The translations under genes were made by a program, and so were the position numbers. The notes beneath the pieces were generated by a model, which ran no database searches, was not told where the DNA came from, and saw only the letters and a program-made list of their open reading frames with translations. DNA of 64,000 nucleotides from Terfezia claveryi (lineage: Eukaryota; Ascomycota; Pezizomycetes; Pezizales; Pezizaceae). The DNA is taken from the NCBI GenBank assembly GCA_015179025.1, contig WHUX01000022.1, positions 1-64,000 on the forward strand. Reading direction: 5' to 3'. Positions within the stretch are counted from its first letter, which is position 1; each line of letters starts with the position of its first letter. Below are positions 1-64,000 of the stretch, piece after piece.

Positions 1-2
1 AC

Positions 3-215
3 ATACTAGTTATCAATCTGGATGTTGATAAGGGGGTAGATGAGCTTAAACGGAAGGCTGAGGATGAGGAGGATAAGGACGATGCTTTAGCAGTAGAAGA
101 GGCAATCAGATCATTGACGGCCGGGGAAGGGAGGCTGAATAAGGAGACGTTAGTATGGAGGTTAGAGAAGTTGTTGGAAGCTAGTAAGGTGGAAATAGTG
201 GAAGATATGGATTAG
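3..215 (+). CDS. C-terminal end of an acidic ORF cut by the window edge
   Basis: An open frame enters from the left edge and stops at TAG 213-215, giving about 70 residues rich in Glu, Asp, Lys and Leu (motifs DEEDKDD and LEKLLEASKVE). I recognise no domain. It sits just upstream of a purine tract and an LTR-like end, so it is probably the last part of an LTR-retroelement ORF; a loose similarity to the end of the dead frame at 2486-3814 is possible but not established. No start is visible. Confidence 0.35.
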   Translation: MLVINLDVDKGVDELKRKAEDEEDKDDALAVEEAIRSLTAGEGRLNKETLVWRLEKLLEASKVEIVEDMD

Positions 216-380
216 AGAGGTTTTTTTTGTTATTACATAAGTGCTGGATTGTTTTGGATATTTTATTTATTTCTTTTGTAGATGTATTTTTTTGCTTTTG
301 CTACAGGGAAAAAGGGTGAAGAATTTGTTGTTTCGAGAGTTGGATGGATATTTAGGTGGTAATGGGGCTGCCTAAGTTTT

Positions 381-721
381 AAGAGGGGGGAGGAATGTGG
401 TGGCAGGGAAGTTATTTGTGATGAAGGTAACAGCAAAAGTTATTTTTTAGCTTAGTTTGTTAGCCTCACTGGAAAGGGGGTATATTATGTGGGGGAATTC
501 TTGTACTTTGATACACTCATTAAGAAATATATGTATCGTTTTTACGCGCACAAGGAAAGTGCTAGAATCTTCACTCTGTTACCTTAAGATGATTTATAGC
601 CAGCTTCGTATACCGCTGTCAATTGTCTTTTACTTTTTCTTGAGGCTTTACTCTATTACTTGCGTGTGTCGAGACACGTAAGTCTCAAGAATCGCTTATC
701 TCTTGTTGGGATCGATCCACA
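381..721 (+). repeat. Polypurine tract and candidate LTR (396-721)
   Basis: A purine tract (AAGAGGGGGGAGGAA, 381-395) is followed directly by TGTGG at 396, and the block closes with CCACA at 717-721, giving a 326-bp segment with TG..CA inverted ends. This is the usual polypurine-tract/LTR junction. The matching 5' LTR would lie outside the window, so no target duplication can be tested. Confidence 0.4.
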
Positions 722-956
722 CTTATAGGATTTTCACTTATCATAAGAATACTCTGCGATGATTCTATGAGATACCAGTAGATTCCACCAGCTCATTCGA
801 CTCTCCAGACATCTAAGACAGTAATAGTCACTCTGACTATTTGCGATCTTCTTCATACCGGCACAAGCAATAGTTGCGGATATGGAGTAGTATGAAGAAA
901 TCGTAGGATTCCTTACTACTATGTAAAGACTACAAGGAATATCAAATAAGGAGTAT

Positions 957-2150
957 CAGAAATTAAGACACATAGTGATGAAGTTCCTAATAAGGGATAA
1001 GCATCTTTATCGTCGCATGAAGCGAAATCTTCTGCCAGCAAAAGTTATCTGGGAAGTAGAGAAACGACAGCGTATCCTACGAGAATTGTATGACAAAAGT
1101 GGATATAGAGGATGGAATGTAACATACCAAAAAGTGAAGCTTAAATATTAGTGGAGAAGCCTCTATACTAATGTAAAAGACTATGTTCAGACATGTAATC
1201 AGTGTCACTGAAGGAAACTTAACCAATATGACGAAGAACTTCACCTGACAATATACAGTGCAATATGGAGAAAAATTAGACTCGACATAATCCACATACC
1301 AAGAGATACAGGGTACGGGTACATTGTTGCGATGAGAGATGACTTTACTGGATAGATCGAAGCGAAAGGAATCAGAAAGGCAAACGCAAAGACAGTAGCA
1401 GCCTTTGTTTTGGACTGGATAGCTAGGTTTGGAGTACTGGTATAGATAGTATGCGATAACAACTCAGAAAACAAAGGAGAAGTGCAGGAGCTTTTGCCAC
1501 AGTATAATATCATGAATATAGCAATTGCTACATACTATTCTCAGTCTAATATGTTGGTGGAATGGGGACATTAATAAATTATTAATATATTAGCTAAATT
1601 GGGCAAAAATTGGACAAAGCACTTACCATTTATTCTTTAGACCGATCGTATTACTACTTGAGTATTAACTGGGTTCCCACTATTTATACTAGTATTCGGA
1701 CAAGACTATATTTTACCCATTGAGCTAACTGTAATTTCATGGGCAATAGTAGACTGGAATCGGGTACACACAAGAGAACAATTATTAGCAACTAGAACGA
1801 AGCAACTGAAAAGAAAAGAAGAAAACTTGAGAGCTGCTGCTGAGAGATTGGCCGAAAATCATTTGCTGAATAAACAATTCTTTGACCAAAGAAAGTGACA
1901 AAGAGTTGAAGATTTGAATATCGGTGATCTGGTCTTTCTCTATAATTCTGTATTAACAAAGCAATGGTCTATGAAGTTAGAGAACTGTTGGCTTGGCCCT
2001 TACAGAATTAAAGATTTGTGTAGGGATAGGAGTATCTACCTTCTAGAAGAGTTAGACAGTACCCAAATGAAGCTATCGTACTCAAGAGAAAGGCTGAAAT
2101 ACTTCTACTCGCGAACAGGGGTCGACTGCGAAGCATACGGACTACTATGA
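957..2150 (+). pseudogene. Dead Ty3/Gypsy integrase
   Basis: One frame reads through about 400 codons without an indel. It shows the zinc-binding region (ELYDKSGYRGWN .. YVQTCNQC, with the first His position now Tyr) and the DDE core: Asp at 1284 (LDIIHIP), Asp at 1455 (VCDNNSEN) and Glu at 1560 (NMLVEWGH). The C-terminal part (LNIGDLVFLYNS .. WLGPYRI) is the usual integrase tail. Nine internal stops (1149, 1209, 1353, 1443, 1572, 1575, 1638, 1659, 1896) are TAG, TGA or TAA where Trp, Arg or Gln is expected, so each fits a C-to-T or G-to-A change. The element is an old, non-functional copy; family assignment is firm. Confidence 0.85.
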
Positions 2151-2310
2151 GAGGAAGTAGAGGAAGTGGAACTGGATGAATAGGTGTAGTCTAATATAGT
2201 GTATTACAAATTTACATATGGCATTATAAGGCAAGTCTAAGCATTGCAGTGTTTTTAATGCATTTTATCTTATTTAGTGTACCTTAATACATGGTTGAAG
2301 GAAATAGAAG

Positions 2311-2318
2311 TATATAAA
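2311..2318 (+). promoter_or_regulatory. TATA-like box before the dead frame at 2486
   Basis: TATATAAA stands about 170 bp before ATG 2486 and is followed by a CT-rich leader. It could be a promoter of the frame or part of a degenerate LTR. Confidence 0.35.
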
Positions 2319-2485
2319 GGTGGGAAGCAAGAGCTAAGTCTTCCTTTTCTTTCCTCTTCAAGATAACCATCAAGATCATGTAACAGCATTCTTCAGTTTT
2401 TAGGAAAATACTGAAAAAACTTCGCCCATATTCACTAATATATCTCTAGTCTTCCTATTACTATTCTTTACCTATATACCCTACA

Positions 2486-3814
2486 ATGTCTTCTTCTGGA
2501 CTGTAGCTCGCTCGACCATTTACTATTGCAGAAGGAGAATTACAGACAAGATTTAAGGAAATAATAATTAGCGAGAGTATTATCAACACCCAGTTTAAAG
2601 GAGTGGTCAAATCTATCGTCAGTAGACCAAATCAATGGAGATTATTAAAGGAAATAGCATGATTAACAAAAGAAACAGGAGAAAGAGTTGGAGCACTTAT
2701 AGCAGCTCAGACGACGTTAATCATATAAGCCATAGATGCTGAACTAGTACCATGGGAAGTTTCTCGTGAATAAGCTAAACAAGAGCTACAAATGGACGAG
2801 TTAGATAGATTAGGCTCAGTATATACTGTTGCTCTTCGAAGATGCCATAATTATAATCTTTTGACGGAAAAATATTGGAGCCCAGAATAGACAATGCTTA
2901 TAGGCAAGCTCTATCCTCCTTGGCTATCTATCGAATTCGCCCGACTATATTCTCTTGCAGTACAACTATTATCATTTGATCATAGAATAGATTTAGTTGA
3001 TGATATCATGCCATTAATCAGGACCGAAATCACTACTCAAAAACAATCACCAAGAACCAAGAAGGATGACTGGGTAATAGTAGAAGACATTTGGTGGGTG
3101 CTTCAGAATGCTAACCTACCATTATTGCTTGAACCACATCAGAAGAAATACCATCCAGCTTATACTGCGATATTGAGATTGTTAGCAGATCGAATGGATC
3201 AAGACAATCTCTTGAATTCTTTAGAAAATGTGGAAGCCAGGGAAAGAGAGAACTAAAGTCAAGAGGCAGCAGAAGTGGCATTGACTTCCATACCACGAAT
3301 CCCCGCTACGTCTACATCGGTAGTAATACTATCCAATCCTGCAACTTCGATAAGTCAAAGTATATAGATAAGAGGGCAGCAGATAACTCATGGGCATGGC
3401 CAAACTCATAAGCGCCAAAAAGCACCTCCACAAGAGCAACTCCTCACCTACAAGTGAATGTGGATAGAGGAAGCAAATGAAGAGGACTGCAATTCCGAAG
3501 TGCTGAGGTTATTAGACTATTCGATACAAGAAGACATTGATGCTATGAACTCAGAAACTCTCAACAATTTACTGGTAGTAGGTAAGGTTCAAGATCTGCT
3601 GACAGCACTGAACACTCATGATGAGAACGAAGAGAAAGATAAGCTATAGGTTCTGCCTGCTCGTATAATATGCAGGCTAAGAATGCTTATGAGCGGAATG
3701 AAGATAAAGGTAGTGCCAATGATAAGAGAGATATCTCCGATAATGAAAAAGGCACCTAAAATCTTCTTTGATGATAATGATGATGATAAGGAGAAAGAGG
3801 AAGACGATAAGTAG
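2486..3814 (+). pseudogene. Long retroelement-associated frame with nine stops, function unknown
   Basis: From ATG 2486 a single frame runs 442 codons to TAG 3812 without a frameshift but with nine internal stops. The readable parts are hydrophilic and largely helical (EGELQTRFKEIIISESI, KKDDWVIVEDIWWVLQNANL, EILRLL-like segments) and the end is Asp/Lys/Glu-rich. I see no gag zinc knuckle, protease or reverse transcriptase motif. Lying between integrase fragments and decaying in the same transition-only way, it is probably a structural (gag-like) or extra ORF of an LTR element. An alternative is a captured host gene. Confidence 0.5.
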
Positions 3815-4238
3815 GGTTTCTTTTTGTTTAATGTTTTGGTTTTTCTTTTGGGGTAAATTATCTTTTTCTTTGGTTAGGAATATAGAGATTTTTTGGGGGG
3901 ATATTGATAGTGTTTTTATTTTATTTGGATGCATTTTTTTTTAGGAATTATATGGGTTTTTTTTATGAGTCATGGTATGTTCAGTTAAATTGTTTTTAGT
4001 ATTTATTAATTTCTTTTTTGGGTTAGATTTTGTTGAGTTAATGAGGATGTCAACTCTTGTTAGGGGGTTGGATATAGTAAGGAATAAGGAAAAGTAGGGA
4101 AAAGTTTAATTTTTAAATTTTTTTTTAGTTTTTTTTTATTATTTTATTTTTATTATTTATTTTATGGGTTTTCGTTTATTAAGTGATTTAGTTAGTTAAA
4201 TGAATGACATTGTTTTTGGTGATTTGCTTGTTAATGCT
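3815..4238. other. T-rich segment, no gene seen
   Basis: Strongly T-rich on the plus strand with runs of TTTTT and no sustained frame. It is probably untranslated or LTR sequence of the dead element. Confidence 0.5.
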
Positions 4239-4473
4239 GACACCCGAACAGACTTGTTTGAGTGTCAAATTAAAGAGGCTGATATGCTAGAAAAGCAAGA
4301 GATTTGACAGTCGAACAGAGTTGTTCGGGTGTTAAATAAGCAAGAGAATTGACAGTTGAATAAAGTTGTTCGAGTGTCAAATAAGCAAGAGAATTGACAG
4401 TCAAAAAGAGTTGTTCAAGTATCAGAATAAAGGAAAGGTAAAAATGATAGTCGAACAAGCTTGTTCGAGTGTC
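4239..4473. repeat. Array of five 28-bp imperfect palindromes
   Basis: Units lie at 4239-4266, 4306-4333, 4351-4378, 4396-4423 and 4446-4473, with starts 67, 45, 45 and 50 bp apart. Each reads GACAGTCGAACA-NNNN-TGTTCGAGTGTC or a close variant; the last contains the perfect palindrome CGAACAAGCTTGTTCG. Spacers are related (AAATAAGCAAGAGAATT). The arms pair GACA/TGTC and CGAACA/TGTTCG, so every unit can form a hairpin or bind a dimeric protein. Confidence 0.85.
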
Positions 4474-4776
4474 AAGAGAGATAGGTATTAGTATGATAGT
4501 TAGTTCAAGGCAGAATTATACAAAAGTTAGTCTTATTGGTTGATAATGATATTATTGTAACGGAAAGCAGAAGGATACGGTCGTTATAGTATTTTTATAA
4601 AAAAAACTCGAAGGAAGGAAAAAAGAAGTGGCGATTTTATGATGTACGATTCTACTTTTGTGATCTCTCTATCTTTTCTTCTTTTCTAAGTTAGCAATAC
4701 TATTGAAGCTCTCACCCAGTCCTTCAGTGCATATTCTTCTATTAGGAACGAAGTACCTTCATAGTGGGGTTTTGGT

Positions 4777-5469
4777 ATGATTAAAATAATACTTAAACGA
4801 GCAGTACAGGAAGCTGTTGAAGTAGCGGTTGAAAACAAGGGTGGAGACAATATAATGGGCATTGAGATAGCTATTGATGCAGAGGTGATTGCAAAAATCC
4901 AGGATAGTGAACGATAGGTAGAAACAGTAGACGAAATAGATAATACAATAGAAGCTAAGAAGGCATACTGGGCTCTACTCCTTCAGTCGGTATTGTGGAC
5001 ATACCGTAGCACTTCTCATGCGGTTACCGGAGTGTCGCCAACGATGCTTACATTGGGTACAGCGCTTCGTATGCCTATCGACCTCACTATTGTTCTAGTT
5101 CTAGTCCTAGTTCTAATTCCTAAGACTGATGAAGACTACTTAGCTTTAGTTACTAAATATCTCCAATGCCTATATGATACAATTCTAGGCCTCTGAGAAG
5201 TTAAAGAAGTAAAGGATCCTAAGACTTATATCTAGTTTCAGCTAGGTGATAAAGTATAGAAGTAGGAATCCAAATATGATACGAAAGGATTTACACTGGT
5301 GTTTGCTCCTTATTGGACAGGGCCTTTCATTATCTATGCAGTCTGGGATAAAAACATCTACAAGTTATATACAGATCTATTGGTTACCAGAAAGAAGGTT
5401 AGCTATTTGAAGAATCCTATAAACGGATATAGGCTCAAGCCGTATATTGAAGGAGAATTAGTAGCATAA
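4777..5469 (+). pseudogene. Dead Ty3/Gypsy integrase C-terminal region
   Basis: One frame runs from ATG 4777 to TAA 5467. After an unrecognised charged stretch it shows the end of the integrase core (LWTYRSTSHAVTGVSPTMLT, then PIDL) and the C-terminal beta-barrel-like region (FAPYWTGPFIIYAVWDKNIY). In-frame TAG or TGA codons interrupt it, again without indels. The catalytic core is missing upstream, so this is a truncated second copy, distinct in sequence from the one at 957-2150. Confidence 0.75.
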
Positions 5470-5575
5470 TGTTGATGGAGGTATCATGGGCATTTCTTGT
5501 TGTTTGAGCAGTTAGTACTTGTTAATTAGGCAGTTCTATTATTTGCAGTTGTTTTTCTTGTTTGAGGCCGTTCTC

Positions 5576-5720
5576 GCTTTTTTTAGGGGGGATGTGTGGT
5601 CTTATCTCTAGGATCTTAGTAGATCATACGCTAGCTAGCTTAGTCATCTGGTCATCTTGGACCGTATGTAGTTGCTATTTATGCAGGCAGTAGAATAGAC
5701 ACACCTCTACCACATCACAA
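5576..5720 (+). repeat. Purine tract and LTR-like start
   Basis: A short AGGGGGGA tract at about 5583-5590 is followed by TGTGTGGTC, the expected order at a 3' LTR. A clear closing CA end is not visible before the retroposon at 5725, so the LTR is truncated or very degraded. Confidence 0.3.
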
Positions 5721-5724
5721 CGAC

Positions 5725-5795
5725 TAGAGTCTTAACTCGTATTCAATAGTCTGGTGTTAGTCTACTTAGAGTTATGACGAGGAACAGCATCGCCT
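5725..5795 (-). repeat. Short retroposon family D, copy 1
   Basis: Contains the family D core (on plus: ACTCGTATTCAA .. TATGACGAGGAACAGCATCGCC in pieces). Other copies are at 8812, 12997, 13929, 16046, 33690, 36470 and 49970. A LINE copy follows directly. Confidence 0.55.
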
Positions 5796-6545
5796 TTTTT
5801 TTAATTTTTTTTTTTAAAAAATACTTGTTACTCTTATTCGGTCCCAGTAAGGGGACCATGAAGAGCCACCCGGAAACCCGGGTGGATTCAGGACAAGGCA
5901 AGTTCATCCAGGTCCGGCGCGCACAAAGCAAAGTAGATAGATACATGTGTGAAGGGAATTCGTACCCAGAAATGGTACCATCGAGATGTCTGAAAGTGTG
6001 TGAATGAAATGCGAGAAGCACAATAAGCTCAAGAGGCATGGAGCCTCCATGCTATCATTAACCGCCTATGGCGGATGACCCCGAGAGGCCTGACTGAGGC
6101 CCGTACCAGAAACCGACTGAAACATGAATAAGGGAATTCGTGAGTGCTACCGACCAGTAAAGGCCAGCCCATCCTCGCATGAATGGATATTTCCGCGACC
6201 CCTCCCTGTCTCCTTCCTCCTCTCTATCCTCCGCCGCGTCCCCTTCCGACCATCCATTTGTAAACGAAGCTGAAGAAGGATTTCACCGCATCCCAATTAT
6301 CCCCCTCCTCCTCTTCTACCCATATTGGGAGATCGAGGTCTTCCCAATCTTTGATGCTACCTAGGGCTTGTCGTTAGGCAGAAAGTAGGGGGCATTCAAA
6401 CGTGATATGTGCTCCGTCCTGGTTAATGTGTCCGCCAAAACTCCTGCTTAAGTCTGCTTTACCGATCTTGTGAAGCCAGGATCGCTGAGGACCATTGTCT
6501 GTGCGGCACCATGTGTATGCGGAGAGGGTGTGACGGTTCCATGGA
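5796..6545 (-). mobile_element. 5'-truncated LINE (family A), 3' end with poly(A)
   Basis: On the minus strand the frame at 6586-6374 shows the conserved region after the LINE RNase H (WNRHTLSAYTWCRTDNGPQRS, then HITFECPLL). The 3' untranslated part carries the family signature (GGTCCCAGTAAGGGGACCAT on plus, 5843 on). It ends in a poly(A) tail, seen as poly(T) at about 5797-5815. Reverse transcriptase and RNase H are absent, so this is a dead 0.75-kb 3' fragment. The coding part ends near WDAV..FFSFVYKW, as in the copies at 47.5 and 50.2 kb. Confidence 0.8.
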
Positions 6546-6852
6546 GTGTTGGCCTGAATGTAGGGGACGATAAACCAATTGCGCATGCGACTTCAGAACC
6601 CGGTGATCCCAACATGGGTTAATTCACCTCACGTAGAGCGATTCGTCAGTGTCGGCCGGAATTGTGCAGTTAATTATGTACATATTTGTCACCGATGAGT
6701 CAACCAGACATGAGTGGTGATCGATGCCAAGATGGCAAGGAGCTAGTGCTGTTGCCGTGCTTAGTACTTCTATCATCCATCACTCCAACACATCGCGGTT
6801 TGCCCCCTCTTTTCCTCAGCACACTCCGAGAAAACAATCCGCCAACCAAACA
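6546..6852. other. Upstream region of the three-exon gene
   Basis: Holds an alternative in-frame ATG at 6724 with a poor context (T at -3). No clear TATA box. The CT-rich stretch 6770-6840 looks like a 5' leader. Confidence 0.4.
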
Positions 6853-8347
6853 ATGACATCCGCATCCTCCATCCCCCAGCGGCGTTATGCTGAAGATTTC
6901 GGCGGAAATGCGAATACCTGGAACAGGAAGGTGCGTGTGCTTGCGACCACACCTCCGATTACCCCCGGATCCACTCTACGGTTTCTGCGACCCGGTGCAA
7001 CAGAGTATGGTCAACTTCTCACAACAGAGCTGCAGCGGAACGCTCCCCGGGATCTTGCCGCTGCAGTTATTACCCTCGGAGCAACTGAGAAAGATATCGC
7101 AGCCGAGTCATCTTACTACAACGCATGCGCTGATGCCTTTCTCAATACCAAACTCAGAGAGCTAATGACGGCATTGCTAAGTGGACTGTGTGGTGTACCA
7201 CATCCAAACACTGCCCTGCCGGATGGGCTCTTCCCGAGAACGCATTTTATTGCCTGGCTCCGCGGGGCCTTTTCAGACGAAACCAGGGTTTTTGAACCAG
7301 AACCCCAATCTGATCTCAACCCACTGAAGCCTAGGTTAGCTCTGCACGAAAATGTTGACAACACAGCATCCCCAGTGAACGGCAACCCCATAAAGCCAAC
7401 TCTTACCGCCGGTATTCTGCCTGACACTGCCGCAATTACAGGAAAGGCCTCCGAGCTCCATTTCCGGCAATTTCTCATTATGTTTGAGACCCTTGGCCAG
7501 CTCTCCCCGCAGGCAAACGAAGTCGTCCACTCGCTTACCATCAGCGACGTTGCCCGCGTCCTTCTTCACCCCATTACTCTTGTCCGCATAAAACAAGATG
7601 CGCTCGAATGCATGGTGATTCTCGTTGAGTCCATCATTGGCTGCACCATTCAGGATGTTACATTAGATTGGGACTCGCGGCTGGCACGAAAGCAGTTCAA
7701 GGCAGCAGCCAGAGACTTCCGGAAGAAAATTCCGGAAACGATTTTGTTAGCGAAAATTGAGAAAGATTGGAGGGAGAAATGGCATGTGGCTAGGGCCGAG
7801 GATTTAATGCAGGACTTGATCAACCGTAAAAAAGTGGTTAGGATGGAAGAGGTGAGAGCAATTTACGAAATTAGGTGTTGAGTCGTTTAGCGGCTAACGT
7901 TGGTATAGCATGAGGTAGTGAAGAAAGAGTTGGCCGAAACGAAGACAGAGTTAGCCGGGACGAAGACAGAGTTAGCCGGGACGAAGAAAGAGTTGGCCGA
8001 GACGAAGCACGAGTTGGCCGAGACGAAGCGAGAGTTGGCCGAGACGAAGCAAGAGTTGGCCGAGACGAAGCAAGAGTTGGCCGAGACGAAGCAAGAGTTG
8101 GCCGAGACGAAGCAAGAGTTGGCCAAGACGAAGCAAGAGTTGGCCGAGACGAAGCAAGAGTTGGCCGAGACGAAGCAAGAGTTGGCCGAGACGAAGCAAG
8201 AGTTGGCCGAGACGAAGCAAGAGTTGGCCGAGACGAAGAAAGGCTTCTCTACTGTGAGTCAACTGCATGTGGCATTTCATGTCCCACTCTTTTCACTAAT
8301 AGGATGCCGCGAGCGATATAGCTTCTGGCCCGACTGGAAAAAGTTGA
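6853..8347 (+). CDS. Three-exon gene, unknown protein with heptad-repeat tail
   Basis: Proposed exons are 6853-7851, 7909-8253 and 8303-8347 (462 aa). Intron 1 (57 bp) has GTGAGA, the branch-like GGCTAAC and TAG. Intron 2 (49 bp) has GTGAGT, CACTAAT and TAG. Both are phase 0 and both joins keep the frame; intron 1 holds an in-frame TGA. Exon 1 encodes about 330 residues of mixed alpha character with no domain I recognise (RKVRVLATTPPI near the start, DWDSRLARKQFKAAARDF near the end). Exon 2 is fifteen copies of a 7-residue unit, ELAETKQ, predicting a long coiled coil. Exon 3 adds DAASDIASGPTGKS. ATG 6853 was chosen for its good context (ACAATG); ATG 6724 would add 43 residues. Function unknown; splice model inferred. 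Confidence 0.65.
7927..8241 (+). repeat. Coding minisatellite, 15 x 21 bp
   Basis: Fifteen head-to-tail 21-bp units (GAGTTGGCCGAGACGAAGCA plus A) fill exon 2 of the gene at 6853. Early units vary (Thr/Gly, Lys/His/Arg), later units are almost identical, which suggests recent expansion of the 3' part. Confidence 0.95.
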
Positions 8348-8383
8348 GCTATGGCAGATGTCAGTGCAAAATTAAGGTTGTGG

Positions 8384-8469
8384 TACTAGGTTGTGATTTT
8401 TTTTTTTTTAAATACTTGTTACTCCTATTCGATCCCAGTAAGGGGACCATGAGGATACTAGGTTGTGAT
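8384..8469 (-). mobile_element. 58-bp LINE-A insertion with 14-bp target duplication
   Basis: Only the LINE-A 3' tip is present (poly(T) then the ACTCCTATTCGATCCCAGTA signature, 8398-8455). It is flanked by perfect 14-bp repeats TACTAGGTTGTGAT at 8384-8397 and 8456-8469. It sits about 50 bp after the stop of the gene at 6853, probably in its 3' untranslated region. Confidence 0.9.
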
Positions 8470-8811
8470 ATGACATGGGAATGGGTAGGTATGGTAAGTT
8501 GCCCTCGTGCTGTCCTTTCCGTTGATACCGGGCGCTTGTATGTCGGTCATTGATATTTTGGTTCATCGGACAATGTCTTTTGGTGTCTATTTACATTTAT
8601 CTATACCTAGCATTACAGTTTAGATTCACATGTTACTCGTGTTTGGCTTTAGATACTCAGAAAGGATTTTCTCATGCCTCTGGAACAACGTACAAACTGG
8701 GTAAACTTATCTTAGGACGTTTTTTTTTTTTTTCTGGTTTTTAAAAAAAGTGCCAACGTAAAACCTCTGCAAGTCGTAAAGCAAATTTATATGGTAATCA
8801 CTTTTTGGGGG

Positions 8812-8935
8812 GTCAATTCATTACTCGTATTCAATAAAGTCTGGTTGGCACCTTAAGTTATGACGAGGAACAGCATCGCCAGCATGACCAGAAGGTTATC
8901 CAACCTCAGGGCCGATCCCCCGCCAATCCCCTGTT
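8812..8935 (-). repeat. Short retroposon family D, copy 2
   Basis: Family D core with TATGACGAGGAACAGCATCG and the following TTATCCAACC block. Its poly(A) side is seen on plus as TTTTTGGGGGG. The motif AGTCTGGTTGGCAC (8838-8851) lies inside it without an obvious duplication. Confidence 0.6.
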
Positions 8936-9469
8936 GAAATGACCATCTCTTTACGCATACAATCAAGTCTCTCCTCTATGTATTGCTGATACCTATTGCG
9001 AGCACTTGTTAGCCTGCTAACGGATCTCTGCGTTATTTCTCCTTCACGTGTGGTATTCACTGTCTTCGCTTACTAGTCTATGTATCAATATCCGCATGTG
9101 CTTTCGCATGTACTTACGCATCTGGCATAACGGCTTGCACGTACTCATGATATTACTGCTCTTAGTATAGCTAGCTTAGACTGCTTTGTTGAACGTTTTA
9201 CCCTGATCTCGTCTCTATATATACGAGCTCTCAGGACACTCATGTATTGATATGCTTCTCTCGATAGACTCAATAAGACCGTCTACTCTTGAACGAACAT
9301 TCTATACGCTGCTCACACACTCACACGCTCTTCTCGCTCCTGCACTCGCATCACCCTGCTTCACTGCACTAAGAGTCCACCGCTGCATCCTCCATTCAAT
9401 ACCAGCGATACCACTCGCTCAGTAACCTTTCAATATCCCCGTGGTTACTACGTGGTTACCACTGACCTA

Positions 9470-9838
9470 CCCAGTAAGTAGTTTTCCCCCACCCTGTGGG
9501 TACCAACGAGCCAACCTGCTGGTCCTGCTCCCATACTCACTCACCTTTACAGTACTCCTGTCCCTCAAATAGCCCCTTCCTACGGTCAAGCAGCAAATCT
9601 AGCAAAACCGTGGGCTTGTCAACTACTGTACATAGGGGGTACTGCTTCCCAGTCGACACCTCAACAGTCCCATACCCAGGCAACTTGCACAATCAATATA
9701 TCTTCGGATAAACACTCTGCCAGCTCCAGACAGCGTAGGCTCGAGCCTTTACACGAGTCGATCCGAAGAGAAGCAGGAAAACCTGCTCATTATCCCGTGA
9801 TCTTGCTCCTAAAGTTTGGGGCAAGACTTCCGGGCTAG
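9470..9838 (+). pseudogene. Open frame after an LTR-like leader, possible gag remnant
   Basis: A frame without an ATG is open for about 120 codons to TAG 9836 (VPTSQPAGPAPILTHLYS at its start). It is Pro/Ser/Gln-rich and unrecognised. Upstream at about 9217 there is TATATATA followed by a CT-rich leader, the arrangement of an LTR promoter and leader. Together with the chromodomain relic at 11.3 kb this may be one eroded chromovirus; that link is inference. Confidence 0.25.
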
Positions 9839-9911
9839 TTGAGCTTTACTGCGGCGAGGTGTGGCGTAGTTACACAGCCCCACAACCTCAAACCTCATTG
9901 TGCCTGCTTCA

Positions 9912-9957
9912 TGGGACCACATATGAGTACTGGGTATTTTCTTTTGAAAAAAAAAAT
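9912..9957 (+). mobile_element. LINE-A 3' tip
   Basis: ATGGGACCACATATGAGTAC, then a T-rich stretch and poly(A), matches the tip seen at 39.26 kb in the same orientation. Confidence 0.45.
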
Positions 9958-10612
9958 GAGCTCATGATCACAACTTTCATGTGAGCCTTCATGTGGACGT
10001 GGTGAACTCGGGTATCTATATTCCTTACCTCCCTAGATTTTCACTTCATCAGCTTACAGTTCATACGGGCCGCTCGATACAGAAAGATCAGACACAGTTC
10101 TATACTTCAACGAACTCATTTCTCAAACAATCTGATTCCAGTACTTGAAGTACCAGATACTTCCTACGCCTTGTCCCAACTAAGTGCAACGTCCTATTGA
10201 TTCTTTTCGTCTCTAAGTAACCAATTCTCATCAGTCCTTTCACTGGACTATCTCTCGTTACCCTGTGGCAACTTGCGTCCACAATCAGTCTCAGGCGGCA
10301 CTGTCATTCTAAGTGGACAAATTGGCCTCAAAAACAAACAGTCTGTTATGGACCTATTCTGAGTCTATTCCAGTACCAATCTGCCACCTCCACCTCCATC
10401 AACTTCCTACAACAAAACCACCGGAATCACCGTGGATAGCATATGGCAACACCTGGGAATGAACAAAAGAAAATGTTTAGCTCCTCGGGCTAATGCTAGC
10501 GGAAACAACATGCAAGAGCCATCCTGCTCTGTTGCCGGAAGCATCAACGTCCGGAAAAGCTCCACTCCGGTTTGTTGATGGCCATTAATATATCGACGGG
10601 TGGGGGTGGAGT

Positions 10613-10987
10613 TCACACCGGCACCTGTGGGATCTGCAGAGGGGACGAGTGGATCTTTCCAGGGTATGAGGGACGGACTGGAACTTGTGGGAGCTGCCTA
10701 GGGATCTTTCTATAATTGAAAGGAAATTGAGTAGATCCTTGCAGAGTATGAGGGACTTTGGATTGACTAGACTGGAACTTGTGGGATCTGCAGAGTGAAC
10801 TTTCTACGATAGAAAGGAAGTCGAGTGGATCCTTGCAGGGAATGAGGGACTTGGGATTGACTGGACTACGGGGTGCAGGATTGTATTGAGGGGCTGCATG
10901 GACGAGACGCATAGGAACAATCTTTTGTTTCAGTGTAATCCAGCGGGTAGACTCTTTATTGTCCCAGCTACATGCTTTCACCGTCAT
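10613..10987 (-). CDS. 124-aa ORF of ~29-residue repeats, unknown
   Basis: A minus-strand frame from ATG 10987 to about 10613. The second half is three imperfect 29-30 residue units containing QSKVPHTLQGS and LPQVPV, encoded by tandem 87-90 bp DNA repeats (10620-10862). Pro/Gln/Ser-rich, probably disordered. It lies between the gag-like frame and the chromodomain relic, so it could belong to that element or merely be an open repeat. No domain recognised. Confidence 0.3.
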   Translation of the reverse strand: MTVKACSWDNKESTRWITLKQKIVPMRLVHAAPQYNPAPRSPVNPKSLIPCKDPLDFLSIVESSLCRSHKFQSSQSKVPHTLQGSTQFPFNYRKIPRQLPQVPVRPSYPGKIHSSPLQIPQVPV

Positions 10988-11339
10988 TCTTTTTTGTTAT
11001 TGTGGCACGTTCCTGCAGCTCGGCGGTTTGTCCTGCTCCAATAACCATTTGCAGATTTCGTTGAAGATGTTTGATCTTTTCCTATATATATACTTGTGTC
11101 TCTACTTTCTCTTGTTTGTCAGTCTCTGGGTGGCATAGCCATTGGTTTGTCCTTGTTGTAGCTGATGTAGAGCAACTAGGTACAGCAGCATCACCGACAA
11201 TATCATCATTTCAAACCGTCGCGATTCGCGCTGCCAAACCCTCCCCCACCCCTTCTTCCTCTTCCTCCTCGGCTACAAACTAGTAAAAATGAAGTGATGC
11301 ATCAGGGGGAAAGACAACCCACCCTTCCACGAAACTTGA

Positions 11340-11678
11340 TTTTAAGAAATTAGGGAAAGTCCGAATTATCTAGAAAATCTCCTCCCATACCTACAAACTC
11401 GACTTTCCGGCATCCATGAAAATCCACCCAGTCTTTCATGTCTCGCTCCTTGAACCCACATCTATAGACCCCCTTCCGGGTCAAACCAGCCATCTCTACC
11501 ACCTGTGATCATTAAGGACGAACCCGAATAGGAAGTTGACGAAATTGTTGATTCCCGTTTCCATGGTCAGACCCTTAAATACCTTGCCCGCTGGGTAGGC
11601 TATGATGAGCTTACTTGGGAACCTGCCGACATGTTCTTGAATGCACCTAGCATTGTGAAGGACAATAGGGGAATATAA
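11340..11678 (+). pseudogene. Ty3/Gypsy chromovirus integrase C-terminus with chromodomain
   Basis: The first part reads [20 protein letters not shown] and [13 protein letters not shown], the conserved region before the chromodomain in fungal chromoviruses. After a frame change near 11490 it continues through PVIIKDEPE into the chromodomain (FHGQTLKYLARWVGYDELTW, EPADMFLN), with the aromatic residues of the chromodomain fold in place, and ends at TAA 11676. At least one frameshift and stop make it dead. Earlier pol domains are not recognisable upstream. Confidence 0.8.
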
Positions 11679-11874
11679 CCATAGTTTCTCTAAAAAAGTC
11701 GATCAGACATCCTCCCTCGTCAGATATATGGAATCAGCACAGGGGGTAGGTATAGTATTGAGAATGCAAACCCGAGCCTAGGAAGTAACAAAGGAAAGCT
11801 AGCAAATAGTAAATATCTGACCTCCACTATCCCCATGTTCCATCCCTCCTCACCTATCTATTTATGTAAGGTCC

Positions 11875-12080
11875 AAACTTGGTGAAGAGAGTCGCCACAA
11901 AATCGATCGTGACTTCCTTATACCCGTTCCCTCATCCACTTCTTCCTCTCATCCGTGTCTTCCCCACCTATCCCAGCGGCTTCCCAGCTTCTCCCCGTGT
12001 ATACAGGGCAGGGCGACATGACGGGTCAGATCAACCTCCCAGTGCCTTCTGGTTCCATCGTTAGCACTCTTTCATCCCCA
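11875..12080 (-). mobile_element. Possible antisense LINE-B C-terminal remnant
   Basis: The plus-strand translation (SIVTS .. YPFPHPLLP .. GQ-rich) parallels the antisense of the better LINE-B fragment at 44041-44253. Homology is visible only by eye and is weak. Confidence 0.3.
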
Positions 12081-12996
12081 TTCCCTTCCCTTCCCTCTCC
12101 CTCTTCCTCATCCTTCTTCAAACCTCCCTCCGTCACCTGGGATCTTATTTGACCCCCTCTCTGGCTAGCTCGTCCCCAATTCTCGTTGCCTTTAATCCCC
12201 ACATGAGCTCTAGCCCAGCGAACTCAACTGCGTTTTGGACCAAGAGTCGTTTTTCCTCTCCTCTTCACCAATCTCAGGTCCTTTGTTCTCGTTTTTTCCC
12301 TTCCTCCGGGCTTTGACTATACAAAATCAAGATCTTCTCTTCTGGGGCTCTCCCTCATTCCCACGATTTCTTCATCCGACACTGTGACTAATTTCCCTAA
12401 ACCCACTTTTCCTTCCAGTTCCTTTTCTATCTTTTAAACCTTTACTGTTGGCTTAATTTGCGGTCTCCGACTTTCCGCTCGTTGGAGAAGAGATGTGTAG
12501 AGTCGATAAGAACATTGTTGTAGTAAAATATATGCGTGTTTTCTGAGGCCGGCGGAGGTATCTGCAATGTGCGTAGTTGTAGAATTAAACCAAGTGGTCC
12601 AGATCAACAAACTATGCGAACTCGTTGTAGTCGCTAAAATTGTGTAGGCTGTATGGGGTGAGTCACGCGGAGATTGTGGGGTATTTGAGAACCCGAATTC
12701 GCGGCCAACTCGGAACTTGACTCTCTCCAATTCTGTCTGTAATGTCATGTGCTTGGCTGAAGTTCATGTTGACTTCAAAGGGTCACCGTAAGGAGACAAA
12801 GGAGAAATCTGAATCTAATGGAAGAGCTGTTAGTCTACACTTGGAAAAGTTAATCTTACATTAGAAAATATGCCTTTCCTGCTCGTGTAGCATCTTGAGA
12901 AATAGCTAGATGGACAGTACAGTATAGGCATGCCTCAATTGCGTGCATTTTGGGGGAGTCACAAGATACGTGACTTGGCCATTTGCATTAGTTAGT
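12081..12996. other. No supported gene
   Basis: CT-rich to about 12430, then a minus-strand 104-codon frame at 12748-12434 with a poor start context (C at -3) and no recognisable features. I cannot support a gene here. Confidence 0.4.
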
Positions 12997-13150
12997 ATTC
13001 TTTTTTTTTTTTTTTGTTTCAATACTCGTAGCCATGACCAGAGAATGCAGCCTCGAAGTGGGGAAGACGTCAGCTGGAATTATCCAACCCCTGGGCCGTT
13101 CTGGAATGGCATACATGTGCACCCTGGGCAACGTATGAACGCAAATTGAG
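12997..13150 (-). repeat. Short retroposon family D, copy 3
   Basis: Poly(T) then CAATACTCGTAGCCATGACC and a TTATCCAACCCCTGGGCCGT block. Same order as the copy at 13929. Confidence 0.6.
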
Positions 13151-13928
13151 TGAAAACCGAGTCTGTTTTATATATATATTTTTTTATACATAACAGATGC
13201 TCAAACCTCCGCTTGCTCAATGATACCTCTCATTGATAGTACTATAGGGTCTTGTTATTTTCCGCACACTGTGAAGTATCAATGGACATGTGGGAAAACA
13301 TCAAATACATATGCTCCAAAACCACTCGTTTCCCATTATTATTTTTGCCAGCGATAAAACTTGATGCATAGTTGCGTAGCTCATATTCATTTAATAACTT
13401 TCCATCGCAACCTCATTAATGGCTTGCAAGTCACCTGTTTGGGCCTTTAAACTTTGGATCTCGGAGGTATGCTTTAATTTTGTATTACCTAGATAGTCTT
13501 GTTAATCACCATGTACCTGAATTGGATATTTGGGGGTTACTTTCACACGTCAACCGACATTTGCTACTTATTGTATGCAAATACTCTTCAAACTTGGTAC
13601 GCGCAGTACCAGAGAATGCTTCGATTGCGCTTCGATGGAGCGGAACCTAGCGGGTGAATCTGATCTAAATCAATACCCCATTATCTTCTGCGTTATGTCA
13701 CTGTGTATTAGTGGGGTTGAACAGTGTGTTGCTGTGGTGCTGTGTTGTGTTGAAGAAAATTTATACAGACTAGGATCTTTAATTCCGTAGTGGCCTATAC
13801 CGGGATTCTGGATTCCGCAACGGACCAGAACATCAGCACCTCCACTTCCTTAACTACCGCTGACATGTTAGAGCATGAATAGTGCAGGATAGCCTGAAGA
13901 CTCGTCGGCCGCCATTGCTGTCTTTTTC

Positions 13929-14085
13929 TTTTCTTTTTTTTTTTTTTTTTTTTGGGGGGGGGGCAAATTCAGTACTCGTATTCAAACTATCTAGTTTATG
14001 ACGAGGGAGCGCATCCCAGAGTGGGGGTACTCGGCTGGATTATCCAACCCATGGGCTGTTCTATGCTCGTACCTGATCTAGGTAG
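13929..14085 (-). repeat. Short retroposon family D, copy 4 (fullest)
   Basis: On plus: poly(T), a G run, AAATTCAGTACTCGTATTCA, then TATGACGAGGGAGCGCATCC and TTATCCAACCCATGGGCTGT. Read on minus it ends GAATTTGCCCCCCC followed by poly(A). About 150 bp, non-coding, dispersed and A-tailed: SINE-like. Confidence 0.65.
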
Positions 14086-15187
14086 AAGACAAGATACTCC
14101 CGGTGCAGATGGCGCGATGACGAATCAGAAAGAGGAAAATACAAGGAAAAAGATAAAACCACCTCCACAGTGTGAGTTAGAAATGCCACATCTTACCACA
14201 CCACTCTTGATACCCTCCTATCGCCACTGGGCTTTTCCCCTTGATGTACGTCCTCGACCCATGGGCACTCCATCAGATGCACTTCGTTTGGGTCTTGCCA
14301 GATATGCAAAAGGGGTCCTCTGCTCTACCCAACTTGTGCATCCACGCCCTCTGGGGCCCTCGGCCTATCCTCTGGTAAGTTCGCCCTGTTGTCCCATCTG
14401 AGGTATATCGGCTTCGTGTAAATGCTTAAGCTTGTCATAACCCAGCCAGTGTGACAATATCAGGCTTGAGCATGCTTCCCTATCCATGCTTCTCGTCTGT
14501 TCTGGCCCATTCACCAATCATGTCAATTTGTCAATGGGTGGCTCTTAGAAAATTTTTAAGGGAGACTGGATTCGAACCTACGAACGCAATTGCTTTCACC
14601 AGGATGGTTCCCAACTATACTTTCCACTCCCCCTCTGGCAGGCTAGTTCGGCCACCTCTGTTCGCTCTCGTGAACTTTGAGTTTTCGAATAAGATCATAA
14701 GACTGTAGTTTCATAAATTCTGTCTGATTATGACTGTCCCTTTACTATCAGTTCACGTGATGTCATCATGTCTCCCATGCCCTACAACACTGAGGGCAAT
14801 GTCTGCTGTTCTTTGCGGTTTATCCTATGATTCCCACCCTCTTTTTAGGACCACAACTGTACTATTGCCCTCTGTCACCTTACCTTGACTGGGGTCCCCA
14901 GTCCACTTAAGTGTGTCGTCTATCCACAGATCGTTTTCACCTTAACGCATCGATATCCTGGTGTTGCCTGGGCTTTCTCAATGTACATTGACGTCGAGGT
15001 ATAGCTTTCCTGACTTTGGAGTGGTCTCAGCTGAGGCCCATGCATCGCCCCTCTGCCTGTAGAGCTGCTTCCAGAGGGTACACTGCCCCGATAGAATCAG
15101 TTGATGTCTTCAATACATGAAAGAGTATTTGATGAAGCTCCTGGGTTCTTTTATTGTCTTAAGTCGGGTCGTATTTCTCCCTCCTGT
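14086..15187. other. No supported gene; tRNA-like shadow on minus
   Basis: Mixed unique sequence. A minus-strand segment around 14560-14660 has GGTTCGAATCC and GGTGGCCGAAC blocks reminiscent of tRNA-Ser/Leu, but the T stem does not pair, so no tRNA is called. Confidence 0.4.
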
Positions 15188-15300
15188 ATAGGCAAACCTC
15201 TATATTAGCATCCCTCTATAATTGCATAACCTGTATTAGCATAGACTGAGTTACGGACTATGGCTAGAAATAGCATAACTCTTTAATTAGCATGCATAGC
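15188..15300. repeat. Pogo/Tigger-like terminal repeat
   Basis: Three related ~15-bp units (CCTCTATATTAGCAT, CCCTCTATAATTGCAT, AACCTGTATTAGCAT) in a row resemble the repeated transposase sites at ends of pogo-type elements. No matching opposite end was found, so it is a candidate only. Confidence 0.3.
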
Positions 15301-16045
15301 ATTCGCCGGTCCCAACCTGGTGACTGCTAAAAAGCCAACCTGCATCCCTAGTGGCATGGGGGCGGAGAAAATTTGTGATACATACACGGACTGTGAATCT
15401 ATAGCTCTAAGTACCTCCAACAACAATGGGATCGGGAATGCTAAGTCTTGCATATCTGTTCTCCAGCTTCGAAACCCAACGGCATATACCAATTACATCC
15501 TATTTCCAATGTTCATCAACAACAGCAGAGAGAGTGGAGGAAGAGGTGGCAGTGGAAGTAGTGGCGCCTGTGGGAGTAGGCAGTGCAGTAGAGGCAGGGA
15601 GCAAGTAGGGGTAGGGGGTGGTAGTGGAGGTAGGCAGGACAATAGGCGGCGGAGGCAGTATTTGTTTGCTAGCTTATTGAAATTTACACCTCATTGCCTG
15701 TATCCACGTGATGCCAAGAAAATCCTGTAAAACTCCTCTACATAATTGTACATACAGTACCTCCAATCCTACCTTTCATATCTCATAAGTCTGAATGTAA
15801 ACAAGATTGGAAGCCCATAGCGTACCTCGCATCATCCTTTGTCATACCATAAACTCTGAAATGAAAAGTGCGCGTTTTGAAAAACAATCGTCTATCCATT
15901 CCATCAAAACCCTGGTGTCTGCGTATCTGCTTCCATTGCCATCTCCGTAGACTCTTGAATGAACTATGGATATACCTTCCAAACGGGGTCATCCTGGGAC
16001 CGCCTCTAATAGTTCATCGGCACCCCGCTACCTACATGTTTTTGA
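15301..16045. other. No supported gene; purine-rich GGAGG stretch
   Basis: Contains a GGAGGTGGCAG-rich stretch (15530-15660) open in several frames because of composition. No start context or domain supports a gene. Confidence 0.35.
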
Positions 16046-16165
16046 TGGGTCAACTACGGAACTCGTGTTTAAGCTATTCTAGCCTATGACGAGGGAATGC
16101 ATCGCCGGGACGAGCCCAGTCGATTTTATGTCACCGGGAAGTGCATCAATTTTTTTTTTTTGAGT
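16046..16165 (-). repeat. Short retroposon family D, copy 5
   Basis: AACTCGTGTTTAAGCTATTC then CCTATGACGAGGGAATGCATCG; a poly(T) run follows at about 16150. Confidence 0.5.
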
Positions 16166-17230
16166 GTCTCGATTGGTTCGTGAGTAAGCACCACAGTAGG
16201 GGGATTAAATTAGATGCTCGACTTGCAAAGGCTGTTGTAAGCGGTATAGCCCTGGAATGAGAGGTGGGCCGGTGGGGTGAGGAAATAAACTTTCTCGGAG
16301 GAGGTTTTTGGGGGGGATTCATAGATAGGAGGGTAATATGAAGTCTCTGATGGGCTGAATTTATTTCTTCCACCTGTTGTTTGAATTTTAAGCAAAGTCG
16401 ACATACAATATGTTTATCTAGGGGGAGTAGTTGCGCGTTATAGGTACAGGGGAGATGGGAAGACCGTACTAAAGCGTTTGATATCCAGACGCGTGTGGTA
16501 TATTCCAACCTATCAAGTGCTAGGTCATTGCATTTCTTGTTAATCGGACTAGAAGCGCACACGACCTCAATTTACAACGAATATGCTCTGCAATAGGTTC
16601 AAAAGAATATCTCTATGGTTATATTCTTTTAAGTTATTGGGTGCTTGATATCACTTTCATTGGGTAGAGCTATCTTAACATTTACCCCGTCTCCCGCGGT
16701 TACCCTTAGAATGTCCCAACTCAATTTTAGTTACACATCATAGGTGAGGTACTCAGAAGACTCTACTCACAACATTTATTCTCTAGAATTATGAAATAAT
16801 TGATTTGGAGTTCCTATGATAGAGATTCCAACATATACCTATCTACTCCCCCGTCATTACATACCCTCGGGATCACAACTTCTGTATAAACATCTTCCAC
16901 GCCCAGATCTCCAATAACAAGTTAGAGCAATGATTCCCGCCCATAAACACTTTTGTATGACCCTCCTATCCACCGATCTTCCCCTCGGAATCTCCTAATC
17001 TGACCAAGTAGATTTTATGTCACACAAGCTCACCCCCCTTCCAAGGCCTATACCCGCTTTACAACACCATTTCGCAAGTCTGATATCCATTTTGGGCCCC
17101 ATACTGTTGTGATTGCTTGGTTTCAATATGTGGCCTATGTTGTGTGATATGTGTACTGTTTTATATTCGGCGGCTAGTCATCTCGTAGTAGACTTTACTC
17201 TGGTAAATTATTTCAAGCAGGGTATCGTTC
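16166..17230. other. No supported gene
   Basis: A minus frame at 16562-16146 has no ATG at its start and ends in a poly(A)-encoded KKKN. The remainder shows no sustained frame. Confidence 0.4.
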
Positions 17231-17234
17231 CAGG

Positions 17235-17745
17235 TGTAGTTAGACACCTAGCGTAAGATTCTGGTTTTTTTCTGCATTGTAAGTGAAATGTTACGAGAAC
17301 CACATATTAGATTTTACTTACTTCGGTAATGATAACCTTTGATTGAATCTCTTCTGTGCAATGCATTGGAAGTTATTTTGTGGCGCTGGTGTATGAAATA
17401 GGCTCTGTACTGAGTTGTATGGAGGTGTAGTTGTAATAGACGCCTGTGATTTGTAGGCTTAAGATGCTCGCTGTCGATATGTTTGACACACTAGCTAGTG
17501 AAAACTAGCAGCGAGGAATGCATGTTAGAGCAACAGGACAGAAACTGTCCTCCCTTGAGGTCTTTTACAGGCACCCTCGGAAAAGGGAATTCAGCTCGAG
17601 CTCCTCCTGCCTATCCTCCCAAAAGTTGTCTAGGAAGGCTTCAGCTCTTGCCATCGTATCTGAGGATGGTACGGTGGCGGGTCCGCTACTCCTACTGCCC
17701 CCTGCTCCCTCGGCACGATCCCCCTTCTTCTCTCCCTTGACATCC
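17235..17745 (-). repeat. Tandem-duplicated 3' gene region, copy 1
   Basis: Shares with 19038-19850 and 20182-20940 a block beginning CGTAAGATTCTG, then GCATTGTAAGTGAAATG .. TGGCGCTGGTGTATGAAATA, then the coding end of the repeat-protein gene (stop at 17565-17567). Copies are in the same orientation. Confidence 0.85.
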
Positions 17746-17950
17746 TTTTCTCACTCGGAATCTTCCCCTCCTTTTCTCCCTCGGAATCTTCTCCTCCTTT
17801 TCTCCCTCGGAATCTTCCCCCTCCTTGTTTCCCTTGGCGTCTTCCCCTCCTTTTCTCCCTTAGCATCCTCCCCCTCCTTTTCTCCCTTGGATCTTCCCCC
17901 TCCTTTTCTCTCTTAGCATGTCCCTCCTCTTTTTCCCGTTGGCATCTTCT
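17565..17950 (-). pseudogene. Partial paralogue of the 869-aa protein with acidic repeats
   Basis: Minus strand. The end is almost identical to the intact gene at 20564 (TMARAEAFLDNFWEDRQEEL, then ELNSLFRGCL and TAA). Upstream, about seven 27-bp units encode EGEDSEGEK-like repeats, interrupted by at least one TGA and frame drift. The N-terminal region is absent; a LINE 3' fragment lies where it should continue. Probably a dead partial duplicate. Confidence 0.65.
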
Positions 17951-17961
17951 CCCTTTCTCTT

Positions 17962-18110
17962 TATAAAAATGATGGTCCTTGTATGCACCATCTTTCGGGA
18001 CGGTATGACGAGTCTACCGGAACCCCGGGTGAATTCAGGGGTCAAGCAAGTCAATCTGCCGCTCGCGCGCGCTTTGTACATTATACATAATGAGGCTGAG
18101 CCCCAGTAAA
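17962..18110 (-). mobile_element. LINE-A 3' UTR fragment
   Basis: CCGGAACCCCGGGTGAATTC and GCAAGTCAATCTGCC match the LINE-A 3' untranslated region at 5860-5925. Confidence 0.6.
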
Positions 18111-18246
18111 GGTGAAGACAAAGGAAGAGAGGTGATGAATTATTGGGAATAATATGAAAGGTAATAAAGGTATCGAAACTCTGCTTTCTCAACTGCGGCC
18201 TCCTTTCAATTTCATCCCCCTCTCGCTGTCGCATCCTTTTAAAGTC

Positions 18247-18439
18247 TGCTATATAAGGCTCCGAAGAAGCCCTCCCTGCGTTCCAACTCTCTCTGTCCTC
18301 TCCCTGTCTCCATATGGGTCTACCTAGTCCCTACCCCAGGACATCTCCGGGATTTCTGTGTCGGCTTGAGTCAAATCGGCCTCCGGAGATTAGATCTCTG
18401 AAGAGTGGATCCTCATTCGCGGATACCCTAGCTAGCTGA
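18247..18439 (+). CDS. TATA box and 41-aa ORF, doubtful
   Basis: CTATATAAGG at about 18250 is followed by a CT-rich leader and ATG 18314, opening 41 codons (MGLPSPYPRTSPGFLC at the start) to TGA 18437. A short intron-like segment (GTAATG .. CCTAAC .. TTTCTAG) follows directly, but no join I tried keeps a longer frame. The promoter-like layout is the main support. Confidence 0.2.
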
Positions 18440-18502
18440 CGTAATGCGATGTCGCCTAACTTGGCTTTCTAGGGGTTCGATTCCTGATATGAGGCCAGCT
18501 TC

Positions 18503-18765
18503 ATGCGATTGCTCCTTGAGTACGATCCGGTAACCTTGGTGAGGAAGACCCACTTCTCGCAAGCATCGGGCCCAGTGTTCAGCTCGGCCGATGTCAACCT
18601 GGGTCCTGCCCACACCGGCTTCTTCTTGAGCCTTTTTTTTTTAATTTTGAAACTCATTACTCATGCGGTCCCGTTAGGGGGCCATGATGATACCTGAGCC
18701 TTGGTGGAACTGAGATGTGGCAAGTTTATCATGGCTGGATATTCCCTCCTTCGCACATGGTGTAA
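18503..18765 (+). pseudogene. 64-aa ORF split by a LINE insertion
   Basis: ATG 18503 opens a frame (MRLLLEYDPVTLVRKTHF ..) that reaches CTT at 18632-18634 exactly where a truncated LINE-A insertion with target duplication begins. If the 68 bp of insertion plus one duplicate copy are ignored, the frame continues from 18703 (GGTEMWQVYHGW ..) to TAA 18763, about 64 residues. The exact frame restoration suggests the sequence was coding before insertion. No family recognised; upstream in-frame TGA limits the start. Confidence 0.4.
18627..18702 (-). mobile_element. 60-bp LINE-A insertion with 8-bp target duplication
   Basis: Poly(T), then CTCATTACTCATGCGGTCCC and the GGGGGCCATGATGA tip (18635-18694), flanked by TGAGCCTT at 18627-18634 and 18695-18702. 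Confidence 0.8.

Positions 18766-18806
<41 letters not shown>
18766..18806. repeat. Poly(T)/poly(A) junction
   Basis: About 27 T followed directly by about 14 A. It may be two retroposon tails meeting; no adjacent element is recognisable. Confidence 0.8.
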
Positions 18807-19037
18807 GCCTGGTGTAGGTGATTAGCCTTAAGGCTTGAAAGGTTATACCAACCCCAGGTGAAGAGGTTCTGATTCCACCTATGTATAAGGAGCGGACTGC
18901 CTTAGGGCTGATGCCTCCATTTGCAAGTGCACTACGACGGCAGCTTTCTTGGTGCATTCCTGTATATGGTTTTTGGAAGGCAGATTGCAATAAAAAGGAT
19001 CCCTAGATTCTTCCGGACTTGGGTCCGAAGTCCACTC

Positions 19038-19850
19038 TGCTCTCCCATTTGAGTTTGTGTTGGGTGGCGACGTAAGATTCTGTAGCTTCTTTTGCATTGT
19101 AAGTGAAATGCTACAAGAACCACAAATCAAATTTTACTTACTTCGGTAATGATAATCGTTAATTGAATCTCTTCTGAGACAATACCTTGGAAATCATTTT
19201 ATGGCGCTGGTGTATGAAATAGGCTCCGTACTGAGTTGTACTGTATGGAGTTTGTAGGCTTAAGATTCTCGCTGTCAATATGTTGGAGTCACTAGCTAGA
19301 GAAAACTAGCACACCATATTAGAGCAACAGGACAGAAACTTTCCCCCCTTGAAGTCCTTTACAGGCCCTCGGAAAAGGGAATTCAGCTCAAGCTCCTCCT
19401 GCCTATTTTCCCAAAAGTTGTCTAGGAAAACTTCAGCTCTTGCATCGTATCTGAGGATGGTACGGTGGCGGGTCCGCTACCGCTACTGCTCCCCGCATCC
19501 TCGGCACCTTCGCCTTCCTCTTCCCGGTGGCATGCCCTTCCACCATCTGTTGGCTACTGCTCGACGTACCCTCGGCACCTTCGCCCTCCTCTTCCCCCAT
19601 GGCATGTCCTTTCTCCTTCTGTTGATTCCCAGGGAGATGCATGTCTGAGGACATCCCATTGTTACCTGACACTCAGGTGCTTGGCATGGGGTTGAGTGCG
19701 AAAGTAGAGGGTATACGATCGCGTCTTTTTCCAGAGCCAATTCGTCGGGAAAAGAGGTGGTGGTTGTGGTTTGCACCGTGTCAAAGGACAATTTGATGGC
19801 ATTCGCTTTACCTTTACCTTTGTCGCGGTGGAGAGGTTCCGACATGTGTG
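19038..19850 (-). pseudogene. Tandem-duplicated 3' gene region, copy 2
   Basis: Minus strand. Matches the C-terminal part of the intact gene (PLHRDKGKGKAN, NQQKEKGHAMGEEEGEG), but frame breaks and a 2-bp loss before the stop (LFRGPVKD instead of LFRGCL-stop) destroy it. The 3' flank (19060-19330) is the same duplicated block as in copies 1 and 3. Confidence 0.7.
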
Positions 19851-19910
19851 TAAGTGGAAATGTATTGTTATTGATTGATTCAGGCGGCTCGAAGCTACAG
19901 CCCTATGGCC

Positions 19911-20200
19911 CTGGGAGAAAATTAATACCTGGATACTCAGGCTCTCTCATGGGGTTGGCTTACCTTGTCCTGGTGGACAGGTATATAAGTGGAAAGGTAT
20001 TGTTATAATTGATTCAGAAGCTGCCGCCTAGTGTCCCTGGGAGAAAATCAATACCTAGACACTCAGGCGCTGGCATAGGGTTGACTTACCGGCAAGTGTG
20101 TGAGGGGAAAGGTACTGTCATAAATTGTTTAGATGCCTGGAAGCCGCCCTGTTGCTCTAGGAGAAAATCAATACTTGGACATGCTCTCCCATTTGAGTTT
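19911..20200 (-). repeat. Tandem repeat with splice-like borders
   Basis: Three units of about 120-126 bp lie between copies 2 and 3. On the minus strand the first two contain a 53-bp segment (20037-20089 and 19911-19963) that begins GTAAGT or GTAAGC and ends TTTTCTCCCAG, like an intron; about 73 bp separates them. The third unit (from 20157) keeps only the start of the pattern. Confidence 0.7.
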
Positions 20201-20563
20201 GTGTTGGGTGGCGACCCGGTTGGGTGTTGGCAGGTGTGGTTAGAAGCCTAACGTAAGATTCTGTATTTTCTTCCGCATTGTAAGTGAAATGTTACGAGAA
20301 AAACATATCAAATTTTACTTACTTCGATAATCGTTAATTGAATCTCTTCAAAAGAGCAATGCCTTGGAAGTCATTATATGGTTCCCGTGTATGAAATAGG
20401 TTCTGTAGTAAGTTATATGGAGGTGTAGTTGTAATTGACGCCTATTAGTTGTGGGCTTAAGATTCTCGTTGTCAATCCACTGGCTAGTGAAAACTAGCAC
20501 ACACTTGATGCGAGGAATGCATTTTAGAGCAACAGGACAGAAACTTTCCTCCCTTGAGGTCCC
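20182..20563 (-). repeat. 3' flank of the intact gene, copy 3 of the duplicated block
   Basis: Shares CTCCCATTTGAGTTTGTG and GGTGGCGAC with copy 2 and the CGTAAGATTCTG block with both other copies. Confidence 0.8.
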
Positions 20564-23173
20564 TTACAGGCACCCTCGGAAAAGGGAATTCAGTTCGAGC
20601 TCATCCTGCCTATCCTCCCAAAAGTTGTTCAGGAAGGCTTCAGCTCTTGCCATCGTATCTGAGGATGGTACGGTGGCGGGTCCGTTACTGCTACTGCTCC
20701 CCGCACCCTCAGCACCTTCGCCGTCCTCTTCCCCGGTGGCATGCCCTTCCTCCATCTGTTGGCTACTGCTCCCCGTAGCCTCGGCACTTTCGCCCTCCTC
20801 TTGCCCCACGGTATATCCTTTCTCCTTCTGTTGATTCTCAGGGAGATGCATGTCTGGGGACAATTCGGTGGCTTTCGCTTTACCTTTACCTTTGTCCCGG
20901 TGGAGCGGCCCGGGAGGTCGTGTGAGAGGGATGGCAATGGTACCCAAAGTGGTATCCATCTGATATTGGTTGTGTTGTAGCATAATAGGGCCTTCATGAT
21001 TCTCAGAACTTTCTGCCTCACTTGTGGCTACGAAGTCCATAAACGCGTTACGATTGCGCTGCCTTCTGATCTTATCCTTGTTTCCTTTCTTACGGTCTTC
21101 AGTATACGGTATGCTGATAGGAGATATGTCTATTAGGACGGGCACAGGTGAGGTTTGACTGGAATCTGTTCCTTCATCCTGCTCCTCTCGAATTCCGGCA
21201 ACATTAGTGGAGAGGAATCCGACTTCCTCCAAATGGATATCTGGCTTGGTTTGGAGATCTTCTAACACAGAGGTAGTGGAAATCATAGTTGTCCCCTGGA
21301 CAGGCCACACTACGGCACCTGAAGCTATCCAGGGTTCCCAATTCTCAATGGCCTGGTTTTGGAGGCGGTCTCTGGCCTGCTTAGTCCGTAGTTTGTTCCT
21401 CAACTCTTGGTTGTGACTCTTCTCCGTCGACTGACTCTTGCGATTGTCTTTAGTCTTGCGCGTATTCATGACCTGGGCATTGACATCACTCCGGCACTTC
21501 ACAGGGTGACGGGAAGCATATTCAGGCTGATTAATGGTCGTCGCTGCTGGGTCAGAAAACACAGAGGTAGTGGAAATCATATTGTTCTCCTGGACCCCTA
21601 CGGCATCTGAAGCTATCCAGGGTTCGGAATTCTCAGCCATGGCCTGGTTTTGGAGGTAGTCTCTTGCCTGCCTATTCTGTTGTTTGTTCCCCAACTCTTT
21701 ATTGTGACTCTTCTTAGGCATGCGAGTATTCATGACTGCTGGGGATTTGACATTACTCCGGCGCTTTCCAGAGTGACGGGAAGCGTATTCAGGCTGATTA
21801 ATGGTGGTCGCCGCTGGGTCAGAAAACACAGACGCAGTGGAAATCATAGTGTCCTCCTGGGCCCCTACGGCATCTGAAGCTATCCAGGGTTCGGAATTCT
21901 CAGTCATGGCCTGGTTTTGGAGGTGATCTCTGGCCTGCCTATTCTGTTGTTTGTTCCCCAACTCTTTATTGTGACTCTTCTTAGGCATGCGAGTATTGAT
22001 GACTGGGGATTCGACACTACTCCAGCGGTTTTCAGAGTGATGGGAAGCGTATTCAGGCTGATTAATGGTGGTCGCCGCTGGGTCAGAAAACACAGACGCA
22101 GTGGAAATCATAGTGTCCTCCTGGACAGGCCACCCTACGGTACCCGAAGCTGTCCAGGGTTCACAATTCTCAGTCATGGCCTGGTTTTGGAGGTGGTCTC
22201 TGGCCTGCCTATTCTGTTGTTTGTTCCTCAACTCTTGGTTGTGACTCTTCTTCGTCGACCCACTCCTGCGATTGTCTTTAATCATGCGTGTATTCATGAC
22301 CTTGGCATTGACGTGACGCCTCACGTCGGAAGCATATTCAGGGGCAGCGTGTTTAGGCTGAATAATGGTGGTCGCTGCTGGGTCAACCGACTTGTAGTTT
22401 GAAAAATCATACATTCGCCACTTAAACCCAGCAGGAAGGTCAGACAAGCGATTATGGTATTTGTGCACGCGAGATCCTTTGACAGCTCTTCTACGTTGCA
22501 GTCTTTTCTTCCGCTTCAAGGCAACAGCAGTGTTGCTTAAGACTTTTTCGTTCACCAGAAAGACATTCACCTGCTGCTTTTTGTACCTAAATAATTGCAG
22601 ATGTGCTATAGTGGGAGCTTTGAGTGTCTTTTGTTTATTGACCTTGTATCGTGATGAGCTGGGATGTGCTGTAATGCGAGTTTCGAGTGGTTTTTGCTTC
22701 TGGACATAGTATCGTGATGAGCTTGGATGTGCTCTAATGCGAGTGTTGAGCGGATTTTGCTTATTGACATTGTATCGTGATGAGCTTGGATGTGCTCTAA
22801 TGCGAGTGTTGAGCGGATTTTGCTTATTGACATTGTATCGTGATGAGCTGGAGTTATGGCCTGCCAGCGTAGCCTCATGATGTGTGGAATATCGTTCATG
22901 TGAACTATTGTCCCCACGCAGAGATCTTTGATAAGTAGGGTGATATGGTATGTAATAGTCGTCGTGAGGGAGGCTGTTGTAGGCCACACCTTTTTTGTAG
23001 TAGGCAAGGTGGGGCTGATCGCGTTTCGTAATGTCCTTCAGGTTGCGAAGGTAAGTAAACAGGACATTCTGTAGTCCTTCAGCGGTTCCTGGTACTTTGG
23101 CATAAAGCCCAGCAGAGAGAGCGGAGGCAGAGCCTCTGATGCCAACTGTGTGCTTGGAAATAGAAGATCCCAT
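20564..23173 (-). CDS. 869-aa repeat protein with candidate N-myristoylation signal
   Basis: A single uninterrupted frame from ATG 23173 to TAA 20564-20566. The N-terminus MGSSISK fits the N-myristoylation pattern (Gly2, Ser6, basic 7), so membrane anchoring is likely. Residues about 105-190 are four 21-residue units (SSSRYNVNKQNPLNTRIRAH). Residues about 270-630 are four ~89-residue units, each starting near DPAATTINQPEYAS and containing NRQARDHLQNQAM and EPWIAS. The C-terminal part is acidic (GEEDGEGAEG) with two related 24-residue units, then ARAEAFLNNFWEDRQDELEL. The rest is polar and probably disordered. Two partial downstream copies show local amplification. Family and function unknown; the intact frame despite repeats argues that it is maintained. 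Confidence 0.75.
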   Translation of the reverse strand: MGSSISKHTVGIRGSASALSAGLYAKVPGTAEGLQNVLFTYLRNLKDITKRDQPHLAYYKKGVAYNSLPHDDYYIPYHPTYQRSLRGDNSSHERYSTHHEATLAGHNSSSSRYNVNKQNPLNTRIRAHPSSSRYNVNKQNPLNTRIRAHPSSSRYYVQKQKPLETRITAHPSSSRYKVNKQKTLKAPTIAHLQLFRYKKQQVNVFLVNEKVLSNTAVALKRKKRLQRRRAVKGSRVHKYHNRLSDLPAGFKWRMYDFSNYKSVDPAATTIIQPKHAAPEYASDVRRHVNAKVMNTRMIKDNRRSGSTKKSHNQELRNKQQNRQARDHLQNQAMTENCEPWTASGTVGWPVQEDTMISTASVFSDPAATTINQPEYASHHSENRWSSVESPVINTRMPKKSHNKELGNKQQNRQARDHLQNQAMTENSEPWIASDAVGAQEDTMISTASVFSDPAATTINQPEYASRHSGKRRSNVKSPAVMNTRMPKKSHNKELGNKQQNRQARDYLQNQAMAENSEPWIASDAVGVQENNMISTTSVFSDPAATTINQPEYASRHPVKCRSDVNAQVMNTRKTKDNRKSQSTEKSHNQELRNKLRTKQARDRLQNQAIENWEPWIASGAVVWPVQGTTMISTTSVLEDLQTKPDIHLEEVGFLSTNVAGIREEQDEGTDSSQTSPVPVLIDISPISIPYTEDRKKGNKDKIRRQRNRNAFMDFVATSEAESSENHEGPIMLQHNQYQMDTTLGTIAIPLTRPPGPLHRDKGKGKAKATELSPDMHLPENQQKEKGYTVGQEEGESAEATGSSSQQMEEGHATGEEDGEGAEGAGSSSSNGPATVPSSDTMARAEAFLNNFWEDRQDELELNSLFRGCL

Positions 23174-24510
23174 TGTAGATGCGAGACTTAAAAGGTAGAG
23201 GGGAAGAAGGAGCAGGCAGTTAGGTCAGGAATCAGATGGAGCAGGCAGTGAGGTCAGAGATTGTGTAGGTTGGGAGTTGGGAGTTTTTGATGTTTTTCTT
23301 AAGTCCTGTACCCCGCGTATTCGACTTAAGAGGGCGTTACTACGCTTAGTCAGACCCAACCCCGCTTTGTCTATCTACAATACATGCGCCTATGTGGCGA
23401 GGTCAACTTGTTCTCGTGCCCAGACCCTCGTAGGAGGCCGAAGCCTGTGGCCATGGCCTTATCCTATGGCTTCGCCGCTTAGCTTCCCTATACTGTAGTC
23501 GCCCATGACGGCCGATAGCCAAGGCCTCCATTACCCTGATTTTCATGGTGCCAACCAGACTAATTTTCATGTATATATTTGCATGTATATAGCCAGCACG
23601 TCTTCCTCGATTGTTGTATAGAATCAGGCAATAGCAGCGGATTGGATTCCCCGATAACAGTGTATCCCATGTATCCATTGTTATGCTACGCACTTCTACT
23701 CCGTAGTCTAGGTACCCCGCCGCCCTCCACTAATCTGTGAGTGAGATAGCCATCACTGTAGCTGCACGCCTTCAGTTATATGGCCACCCAACTCCTTGCC
23801 AACCCTACCTACCACTGCCTACCATCTCGGCCTATCTTGCCACCATTTGACTTAATCCATAGACTAATACATCCATCCTGACCCCGTCAACTCCACAAAG
23901 CGTACATTATCTGCCAATTGTCCTGTCTTGAAAGGATTTCCCGGGGCCTTAAATCTTCCCATTTTAATCCACTGTTCTGGCACTGCCGCTGCCAAATTCC
24001 GGCTGGCTGGTCTACGAGGCCACAAACCAATCCTTCATCATCAAATACATTGCCTCTTCCATTCATGAAGCCTCCAAAATTCCAACCAGGCCCAAAATTG
24101 TCTCCATGGAAAATCAGAGATATTACAAACTTCACTAGCCATCTTAGCTCCCTGCCGTCGCAGACCTACCGCCATGGTGTTATCGTCGAAGTCTGGTTCG
24201 ATCAATGCCTATAGAACGAGCCAGGATGTGGTAGTTCGAGAAATAGAGGAAGTACAAATGGTTACATTACTTCATATCCCGGGAAGGACCCCAGGCCACT
24301 AGGGTAAGGGGTAATGAGCCATGGAGAAAGCATCCCCAGAGGAAGAGTGATTTGGGCTATTTCTGAATGAAATTAAGGAGATTTTGGTCCATAAATAGCT
24401 GGAGAGGAGGAGATGCGTATCTATTCCACCTTAATCAGATCTAAGTGGAGTGGTGTACGTCTATGAAGGAACGCCAGTGGTAAAAGAAATCCAGAAATAC
24501 TCCCCGGGCA
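23174..24510. other. No supported gene apart from one micro-insertion
   Basis: 23205-23262 holds two ~28-bp direct repeats (GAGCAGGCAGTTAGGTCAGG type) upstream of the 869-aa gene. Opposed frames at 23887-24214 are short and lack support. Confidence 0.4.
23539..23571 (+). mobile_element. 15-bp micro-insertion with perfect 9-bp duplication
   Basis: GTGCCAACCAGACTA (23548-23562) is flanked on both sides by ATTTTCATG (23539-23547 and 23563-23571). It is the clearest short copy of the family described in the findings. Confidence 0.8.
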
Positions 24511-24840
24511 GTGGTAAAGAATCAAAAAAAAGTCAAGCGACCCGACATACCCGACGACCAGGACAGCTCGGAACTCCCTGCAGCCAGAGGAGGTTCTAGT
24601 AGCAAAAGTGATCACAAACACCCTCAATCTGACCCCACCTCCGCGCAGGGACAACCCCTCAAATGTACCTGGCAAACATTCCTCCCACACGGTGTCTACG
24701 CACCTGTCGTTCCATCAGCAATTGAACTCCGCCTGCAAATTTCATCTTTATATGGGTCGTCCACCCTTCCACTGTTACGGACACCGAACGATAATCTCCC
24801 AAAAATACTTACCCTCATGCCCTCTGCTCCTCGGGCATGA
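24511..24840 (+). CDS. Doubtful ORF without ATG
   Basis: Open for about 110 codons to TGA 24838. The N-terminal third is Lys/Asp/Ser-rich (KNQKKVKRPDIPDDQDSSEL). The frame continues upstream to TAA 24481 without an ATG, and GGGCAG just before it could be a splice acceptor. No exon upstream could be identified. Confidence 0.2.
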   Translation: MVKNQKKVKRPDIPDDQDSSELPAARGGSSSKSDHKHPQSDPTSAQGQPLKCTWQTFLPHGVYAPVVPSAIELRLQISSLYGSSTLPLLRTPNDNLPKILTLMPSAPRA

Positions 24841-25689
24841 GACTAGCCCTAATACTTGAGCTAGCAACCATGGTTGTCTGCTTTACACACCTGTAACTGG
24901 GCTGGTAATACGTGTCCAACTGTGCTAGAGTTGTGCTGTCGCAGTAGCAACCCGATTTATGCATGCATGTGCCATTTGGGATTATTTCACGGAAGTTATT
25001 AGTTAGGGATTATTTCCGCAGGAATCTCGGTTCTACACATAATGCTTCTTTGATTTATGTCGATCACCAATTCAATCTCTCAAAGGATTAGAGATAGATA
25101 GCTCACCTAAGATTTCCCTTCTCCTCCTTAGGGATCTGCCCAGAGCTGCTGTAAGTTGGGGAGAGCATGGGTACTGTACATGCCGTTGCCACAGAAGCTA
25201 AGTACATGAAAATCCACTTCACCCACAATCTAACTGTCTGTACAACGCAAACTTGGTTCGGTCTATTGGATTTCTTATGATATCTGAGGAATCGGTATTC
25301 TTGGAAGAATTCCAAATGTAGAGGTTGTTGCTTGCTTTCCTTGATCTCACATGATTTTTGTTTTTTCCAGAAGTGAAAACTGACGATGCCTGGACACAAA
25401 TGGCCTAGAACTATACTTAGGGAGATACTGGGGATCGCCATGGTATGGCAGACAAAGAACATAGTGTATAGTGGTGTTAGAGAGCCAGGGTGATCTCAGG
25501 AGGGCAGCGGAGCTAATGTAGGATTCCCCGAGGTTCTGGATTGAGGACCTGACAGAAAAGAATGAAGGATGAGCCGGAAGACTGTAATGGGGGTGAAGGG
25601 GCGCCTGGGTAGAAGGTACAGGGAGCAGACGGATGGTCCAGGGCAGCAGCATGGATTAGGAAGCGGAAGCTGAAGCCTGGCATTGCAAC
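24841..25689. other. No supported gene
   Basis: Only short overlapping minus-strand frames of low quality; no repeats or domains seen. Confidence 0.4.
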
Positions 25690-26490
25690 ACCAGCTGGCA
25701 TACGACAAGTAGGTATTTCCTAACGAAGCATCTGGTGTAGATCAACCGGACCATCAAAGGCCTACCATATCTAGCGACGGACCGAGGCCCGTCTAGGTTC
25801 TGAACCCATCAAATCGGACGGACGGAGGTTCCGTCCTATTGGGCAGCCTCGGTATACGCAAGACATCTTCCGGAGCTCAGCGGCAGTAGAGCAAGTTATC
25901 CGAGACGCAATCGGCGAGGAAGACAGAACTCCGCTGATTGACAACATCACAGGCAACCCCCGGAAGGTACACACCAAAGACTTAGACCTTGGGAAGGTGG
26001 TGGAAATTCGGATGGGAGCAGGCTGGGGGGAGTAAGTTCGGCAGCGACCGCCAGGGAAAGCATATACCTGGGGTCTTTTGCAACCATCATGGAGAGTCAC
26101 TCAGGGTCAAGGGCAATGAGGATGCCGATGAGAGGGCAAGGCGGGAAGCCTGGGTTGGGAAGCGAAAGCTCAAGCTTTGAAGTTCTTACACCTGCTGGGC
26201 TGCACAGATGTTCATGATCCACACGAAGCCGAGGCGCGTCAGTTCGGGGCAACAGGGCGATGAAGGGGTTAACGTACCTAGAAACAAACCGAGGCCCCCA
26301 GAGGGCATGCACACATCGGATACGAAGAGCGGAAGAACCTTTCTGTATTTATGGTAAGATCCAGAACGCAGCACACCTGATGGAATGCGCATGGGTTGGA
26401 GATGGGAAGGGAAAGAAACCAGGAGAGATGAATGGGGATCAGGATTGGTGGGACAAGGTGTGGGAATTCTTGAAGGTACCTTGAAGGTGC
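25690..26490 (+). mobile_element. Rearranged LINE fragments
   Basis: Plus strand. Contains the RNase H end (LRVKGNEDADERARREAWVG, 26100-26160), and twice the region after it: IKGLPYLATDRGP near 25755-25795 and MKGLTYLETNRGPQRA at 26260. The final part (NAAHLMECAWVGDGKG) is the Cys/His-containing tail. Order and frames are scrambled, so these are dead pieces. Confidence 0.65.
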
Positions 26491-26574
26491 CTTGAAAGGT
26501 CCCGGGTAGGGTTTCTTGCTAAAGTTTTCGGAGCGTTAGTTCTTACCGGGGGGCGGGGGTACCTAGCTGGTGGC

Positions 26575-26800
26575 TCAGTGATTGGAAAATCGATGCGCTC
26601 CCATCGCCATAAACTAGAGAGTTTGAAAACGAGTACTGGGTCACAAAAAACAGAAGAAAACCTGTTCTGTGCGTGCGGAAGAGTTAAGAACGTGGCTCAT
26701 ATCATGGATCGTGGACGGGAAGAGGAACGCGGAGAAGGTAAAGACGGACCTGGAATTCCTGAGAAGGTGTGAGAAGGTATGGGAGGCACTACGGGAGTGA
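26575..26800 (+). mobile_element. Second LINE C-terminal fragment
   Basis: Weaker copy of the preceding tail: CACGRVKNVAHIMDRGREEE and a KVWEALRE-like end. Confidence 0.45.
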
Positions 26801-28269
26801 TCGCTACTCTATATCTTTTCTTTCCTTTTCTTGTGTACCTAGCTCACAGAGGATATTTTACTTCCCATTGAGGTTCACAATGAAATACTTTTTTCCAAGA
26901 AGTTTCCTACTGAAAGCAGAAAATAATAATCTTAAATAGAAAGTCTGTATTTGCTGCATAGAATTTACAGTCTATTAGTACCACTTCTATAATCTACGGT
27001 CATTGAAATAATGAGCCACTCTAAGTATATATTAGGGTCGCTGATACATATTTCAAGATGCCTTTCTACATTAATTAGTTTTAAATATAGGATTAGCTAA
27101 ATTCATTATAATTGGATAATTACCTAATAGTTGAGCTTAGATTTTTATGATTGTGATTCTACTAGTAATTCTACCAGTGTTTATGCATTCAATAAATATT
27201 AGACATAGCTTCCCTGTTAGGAGGCACCTGAAGCGCGCGGCGTAAGGTATAGGGCTGCGGGAGAGATGTGTGACTTTTTAGGAAGCATCTAGAGCACATG
27301 AAGAATGGTGCGTCCGGAGGCACATTTTTTCTTGCTGATGCATGACCTACTGAAGAAGAGAATGAGATTGAAGAATGACATTGGAGTAAGTACTTGCTTT
27401 AAGATTCGCAGTTTTGCTAAAGATTATGTGCTTCGGCAGCATCTGACCTAAAAAGGTTTTCGCCAATGTTATTCCTTGAGCCGACAGTATTAAGTTCAGT
27501 CGTTTATTGGAAGGAAGAGAGTCTATTATCAACACTTTTCTTGATTCCACGGGCGTACAGTATTGCTTGACCAATATATACCTTTGTTAGGTATGAAGTG
27601 CCTTTGCTCCACATAAATAGTTTTATGAAAAGTATATATGCCCTCCATATGTAGATCTGGTTCCCCGTTAAGTTTATTTTTACCTTTATTCTCCTGCTTG
27701 GCAGCCACTGAGTTCCAAACTTAGGTTATAGGGAATACAAGTTAGATTTTAAATTGCATCTCACTCAAATATATACCATCAGTATGCAGTTCCGTGCTAG
27801 AGCTAGAATTCTCTAGCTTTCGATGCCCAGTTCATACGACAGAAGAGGTAATATTGAATACCTCCGTTTTCTAGAACAATATCTTTGCTATATTTATCGA
27901 AATTGGAGTAGATCATCTCACATCATGGTAATTTCAGGTTTTGCGGTATAGGTAGTAAGTCTCTATGTGATGTATGATATAGCCAACTGTGCCAAAATCC
28001 TTGAATAAACTTGTTAAAGCCTGTTTAATTCAGTTTATCGGGTTTCCCACTTCACTAGTCTTCAATCAGGAAGGGTTCAATTACGTTCCGTATGAAACAT
28101 CAATCCTGTGGATTGGTTGATTAGTCGAACGGCTGAAACTTGCAATACTCAGGCAAGAAATTATTACATACTAAAAAATGTGTCCTTTGCAAACCTAGTA
28201 TCTCTATTGCATGCCCCGTATACAAGTTCAAGATATTGACAAACTTGCTGTGAATTGTTTTTGGTGGGC
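26801..28269. other. AT-rich, no supported gene
   Basis: Composition resembles decayed LTR-element sequence, but I could not recognise a retroelement domain. A minus frame at 27574-27347 is short and unassigned. Confidence 0.4.
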
Positions 28270-28743
28270 AAAATTATTACTCCTATAGGAATAGGAATAG
28301 CAACAGGCAAGCGGAGAGATCCAAGTGTCCAATGAAGGAATGTGCGAATAGATCAAGTTAGTCACTAGAGAGAGGAATATGAAGAGAAGAAGATGTTCGT
28401 ATACACAGTGAGTGCATGTATTGTATTGTGTGAAGTGATACCTTAGTTATCTCGAACAAGTAGGAATATGAACAAGATATATATACATGTATGAGCGTAC
28501 ATCTAAAGGAGAAAGAGAAGGAGAAGGAGAAGCACATGTCCGTTGCAAGCCGTATAGCTAGGCATGAAGCAACGATATGAGTGCGAGCAAGGCATGAAGC
28601 ACGCAATATGATGTGCAAGCCGCTGCGAGCCGTAGGACTAGGCAGGAAGCATACATATGATGTGCAAGCCGAAGAAGACTGCATGTGGTATAGGAAGCAA
28701 GGCATGGGCGGAATGAACGGAATGTACTGCATTCATTCTAACA
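28270..28743 (+). repeat. Copia-like solo LTR, degraded
   Basis: Shares AACAAGATATATATAC .. ACATCTAAAGGA and the end CATTCTAACA with the better-bounded copy at 42514. Its left end is not clear; ACTCC occurs on both sides and may be a target duplication. Confidence 0.35.
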
Positions 28744-28772
28744 ACTCCGACTTAATTTACTTCCATTAAGGG

Positions 28773-29547
28773 TACAGTAGAACTTCGTTACAAGCATTTC
28801 CGTTACAAGAATAGACTCGCTATAAGGCGAGATGCTAGACAACATAAGAATAAAAACTCTATTGGTATATTCTTAGATTTTCTGTAATATTCTTAAATAA
28901 AAACTGGACGCTAGCATGGGAATCTAAGCACTAGCCGGTGTTATTGAGTTAGTAGCTGATGTCTCTTAGGATCCGTAACCTCTGCTACAACCCATTCTGA
29001 CCGCACCCGAGCCTTATATCCGAGGCAAGCTAATAACATAAACCTTCAAATTTCTTGGAGCCAGAGTATACGGTAGATGATCTAGAGGCTCAAATTATCG
29101 ATGCCTACGAGCCTGATCGGAATTTTGGAATTAAGAATCAGAGCCAGAATCCGAGCCTCTTCCTCCAGCCCGCATCACACATACAGCTGCATTGGAAGCA
29201 TTAGAAGCTCTTACACTAAATAAACACCAAGCCAGAATCATAAATTCAACACAACAGCAGTCATTCTATGGAGAACGACGCCGAATTGAGGGTGTACAAA
29301 GAGCAAAAAGAGGTCAGTAAAGGCAAAGGACATTGCAGGAGTGCATAGGGGTGGTCGGAAGGGATGCTAGAGCATATCCAGTGCTGGAAGGGGATATTTA
29401 GGGGGGATTTGGTGGTCGGAGAGGATGTTTAGGGGGTATCTGGTGCATATTTGTTCATGTACCTGCACATGTCACTATAGGCATATATTCACTGCAAGAA
29501 TGAGAGTCGACCACCTGATTACATGCTTGTAACAAAGTTCTACTGTA
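28773..29547 (+). mobile_element. Pogo/Tc1-type element with TIRs and TA duplication
   Basis: Left end CAGTAGAACTTCGTTACAAG (from 28775) and right end CTTGTAACAAAGTTCTACTG (to 29545) are inverted repeats of about 23 bp with one mismatch, flanked by TA on both sides. About 770 bp long. At 29060-29330 a broken frame reads EYTVDDLEAQIIDAYEPDR, then TAALEALEALTLNKHQAR, like the C-terminal tail of pogo/Fot transposases. The catalytic domain is missing, so it is a deletion derivative. Confidence 0.65.
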
Positions 29548-31298
29548 GTACTCTGATATGATGCCCATCTCACATATAGATTGGAATAAGGACAAAATTC
29601 ACTGGGGGTGAGCATTCATGTAGTGAACATTATTGTTTGGGAGCTCAAAACGTCTATATATTTTGGGGTGGTTCACCTTTGACATTCACATCCTGAAAAA
29701 CAACGTATACAGTCCTTATAGACTACAATGGCTATAATACCGGGGGTACATAAGTATCATGAGTATCTGCAAGCATAATAGTAACAGATACAGTAGATAT
29801 CGCAACGACATAGGCGATCCTTATCATATTCGCATAAATTGTGGTTAACTGGTTATTATAAACAACACAGCTACAACACAGAGATTCATATGGCACTTAT
29901 GGACGGAAATAATAAGGATATCTATAAGTATAGACTTATATCCATACCAAATCAGATCTCATGATGAGAGATTAGCAATAACACACGAAGGAGAAAATGT
30001 TACGACTTGGGAACATATAACTATCGATTAGAAGGATACTTTGTGCATCAAGAAGGTCTCTTTTTATTGTGAAAGGACTATTGGGAAGTATATTCAGACT
30101 CTTGAAACCTTCCTTAGCTATAACTTTCGCACTTCCGGTTAACCATAACCTACGCAATTGCTATATTGTAGTGATAGGGAATTAGAAAGCTAATTCAGAA
30201 TTATTTCCAATATGAATTCGAGTCTGATTATGCACTTACTAATTTAAAACTTTACCAGAAACAATTCTAAATGCGGCAGTAGTCATGCTAACCATAAAGC
30301 TTAACATAACCAAAGTATATTAATAAACCACAGCTCTCGGGAAGTGCGCCTGATGACTACAATCGCTAGAAAGGGGAGGTTAATTATGACAAATAAATAA
30401 TCACTACATAAATGAGCAAGCGAGTGGATATCCGCATGAAAATAATATTGTCTCTAACGGATGTCAATTTTGGCACTTTCCTAGACATCCATGGTATACT
30501 GCACACTAACGTCAAAGCTAATTTACCAGAGTCCTGCTATGTAATGGAAATTTAATGGATATATTAATGGTTGAGATGACTGAGACTTAAGTTTTTACCT
30601 CATTACCTCAAGCCCCGACACAACCAACGTATTACCTATGGAATCATCACACGTTCCACCAATAACACATATAAGCAACGACTTTCGGCCGCCAAAAACC
30701 CCTTGAATTCGGAACTAGCTGAAGGAAGATGTAGAACGGCTTATAGAAAAAAAATTAACAGAATCGAGAGGGAAGCAGCGATCTCATATTGTGTCCAGGA
30801 AGTAACACTCTACGCTGAGTGAAGCACAGCATATTGCAAGGTGTGATATCGATGGTACTAAGCAAGATTAACTGAAGATTCAGCTTGGAGTTGTTGCCCT
30901 GTCCAACTAATGGAAAAACGATTGACTAATAACACATATAAGAAGAGCGTTAGAGCACATCCCATAAGGCTACATGAAACTATGCGTGTATGCGTGGAAA
31001 AGTGCCTAAAACGCTGAATGATGAATGTAATATAGCTATGTGCATAAAAGACTGACCTCACCTCCCCTAGAAGTACATGACGAAAAGTAACAACCAAAAC
31101 AGAAGAAATTGATATGGCCAAAACACAGGAGATCTAGCAGGTTCTATGGCAGCAGCGGAAGCAACTGCTAAGTGCGTATTAAGTCACAAGTGAAAAACAC
31201 CGGAATAAACAAGAGAAATGAAAGAAACTAAAGATTGACTGCCAACAAGTAAACTGACGATAACCGAGCACAGTCACATCCGACCTCCCACGCTCGTT
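29548..31298. other. AT-rich, no supported gene
   Basis: No frame, repeat or RNA I can support. Confidence 0.4.
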
Positions 31299-31598
31299 TT
31301 ATCCACATTCATCCGGAACAATACATCCGCTCTGTATAATATCTAAAGATATCCGCACCATCACATTGTCAGTAGTCGTTGTGAGTAATGTACGCGAGAC
31401 ACCGTTCAACCTAACGTATACTTTTCGTGCTCCAGCATTGTTGGCATTCTCATCGACATCGATCAAGCTGTAAGGGTGTACAACTCGCCATGGAGCGGGA
31501 TTATAAGGATATAATGTATATGAATGACCTCGTCTCCGAATATTACTATCCCAATTGTCCATCACCGTAAGATATACTTTACGCTCAAAATTTTGCAT
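31299..31598 (-). CDS. Small 99-aa protein, unknown
   Basis: ATG 31598 has a good context (ACAACATG). The frame (MQNFERKVYLTVMDNWDSN .. to PDECG) is free of low complexity and contains hydrophobic/charged alternation typical of real protein, with VYVRLNGVSRTLL and VRISLDIIQSG suggesting beta strands. An AT-rich TATTAATATAG lies about 20-30 bp upstream. No family recognised; an upstream exon cannot be excluded. Confidence 0.45.
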   Translation of the reverse strand: MQNFERKVYLTVMDNWDSNIRRRGHSYTLYPYNPAPWRVVHPYSLIDVDENANNAGARKVYVRLNGVSRTLLTTTTDNVMVRISLDIIQSGCIVPDECG

Positions 31599-34500
31599 GT
31601 TGTGATTCACTCCCGAGCTCTATATTAATAGGACGGTTAAAAGATGGGTTGCTAGGCCTACGGAGGTGAACATATAGTTAAGGAACGGGTGGGCGGAGTG
31701 CATGGAGGAGTGTTTTTTGGTCTATAGAAAAAAACTCGGGGCCCCAGTAAAATGATCATTACTGAATTTAAGGTGGGTACAAGTTAGTCTGAACAGGTGG
31801 CAGAGAGAAAGAAATGAACTATGGACCCAACAATCGAAGGAAAAGCAAAGCTCTGTCAAACACTCTAGTGGAAAATAATTCTCTTCAATCCATTTCATCA
31901 CGCCGGTGGAAAGTCAAAAGGCTCGAATAGAGAACAAATCAGAATTGAGACCTAGCGAATATATCCAGTAAACTCGAGGGGAACAGTTTATCACGGGAGT
32001 TGATGGAAGACTGATTGATAAGAGACTAAGCATGGAAATCCCACACTGCTCATTAATTCAACATGATGCCGTCCGGGCGACAATTTTTTAAATTAAAGTT
32101 TCCGACCCTCTATTATGAACAGGGATTAGATGGGGTGCATGGAAAATCCAATTACCCTGAACTTAGGAATGTTTAAAACTCTTCTTCCCCAACTTTTGCT
32201 CTACATGCTAGAGCTAGCTTTCAACTGTTTTCACGTAAGAGATTTCTTGTTTTCTGGTGATACAATCTACTTTTGTTTGTTTAATTTACAATCCTCGTTC
32301 GATAATATTTTTTCTAACATAAATAGGGGTGCATATCAAAGCAAAATACACACCACCTTTAAGAATCTATTATCCCTTGTTACAGAGGTTATTTTTAATT
32401 AGGATGATTATCGCTTGTTTCAAGGGACATTTGTCACCAAATTCGAGGCCCTTGGGACCTAGAACTTATCACCCGATTCTCGATAAAAATTCTTGAAAAA
32501 CACAACTTCTCACGAATTGTGCTCCTCGGAAGCAAAAACGTTCTATATTATATATACTGCAGGACTTGTTAGCAAACCCTACATTTCCCTCCAAGTAGGT
32601 AAGAAAACCTGGTATATATGCCATATCCTCCGGTTTCTACCTTTATTCAATCGACCCCTGTCTTTTGGGGACTTTGTAAGTATGCAGGTACTCCTGCCTG
32701 CGCGGCAACTATTGGGACCCATACATAACCGAGATACCTAGTTTGCATGCAAGTTGGCAGTGGTGCGCAGTCAGTTATGGATATAATTTGTTTACTGCGT
32801 CTTGCCTTGTACATGCACAGGTGCCCACATTCAGAGCGAAGCCAGCACTGACGCTGACATTGGACCGAATAAGGAGAAGCATCTGGGACAGGACCACCAA
32901 AAACCTCATCATTCACAATCGCCACCGCCGTCAGCCATGGGAACAGTGGTGATGCATGCTGACACCTCCGCTAAAACTAGGAATGATGGGGAGGGGTGGG
33001 GCGGATAATAAAGGGATCAAGAAGCTCATGGGTATACTTTCGGTAGTAATTGGGGAAGAATCGACCCGGGAGAGTGGTGTCCCTCCCTGGACATCTGCAT
33101 GAAATTAGTGTAGGAGATATACACATTGAGAATTGGAAGGGGTATATCCGCAATCCCAGGTATGAATGGGACCATCCATCGACTAGGACCACAACGTCTC
33201 CGACGGCTCCACCACTAGTACAAATATTCTCAGACTTGTGCATTATGCGTAGGCGTGAGTGTGGGGTGCCAGGCGTGTAGGGGACGAGTCGAGCATACCC
33301 GAGAGACGAATTGTATCTGTTGTGAATTTCGGGAATCAATTACTGAACCTGCTGCTGTTTTTACCTGCGCGAATTTTTTTCCACGTGCATTATTGATTTC
33401 GATATCCTATGGCGGTAATGTTTTGGATATTTCAGTATTTTATGTTCGTGTTCTTCGCGGGGGTATAGATGGCATTTTACGTAAATCAGGGGTGGAAGCG
33501 GCTCGGGGTTGGATGATCGTCTACAGGCTGCACTACCTCGGCATAGGCTAGGTAGATAGCTGAATACAAGTAATGATTAACTACCCAAAAAAAGATGGCC
33601 CCGATCAATAGGGGTGGTTTATTGGCCAGATTAAACAGGCGACCGGGGAGCTACATACGGCGGGCAGTTGCCTTCTGCCTTTATTTGAATTGATCAGTAC
33701 CGTACTCGTATTTAATCTAAATCTATCTAATCTATAACGAGATTGCAATATACCTATGTACATTATATGTGCACATTGCAACATCAGGCACTCTGCCCTC
33801 TGTCTTCTCTAGAATAACGGTCAATACTTCCTATAAAATACATACAATGTGCATCCCAAGATACACAAATCCATGAATGGGGGTCAAACTTGTATTATTT
33901 GATTTAGACAGATTCTTTCAAATAACAATGCATATCAAGTTGGAACATCTCATTTACATCCATGCCATCTTATGCACAGGTGACCCCCACACTGGTTGAT
34001 GTAAAAATCACGACATTGACCACGAGATCATACCAGCTATGTAACGGACATCGATATTGAAACCAGGACTAGGTATACCATATGCGTGATGTGATTTAGC
34101 TTAGGATTTGAAGTTCGAAACGAGGGAAAAACCTGAGAACACATGACGAAAAATGGTAAAGGACTTTGTGAATGATATGTAGATTGTGTAGAACCCTGAT
34201 CCTGAAGGCATATTACCCAGCAATCCAATATTGATCTTGCCAGCATGTATATTCCCTGTTTAGTTTTTTATATAGATTTGCATATGGAGGCCAAACCGGA
34301 GTGGAAAGAAACCTTTTCCGTCCACATAGCGCGTGAAAATACAGCCAAACCAATTGGGAGATGCACACCCAATGCCCCTACCTAAAGCTCAACCCTCTGA
34401 CCACTATAATCCCTGGCAACCCGTTAACCGCGAGCTGCACAGGGATAATGCTGTATATTAAGGTTTATATATCCGCCCCCACAGGCAGTTTAGCACCGGA

Positions 34501-34980
34501 AAAGGTTCAATGAACGATCGGTTATGTTATGCAGAACCAGCTTTGCGACGGGTAGCGCCGGATTTACAAAACAATGCATATTAGAGAATTTTGTATGGGT
34601 CCAGGAGTATAACATTTAATGCAACTTATGCAGCGTATGATTCTGTTAGGAATATACATATATACAGTCAAGAAAGAGGCGAAGCAAGGGGTAATCCTTT
34701 GATGTTATGCAGGTGTGACAAATGACGGGTAGTTTCTCTAGACCGAGGGAAAATGACAGCAAATGACAGTGTCCACTGTCCCAATAACTGCAACAAGCAG
34801 AAAACAGTGGAGTAAGAGCAAGTAAAGGAAAGCCGGTGCTCAATAATAAAACTTCAATCCGTATTCTCTAATGGTGCCAACGACTCGCGCCTGCAACGGA
34901 GTCGCTTTCGGAGGTACTCGCTCCTTGGAATAATTGCGCTCATGGCAACTCCTAGTCTCGTTGCATGGGCAACTCCCTAG
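31599..34980. other. Gene-poor stretch, no supported gene
   Basis: Several short plus frames between 32740 and 33280 look weakly protein-like but have no consistent start or splice model. A degraded family D core is at about 33690-33745. The rest is AT-rich and unassigned. Confidence 0.4.
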
Positions 34981-34984
34981 ACAA

Positions 34985-35125
34985 AATTCCAATTCACGTA
35001 TATGCATACTCTAGCACGGATCACGTGAGAAGATGCCGATAGAAATGCCTTCGAGGACTCCGTAGATAAAGTTCGAATTCACTGTATAAGTATACTTTAG
35101 CACGGATCTGTTGGAAGCTGCCGGA
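34985..35125. repeat. Imperfect ~75-bp tandem duplication upstream of the TPK gene
   Basis: CTAGACAAAATTCCAATTCA .. CTCTAGCACGGATC .. AATGCCTTC recurs as GTAGATAAAGTTCGAATTCA .. TTTAGCACGGATC .. AATGCCTTC about 75 bp later. Confidence 0.75.
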
Positions 35126-35139
35126 ATGCCTTCTATGGT

Positions 35140-35147
35140 TATATAAA
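35140..35147 (+). promoter_or_regulatory. TATA box of the TPK-repeat gene
   Basis: TATATAAA, about 140 bp before ATG 35288 and just after the duplicated block. Confidence 0.55.
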
Positions 35148-35287
35148 CTGCTCCTTACTTATATTTCACCCTTCAAGCATACATCGAGCGGTTCCCCCTC
35201 CCAAATTCTTCGCACTCAAGACATTTCCACTCACGATCTGTGCAACTTTATTCACTCGTCCATTCATACCTCCCATTGAGCCTTAAG

Positions 35288-36457
35288 ATGAGCAAGTCAA
35301 GGGGTTGCAAAACCTTTAAGCACGTCGAGTGCGAATATAATGCTTGCCGTGGAAGGGTGGTATCTAGAGGGCATGCAGAGGACTGCCCATTCCAGCTATC
35401 GGAAGATGAGGCTAGCAGTGATGAGGGTGAGTATTCGGAGAGCGAGAACATGTACGGTGGATGGAAGCCAGTTCGGGCGGAAAGAAACTTGTCTGCCAAA
35501 CCTGCCATCACAGCAAGTACGCACGTTGAGAAACCAATTGCAAATTGCAATACAACCGATATTCCTAAAGTACAAGTCGCAAAACAGCAAAGCACACGCA
35601 GGTGCCCTTCCAACGTTCCAACGAATCCTTCATCCAACTCCGGAGTACGTACGATTGCAAAGAGTGGCAGTAGCACTCTGTCAGAAAACCTCCGTACCGA
35701 TGCCGGGTGTGGAAAACCAGCAAAGAAGTCCTGGGCTCAAGTTGCTTCCAGTCCTGGTACAATTCCCGTGACCGCCGAACCAGAGACCACAACAGCCTCT
35801 AAGGAGAGTAGTGCAGCCCCCAAGGTTACGGCAACCCCTAAGGGAGTACAGCAGTCCCTAAGGATACGGCAACAATTACGGGGAATACAGCAGCAACCCC
35901 TAAGGGGAGTACAGCAGCAACCCCTAAGGGGAGTACAGCAGTCCCTAAGGATACGGCAACACTTACGGGGAATACAGCAGCAACCCTAAGGGGAGTAGAG
36001 CAGTCCCTCAGGATACGGCAACACTTACGGGGAATACAGCAGCAACACCTAAGCATACGCCAACCCCTAAGCATACGCCAACCCCTAAGCATGTGCCAAC
36101 CCCTAAGCATACGCCAACCCCTAAGCATACGCCAACTCCTAAGGAGAAAACCCTTAAGGATACGACAACACCTAAGGTTACGGCAACACCTAAGAATACG
36201 TCAACCGCTAAGGAGAGGACAGTAACCCTAAGGATACGGCAACTTCTAAGGAGACCACAGCAATCCCTAAGAAAACCACCGCAATCCCTAAGAAAACCGC
36301 AGTAATCCCTAAGAAAACCACAGCAATCCCTAAGGAGGCAATAGCAACTCCTAAGGAGAGTACTACAACCTTTAGCCCTGCAACCGGCGCCGGTTCTATA
36401 GCAGAGAAATTCAAACCGACGTCGCCGACCAAAAAGAACAAAAATCGTCGACGCTGA
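35288..36457 (+). pseudogene. TPK-repeat protein with three single-base frame breaks
   Basis: ATG 35288 opens MSKSRGCKTFKHVECEYN. The N-terminus has Cys/His residues (C7, H12, C15, C20, H29, C34) that might bind a metal, then an acidic Ser/Glu stretch. From about residue 185 the protein is made of T-P-K units (ATPKGSTA, TPKHTPTPKH, AIPKKTTA). Three single-base losses in 4-base runs, near 35843 (GGGG), 35985 (CCCC) and 36222 (CCCC), shift the frame; the first alone causes a stop at 35987. Their sum is three, so the original frame returns and ends at TGA 36455 after a basic tail (KPTSPTKKNKNRRR). Either a recent pseudogene or assembly errors in homopolymers. The basic repeats might bind nucleic acid; function unknown. 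Confidence 0.55.
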
Positions 36458-36469
36458 TAGGCAAGGAGG

Positions 36470-36538
36470 AGGGTTTCGTCATATACTAAATAGTATGAAT
36501 ACGAGTAGTGGTTCACGAAAAAAAAAAAAAAAAAAAGA
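36470..36538 (+). repeat. Short retroposon family D, copy on plus with poly(A)
   Basis: TTTCGTCATATACTAAATAG, then TATGAATACGAGTAGTGG and 18 A. Begins just after the stop of the TPK gene. Confidence 0.7.
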
Positions 36539-37338
36539 GGAGGGTTGAGGGTTGTGGCAGAAGGTTCTGTGCTCACGATTGTTTTCGGAAGTCCGATGGG
36601 TCATTGGCGGAACTATTTCTTACTAAAGGAGGGCCTTTTTCTGAAGTTTCTTTGTCATCAAATACTTGTGTGTGCCTGAGAAACTTTTGTATCAGAAGGA
36701 TCGTTGATTCACACACCATAACACAATTACATCTCTACTATCATGCTTTGAATACAATTGCCAACGGACAATAGTGATGTGGTGCTAATGCAAAACTACC
36801 ATTGAAGCTATCCAAGCCAACCCCTGCGGGGAGCCTCATCCGTCAACGTACGTCGGTTCTTGCATCATAACAGGGGAAAAGCTCAATAAGCACAGAAAGC
36901 ACAGAACTGTACCCATGACAGGGTTGTCGTAATTATTAGTATACAAATGCCAGCATTAGTGGAACCATGAAACTCGAAACGTTAATCTATCCATAATTGA
37001 TTATAGTTCAATATATAGTTACTGGTATGGACTTAACTTCATGTAAGAGGTGACTACGTGTGACTTAAGCACGTTACCAGCACGTGTATATGCGGAGTAG
37101 AGGTGAAGGCGGGATCCTGTTACTCCTCCCCCTTTGTTTGCTATTCCTCTGCCAATTAGGCTGACGGCATACCTTCTAATCCGAAAAAACCCGAATCTTC
37201 AAAATCCCACTTAGAGAATTAAATGGATTTATTAAATTTCATATATGGCAATCATAAGCCGTGGGCAACGGCAGAATTAAGTGGGATATCTACCTTCCGA
37301 GAAATGGCCTGTAATTAATTCTCTTTGCCAGTTTCTTT
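36539..37338. other. No supported gene
   Basis: No frame or repeat that I can assign. Confidence 0.4.
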
Positions 37339-37900
37339 TTTTCCTTTTTTTTAGAGCAACGGACCCTAGGTCATGACGGGGTCCGGAAGCCTCTCATTTG
37401 AAGGTTCGACCTGTGCTTTCGGTACCAGAAGCAAACGTAACCAGTTAACTACACTACACACCCCCACTTCCACCTCCTACCTTACGACGCCTTATCTCAG
37501 ATTGAGATCTGAAAAGAAAGTCTCAATGAGGTCCTCGAAATTTCCTTGTCCCTGTATTTCCTTTTCCGCAACCATCTGTCCCTATCATCCGCCTGTTCGC
37601 ATGAACTTCACCTTCTTCCGATCCACTCCTCCGCAGGACATGATAACGCAATATGTCTGCCTGTCTCCGGGTTGACCTCGCAAAACCTGCACATTGGGTC
37701 TCTAGAATAATTCCCCACGCTTGTAGCTTCCCTTTCCCAGTTCTGCAATGTACATAATTGACCTGTGCCTTCCTATTCCACATCAAAATCCTTTCCATCC
37801 CCGTTTCCACCACCTTTCTGCTTGCCTGTCTTTTCTTGTTCCAGGCCTGCCTAACCTCCCCTTCTGTGATGACTCCTTCTCATCTTTGCCAGTTACCACA
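37339..37900 (-). mobile_element. LINE fragment (B/C type) with 3' tail
   Basis: Poly(T) at 37339-37352, then the tail signature ACCCTAGGTCATGACGGGGT .. GGTTCGACCTGTGCTTTCGG. Upstream on minus, NYVHCRTGKGKLQAW and CAGFARSTRRQADI match the Cys/His tail region of LINE fragments at 44 and 58 kb. Confidence 0.65.
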
Positions 37901-39250
37901 GCACGCGGAAAATTTTTGTTGAATCGGAAATGCTGCCGAGATATATAAATATTTCGAGTGTTGACTATGAGGTACCCACGTGGGGGTCACCTATCTTCTG
38001 AGGGCGGGATGTCTGTTGATGTAGGATATGTAGTTGCAATAGAGTTAGTGACTATATTGTCCAATGGCTTTACATCTTCAAGACATTTGTACGCTTTGTT
38101 CAATTTGATGAGCAATAAGGTATCACTAACACAAAAAACTCAGCAAATAATTAGTGTTCTAAGGGATTAATTGAACTTCCACTATGTACAGTTAACTTTC
38201 GCTGGGTAAAAGCGGACTACAAAGCCAAGGAGGGAGTATTGACAGGTAACCTTTTGCACTGGCCTTAGCATAGCAACACCGGCAGGCATTCAACATTCAC
38301 CGCAAAACCAAACAGGTCAATGAACAGCTTAAAGGCCTCACTTATATAGTCAAAGACAAAAGGACCTCACATCGAATCGGATGGTCAGACGATTGGCGAG
38401 TAAGTGTGGGGAGACCCAGAATTTTATGATGCAAGGAAATCGGGGACGACGGAAAAGGAAGGGAGCGGGAAGCGATTTGGATTGACCCGGAGTGGTACTC
38501 GGCTGTCTATGATTTTTTCTCCGTTAGATAAGAGCAGCTTCAACTTTCCAGCTATGCCTCCGCATGGGATGCCCCCCCCCCAAAAAAAAAAAAAAAAAAA
38601 AAAATAGGTAACTCCATTATAAGCATACACAGTGCTTCCGATTGTGAGCTAGCAGGGATGCTTATGATAAGAAATCACCAAGCGGGTCAACGTTCGCCTT
38701 CTAATTTCCCGCTAGAGCGTCTCATCGAGAGGCCAAGGGGTAGAAGTCGAATTGAGGGCTAATTCACATCAAAGAAAAGCCCAGCGGATGATCGCAGTGC
38801 TTATATCAATCCCAATACCTATTTCTTCTTTTATTTATCCGTTTCGTCATGTAGGTAATTTTCCCTCGATATTAGCAGTACAGTGCGTGGGGGGAAAGTT
38901 ACCGCGCACCCCTTGCATAATATGCAGCGCCAGTCCATGGCTGAGTACAGCAGTAGTAGGACAGCGACAAGCGACCAAACTAGCATATTGAGCAGTGTAA
39001 TACTTGAGCTAGAGCTTGAGATCAAACTGAGGCAAGCGCAAGCGTAAGTGGTACGGAGAAACGAGCGAGTTCTATAAAGGGCGTTGTCGGATGTCATAAT
39101 GAAGGGGGGTTAAAAAGAGACACTCGGCGCTGGCTGAGACGTAATGAGTCTACGGTTCAAATTAGTTGGAGAGCGGGTCTACAGTACATAAATAATTTGG
39201 ATTCTGCGCGCCGGTCCGGACCTGGCTGATTCATTTGCCTTTGTCCTAAG
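37901..39250. other. No supported gene; C-run/A-run at 38570
   Basis: CCCCCCCCCC followed by about 22 A at 38571-38603 resembles the end of a family D retroposon. Otherwise nothing assignable. Confidence 0.4.
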
Positions 39251-39254
39251 TGCA

Positions 39255-39345
39255 CCCAGGTTTCTGGGTGGCTCTTCATGGTCCCCGCAACGGGACCGCA
39301 TATGAATACTGGGTTTTTTCTTTTTTTAAAAATAAAAAGGAACTT
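39255..39345 (+). mobile_element. LINE-A 3' tip with A-rich tail
   Basis: CACCCAGGTTTCTGGGTGGC, CTTCATGGTCCCCGCAACGG and ATGAATACTGGG, then T- and A-rich tail: the LINE-A end in plus orientation. Confidence 0.65.
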
Positions 39346-39447
39346 GGACTGATATAGGGGACAATATAGTCTGTAATACGCAGAAACCTAACAATGCTAA
39401 ATGCAGTTGTTGTCGCCTCCTTTGAAAATTTAACTATACCCGCAATC

Positions 39448-39800
39448 GACCTTAGATCATGACGGGGGCCCCCGGGTCTCCCCTTTGAAGGTTCGACTTA
39501 AGCTTTCGGTACCAGAAGCCAAAAATCTACGTCGAGCAGAATGAGGATTAGAGAGCTGTTACCCTGATATCGCAACACCGGCCAGGATTCTTCACCCGTT
39601 CAAGTTCCATCCGAAGACGAAACATCTAATATGGAGCAACAGGGCGGTTAAAGGCTTGGAATATATCACAATGGATCGAGATACGCAGAGGGCCTGGTTG
39701 CAGAGCCCCTGTCTGATACCGCCCCCAAAAAGACTATCAATCAAGTCACCCTGGAATTGTATCGGATGGGCCAATGGGTATGTTGCCCGCCAGAACATAG
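39448..39800. mobile_element. LINE scraps: tail signature (minus) and C-terminal region (plus)
   Basis: 39448-39520 repeats the tail signature of the 37.4-kb fragment. 39590-39700 on plus reads HLIWSNRAVKGLEYITMDRD, then TQRAW, a LINE region downstream of RNase H. Confidence 0.55.
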
Positions 39801-40586
39801 GTTGAGCTTCCTCTACAGAATTGAAAGTGAAAAGAAGTATGTCTTATGTACCTAGCATTATATAATCAAATCACACCTACAAATCACACCTACAGTAGCT
39901 AGTCCGCCCCTTTCAAACTATAGAGGTTTCGCGTACGGAGTAGAACCAAGTGCACATGCGAAATCTGATATGGAATTCATTCCCGGGTAGCTCCTTACTC
40001 TGTTATTTGATTCCTGCCGGTGTGGTGATGTCCCCCCATGTCTAGTCTGGTTCCCATGCCCGTGTCTCAACTCCAACCTCTACATTGAACAATCCATATG
40101 TATACGTATTAATTCACGATATACCGGTAACATGCCAATTAATTCCGCAAAAGCGACGAATCCCGTGGCTGATCCTCCGCCTTTCTGACATGCACTTTTC
40201 GCCCAAATTAGCAATAGCCAACAATCATCCGTGTATAGCTAGTTATGACTAGGTGCGGCTGAATATTAAGACATGTTCCCACACTACCTATTGGTTGGAA
40301 AAAGCTGACTGCATGAATTCAAATCATTGACGTATGGCTTGGCAGTGGACCTTTGGTGCTCCCCGAGGCTCCCCGAAAACCTTGTCCCACGTCGTTCATA
40401 CCCACCGGAGGATAATTAACCCACCGAGAATATCAAAACTCTGGGTATGTATTATAATAGCTATGAATATTCCACCATGTCGTTATTAAGTTAAACTATC
40501 TCTTGATAACTTACCGAGTACGTCGCTCCAGAAATTTATTGAGTGCAACTCAAAAATTCGATACTACGCAAGTACTATTCGTAACT
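39801..40586. other. No supported gene
   Basis: AT-rich upstream region of the two-exon gene; no clear TATA box. Confidence 0.35.
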
Positions 40587-41040
40587 ATGATTCCAGAGAG
40601 CCGTATGTCCTGATCTACTCATATGCATTTCCAAAAATCACTCTCGACTAACATTCCCGCCTAATCCCCCAGCCATCGTCAACCAAGAACCCCCGTATCT
40701 CCTCAACAACATCTATCCCCAATCCCTCGATAACCCCTCCCAGGATCTCCTCCTCCCGAGTCTCCTCACCAGTATTTACCTCCCCGCGATCCTAGCCTAC
40801 GGAGTCTATTATCGACAGTTATTCTGCCATCATCCCTGGCTCGGACTTGTTTGGTCTGTGGTTGTTTGCGGGATATTGGGATGGATTGGGGTATTGTTGG
40901 GATTCGCTCGGGATGCATGGGCTGCGATTGGGCTTGGTGCGGCGGGAATGGTGCTGATCGTGGCGTGTGGGCGTACGGAGGCGGCTGACCTGAGGAAGAT
41001 CGAGGAGCAGAAGCAGGGGCAGACTGTGATTGAGCAATAG
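40587..41040 (+). CDS. Two-exon small membrane protein, 127 aa
   Basis: Exon 1 is 40587-40602 (ATGATTCCAGAGAGCC). The 70-bp intron 40603-40672 has GTATGT, the branch CGACTAAC and CCCAG. Exon 2 is 40673-41040 (TAG). The join restores a frame that otherwise has no ATG. The protein starts MIPESPIVNQEPPYLL. It has three hydrophobic segments, about residues 40-60 (LLTSIYLPAILAYGVYY), 68-90 (LGLVWSVVVCGILGWIGVLL) and 96-112 (IGLGAAGMVLIVAC), then a charged C-terminus (DLRKIEEQKQGQ). Probably a small multi-pass membrane protein of unknown role. The consensus-perfect splice signals are the main evidence. Confidence 0.65.
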
Positions 41041-41110
41041 TACGGTTGGAATACGAGGTACTAAATTTAGCATTCTGTTTGTTCCCTATGCATTTTCGGT
41101 TCTTGGGAAT

Positions 41111-41144
41111 GGTGGATGGATGGATGGATGGATGGGTGGATGGA
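41111..41144. repeat. TGGA microsatellite
   Basis: About eight copies of GGTGGATGGATGGA-type tetramers, 70 bp after the stop of the membrane-protein gene. Confidence 0.9.
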
Positions 41145-42226
41145 ATATATGAGCCTAGGTCTGAATATAGCTTAGGCACTACTGTCCTCTAAACCTTTTG
41201 TGCTATAGTTCTCTCATGGCACCACACAATAATACCTAACCCGCAGTTGTACCCCAACTCACTGAAGTATGTGGTGACTCCGGACAGTGTGATTAAACAT
41301 TATTCTTGATTTCCAAGACACCCGCCTTTAAACATGGTTTAATCTATGCCTCATGCCGTTGAGGAACTAAACGTCTGTCGAGCTCATAATGGCAAAAAAT
41401 AGATAAATACGCTTAGGGACTTTGATCCCTCCTGATAACTGTTAAAGAAACATGTTGAGTGTTTCAAACACTAAAGGAATACGACCAGGAGCATATGTAG
41501 TATAAGTCCCCCCGACCCCGTATTGTACCCAAAGTTATATCTCGTATCTGGGACAACTGTCATAGCGTTCTATCGTTTGACTGGTTGTTGCGTAGCTTAG
41601 AGTCTCTCCCCCCCCCCCTAACACACACACACACCACACATATGAGCACTGAGATTTTTTTTTTTTTTCCAATTGCACCTGCGTGACCATAATCATATAA
41701 CACCCTTCCCCACTCTGCCCCCTTAATTGTTTAGAAAATCTCAGTGTTGTTAGAACGCACCACCGGATTACCACTCAGCCACAATGAGTTACCCTCAACT
41801 CACTAGCCGTTCCTGGTTATCTCCGCATTGTTGTTGTCATTGATTCATTCCGACCTTTGTAAATCACGGCCGCCACCTGCAAGCCTTCACTACATCGTCC
41901 ACCATGCTGACCCCGATACAGGTCACGACGTCGGGATTGTGGTGCCAGGGAAGCAAGATTCAGTAAGCCAGCTAACCATCTTCTAATTGATGGAAAGTTT
42001 GACTTTTACGGTACAATGATAGGCCAGGTCAGATTCTGCTGCAAATCAACCCTGTATGTTACTACCTAGCTACTTTCAGTTTTTAACTGGAAACCCATAG
42101 TATCATACAGCCAAGGGGTCCTGGCACGCACACTCTAACTTCAGTACGACGGGTTTAAGTTATGGATAGAGGAGAAGGTAGCGGAGATGATGAGGCAGGA
42201 GCCCAGGACGTTTAATATGGAAGGAC
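41145..42226. other. No supported gene; C-run and CA repeat
   Basis: 41606-41640 is a C run followed by a short CA repeat. Nothing else assignable. Confidence 0.4.
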
Positions 42227-42277
42227 AAGTGGGATTGGTCTGGTTGGCACAAGACCCTCCACAGGAGGAAGTGGGAT
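42227..42277 (-). mobile_element. 33-bp hairpin micro-insertion with 9-bp duplication
   Basis: Insert 42236-42268 ends (minus strand) in GTGCCAACCAGACCA and begins with the hairpin CCTCC-TGT-GGAGG. Perfect AAGTGGGAT repeats flank it at 42227-42235 and 42269-42277. Confidence 0.8.
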
Positions 42278-42513
42278 ATGTATAGGGGAACGAACGGCGG
42301 ACTCAAAGCTAAGGGAGGGTTCATAATCGGCAGTCAGTCTAACACGCCTAGCGTAGCACCACCGGCGGGCATCAGACAGGTCTTTAAGATCCACCAAAGG
42401 AGCAAACAAGTGGCAGAATGGGACTGGAAGGCAGTGCGGTGGAGGGTCTGATGGTGACGAATGATTCCCAGAATAGTGTCATTTCAGACACCCTATTGCC
42501 CCCAACTTGACCC

Positions 42514-42897
42514 TGTTAGAGAATGGATCAGACAAGGGCCCATGCTGTGCAACACCATATGGTCATGTCTATGAGAATAGGTGAGCAGAGTGAGCAGTTA
42601 TCCAGGAAAGGAATATACGAAATCAATATCAATATGTGAAGCCGTGTGAACAGTGCAGAGATTGGAGAGCTTTGTATTAAGCTAATAACTCATAGAGATG
42701 TTATCAATCTATCTAGTAGGAAATGAACAAGATATATATACTTGTATGGACGCACATCTAAAGGACATATATGTGGAGCACGCCAAATATGTTGTGAAGC
42801 ATGCCATATGTGGCGCACACCATATATGCTGAACGAGCTTTTTCTTGTGGTAAAGCTAGGTATGGGCGGAGCATGTGATATGCACGGCATTCTAACA
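42514..42897 (+). repeat. Copia-like solo LTR
   Basis: 384 bp bounded by TGTTAGA and TCTAACA inverted ends, with TATATATAC inside (about 42733) and sequence shared with the copy at 28.3-28.7 kb. No target duplication is visible. Confidence 0.5.
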
Positions 42898-42952
42898 ATG
42901 TCCAGCTTCATAGATATAACAATCAGAGGATATCCAATCCACAGGCTCGATT

Positions 42953-43438
42953 TCAAGCTCCTTCTTCAGGGTCTGCCTCCTTGGGCTCCCCATTTAGGGT
43001 TTCACCTGTGAAGTAGTCTGACCGTTTACACCAGTCGGGATTCAAAGAGGTAAACCCGCAGATATGCCCGGCAGGTTCCGCCGGGGCACAATAGGGGAGG
43101 ACATACTTCACGAAAAAAGAGTCATAGCTCAGGAGAAAGGAGTTGTAATCTCGCCAGTTTCCGCCTTGAAGCCCCTCCAGTGACCATTCATTAAGCCCCA
43201 TCTCATCACAAGCAGATGCTCCAGAGTCTGGCTCTAGGGTATCCGATTCGTAAACCTGCGCGTCCTTCGAGTCGGCATCCATCTTGGTGTGGTCCTTGTC
43301 TGCAAACCCCAGTAGTACTGGGCTGGGGTAGGTGATCGCATCGATCTCGGTGAGAGAAAGCCCAAAAGGTGACAGGGTAACAGCCACGTCTGAGGTTGAG
43401 TTATGCTCTGGAAGCGGACAGGTAGTGGAAGTGGACAT
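42953..43438 (-). CDS. Acidic 161-aa protein, unknown
   Basis: Minus strand, ATG 43438 (an earlier in-frame ATG would add an AT-rich, unlikely N-terminus). MSTSTTCPLPEHNSTSD begins a Ser/Thr/Asp/Glu-rich half; the second half has aromatic residues (NWRDYNSFLLSYDSFFVKYV) and three Cys (C at APA side, CGF, WCKR), ending EADPEEGA. A TATA-like TATATAAT lies at 43535-43542, about 100 bp upstream. No introns needed. No family recognised. It lies between a solo LTR and a LINE, and is probably a real lineage-specific gene. Confidence 0.55.
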   Translation of the reverse strand: MSTSTTCPLPEHNSTSDVAVTLSPFGLSLTEIDAITYPSPVLLGFADKDHTKMDADSKDAQVYESDTLEPDSGASACDEMGLNEWSLEGLQGGNWRDYNSFLLSYDSFFVKYVLPYCAPAEPAGHICGFTSLNPDWCKRSDYFTGETLNGEPKEADPEEGA

Positions 43439-43534
43439 GTTGATGGTTGTGGAAAGTTGACTTGTTTTACTATGTTTTTTTTTCTGTATCAGGATTCGAG
43501 TTATTGATACAACCAAGAGGGAGATATATGTAGG

Positions 43535-43542
43535 ATTATATA
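43535..43542 (-). promoter_or_regulatory. TATA-like box of the acidic-protein gene
   Basis: TATATAAT on minus, about 100 bp before ATG 43438. Confidence 0.45.
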
Positions 43543-43739
43543 CTCCAGTGACTTAGCCATTCCGCCGCCATGTTCCTGAAACAATTAGGTAAAGAGACCT
43601 TTGGCCATCGTGTAGAAAAGAAATCGCAAGAAACTAAATATTAATGGCTCATGCCGGTGCCCAGGCCTAGTCTGACCTACGTCATAACGGACAAGGGGGC
43701 AAACATAGACTAGCATTGCGGCGTATCTACTACTAGTAC

Positions 43740-43754
43740 GTGCCAACCAGACTA
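43740..43754 (+). repeat. Micro-insertion tail without visible duplication
   Basis: Exact GTGCCAACCAGACTA; the right flank is replaced at once by the poly(T) of a LINE. Confidence 0.6.
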
Positions 43755-43755
43755 C

Positions 43756-44361
43756 TTTTTTTTTTTTTTTCTTTTTTGGAGTCTATACGTGTATGGAGCC
43801 TACATAAGGCTATGTTACGGTCCGGTTCCCTCATCTTAAAAGACTCGGTACACCCACGGGACAACGGGCTGCATAAACGCACAGCCTCCCGAGCCAAAGA
43901 AAAGCAGAAACACCCCTACCGCCTCCGCCACGCCCACTAACCGGCCTCACCCCCATATTAGAAGACTTCCACCGCCACGCCCGTCCCGGCCCTCCCCTTA
44001 AACCCCTTCACCCCAGCCTGCTGCTCACCCCAGGTCTAATTTGGCAAAGAAGGACTCGGCCAGATCTATCGTGACCTCCTTCCCTCCATCTTTTTCCTTC
44101 TTTAACCACCTCTTTCTCTCGTCCACCTCCTCCCAGGTGCTCTACCTCCTGCCTAGGTATCTCTTCCCCGTGAGAGCAGGCCAAGGCAACATGCTTGCCT
44201 GCCTCCTCGCGCCTTCCGCACCTCCGGCAGGTAGGGTCAACAGAACCATCTAAACGAGCTCGCCAGGACTGGAGGTTCCCCTTCCCCGTCCTGCAGTGCA
44301 CGTAATTGATTCTTGCCCTTCTATCCCAACCAACCACTCTGCCTTTCCCCGTCCCAGCCAC
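43756..44361 (-). mobile_element. 5'-truncated LINE (family B)
   Basis: Poly(T) (minus poly(A)) then the tail signature GGAGTCTATACGTGTATGGA .. GACTCGGTACACC. Coding part on minus: INYVHCRTGKGNLQSW and CRRCGRREEAGKHVALAC, a zinc-knuckle-like Cys/His tail typical of fungal LINE polyproteins. Reverse transcriptase absent. Confidence 0.75.
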
Positions 44362-44435
44362 CCGCCTTACCTACTACAGTGCAAAGAAGTAGGGAATGGC
44401 TGGGAAGGACAGTAAGCTAGCTTATCAAGGATCAG

Positions 44436-44468
44436 CCCTCTATCGAGGGGCTTGTGCCAACCAGATTA
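44436..44468 (+). repeat. 33-bp hairpin micro-insertion, no clear duplication
   Basis: Hairpin CCCTC-TATC-GAGGG followed by GTGCCAACCAGATTA. Confidence 0.6.
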
Positions 44469-44649
44469 CCAATGTGGTACAGCAACAGCGCTCACAGTTG
44501 ATGAATACAACAAGGCCCATCCGACTATAACTGGGCACGAGGATAGCAGCTTACCGATAGCAGTAGGCCAGCAATTGATAACGCGCCAATTGATAACGCT
44601 AAACTGGCGTAGTCCTCATTCAATTCCATTAAGCAGCCGAAAGCCGTAC

Positions 44650-44987
44650 CACAATCACAATCCACAAGCTTGTCAATAAGAAATCACCAAGCAGGTTCCG
44701 CACAATGAGTAAAGGAAAGAGTTGAATGGAAACCATTTACCACTACAAAGCTACTACGGGCTATTGATCATATAGCTTCAATGCCGTTAAATTTTCAGTA
44801 TCAATCTTTGCCATCTAGGATCGAATGAATATAAACCAGCTGCAGTTCCCAGTACCGAGAGCATCCATCGACTGGAATTCCAATCTCATCTAAACCACTG
44901 CCTACATAACACTTCAAAATCCTTCCTCCTGTGCCACTTTCCACGTCTCTAGAATGTCTCCAACATCTTCAACCTCATCTTTGTGTG
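44650..44987 (+). repeat. Repeat R copy 1, left half
   Basis: Matches 51.9-51.6 kb and 61.25-60.95 kb (both inverted). Contains GAATATAAACC (TATA-like), CAGCTGCAGTTCCCAGTACC and, near the hAT insertion, ATGTCTCCAACATCTTCAAC. Confidence 0.8.
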
Positions 44988-46023
44988 CATCCCGGTAGGC
45001 CTGGGCACGAGACGAGACGTCTCGAGACACTTCGGCAAAAGTCTCGAGACAGTCTCGAGACTTTTCGTCAGTGGCGGCGAAAATTTTTCAGTGGCTGCAA
45101 ACATATTTTTTTATTGGTTGCGACCAGTGTTGTGACCAGTGTTACGATATACAATTGGTTGGTTGGCACAACACCCTCATATCTTAATGTTATTTGGTAC
45201 TAAAGGTAGTCTGGCGAACTAAAGGTAGTCTGGCGAAGATATCTATTCCTTCTCCTCGTTCTCCACCTTCTCCGCTTATTTCCTACACATTTCTCTCCTA
45301 CAGCTAAAATTGTCAACTTCGTTGCCAACAATGAGCCAAATCTCTGTATCGGCTGCTCGTACACCAGATGAATATATTACGGCTTTGGCAGGGCGCTATG
45401 CTACGCTGCAAGACTCACGTACTATTAGCGGAACTGTATGCTCACGGAAATTCAGCAGTTATGTATATACCCGAAAGATGTTAATTCGGAAGACATTGGA
45501 ACATGATGAAAGTAAGCATATTATCTACTGTACGCACTGCACAAGAGGGGAGTGGACTGTAGAAGCAAAATCTACTACTTCTAGTTTACAGCTACGACAT
45601 CTCCGACAGCGACATCCTTTGCTCAAGAAGAAGAAATACAACGACTGGAACAGCTAGCGAAATCTTCAGGTACTACAACAACTGAGCAGACTCCGTTCAG
45701 TGTTATGGCACAAGGGAAAACAGCAAGTACAAGAAAACAAGCGGACCGATTTGATAAGTTTACACCGCTAGACATGATTTTAGAGCGAGGGTTGGTGGAA
45801 GAGGGAATGGAAGGGGATCTGGAAATCGAAGGCGAAGATGATGATGATTAGGTAGCTAGCTCATGAGTTCGAATACAATTATCTTGGGTGCATTGGCAAA
45901 AGTCTCGAGACCCTTTGGCCAGAGTCTCGAGACGTCTCGAGACTTGCCTGGTAAATGACGAGACGTCTCGAGACCAGGCGCTGTCTCGTCTCGAGACGTC
46001 TCGTGCCCAGGCGTACATCCCGG
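44988..46023 (+). mobile_element. hAT-type transposon, 1020 bp, with 8-bp duplication
   Basis: Element 44996-46015 with ends TAGGCCTGGGCACGAGAC and, inverted at the right, TACGCCTGGGCACGAGAC. Perfect CATCCCGG at 44988-44995 and 46016-46023 is the 8-bp target duplication. Subterminal regions hold many GTCTCGAGAC palindromes. The same target without insertion is seen at 51609-51616. It carries only a BED-finger ORF, not a full transposase, so it is non-autonomous. Confidence 0.9.
45331..45851 (+). pseudogene. BED zinc finger ORF of the hAT element, one frameshift
   Basis: ATG 45331 (context CAACAATG) starts MSQISVSAARTPDEYITAL. A BED-type finger follows: YCTHC (C-x2-C) and LRHLRQRH (H-x4-H). 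After RHP a one-base loss near 45617 shifts the frame. The continuing frame reads FAQEEEIQRLEQLAKSSG, a linker, RFDKFTPLDMILERGL, and an acidic end EGEDDDD with TAG 45849. The hAT RNase-H-like catalytic domain and C-terminal dimerisation region are absent. It could encode at most a DNA-binding fragment. Confidence 0.7.
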
Positions 46024-46450
46024 GGCCTTACCCCAAACCTCGATCTCTCAACGAGCCTCCTCACCTGTTCTCGAGCAGGAAAATTACCGAAATCCTCGCC
46101 TCAAGTACATGCACAAAAGCTGTTTCGCAATAACACAAACCCGCCAAAGAGCCGAAGAAATCACACCCTAACTACTAAACCAATGTGGAATCATTACCAA
46201 TATATATCGACTCTCAATAAGCACCCAGACTATATACCAGTCATTCCTGGAACAGGGAAACAAGAGGGTCGGACTGGTTTAGCAGCCTCGAGATGGGCAT
46301 ATTGAGGAAGCCTTGGTAAGTGCATTGGCTCTATGACCATAAAATTATAGATTTCTAAACTAACTACAAGTGCTTAGGACATGGGATCTTGAGATTTGCA
46401 GTGGCTGGGTTGGAATACCCTTATCGCGGGAAGGATGAAGCAAGTGTCTG
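46024..46450 (+). repeat. Repeat R copy 1, right half, with short ORF and intron-like segment
   Basis: Continues repeat R across the hAT target. Frames here read NIYRLSISTQT-type or HYQYISTLNKHPDYI in alternative frames. An intron-like segment (GTAAGT at 46317, CTAAC, TAG about 46377) is conserved in copy 2. It ends near GGAAGGATGAAGC. Confidence 0.65.
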
Positions 46451-46599
46451 TGATTTGTGGGGCAGGGGTTGCATTGACGTGCCTTTGTCATGAGATATAT
46501 AGAAAGATCGCTTTGCTTATTGTCTAAAGACACGAGTTATAGGGCTAATGTATAAAAGTGTTTCTACGTTTTTTTCTTCTTTTTTGTGACTCAGTGCTT

Positions 46600-46990
46600 G
46601 ATTCAAGTTAATCCCTGCAAAGCCTCCCACACCTTCTCGCACCATTCTTGAGCTGCCTCGGCTTCCTCATGGATCCTTCCTGCTCCGTTCCCAACCTAAG
46701 CTCACTTCAGCAGGTGAGCAATATTCTAGGTTCTCCAGCATACACGAAAACGAGCCCTCCTCTCTTCCGATCACATACGTCCATGCCTTCTGCGGGTCTC
46801 GATGCGTCATAATATACGCCAGGCTCTTGATTGCTCGTCTACTCCATGTCAAATTTTTGGGCTTCCAATGGGGCTTGACGAATTCAAGAACAGTCTAGCG
46901 TTGCCAGGCCGTAACATCTGTTTCCTGATTCATGTCGCCGATCTCGCTCTCTCATCCTGGCTCCCCACTTGTTTTACATGCTAGGATGTT
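46600..46990 (-). mobile_element. LINE C-terminal fragment
   Basis: Minus: RAIKSLAYIMTHRDPQKAWT, then a GREEGSF tail, equivalent to KGLTYLETNRGPQRA in the 26-kb fragment. Confidence 0.5.
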
Positions 46991-47079
46991 ACCCTTGATC
47001 CTTGGTTGACACAAGCCCGCTATAAGCAGCACTTGGATGGCTTGGCTGTATCGTGTTGATTTCCCAGGACTCGCAATTT

Positions 47080-47430
47080 AGGAGCCGGGCACGTGGGCCA
47101 GGGCGTTGGCGTGGATTGGGTAGCGGATGTACAGCGTGATATTGCAACACTGGCTGGCATACATCAAACCTCCCCTATCCACCAGACAACCGAAGCACCT
47201 GGCATGGAGTAATTGGGCAATCAAAAATCTAACATACCTGGTGACAGGTTGCGGTCCTCGCAAAGATAGTGGTCTTACGAGATCGGTAGGGTAGGGGACC
47301 CATTCTGCGTGTGAGAGCCTAAAACTACGGGAAAAAAGCGCCTGGATAGCAGGCGAGAAGGTGATAAATCCGGAGCATGAGGATGGACCAAGAATGCTTC
47401 GAGAAGGTCTGGGAGGCTTTGCAGGGGTGA
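47080..47430 (+). mobile_element. LINE C-terminal fragment, opposite strand
   Basis: Plus: an SNIPGDRLRSSQR frame and the end ECFEKVWEALQG parallel the LINE tail. It is back-to-back with the previous fragment, an inverted arrangement. Confidence 0.45.
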
Positions 47431-47479
47431 ATTTTATATTTAGATTTGGAGAGTGGGGCCAGGGACTAGCCCTAGGTTT

Positions 47480-48330
47480 TTTTTGGGTTTTTTTTCCTTA
47501 AAATACACATTACTCGTATTCGGCCCCTGTAAGGGGACTATACGGAGCCACCCGGAAACCTGAAGACAAGGCAAGCTAATCTGCCAGGTCCGGCGCTCGG
47601 AAAGCAAAAATGGCGCGTAGCCCCCATGATGCCATTAACTGCCCTGCTGGCAGATGACCCCGAGAGGCCTGACTGAGGCCTGCGCCAGAACTTATGTGAA
47701 AATGTGGAAATGAAAATCTAAACGTGTGACAGAAAGGCGAGAAACCAACTCAAAATGTCATTCTTGAAAAAATTGACTAAAGGAAAATGTCGTTGAAAGA
47801 AGGTGTGTCATAAAAGAAACAACAAACAAAACCATTCCGTCTTTCCTACCCTGAACCCGACCAAGGTGCTCATATCTCTTGTAGATTGTGGTGCTACCAG
47901 CCACTGAAGGCCAGCCCATCCTAGCGTGAATGGATCTTAAGTGTGGGAATGTTGTGTTACTCCTGCCTCCTTCCAGCCAACCGTCTATAGAGGAAGCTGA
48001 AGAAGGCTTCCACCGCGTCCCAATTCTCCTCCTCTTCTTCTTTCCAAATTGGATAGTCGAGATCATCCCAGTGACCCAGTCCTTGATGCTGCCCAGGGCC
48101 TGTCTTTGATCCTGGAAGAGAGGGCACCCAAAGACGAGGTGTCGACCGTCTTGAGTGTGATGTCCACAAGGACAGCTGCTTGAGTCTGGTTTCCCTATTT
48201 TATAGAGCCAGGATCGTTGCGGCCCTTTGCCCGTTCGGCACCGAGTGAAGGAAGAGAGAGCATGGCGGTTCCATTCGATTCTCCTCTGGCCAAAACCTGC
48301 TGACTTGCGGGCCTCAGTTCTGATCGCCTT
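47480..48330 (-). mobile_element. 5'-truncated LINE (family A)
   Basis: Poly(T) at 47478-47500, LINE-A tip (ACTCGTATTCGGCCCCTGTA), 3' untranslated region, then on minus IEWNRHALSSFTRCRTGKGP, CPCGHHTQDGRHLVFGC and, after a frame change, NWDAVEAFFSFLYRRLAG. Reverse transcriptase and RNase H are missing. Confidence 0.8.
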
Positions 48331-48498
48331 TGAATTCTGTCTCCAGCCCTCTTCTGTGATAACTGGCATTGTGAAGAGATTTGACCCAGGGCGGAGGCGA
48401 AGGCTGCGAGGTATACTGCAAAGCAATTACCAGACAATTCGAGTGCCAAACGACAAGCAGAAGTGAATAAGCAAATCATTATCAAAACAACTCAAGTG

Positions 48499-48581
48499 CC
48501 CACTGGCAAATTTTCTCCCTAACGGGGCCGCATAGGAGTAACAAGTATTTATAAAAATATAATAAAAAACCCCAGTGGCAA
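48499..48581 (+). mobile_element. ~61-bp LINE-A tip with 11-bp duplication
   Basis: Plus-orientation tip (CCTAACGGGGCCGCATAGGA, then an A-rich end) at 48510-48570, flanked by CCCACTGGCAA and CCCAGTGGCAA (one mismatch). It lies within the 3' region of another LINE. Confidence 0.65.
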
Positions 48582-48599
48582 GCAGATGTGAGTGAAGAA

Positions 48600-49740
48600 A
48601 GCTTATAAACTCAAGTGAGGTGGTATGTACCCCCATGCTGTCATTGACCGGCTGATGCCAGATGACCCCGGGAGGCTTGACTGAAGCCCGCCCCAACCAA
48701 ACCACTATAAGATGCGAAAATGAAACTGAACCCCTGCCCCGACCAAAACTGTGTGAAATATACAATTACATAAACTGGAATGAAGCGGAATTCTCCTAGG
48801 TACTGAAGCCTGCTGCAAACCACCGATAAGAAAATAACCGGAATAACCCCAGGATAGGTAGTGGGACCCGTATTATTAGGGCCCTCCTCGTCCGGCTAAA
48901 GGAAACCGAAGAAAGCCTCTACCGCGCCCCATTTGATCCTCGTCTTCCTCTTGGATCAAAATGAGACGGTCGAGATCTTCTCAATCCTTGATGCTGCCTA
49001 GATCGCTGAAATCTGGGCACTCGAAGGTGATGTGCGCGCCATCTTGTGTATGATGACCGCAGTGAAAGGCACTTGAGTCAGATTCTTGACTTTGTGGAGC
49101 CAATGCTCTATCCGTTCGCACCCTTGTGTAGGCTGATAGAGTGTGTTCGATTCCACTCTGATCTCCTGCTGCCGAATCCTTCTGCTGTGAGTGCATTGCT
49201 CCAGTGTGCTCTCGAGGATTGCCTGATGCCTCCTTCCGTTACAGTACTATCGAGGGAGCTAGGGATACTTGGCCTAATGTAGAGGCAAAAACTCCTGGCT
49301 TGTCGGCTCCCTCGTTCCCTTTAATACCGATATGGGAAGGGACCCAAGAGATGGAAATGTTCGTGTTGGTTAAGCTGTCGGTCCGCAAGTAGTTCCGCCT
49401 TTTGTACCTCGATGCTGCTCGTTGCTGGTTTGCCTGTGGAGATATTGATAGCAATGGATATGGGGACAGCGGAATCGTATAGGATTGCTAGCATTGGAGC
49501 ATCCTTATGTGCTCGGAGACTGAGTACGAGGGCTTGTCACCCAGCGCCTGCAAATGTGGATTCCCCCCCTCGATATTCATAGCCCTTGGAAAGAGGGTTG
49601 CCCCTCCTATCCTCCGAGACGAAGGCAGAGACAGCGTGCCCTGCCCTACCGGTGCCATCTATGTAGCAGACCCACCACCCTTCATCCAGCAACCCTTCTA
49701 TCTTGGCTACCCACCTGCTCTTATCTGTTGAATTTGTGTC
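48600..49740 (-). mobile_element. LINE (family A) with RNase H, degraded
   Basis: Minus strand. RNase H runs from VCYIDGTGRAGHAVSAFVSE (about 49675) through ILYDSAVPISIAINISTGK to SWVPSHIGIKGNEGADK (about 49310); the Glu position is disrupted (AGAG-stop). Then WNRTHS and HCGHHTQDGAHITFECP. The 3' untranslated region ends near 48600. Several stops and frame changes. Reverse transcriptase not recognised further up. Confidence 0.75.
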
Positions 49741-49932
49741 TGTGGGCTCGTAGAGGGAGCGGGATATGAGACTGCTGGAGGTGATCTTGTTGCAATTACC
49801 GAAGCTGAGACATGGGAGATCTGAAGGGAGGTTATCGAAGGGGAGGCCGTGATGGAATGCGGTGATGATGGGGTCCTTGCAATGTGAGTGTATACTGGAC
49901 TGTGGGCCACTGGGTTGGAAATTGGACTGGGT

Positions 49933-49967
49933 CTAGAGGCGGAAGTGCCAACCAGACTAGAGGCGGA
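49933..49967 (+). mobile_element. Micro-insertion with 11-bp direct repeats
   Basis: AGTGCCAACCAGA between CTAGAGGCGGA (49933-49943) and CTAGAGGCGGA (49957-49967). The tail reads GTGCCAACCAGACTA if the shared CTA is counted. Confidence 0.75.
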
Positions 49968-50035
49968 GATGGGATTTCTCGTCATAGGTTAGAACGGTTT
50001 GAATACGAATACTAATTTATTAAAACAAAAGCAAA
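49968..50035 (+). repeat. Short retroposon family D, plus copy
   Basis: GGGATTTCTCGTCATAGGTT .. TTTGAATACGAATACT followed by an A-rich tail. Confidence 0.55.
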
Positions 50036-50189
50036 AAAGTAGAAACACTTTTTACATCTGCCCTATAACCTCGTTTCCTCAGACAATAGGCAATAGGCAA
50101 AGCGATCTTTCTATATACGCCATAACTATACGCCATAACAAAAGTACGTCAATGCAACCCCTCGCAGCAATTATCCCTCTTGCTTTTTT

Positions 50190-51225
50190 TTTTTTTTATC
50201 AAATCCTATGCGGCCCCGTGTTAGGGGGCCATGAGGAGCCACCCGGAAGCCCGGGTGGATTCAAGGTAAAGACAAGTTAATCTGTCAGAACCGCGCAAGA
50301 TAAATACAAACATCAAGACGAGGCCCCATACTGTCATTAACGGATTATCCGATGACCCGGAAGCCTGACTGAGCCCCGACCTCCTAACCTGTTGAAATTA
50401 AGACTGAACTTGGAGAATAAAGTAAGGGACTGGAAATGAACTAGAAAGATACCGACGTGACTTATGAACTGGTACAAAGGGAACTCGTGAAAATTAGGCC
50501 TGTGGAGAATTGAAACTAGGTAAGCTCTTTGAATAAGAACCTGAAGTAGGCCTCCGTGGCCTTATAGGTCTCTTCCCCTTCCTTTCTCCACTCTGGCTTG
50601 TCAAGTTCCTCCCAACTACTCTTGTCCCCCAGTAGGGCCCTTCTGGGACGATCGAAAAGTGGACATGCAAACGTGATATGTTCCCCTGTCTCCGAGGGAT
50701 TACCGCATGCGCATTCCGCTGATGCTGCCTTACCGATGTGATGCAGCCAGCTCTTCTGGAGACCTCTGTTTGTTCGTAGCCACGTATAGGCTGATATGGC
50801 ATGCCGATCCCATTCCACTCTCCTGGTGCCGTGTCCCGCTCTCGTTCTTGCTTCCCTGCGTGGGGCCTTGGAGGACGCTCGGAGGCCTCCTTCCGTTGCT
50901 GTGCGAGTCTTGCCTGTAAATTCGCCTAGGTGGGATTGGAAATTGCAGGTCCGGTCCGCCTTCTCGTTCCCCTCGATGCCTAGGTGGCCTCTGATCCAAG
51001 AGAGCCTGAGATCCCTTTGTGCGTTGCCGACTAGTAGTGCCTTAATGTCCTTCTCAATGCCGGACCTGGGGGGATGGCCTGTGCTCATATTGCGAACGGT
51101 TTGGACTGCTGCCTGCAAATCCGACAGGATAGCCAGCATGTCCGAGTCCTCTCTTTGTAGCGCTAAGTTCATGGCGTAGAACCCTCTTGCTTCATCCTTC
51201 CTGCGATAAAGGGTATTCCAACCCA
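50190..51225 (-). mobile_element. 5'-truncated LINE (family A), best preserved
   Basis: Poly(T) at 50185-50198, the LINE-A tip and 3' untranslated region, then an uninterrupted minus-strand frame (50516 to 51235). Confidence 0.85.
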
Positions 51226-51235
51226 GCCATTGCAA
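50516..51235 (-). CDS. LINE polyprotein C-terminus: RNase H and Cys/His tail
   Basis: 239 codons without a stop. Residues about 18-110 are the later part of RNase H: MNLALQREDSDMLAILSDLQ (catalytic Asp in SDLQ) and LSWIRGHLGIEGNEKADR (His and Asp). The DGS start of RNase H is missing, replaced at the N-terminal side by sequence of repeat R (QWLGWNTLYRRKDEARG). Then WDRHAISAYTWLRTNRGLQK and CACGNPSETGEHITFACP, the Cys/His tail. The end is RFLFKELT. It cannot transpose alone, but its open frame shows it decayed less than the Gypsy copies at the left of the window. Confidence 0.75.
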   Translation of the reverse strand: MQWLGWNTLYRRKDEARGFYAMNLALQREDSDMLAILSDLQAAVQTVRNMSTGHPPRSGIEKDIKALLVGNAQRDLRLSWIRGHLGIEGNEKADRTCNFQSHLGEFTGKTRTATEGGLRASSKAPRREARTRAGHGTRRVEWDRHAISAYTWLRTNRGLQKSWLHHIGKAASAECACGNPSETGEHITFACPLFDRPRRALLGDKSSWEELDKPEWRKEGEETYKATEAYFRFLFKELT

Positions 51236-51900
51236 ATCTCAAGACCCCATGTTCTAAGCACTTGTAGTTAGTTAGTTTAGAAATCTATAATTTTATGGCC
51301 ATAGAGCCAATGCACTTACCAAGGCTTCCTCAATAGGCCCATCTCGAGGCTGCTAAACCAGTCCGACCCTCTTGTTTCCCTGTTCCAGGAATGACTGGTA
51401 TATAGTCTGGGTGCTTATTGAGAGTCGATATATATTGGTAATGATTCCACATTGGTTTAGTAGTGAGGGTGTGATTTCTTCGGCTCTTTGGAGGGTTTGC
51501 GTTATTGCGAAATGGCTTTTGTGCATGTACTTAAGGTGAGGAATTCGGTATTTGTGCTGCTCGAGAACAGGTGAGGCTTGTTGAGAAATTGAGATTTGGG
51601 GTAAGGCCCCGGGATGCACACAAAGATGATGTTGAAGATGTTGGAGACATTGTAGTGACGTGGAAGGTGTCACAGAAGGAAGGATTTTGAAGTGTTAGGC
51701 AGTGGTTTAGGTGAGATTGGATTTCCGGTCGATGGATGCTCTAGGTACTGGGAACTGCAGCTGGTTTATATACATTCGATCCTAGATGGCAAAGATTGAT
51801 GCGGAAGATTTATCGGCATTGAAGTTATATGATCAATAGCCCACATTTTTGTGGCGGTAATTGTTTGACAAGCCTGCGGATTGTTACCAGCTACCTCTGA
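51230..51900 (-). repeat. Repeat R copy 2 with 106-aa ORF and empty hAT target
   Basis: Inverted relative to copy 1. A minus frame 51673-51353 reads ITPSLLNQCGIITNIYRLS and ends FLEQGNKRVGLV. GTAAGT .. CTAAC .. TAG (51315 to 51256) is intron-like. CATCCCGG occurs once (51609-51616), the uninterrupted form of the hAT target at 44988. Confidence 0.8.
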
Positions 51901-51944
51901 TAGAGGTTTGTTCTGGCCTGTTCAGCAATCTATTCAACTGGCGT

Positions 51945-51974
51945 CAATGGGGCTAGTCTGGTTGCCAATGGGGC
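51945..51974 (-). mobile_element. 12-bp micro-insertion with perfect 9-bp duplication
   Basis: TAGTCTGGTTGC (51954-51965) between CAATGGGGC (51945-51953) and CAATGGGGC (51966-51974). Confidence 0.75.
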
Positions 51975-52513
51975 GCTATTGACGGCTAATTCATTAGCCC
52001 ATTCACCAACCTAACCAACAGAAGAACAGTAATATACCTGCGCTAGTCTCATGCCATGCGTCACGTCTACCTCCATCGCTCTCTTCATCCCATTCAGCTC
52101 CGGCGCCGATTCCAATTTGGATGATACGTTTTTTACTATGGAAGGCTACGTTTTATTACTTCACGTTCTTTTCATGCCCCTCTAGGCACGGCCGAGATTT
52201 TCACAAAGGTGGTCAGCGCAGGATCACTGACTTTCTGGGCTTCCTCTCCTTGATATTCCAGTCTCCACAACTACTCAAATTTGGCTATTTTTAGTTTGTA
52301 TGGTCTACTTGTATTCGTAAGCCTATTCCGCAACATTTCCTGCTTCATTCGATAGTTAATTATTTTCTCTCGCTATAAAAATATATTGGTTACAAGCATA
52401 GTTCTCCCCGTCCGAACGATATGCTTGTATCGAGAGTCCTCTGTATACCTACCTATCCACATCCCGAGACACATCCGTTGACACTAACACGGGACTACCG
52501 GTATTCTTACAAG
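51975..52513. other. No supported gene
   Basis: Nothing assignable. Confidence 0.35.
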
Positions 52514-52585
52514 ACAACTCTCTCTTTTTTTGTTTTTTAAAAAACTCATTAGTCCTATCGGGAAACCATGAGGAACAACTCTCTC
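52514..52585 (-). mobile_element. 50-bp LINE-A insertion with 11-bp duplication
   Basis: Insert 52525-52574 (T-rich, then ACTCATTAGTCCTATCGGGA) flanked by perfect ACAACTCTCTC at 52514-52524 and 52575-52585. Confidence 0.85.
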
Positions 52586-53149
52586 GTACATACCTCTGGA
52601 CAGGCTTTGCAGCCAAGGGGTATTAACCCTTCAAGGACTGGCCACCCTACTCACCAAGCCTCAATCCCATCGAACATGCCTAGTCCAAGCCCAAAATTTA
52701 CCTCACTCGCTACTATCCACATCTCGCACATATCACGAACGCCCTCTAGAGGTCATTAAGCCTATCTTGATTGATATGCACATTTATTGTTGGGAGCTGG
52801 TCAATCCGGCGCATCTTCCAAGTTTGGCTGCCAGATGCTACGTCGGATTTGGACAGTTATCCATGCAAATGGGTTTTATACCAAGTATTAAATGTTTCTC
52901 CTTTTATCCAGCTTTTATTTCCTGCTCTCTATCTATTTTTACCATTTATTTAATGTGAAGTGGAAGTTTTCACTGTACCTGGGTATTGATTGCCCTTTCG
53001 CCGGGAGGGGCGCCGAATAGCTGGAAGACAGCTTGCCGGAAGGGGGGCACTCAATGACTTTCACTCATGACATAATCGCAATTCCTTACCACATGGTATT
53101 TGAGTCGTTTCGAATCTTGAATTTATTTTTCAGCACGGTATCTCCGTCG
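52586..53149. other. No supported gene
   Basis: Short frames only. Confidence 0.35.
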
Positions 53150-53505
53150 CTACACTTTCCACATGGTCTCGGGTTGGAACTACAGTCAGGCCTCGAGGGA
53201 CCTATCTGGCACCAGCCGGTTAATGGCACGGGAGTCCCGATTCACTTGCGTTTATTTTTCGTTATTGTTCCTTGAGTCACCTACATTTGCTTGCCATTTG
53301 GGACTTGAGTTTGTCTGTTTGAGGTTGGTTTTACCCATTCCTGCTTTTGCCGTCAGCAGTTGTGTCTAGGTCCGTTCATGTTTTGTGTTTGTATATATCC
53401 GCCGGGCCTGGCAGATCAACGTGCCTTGCCCTGAATCCTCCGGGTTTCTGGGTTCATCATGGTGGACCGAAGATGAGTAATGAGAACTTAAAAAAAAAAA
53501 ATGGG
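53150..53505 (+). mobile_element. LINE-A 3' UTR and tip, plus strand
   Basis: CAGGCCTCGAGGGACCTATC and CAGCCGGTTAATGG match the LINE-A untranslated region inverted. The tip (TCATCATGGTGGACCG .. ATGAGTAATGAGAA) ends in 11 A at about 53490-53500. Confidence 0.65.
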
Positions 53506-53559
53506 TGTTGCCCTTGTATTCTGAATACCTTTGACAATTGATTATACATATATAAAAAC

Positions 53560-54200
53560 TCTCTGTATCAATATTTAGAATACTACCTTTCAGCCCTAAT
53601 AACTGCAGCAACATGGCAAAGCATTGATTATCATTGAATCTAACAGAGATGAAGGTATTGCTTTCCACACCTCTTTCAAACACTCAGTCATTCTCTTCTT
53701 AACAGCCACTGGTTCACCTAGATAAAGAATCAAGATCTAGAAACTTTTGATGAAGTGTCTTTTCAAGATATTGGCTGACGTGGTCAATAGGGTTAAAATC
53801 TAGAACAAACTAGATGATCTGCCACCTCCTACCCTTCACCTTTCAACCAATCTCTAGTAAATCTTGAGTGTGAAGTGAAGAGTTGTCTTGCATGAATTCT
53901 AGATCAGCTTCCATGTCATCCTTCAAGGTTCCCAATATACTGTTCAGAGTTATTTCAACCCACAAGCAAAGGATAAAGGTATCCTGATGTAGACCCCGCA
54001 GAAGCATCCCCATATCATCAAAGTAACTTGTTGCCCAGTTCTATTAATTTTGTATTTCCGTATCAACTTGAATTTCCTGAATTTAGAACAGCAATTAAGG
54101 GAATATACATATCTGTTTCCATTTACAGCTCCAATTTTTATGGTCATTTGCTTTACCCCTGCAGTTAGCATGTCTTACACGGCCGTTGCATCTCATGGAA
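53560..54200 (-). pseudogene. Dead Tc1/mariner transposase
   Basis: Minus strand, several frames. In order: QVTLMIWGCFCG (the Tc1 WGCF region), MQDNSSLHTQ (second catalytic Asp), VLDFNPIDHVSQYLEKTLHQ (third Asp/SPDLNPIE region), then KKRMTECLKEVWKAIP. Order and spacing are those of a DD34D/E transposase core; stops and shifts are many. Terminal repeats were not identified. Confidence 0.65.
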
Positions 54201-54454
54201 CATTTTCCTACACGGACTATATATTTTTTTTTTCCTTATAGCTGAGTTAAATTCACATCAAAATACCTTCGTAATCTTTGCAAAGTTGCAATATACCTAG
54301 TTTCTGAAGTCACGGACGCTTATCAGGAGAAGAATCGCGCCCCACTACATGTCATGGTAAACTAATACATCCCTTACTATTTCTTGAACCGATATACAGT
54401 AACGTGCCATCCTTGTTCGCACCCCAACTGATTTACACCAAAACTGCCATTTTC

Positions 54455-54520
54455 GATCATCATGGTCTCCCTAACGGGACCGTATGAGTAATGAGTTTTC
54501 GGGAAAAAAGGATACAAAAA
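54455..54520 (+). mobile_element. LINE-A 3' tip
   Basis: CATGGTCTCCCTAACGGGAC, TATGAGTAATGAG, short A run. CCATTTTCGA before and CCATTTCGAA after may be a degraded target duplication. Confidence 0.5.
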
Positions 54521-54626
54521 ATACCCATTTCGAATATTGTCAAAGAGCAACCGTACAAAGTTATTCCGTATTTGTCCCTTTCATTGGCTTATGAGATATA
54601 ATGTGAAGTCAACTATCACTAAATTG

Positions 54627-54722
54627 GCTCTGCTGGCGCAATGGTAGCGCGCAAGACTTCTACTTCCCCTTAGGTTTAGAAGGTCAATCTTGAGGTTGCG
54701 GGTTCGAGTCCCGCGTGGAGCT
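54627..54722 (+). tRNA. tRNA-Arg(UCU): tRNA-Arg(UCU) with 24-nt intron
   Basis: Acceptor GCTCTGC (54627-54633) pairs with GTGGAGC (54715-54721). D arm GGCGCAATGGTAGCGC. Anticodon stem CAAGA/TCTTG (54652-54656, 54688-54692). Anticodon TCT at 54659-54661, with the intron at the canonical position after base 37 (54663-54686). T arm GCGGGTTCGAGTCCCGC. All arms pair. Confidence 0.93.
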
Positions 54723-55149
54723 ATTTCTTTTTGCACTCCATTTTTCTCAGATTCCTCCACTTCTCCTCAAATCTCAGCCACTCTTAGAAATAAAGCCCCA
54801 TTGCTATTATTCTCGCAACGAAAATCTTCCCCCTGCCCTAAAGACTGAGGAAATTAGAATTATGGTTCGTTGAAGTAACTTCATGCACCTACAGTACCTG
54901 GTGATGATTTCGAAATGGAACTGGGTCGACAAACAAAAGTGACAAAAGTCAATCTCTACGCAGCGCTCAATAATGGGAATACAAAACACATTTAAATATC
55001 GCACGCCACGCAAGGATCAGACTCTTTGCTTCCCATCACCGGTAGGTAGGGTGGGGCTTGCATAACACTTCAAAACTTCCCATTCGCTCAAGGTTGTGTG
55101 ATCGTAGGTCAGAGCTCCTCGTAGAGGCAATGGGTCGTAGTCTCGTGCC

Positions 55150-55164
55150 TAGTCTGGTTGGCAC
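55150..55164 (-). repeat. Micro-insertion tail without visible duplication
   Basis: TAGTCTGGTTGGCAC on plus. Together with the inverted copy at 55410-55424 it bounds a 275-bp segment, but flanking sequence is not duplicated. Confidence 0.55.
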
Positions 55165-55386
55165 GCGCTTGAAATTGGAAATTGCTTAAAAGGGAAATAT
55201 TGTCGGGCTTGGCATTCGGTCATGTTGCATATATAAAGTTCTCGTTCTTTGTCTTCATCTACACACATAGATAAATATATAGATATACGCACTTTTCAGA
55301 TTTCCTCACGAGAAGAGTGAGTTGAGTTCTATTCTGAGTGTGTGTTCTTCAGCACTCTCGTGCCATGAGGCCAATCTAACAGATTA

Positions 55387-55433
55387 GCGTATGGCTCTAC
55401 CGAGGGGTTGTGCCAACCAGACTAGGCGTATGG
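55387..55433 (+). mobile_element. 31-bp hairpin micro-insertion with 8-bp duplication
   Basis: Insert 55395-55425: CTC-TACC-GAG hairpin, then GTGCCAACCAGACTA and G. GCGTATGG flanks it at 55387-55394 and 55426-55433. Confidence 0.8.
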
Positions 55434-55499
55434 GTCACAACAATACTCTATTTTGTACTGGGCGTGAGCAGGGTATACCCTAGTACAATTCTTTGCCTA

Positions 55500-55770
55500 G
55501 CCAACACACACTCTCCATAAACAATGGTCGCTTGAACCAGAATTTGGAGTTCCAAGTGCCAACCAGACTATTAGAGTTCCAATCAATTCAGAATCAAACA
55601 CCGGACTCACACACACTCTCCAAAAACACTAATCAACCAGAACTGAGAGTTCAAATCCATTCACCAACAAACAACCAGAATTTGGGAGTTCAAATAATTC
55701 AGCAACAAAACATCGGACTCACACACAATGCTCCATAAATACTGGTCAACCAGAATTTGGAGTCCACCCC
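55500..55770 (+). repeat. Imperfect tandem repeat
   Basis: Units combine ACTCACACACACTCTCCA, AACACTGGTCAACCAGAA and TTTGGAGTTCAAAT in three or more degenerate copies. Confidence 0.6.
55544..55582 (+). mobile_element. 15-bp micro-insertion with 12-bp duplication
   Basis: GTGCCAACCAGACTA (55556-55570) between TTGGAGTTCCAA and TTAGAGTTCCAA (one mismatch). It lies inside the tandem repeat at 55500. Confidence 0.7.
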
Positions 55771-55797
55771 GTCCAAATCCTGAGCTCGACACTTTAC

Positions 55798-56281
55798 GTG
55801 TGCTCCTCGAATCCTTCCTTCAAGCTTTACGTGTGCTCCTCGAATCCCTTCAAGCTTCTGCCACGGAGCGAAGTGCGAGAGAGGCGGAGAGGGGTTGCTG
55901 AGAGGGAAGCGAGGGAGGCGGAGAGGGTTGCTGAGAGGGAAGCGAGGGAGGCGGAGTGGGTTGCTGAGAGGGAAGCGAGGGAGGCGGAGTGGGTTGCTGA
56001 GAGGGAAGCGAGGGAGGCGGAGAGGGTTGCTGAGAGGGAAGCGAGGGAGGCGGAGAGGGTTGCTGAGAGGGAAGCGAGGGAGGCGGAGAGGATCGCGGAT
56101 AGAGAAGCGAGGGAGGCGGAGAGGATCGCGGATAGAGAAGCGAGGGAGGCGGGATAGAGCTGCCAGAGAGGAAGAGAGAGTTGCTAGGGAAGCAGAAAGA
56201 GTGGCCAGGGAGGCAGAGCGGGTAACGGACAGGGAAGCCATGGCAGCAGAGAGGGAAGAGCGGAGGGCTAACAGGAGGTGA
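55798..56281 (+). pseudogene. Charged-helix repeat protein, one frameshift
   Basis: After a short N-terminal part the frame is about eight 11-residue units (AEREAREAERV), encoded by 33-bp tandem repeats (55865-56155). Alternating Glu and Arg at this density predict a long single alpha-helix or coiled coil. One extra G near 56151 causes a stop. Reading one base on restores the same composition (ERVAREAERVTDREAMAAE, then EERRANRR) to TGA 56279. Either a recent break or an assembly error. The start ATG is uncertain because other frames are also open. Confidence 0.45.
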
Positions 56282-56628
56282 TGGCAATGCTGTTGGCCGA
56301 GCGTCGGGGCGGTCAGAGTCCAAGTAGGGGGTCAAGTGAGGGTGATGGGGGGGAAAGGGTGGGCCAGGGCAGTGAGGCGGGAAGCGGTGGGAGGGGGAGG
56401 GCGGTAAGAGGGGGAGGGGTGGTCAGAAGGGGCGGGGAGGACGGGGGGAGCGCGTCCCATGGCGGCGGTAGAGGATGTAGGAATACGGGTGCAGGAATAA
56501 TAAGTTACCATTTGGTCTCGTACAAATCAATTCTGCATCAAAACCGACTCACAGCATTGTCATCACCAGCTGATCCGCGGACCTATCGAGTGTTAGTCAG
56601 GAGGTACTGTGGGTCATACTCAGGTTAG
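56278..56628 (+). CDS. Gly/Arg-rich ORF, doubtful
   Basis: Overlaps the previous stop and runs 116 codons. The first half is Gly/Arg/Ser-rich because of G-rich DNA; the end (ADPRTYRVLVRRYCGSYSG) looks more protein-like and is followed by GGTTAGTATC, a possible splice donor. It may be part of the same gene as its neighbours. Confidence 0.25.
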   Translation: MMAMLLAERRGGQSPSRGSSEGDGGERVGQGSEAGSGGRGRAVRGGGVVRRGGEDGGSASHGGGRGCRNTGAGIISYHLVSYKSILHQNRLTALSSPADPRTYRVLVRRYCGSYSG

Positions 56629-56719
56629 TATCTTGTGGTTAAAGGCTTGTGAGCATATCTGATATGTAAATCTTAGTATTAAAATACAACGAATCTCTCC
56701 TACCTACACCACTATTATA

Positions 56720-57133
56720 ATGCCTATCAATCTCGCTCTAATGAGCGAACTGCCAAACCCAGAACGGTTTGACCTTAGGGAGTCTAGGCCTAATACTCTG
56801 GGGGTATGTTTAGAGCTCTTAGATCTTCAGGAAGACAAGATAGCGAACCTGATGTACAAGCTGGCGGTCTACGGCTTACCAGACCCAAATTCCCCACTAG
56901 TCTCAGCACAAAACCGCCAGACATTCACCTGAGCCCTACAGAAATTTTGGGATGACGGTCTCATGGAGGATACCTTCTCTGGGTCCAAACTTAACACGTT
57001 GGATCGAGAACTTGGGGCCTACCTCGTGTATTCAATCTGCCATCAATACCGAGTTGGCAACATAAAACGATTGGTGAAAGTATGGACTTCCAGGGGTACA
57101 GGTGGTCAGCGGCCGAATCAAGGAAATGAGTAA
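56720..57133 (+). pseudogene. 137-codon gene with a single in-frame TGA
   Basis: ATG 56720 begins MPINLALMSELPNPERFDL. The frame continues to TAA 57131 with one stop, TGA 56930-56932, in QTFT-stop-ALQKFWDDGLM, where TGG (Trp) would fit. The rest (NTLDRELGAYLVYSICHQYR, then KVWTSRG) is evenly mixed and protein-like. No family recognised. One transition would explain the break, so the gene is either freshly inactivated or has an exon border there. It may be the C-terminal part of the gene starting at 55.8 kb. Confidence 0.45.
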
Positions 57134-57214
57134 TTACCCGCCAGGAGGCCGGAACGGTTGCCACATACAATCCCCTCCGGACGTCAAAGATGTATTTCCA
57201 AAACCAATTGGGAC

Positions 57215-57343
57215 TTTTTTTTTTTTTTTGGAGTCTGTACGTCTGTGGAACCTAAGGCTATGAGACGGCTCCGTTCCTCCCCTTTAAAGGTTCGGTACTC
57301 TCACGGAACAACGAGTTGCCTAAACACCTAGTCTGGTTGGCAC
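57215..57343 (-). mobile_element. LINE-B 3' tail
   Basis: Poly(T), GGAGTCTGTACGTCTGTGGA and TTCGGTACTCTCACGGAACA match the tail at 43.77 kb. Confidence 0.65.
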
Positions 57344-57362
57344 AACACTCTCCTTTGGAGGG
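57329..57362 (-). repeat. 34-bp hairpin micro-insertion in a LINE-B tail
   Basis: TAGTCTGGTTGGCAC then CTCTCC-TTT-GGAGGG. It interrupts the LINE-B tail; at most AACAC is duplicated. Confidence 0.55.
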
Positions 57363-57539
57363 TCTGGTATAAAACATTAATTTTTTATATATAGGCTAGT
57401 TTATGGGTGGCCCCTTGGCGAAAATGCATCAAATGTAACAAGTACTTTGACGTAGCACTTAGATACATAGTCTGTTTGCACTACCTACAATAAACACCCA
57501 ACCATCGTTCTCATTGAACCCTCTTTAAATATAACACTT

Positions 57540-58600
57540 CTTTCTTCCTACTATAGCATGTGTGAAGAACCTATCTACTAAACCTCCTCGGTTCGCAGCG
57601 GCTGTAGAGGTTCGAAGTCCGAATGTGTAAGAAATCAAAACACCGACCAAGGGAATCCATGCTATGAGGGGTGTTCCACAACGGATCCCCAATGAAGAGG
57701 GTATAACTGTACCCGAAGCCAACAAGGAATTTTTGGTAAGAAAGATACTGTTAGAAAGCCCACTGGACTGAAAGCTTCTGACCCTTACGAACTATTAGGC
57801 AGCTATAATAGCAGTTAGAAAGGTAGGAAGAAGGAAGAAGGGGAAAAGCTAGAACAGTGGACCTAGGGTCTGCAGTACTTGAAGTCAGGAAGAGATAAGA
57901 TGTACTAGGGCTTGAGACAGTTCGATTTGACTAAGTCAAGACATATGTAGGCATCCCTAGAAATGAACAAGCAGATGTTCTAGCAAAGGCGGGTACAAAA
58001 GACTCTTATCCATCCCAACCTCTAATTACGGAGAGGGGTCTTAAGCAGGAGTGGAATAGGAGAAGAGAGGCAGAAAGAAGAGTGGTGGCGGCAGGTGCTA
58101 GTAGGTAGTTAAATAGGAATAGAAAGCACGAGTTAATTATGTCCATTGCAGGATAGGGAAGGGCAACCTACAATCCTGGAGGAACAAGGTGGATGACTCC
58201 GTTGACCTAATGTATAGAACATGTGGCCGATATGTAGAAACAGGCAAGCATGTAGCCTTGCCCACACAGGGAAGAAATTGGTAGGAGGTGGGGGAGTTGG
58301 GAAGACATGGATGACTGGAGTAGGTGGCTGAAGAAGATAAAAGATGGGGGGGAGGAATATGCAGTAGGTCTAGCTTGAGCAGGGGGTAACATAGGAAGGG
58401 GTCATGAATTTCTTTTGTCAAGGGGAGGGCCGGCAAATGGGCATGGAGGTGTAGACTATATTCACTGCGGGGGTGTGAGCCGGTAAAAGGGCGTTGCGGA
58501 GGAGGAAGGGGTTATTTCTGTTATTTCTTTGGTTCGGAAGGCAGGATGTTATGTAGCCCGTTTGTTCCGAGGGTGTACCGAGTCTTTTAGGATGAGGGAT
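57540..58600 (+). mobile_element. LINE (family B) fragment, plus strand
   Basis: Degenerate frames include the RNase H end (GIPRNEQADVLAKAGTKDS, 57957 on), NRKHELIMSIAG and GKGNLQSWRNKVDDSVDLMY (58160 on), then the tail GGTGTACCGAGTCTTTTAGG (58572) as the complement of the 43.8-kb tail. No poly(A) is visible. Confidence 0.6.
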
Positions 58601-59130
58601 CAGGACCGTCTCATAGCATTAGACTTCACAGATCAACTCATACCTATTGCAATAAAGAAGGACAGGAAGTGATTTATCCCATCACCGCATGAGTGAATGG
58701 ACACGGAATGTACAGTCTATGGCTATTTACCTGACCCAAAGCCAGGTCGAAATACGTATCGCATCAGACCATATCTAATACCACTCTTGGTTCTCTGGCC
58801 CCAAGCCTCTCACACAACCTCAATCCAGGGAGTCGATTGTTATTCCATTAGTAGGTAGCTCTTATTGGCAAAGAGCATTCGGTTAACAAGCGGCTTGTGG
58901 GAATTTATGCCTCGATGGAACTAAAATTTCATTTCTTCCTACTCTGGTTTGCAGATTCTGGGTTCAAAATCCTTGTCCCTACTGTCGTCTCTACTGAATA
59001 TATACCACTATACCAGTCCTTCTCCAACACCCTCCTTGTTTCTCTTCCTTTCACGTGCCCCAGCCCTGAACTATCAAACACCCACCGATAATTCTCCCTC
59101 CTTCTATTGCTGATCCTGGGTTTCTACATT
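58601..59130. other. No supported gene
   Basis: Short frames only. Confidence 0.35.
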
Positions 59131-59427
59131 TTAGACCTTCTTCAACAGCTCTGAAAATGCTCTCAACATTCTCCGTTCCCCCCGAAAGTCCATCGGTGGT
59201 ACCTCCTCATGATTCCTGATCATTATCTCATCAAACTTCCAATCCCGCGCAATATCGGAGCCCACGCAGGAATTCTCTCTAGATAGACTATATTTCGGGG
59301 TGATAATGTGAACTGGCTGGCGCTGGGGACTCTGAGGTTTGGTGGAGGTGATGGTGACTATCGCTTTTGCGGGGGTGACGCCAGATGTAGTGAAGGATTT
59401 GCGAGCAAACTGGGCGAAGGTATTCAT
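59131..59427 (-). CDS. 98-aa protein with basic N-terminus, unknown
   Basis: Minus strand, ATG 59427. MNTFAQFARKSFTTSGVTPA has Arg/Lys/Ser/Thr and no acidic residue in its first 30 residues, compatible with a mitochondrial targeting sequence. Then VTITSTKPQSPQ and a more charged second half (DIARDWKFDEIMIRNHEE, MLRAFSELLKKV). TTTATAAG lies about 20-25 bp upstream. No domain recognised. Length, composition and promoter-like box support a real small gene; targeting is inference. Confidence 0.5.
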   Translation of the reverse strand: MNTFAQFARKSFTTSGVTPAKAIVTITSTKPQSPQRQPVHIITPKYSLSRENSCVGSDIARDWKFDEIMIRNHEEVPPMDFRGERRMLRAFSELLKKV

Positions 59428-60066
59428 ATTTGTGTTTATTTGTTGTAGGTAGCTTATAAACTTGAATAACTTTCCGAGCAGAATGAGTTTTATGGGAGTA
59501 TCTTGTGTGCCGGCGGCAAATTGTTTGGGATTTTTTCACTTTCGGACGTGATCTCTTTCCCTGTCGAACTGAACCTGATTTCGAAGTTGATAATCTTGTA
59601 GCAGAAGTGGACGAAAGCTCTCAAGATAGCTAATAAATACCCACGAGCCCTATGACTATGGCCAGAAGAGGCCATGTTGTTGTGAATGAAGGAACTTGTA
59701 AATTCGTGGTGAAGGCATGAGTTTCAGATTAAACGCTTCACCCAGTGAGGAGAAAAAGTTATGAACACAGTTATAGGTTCTTTAAGTTTATAGTGCATAG
59801 GTACTAATAAATATAACCGACAATGAACTTATCAAAGTATACTATGGATATTTTGTAGTCTCGTATATGTTAAATCGGAATAAAATCAGCACATTTCGGA
59901 TTACGTGGTTGAAGCCTCAATATTACAAGTCTCGATAGTGTATTCAAAGCAGGAATCTAGGACCGTACCCTGATATATTTAATATATGTGATATTGGTAC
60001 AGTCTGATCTCTAGTTCAACCAAGTTTATGTATCTCCTCAGGAGCGTAGGTTATCAAAGATTGAGG
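59428..60066. other. AT-rich spacer between the small gene and tRNA-His
   Basis: Nothing assignable. Confidence 0.35.
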
Positions 60067-60150
60067 GGTTGTGTGGTGTAATGGTAGCACGTATCGTTGT
60101 GGATCTTCAACTGTCCCGATACAATCGCGGTTCGATTCCGTGCACAGCCA
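60067..60150 (+). tRNA. tRNA-His(GUG): tRNA-His(GUG) with 13-nt intron
   Basis: Acceptor GGTTGTG (60067-60073) pairs with CACAGCC (60143-60149), discriminator A. Anticodon stem TATCG/CGATA (60092-60096, 60117-60121). Anticodon GTG at 60099-60101, intron 60103-60115 after base 37. T arm CGCGGTTCGATTCCGTG. A poly(T) run follows from about 60166. Confidence 0.9.
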
Positions 60151-60544
60151 AATTTCTTTTTTCCTGTTTTTTTTTTTCGTTTCATTATTTCATACATGAC
60201 TAAAATTGATAAAAAACTGCTTCCAATCTGACATAATGGCGATGTTCCATTATCTATCACCTAAGCCCTATGTACAACTATAGCTTGAGTCTCCAACTGA
60301 GAGTGGGACTGGAAACTACCTGCCTGCTATTGTTGCTGTGATTATTATAGTAATGAAAATATAATTTCTCCAAATCCGAAGTAACCACCATGTTGATGCA
60401 TATGGGTATAAATTAAAAAACGAGGCATGGGGAATATCGTGGGGTAAAAAATCGGTCTCTTCGAAGTGACTCAGGCACGTCAATGCAACCCCCCTCCCCC
60501 AAAGACACAAATTATTCCCTCCCGCCTTATCCTTCCTGTATTAA
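60151..60544. other. No supported gene
   Basis: T-run then unique sequence; nothing assignable. Confidence 0.35.
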
Positions 60545-61270
60545 AAGGTATCCCAATCCAGCCATTGCAAAGTGTAATATCTCATATCTTACGTGCAGTG
60601 AGTTTAGCAATCTATAATTTTCTGATTACAGAACCAGTACACTTACCAAGTTGTGTTTCCTCAATAGGCCCATCTCGAGGCTGCTAAACCAGTCGGACCC
60701 CCTTGTTTTCCTGTTCCAGGGATACTGGAATATAGTTTGAGTGCTTATTGAGAGTCGATATATATTGGTGATGATTCCACATTGATTTAGTAGTGTGGGT
60801 GTGATTTCTTCGGCCATTCGGAAACTTTTGAGCATATGCCTGGGAGAAGGCATTCGGTATTTTTTCTGCTCGAGAAGAGATATGGCTTTGTTTATGCGTT
60901 CGTGGCTTGTTGGGATATCAGAATTTGGGGTAAGTACGGCCCTGGGATGCACATAAATATGAGGTTGAAGATGTTGCAGACATGGTCGAGATACAAAAAG
61001 AAAAGTTAAAGTGTAAGCCAGTCGTTTATAGAAGGTGGTGTTTCGGTCGATGGATGCTCTAGGTACTGGCAACTGCAGCTGGTTTATATGCACTGGCATT
61101 TGCTGAGAGCAAAATGTGCTAGTCATAGATATGGAAACTCTCCCATGACATTTGAATCTATATGATAAAAAGTCGACGTTTGTTTTAGATTTCCTATGTC
61201 AACAGGCTCCATTAGGCATTTTCCTAGCCTCATCAGCGACCTGCCTAGTGGTTTCCAATTGACAAGCCCG
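60545..61270 (-). repeat. Repeat R copy 3
   Basis: Inverted orientation. Minus frame 61126-60626 reads ERINKAISLLEQKKYRMPSP, then ITPTLLNQCGIITNIYRLS, where the frames of copies 1 and 2 are partly broken. The hAT target is present once with a mismatch (CATCCCAGG). The intron-like segment is partly degraded. Confidence 0.75.
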
Positions 61271-61549
61271 CTGATAGTTCGACGGTCGATAAATCCACTG
61301 ATAGTTGGAGGACTAATGGTTTCTTATTGACGTCCGCTGATTGTTGGACTGGTTGCTGATTATGACACTTGGAATTCACAAATAGAAATAATGTGACCCA
61401 ATTGGGTATATTGATATCGGATTAGAAGCGTGGTGTGTGCTAACCTTGCTCTTGCTTTGGCGAAAGGAAATTTCGACAAATTCATGGGTTGCGACAATCA
61501 GTTTAGCAGCCTACGATATACGATAGCCTTCGCTTGTAAATATGTGTTA

Positions 61550-61760
61550 TTCGGTACTTAAAGGTAGAGATTCCTTCTTCTCTTTTCCGCTCATTATACT
61601 CTTTCTCCGCTCATCTGCACATTCCTGTACTGCATCTACAATCAGCACAATGAGCCAAATTTCCGCTTATACTCCAGATGATTTTAGAGCGAGGTTTAGC
61701 GGAAGAGGGTATAGAAGAGGAAATTGAAGTCGAACGCGAAGATGATGATGATTGATAAGA
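61550..61760 (+). mobile_element. Internally deleted hAT derivative
   Basis: Shares with the 45-kb element ATGAGCCAAAT, CTCCAGATGA, then jumps to TTTTAGAGCGAGG and the acidic end (GAAGATGATGATGATTGA). Most of the BED ORF is missing between. The termini are not recognisable. Confidence 0.65.
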
Positions 61761-61794
61761 ACTAGGTAGCTAGCTAGTATACGAAGCATCTTTA

Positions 61795-61985
61795 CATGGG
61801 GAGCGGAGCTCTGGAATTCACAACATCAAGGACTCCTGCAACCTATGCAACGCCTCGAGTACCAAGCCCTACGGAAGATTACAGGAGGTTACCACGGCTC
61901 AAGCCATCAAACGCTAGGCTGGATCGCAAATGTCGAACCCCTCCAAGACAAGATAGAGGAACGTACAAGCCCCTCGCATGCTAAG
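61795..61985 (+). mobile_element. LINE reverse transcriptase end fragment
   Basis: One frame reads LQRLEYQALRKITGGYHGSS, then LGWIANVEPLQDKIEERTS, the conserved region after the fungal LINE reverse transcriptase (QY-ALRKITG-YHGSS .. EPL). No stop within about 55 codons. Confidence 0.6.
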
Positions 61986-62164
61986 ACGGGGAAATCTCGT
62001 CCTATGCAGAGATGAAAAGCGCGAGTGCGATGTGTGCAATACACGTCGAGTATGCAGTTGGCTACTGGTGTTCCTGAAAACCAACCGACCGGGTCCCAAG
62101 AGGTTCCTGCGAAGGGGAGAAATGCCACTCAGGGCCTACTTCATGCATAGATAGTCTCAACTGT

Positions 62165-63190
62165 TACACTCGCTTATCCTCCCTTCGAGTCCTGGTGGGG
62201 GCCCTTCGGGGTCGAAATGCACCTGGGGGCGGATAGCCGAGCAAGGGCAGAGACAGCAACTCGTCGTAGTGAAGTACCCCCAGTCATCTCCATTACCTAG
62301 CAGTTGACTCACCACCAGGTGCGTGCGCCAGGTTAAGTCCGGTTGAATTCCGGTTGGGCTCGGACAGGTCACATCTCGTACAAACAGTCATGGCTGGCAC
62401 TACCCGTAGGGGGTTTCCTCCAGTACGTGTGATGTATTGGTTAGTCACTGGGGGATCTTTGGTATAGTGTCCACTGCGAATCGTTCACATTGAGCAGTAG
62501 TGTTCACAGTAATATACCTATAGAGACCGGTGGCGAGACACCGCCGGCGGATGGTGGGAGTTTGTATGTACCACCTTCTGCATCGCGAAGAGCTGAGAAA
62601 TGCAGCTTGAGGCGAGGCGTTACGTACGGTTCAGAGCACCATTAGAGTAATGAATTCCATTACGCGTGTTCCCTGACATTGCATACAAGAGCTCGGGGTT
62701 CCGGGTTAACTGCAGCGTAACGGTCCGACAGGACGGATGCGGGTGTCGGTCTCAATGAACGCAGCAATGCGTACGCAGTTCACCTGCTGAGGCTTAAGGA
62801 GCAAAGGCAAATGCTATAGCGGAGTTGCGACCGCATAGTTCTCTACTGATTCAACTCAGTAAGTGGGTCTGGTCCACTACAAGATATGGAAAGCGGGTAA
62901 CGCCGTGAGTATGTCCCATATTGAAAACTGAGAACTGATGAGGGAGGCGATACAGGAAAGGCCGTCCGGTCGGCTGGTGGAGTAGGGCAGTTTTTCTCTC
63001 CCCAGCGGCAAGGCCGGGGACAGCCCGGCGGAGAATAACAGTGCCCGTCCACCCCGTCGCCGCTAATACCTCCGAGGGGACCCCGAAAGGGGTAAGGGCA
63101 AGTTGTGCCCTACCATCCATCACCGGGTAATGCATCATCACCGGGATATGCATCAGCCCCCATGCGAACCCCTGTCGGTCCATTCTTGGC
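62165..63190 (+). other. GC-rich hairpin-forming block, possible group II intron or structured RNA
   Basis: About 1 kb with composition unlike its neighbours and no convincing frame. Many local hairpins are readable: GTAATG-AATTC-CATTAC (62647), CCGAC .. GTCGG (62724-62743), CAAGATATGG .. CCATATTG (62880-62925), CCCCGAAAGGGG (63079), GGGCAAGTTGTGCCC (63097). The order GTGCGTGCGCC-AGGTTAAGTCC near 62320 resembles the 5' end of group II introns (GTGCG .. GTTAAGTC), and GGGTAACGCC at 62893 resembles a segment of their domain I. No domain V or reverse transcriptase was found. Alternatives are nuclear-inserted mitochondrial DNA or an unknown structured RNA. Confidence 0.35.
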
Positions 63191-63544
63191 GGCATAGCGG
63201 ACTGCAAAATGAACGGAACCATTGCCAGCAAAATATATATGCCTCGTAAAGATATAGAGATTCATTGACATGTGGTGGGAATGCGAAATGGACGGGTTTG
63301 GATGGGTTAATAGATCGATTTTTGGGTGGCATCTAATATTCCGAGGCAAAATAGGGACAAGCAACTGACCTGCGGTACTGACCAAGTCTTGGGAATATAT
63401 ATGAATTGGGGTTTGAATGGCATAATCTAGAGTGTATAGATGTGGTTTAAGTTGCTTAAAAGTAATAAAGCGATTAGTCTAACTTTGGAAGGTGAGCAGG
63501 AGTTTGTGCACTTTTCCGAGATCTGTTTATATAAAAATCTGAAG

Positions 63545-63920
63545 CAGCCTGAGCCGTACTGAACTCAGCTGGACTAATTATGCCTTGCCTGTGTGAGCTC
63601 AAGTCCATCTTGGTCCACCTGAGTTTGCCTGGCCTGCCTGAGTCTGCTGGACTAAATCTGAAGCTGCCTAAACTCGTCTGCATAAATTATATAGATCCTG
63701 ACCTTGTCTGACAAATTGTGGGCTAGACTAGGCACACCAGAACAATATTGAACTTCTATAATGTAATGGGTACTACTTCTAAACTGTGTGATACCACTGG
63801 ACCTTCACTTGAGCTTCTCTTTACCAGCCTAGCCCTATACTACCCTATATAGCCCTATGCATATTCAATTCAGGCTTAGATAGGCCAACTCAGACTTACC
63901 TGAATCCACCTGAGTTTGGA
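63545..63920 (+). repeat. Dispersed degenerate CCTGAGTTTG repeats
   Basis: Motifs like GCCTGAGCCG, CCACCTGAGTTTGCC, GCCTGAGTCTGCTGG, TTACCTGAATCC and CACCTGAGTTTGG recur within 380 bp, sometimes spaced 10-40 bp. Period is irregular. Confidence 0.45.
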
Positions 63921-64000
63921 CAATTCATTTGAGAGTCCGTGATTGTACAGAGTGGTAAAGAAGATAATGTTCAGTATATTGAGATAGATGCAGGCATATA

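Follow-up and report, generated by a model that had tools for sequence, protein, structure and literature searches.

What is the 15-nt sequence that recurs in this stretch of DNA, and how could the short units that end in it have come to lie between direct repeats? The sequence, GTGCCAACCAGACTA, is a 15-mer tail and is named T throughout. The window is the full stretch of 64,000 nt. Genome-wide figures refer to the 72.56-Mb assembly of 794 contigs.

Occurrence of T and units of the window

The window holds 14 matches to T at up to 3 mismatches (shuffles: mean 1.55, largest 6) and 11 at up to 2 mismatches, in agreement with an earlier note on this DNA that had counted at least eleven copies of T or a close form. 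Searched genome-wide, as that note had proposed, T yields 4,395 copies with no more than 1 mismatch; the reversed pattern, taken as control, yields 0. About 6 copies would be expected with uniform bases. Three forms of unit are found: T alone (15 bp); a short hairpin followed by T (mostly 25–36 bp); palindromes with T inverted at both ends (23–54 bp), fewer than the other forms. The sole end of the units that is conserved in sequence is ...CCAGACTA, the full tail being GTGCCAACCAGACTA.

Units and copies of T in the window, sorted by position; unit limits are given where they differ from the interval listed
Feature	Interval	Strand	Flanking duplication and context
T copy, 1 mismatch	8837..8851	-	duplication not found
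T-only unit 23548-23562 (15 bp)	23539..23571	+	9-bp duplication ATTTTCATG on either side
Related 15-bp unit 34953-34967 (CATGCAACGAGACTA), ending in AGACTA with other inner sequence	34944..34976	-	GGCAACTCC (+ strand)
33-bp hairpin and T unit 42236-42268, CCTCC-TGT-GGAGG head	42227..42277	-	AAGTGGGAT; family also at other sites
T copy	43740..43754	+	duplication not found; beside T-run of SINE-like repeat
Hairpin and T unit, CCCTC-TATC-GAGGG head	44436..44468	+	duplication not found
16-bp unit 49944-49959	49936..49967	+	GAGGCGGA
12-bp unit 51954-51965 (GCAACCAGACTA)	51945..51974	-	CAATGGGGC
T copy	55150..55164	-	duplication not found
Hairpin and T unit 55395-55425	55387..55433	+	GCGTATGG
T-only unit 55556-55570	55544..55582	+	12-bp duplication TT(G/A)GAGTTCCAA, 1 mismatch
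Hairpin and T unit	57329..57362	-	no duplication; adjoins SINE-like repeat at 57215-57328

The six flanking repeats quoted earlier and the four hairpin-headed copies (42236, 44436, 55395 and 57329) are present as claimed. The repeat placed at 49933 is kept as GAGGCGGA, without the CTA that had been put before it and that is common to the tail. No duplication adjoins the unit in 5 of the 11 window copies (8837, 43740, 44436, 55150 and 57329). Two T copies of the window sit at the ends of a SINE-like repeat. For the part at 54300-57600, no second whole copy was found, only repeats in parts. No homologue of an 869-aa ORF of the window was found at E ≤ 0.001 among the candidates scored.

Target duplications and empty sites

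The sample comprised 20 stretches of 10 kb picked for T density, 20 short loci (those that came next in the genome-wide T listing and were not yet covered) and the window. The 9 bases to the right of T were sought upstream, with flanks swapped between copies as control. A 9-bp duplication at 0–1 mismatch is found at 46 of the 89 distinct exact copies of T, versus 1.2 expected from swapped flanks (30 exact and 16 with one mismatch; 0.4 and 0.8 expected); the other 43 have no clear duplication at this threshold. Another scoring passes 48 of 89 (mean 1.5 with swapped flanks, at most 7 in 200 shuffles), and an earlier one, applied to 98 copies at up to 2 mismatches, gave 60 with a duplication versus about 4. 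The loci taken in listing order give, alone, 9 of 21 copies with a duplication. The comparison of flanking direct repeats with shuffled controls, which had been suggested as a check, therefore yields a clear excess. Duplication length has its mode at 9 bp and ranges from 8 to 10 bp among 147 validated of 223 rows, which include chosen families and palindromes in both orientations. Of the 8–12-bp duplications first described, the presence holds; the variable length gives way to a near-fixed one. In 264 kb, 200 kb of which had been picked for T density, an unguided scan looked for inserts of 4–120 bp between 9-bp direct repeats; AGACTA is their commonest end (48 times), and they go down to 7–10 bp.

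One dispersed repeat is found both empty and filled. Three of its copies (L125, L126, L127) carry a single target 9-mer, AAGATTCCC, and no unit. Seven aligned filled copies carry two inverted units between three copies of AAGATTCCC, some of which have small changes. Both units are also absent at this site in L128, where the sequence is more diverged; L124 is damaged there. Because these empty and filled copies come with the excess of duplications, insertion with duplication is established at the AAGATTCCC site and, statistically, for the family. The short units are confirmed as mobile insertions with a near-fixed 9-bp target duplication; the proposal of short mobile insertions with target duplications is thus upheld by statistics and, in one repeat family, by paralogous sites that are empty. 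A Helitron reading was set aside given the target duplications at the units; Helitrons are not known to duplicate their target.

Lengths, hairpin heads and two-ended forms

The 46 validated units measure 14–15 bp (19), 18 bp (1) or 25–36 bp (26, including a few two-ended units, one of them counted in both orientations). These lengths are discrete and form no truncation ladder, contrary to the view that one end varies freely. Longer units often start with a hairpin. In the 33-bp family (CCTCC-TGT-GGAGG-GTGTT-T), with 15 distinct sites, the first base directly follows an exact 9-bp repeat at 9, and at a tenth the unit starts one base further in. In the 31-bp family (TCTC-TAC-GAGA-GGCTT-T), 7 of 19 distinct sites have the repeat directly against the first base and 2 more have one extra G between the two; several of the 19 have no repeat. 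A 20-mer from hairpin units has no exact match in viral contigs.

CCTC...GAGG heads occur at 204 places genome-wide. A hand tally of the first 100 gave 26 stem-loop types, including CCTC-TAC-GAG (40, of which 4 have a GAGAGG arm), CCTCC-TGT-GGAGG (12) and CCTCC-ACA-GGAGG (6). The whole genome has 2 places with the reverse loop CCTC-GTA-GAGG, one of which lies within a perfect palindrome. As the loop of the commonest type keeps one orientation, hairpin units seem to be copied in their own right. For the family with TGT and ACA loops the evidence points the opposite way, since these loops are reverse complements of one another and both occur.

Two-ended forms are represented genome-wide by 46 exact pairs T'...T with 0–30 bp between them. 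Forty palindromes were fetched (L056 repeats L031; L052 and L058 are open to other readings). Their outer duplication is an exact 9-bp one in 17, an exact 8-bp one in 3 and has one mismatch in 4 more. Some other fetched pairs are two units side by side, and in L058 and L051 two inverted units have one target sequence in common. Units ending in GATCGAGACTA, GTGCAACCAGACTA or GTGCAAGCCAGACTA also lie between exact 9-bp repeats; in the type ending in GTGCAAGCCAGACTA (L130, L131), the left end is near the palindrome centre. AGACTA-ending units with a different inner sequence exist as well, such as the window unit starting at 34953.

Hairpin units could be halves of such palindromes that lost one arm after insertion. 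Their heads resemble the palindrome centre, two-ended forms exist, and the coexistence of TGT and ACA loops is what loss of either arm predicts. This origin is nevertheless very improbable: the commonest type is nearly devoid of the reverse loop, the exact pairs number 46 versus 4,395 ends (counted at different mismatch limits), and the duplication directly adjoins the hairpin, with nothing left of a lost arm. That a hairpin unit is one half of a symmetrical palindrome is disfavoured by the loop orientation of the commonest type, although the TGT/ACA pair speaks for it.

The units could also be micro-retroposons. Their template would be an RNA of ~31–34 nt whose 5′ end forms a hairpin and whose 3′ tail ends in ACUA, and a nick in the target would be the site of its reverse transcription. 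Truncated copies would account for the shorter units, and priming at both nicks for the palindromes. The constant tail with its adjoining hairpin and the occasional extra bases at junctions are consistent with this, as is the dominant loop orientation of the main type, which suits a copied single strand. The reading is unlikely, being weakened by the discrete lengths, the fixed first base of the 33-bp family, the near-fixed duplication and the exact 8–9-bp outer duplication of 20 of the 40 palindromes. Against it also stand the failure to find longer copies ending in this tail among those sampled, the hairpin energies of five units, no better than those of shuffles, and the inversion of T at both ends of the two-ended form. 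The earlier idea of a target-primed retroposon with tail-anchored truncation keeps its constant tail and loses strength in its truncation; graded 5′ truncation as the main reading is weakened by the discrete lengths and the constant left end of the 33-bp family. Wobble pairs as a sign of RNA were withdrawn once the stems were re-read with a TAC loop.

Candidate inserting activity and known systems

A longer parent ending in the T tail had been proposed for search. None is found in the 264 kb examined: 263 end pairs were tested for a longer element with T-like ends and an exact 9-bp duplication, and the matches extend to at most 70 bp. No longer shared upstream sequence was noticed by eye among copies without duplication, and no LINE partner of the units was found among the copies inspected. 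The loci of 4 of 21 MULE matches and of 4 of 9 KDZ matches were examined and none has T ends; two of the four MULE loci (L113, L114) have CGGACTGACTC ends with a 9-bp duplication. The P-type transposase domain PF21787 has no match in the genome, and none in control genomes either.

Each unit might, by analogy with the P element, be the scar of a longer element that was excised. The P element is cleaved at its 5′ strands 17 bp inside its 31-bp repeats, a staggered cut that serves as a precedent (PMC7776569). Such a long internal stagger could leave stubs of a terminal repeat between duplications, and the units do contain a terminal stretch of one inverted repeat, with intact duplications on both sides. 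In a family-enriched set of 55 units of 26–37 bp, a hairpin of 3 bp or more is present in 46, and 34 of these 46 hairpins are followed by exactly 20 nt. In the set chosen by T only (28 distinct units, 19 testable), a 20-nt tail gives full pairing over 4 bp in just 7 of the 19, and other tail lengths in 0–2 (swapped mean 7%, largest 25%). From these two counts, the 20-nt rule fits the main families, not all units. No unexcised longer element is found in the 264 kb, and the P element differs by its 8-bp duplication, its 31-bp repeats and its length. An origin as excision scars is improbable.

The favoured reading, given about an even chance, is that a transposase-like enzyme acts in trans on non-coding mobile DNA units of ~8–54 bp and inserts them at targets cut with a 9-bp stagger. 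It is drawn from the near-fixed 9-bp duplication, the paired T as inverted repeat and the discrete lengths. What is shown comprises insertions and their duplications, one empty site, discrete ends of the units and the two-ended form. The enzyme, most simply of the DDE type, would cut the target with a near-fixed 9-bp stagger, and the moving form would be DNA rather than RNA. T at both ends would give a very small palindromic element; far more commonly, T lies at one end only, with a short hairpin or nothing past the 15-mer at the other. The second end might be joined in one of two ways: by transfer of a single T 3′ end with cleavage and end-joining on the other side, or by copying that runs from T and halts at the hairpin. 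Points against this reading are the 43 copies without clear duplication, the low count of 9 duplications among the 21 copies of the listing-order loci, the exact 15-bp form, which does not fit, hairpin energies no better than those of shuffles, and the failure to find a parent or transposase with these ends in the loci examined. One-ended insertion is not known to be a normal product of transposases. The hAT- or Mutator-like end remnants with 8–9-bp duplications envisaged in the earlier note fit better than a retroposon as far as transposon ends are concerned; "remnants" fits poorly, because a longer element that combines such ends with an exact 9-bp duplication was not found in the 264 kb.

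More tentatively, the units of 15–34 bp may form a self-sustaining one-ended family with a sequence-specific end and a hairpin end, copied from unit to unit with a 9-bp duplication. They would then be among the smallest mobile sequences known and would transpose with no second terminal repeat. In textbooks, cut-and-paste transposition requires two matching ends. A high-copy family of one-ended 15–36-bp insertions with clean 9-bp duplications would mean either that single-end insertion by a transposase is routine in nature or that a retroposon can be reduced to a hairpin and a tail. Units of this size are probably too short for the usual repeat finders, so that small insertions of this origin may have gone unnoticed elsewhere.

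SINEs and 5′-truncated LINEs have a constant 3′ end, target duplications and a one-sided structure, and the units share the one-sidedness, the constant end and the duplications. They differ by discrete sizes of 15–36 bp, a near-fixed duplication, the absence of an A-tail and the failure to find a LINE partner among the copies inspected; just 1 of 46 validated lengths falls between 14–15 and 25–36 bp, so that graded truncation is not seen.

With MITEs and Mutator-like elements the units share a non-coding nature, a high copy number and a ~9-bp duplication. Target-site duplication is found at 46 of 89 exact copies (1.2 expected) and is seen from the empty sites; terminal inverted repeats at both ends are found in the two-ended minority, whereas most validated units have one terminal repeat and 15–36 bp. 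Mutator-like elements make 9–11-bp duplications (PMC3310237), which the mode of 9 bp and range of 8–10 bp match; of the four MULE loci examined in this genome, two end in CGGACTGACTC and none in T. The "solo TIR" of that source is an extra repeat inside a two-ended element.

Bacterial REPs and REPINs have a short conserved head and a hairpin, occur as singlets and inverted doublets and reach a high copy number (PMC3116915), as do the units. The same source regards REP singlets as defunct remnants of doublets. The units differ by lying between target duplications and by the predominance of singlets, with 46 exact doublets (0–30 bp apart) versus 4,395 ends (up to 1 mismatch). Single-ended piggyBac transposition, in which one end is mobilised without the other, is an analogy; it gives rare assay products (PMC3952818), as against thousands of one-tag copies and far smaller units here. 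No description of such a family, nor the 15-mer string T, was found in the literature searched. The dominant one-ended form departs from MITEs by its single repeat and from LINEs by its lack of graded truncation, and it belongs to no family known to the authors.

Tail-bearing insertions and adjacent repeats

Window positions 57215-57328 and about 43755-43880 hold a SINE-like repeat, roughly 114 bp long and bearing a run of A at one of its ends; many partial matches to this repeat are present in the genome. Position 57328, the end of the repeat, abuts exactly the start of a unit made of a hairpin and the 15-mer tail (57329-57362), and the T-run of the other copy lies one base away from a tail copy (43740-43754).

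In two fetched stretches of the assembly (L058, L051) and in the repeat family of a third (L072), a pair of units, inverted relative to each other, has inserted at one target or at almost the same one, so that the 9-mer is present three times.

Second tail family

A second family (L130, L131, L021:7427) carries the tail GGCTAGTGCA(A)GCCAGACTA, with duplications of 9-10 bp.

tRNA genes and Mutator-like elements (MULEs)

Both MULEs have identical 20-bp terminal repeats, CGGACTGACTC(A/T)GGACAGGT.

Features located in the window and in fetched stretches L113 and L114
Feature	Location	Length	Characteristic
tRNA gene	window 54627-54722	96 bp	match to Rfam tRNA model
tRNA gene	window 60067-60150	84 bp	match to Rfam tRNA model
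MULE transposase element	L113:103-2738		exact 9-bp duplication
MULE transposase element	L114:541-3158		exact 9-bp duplication
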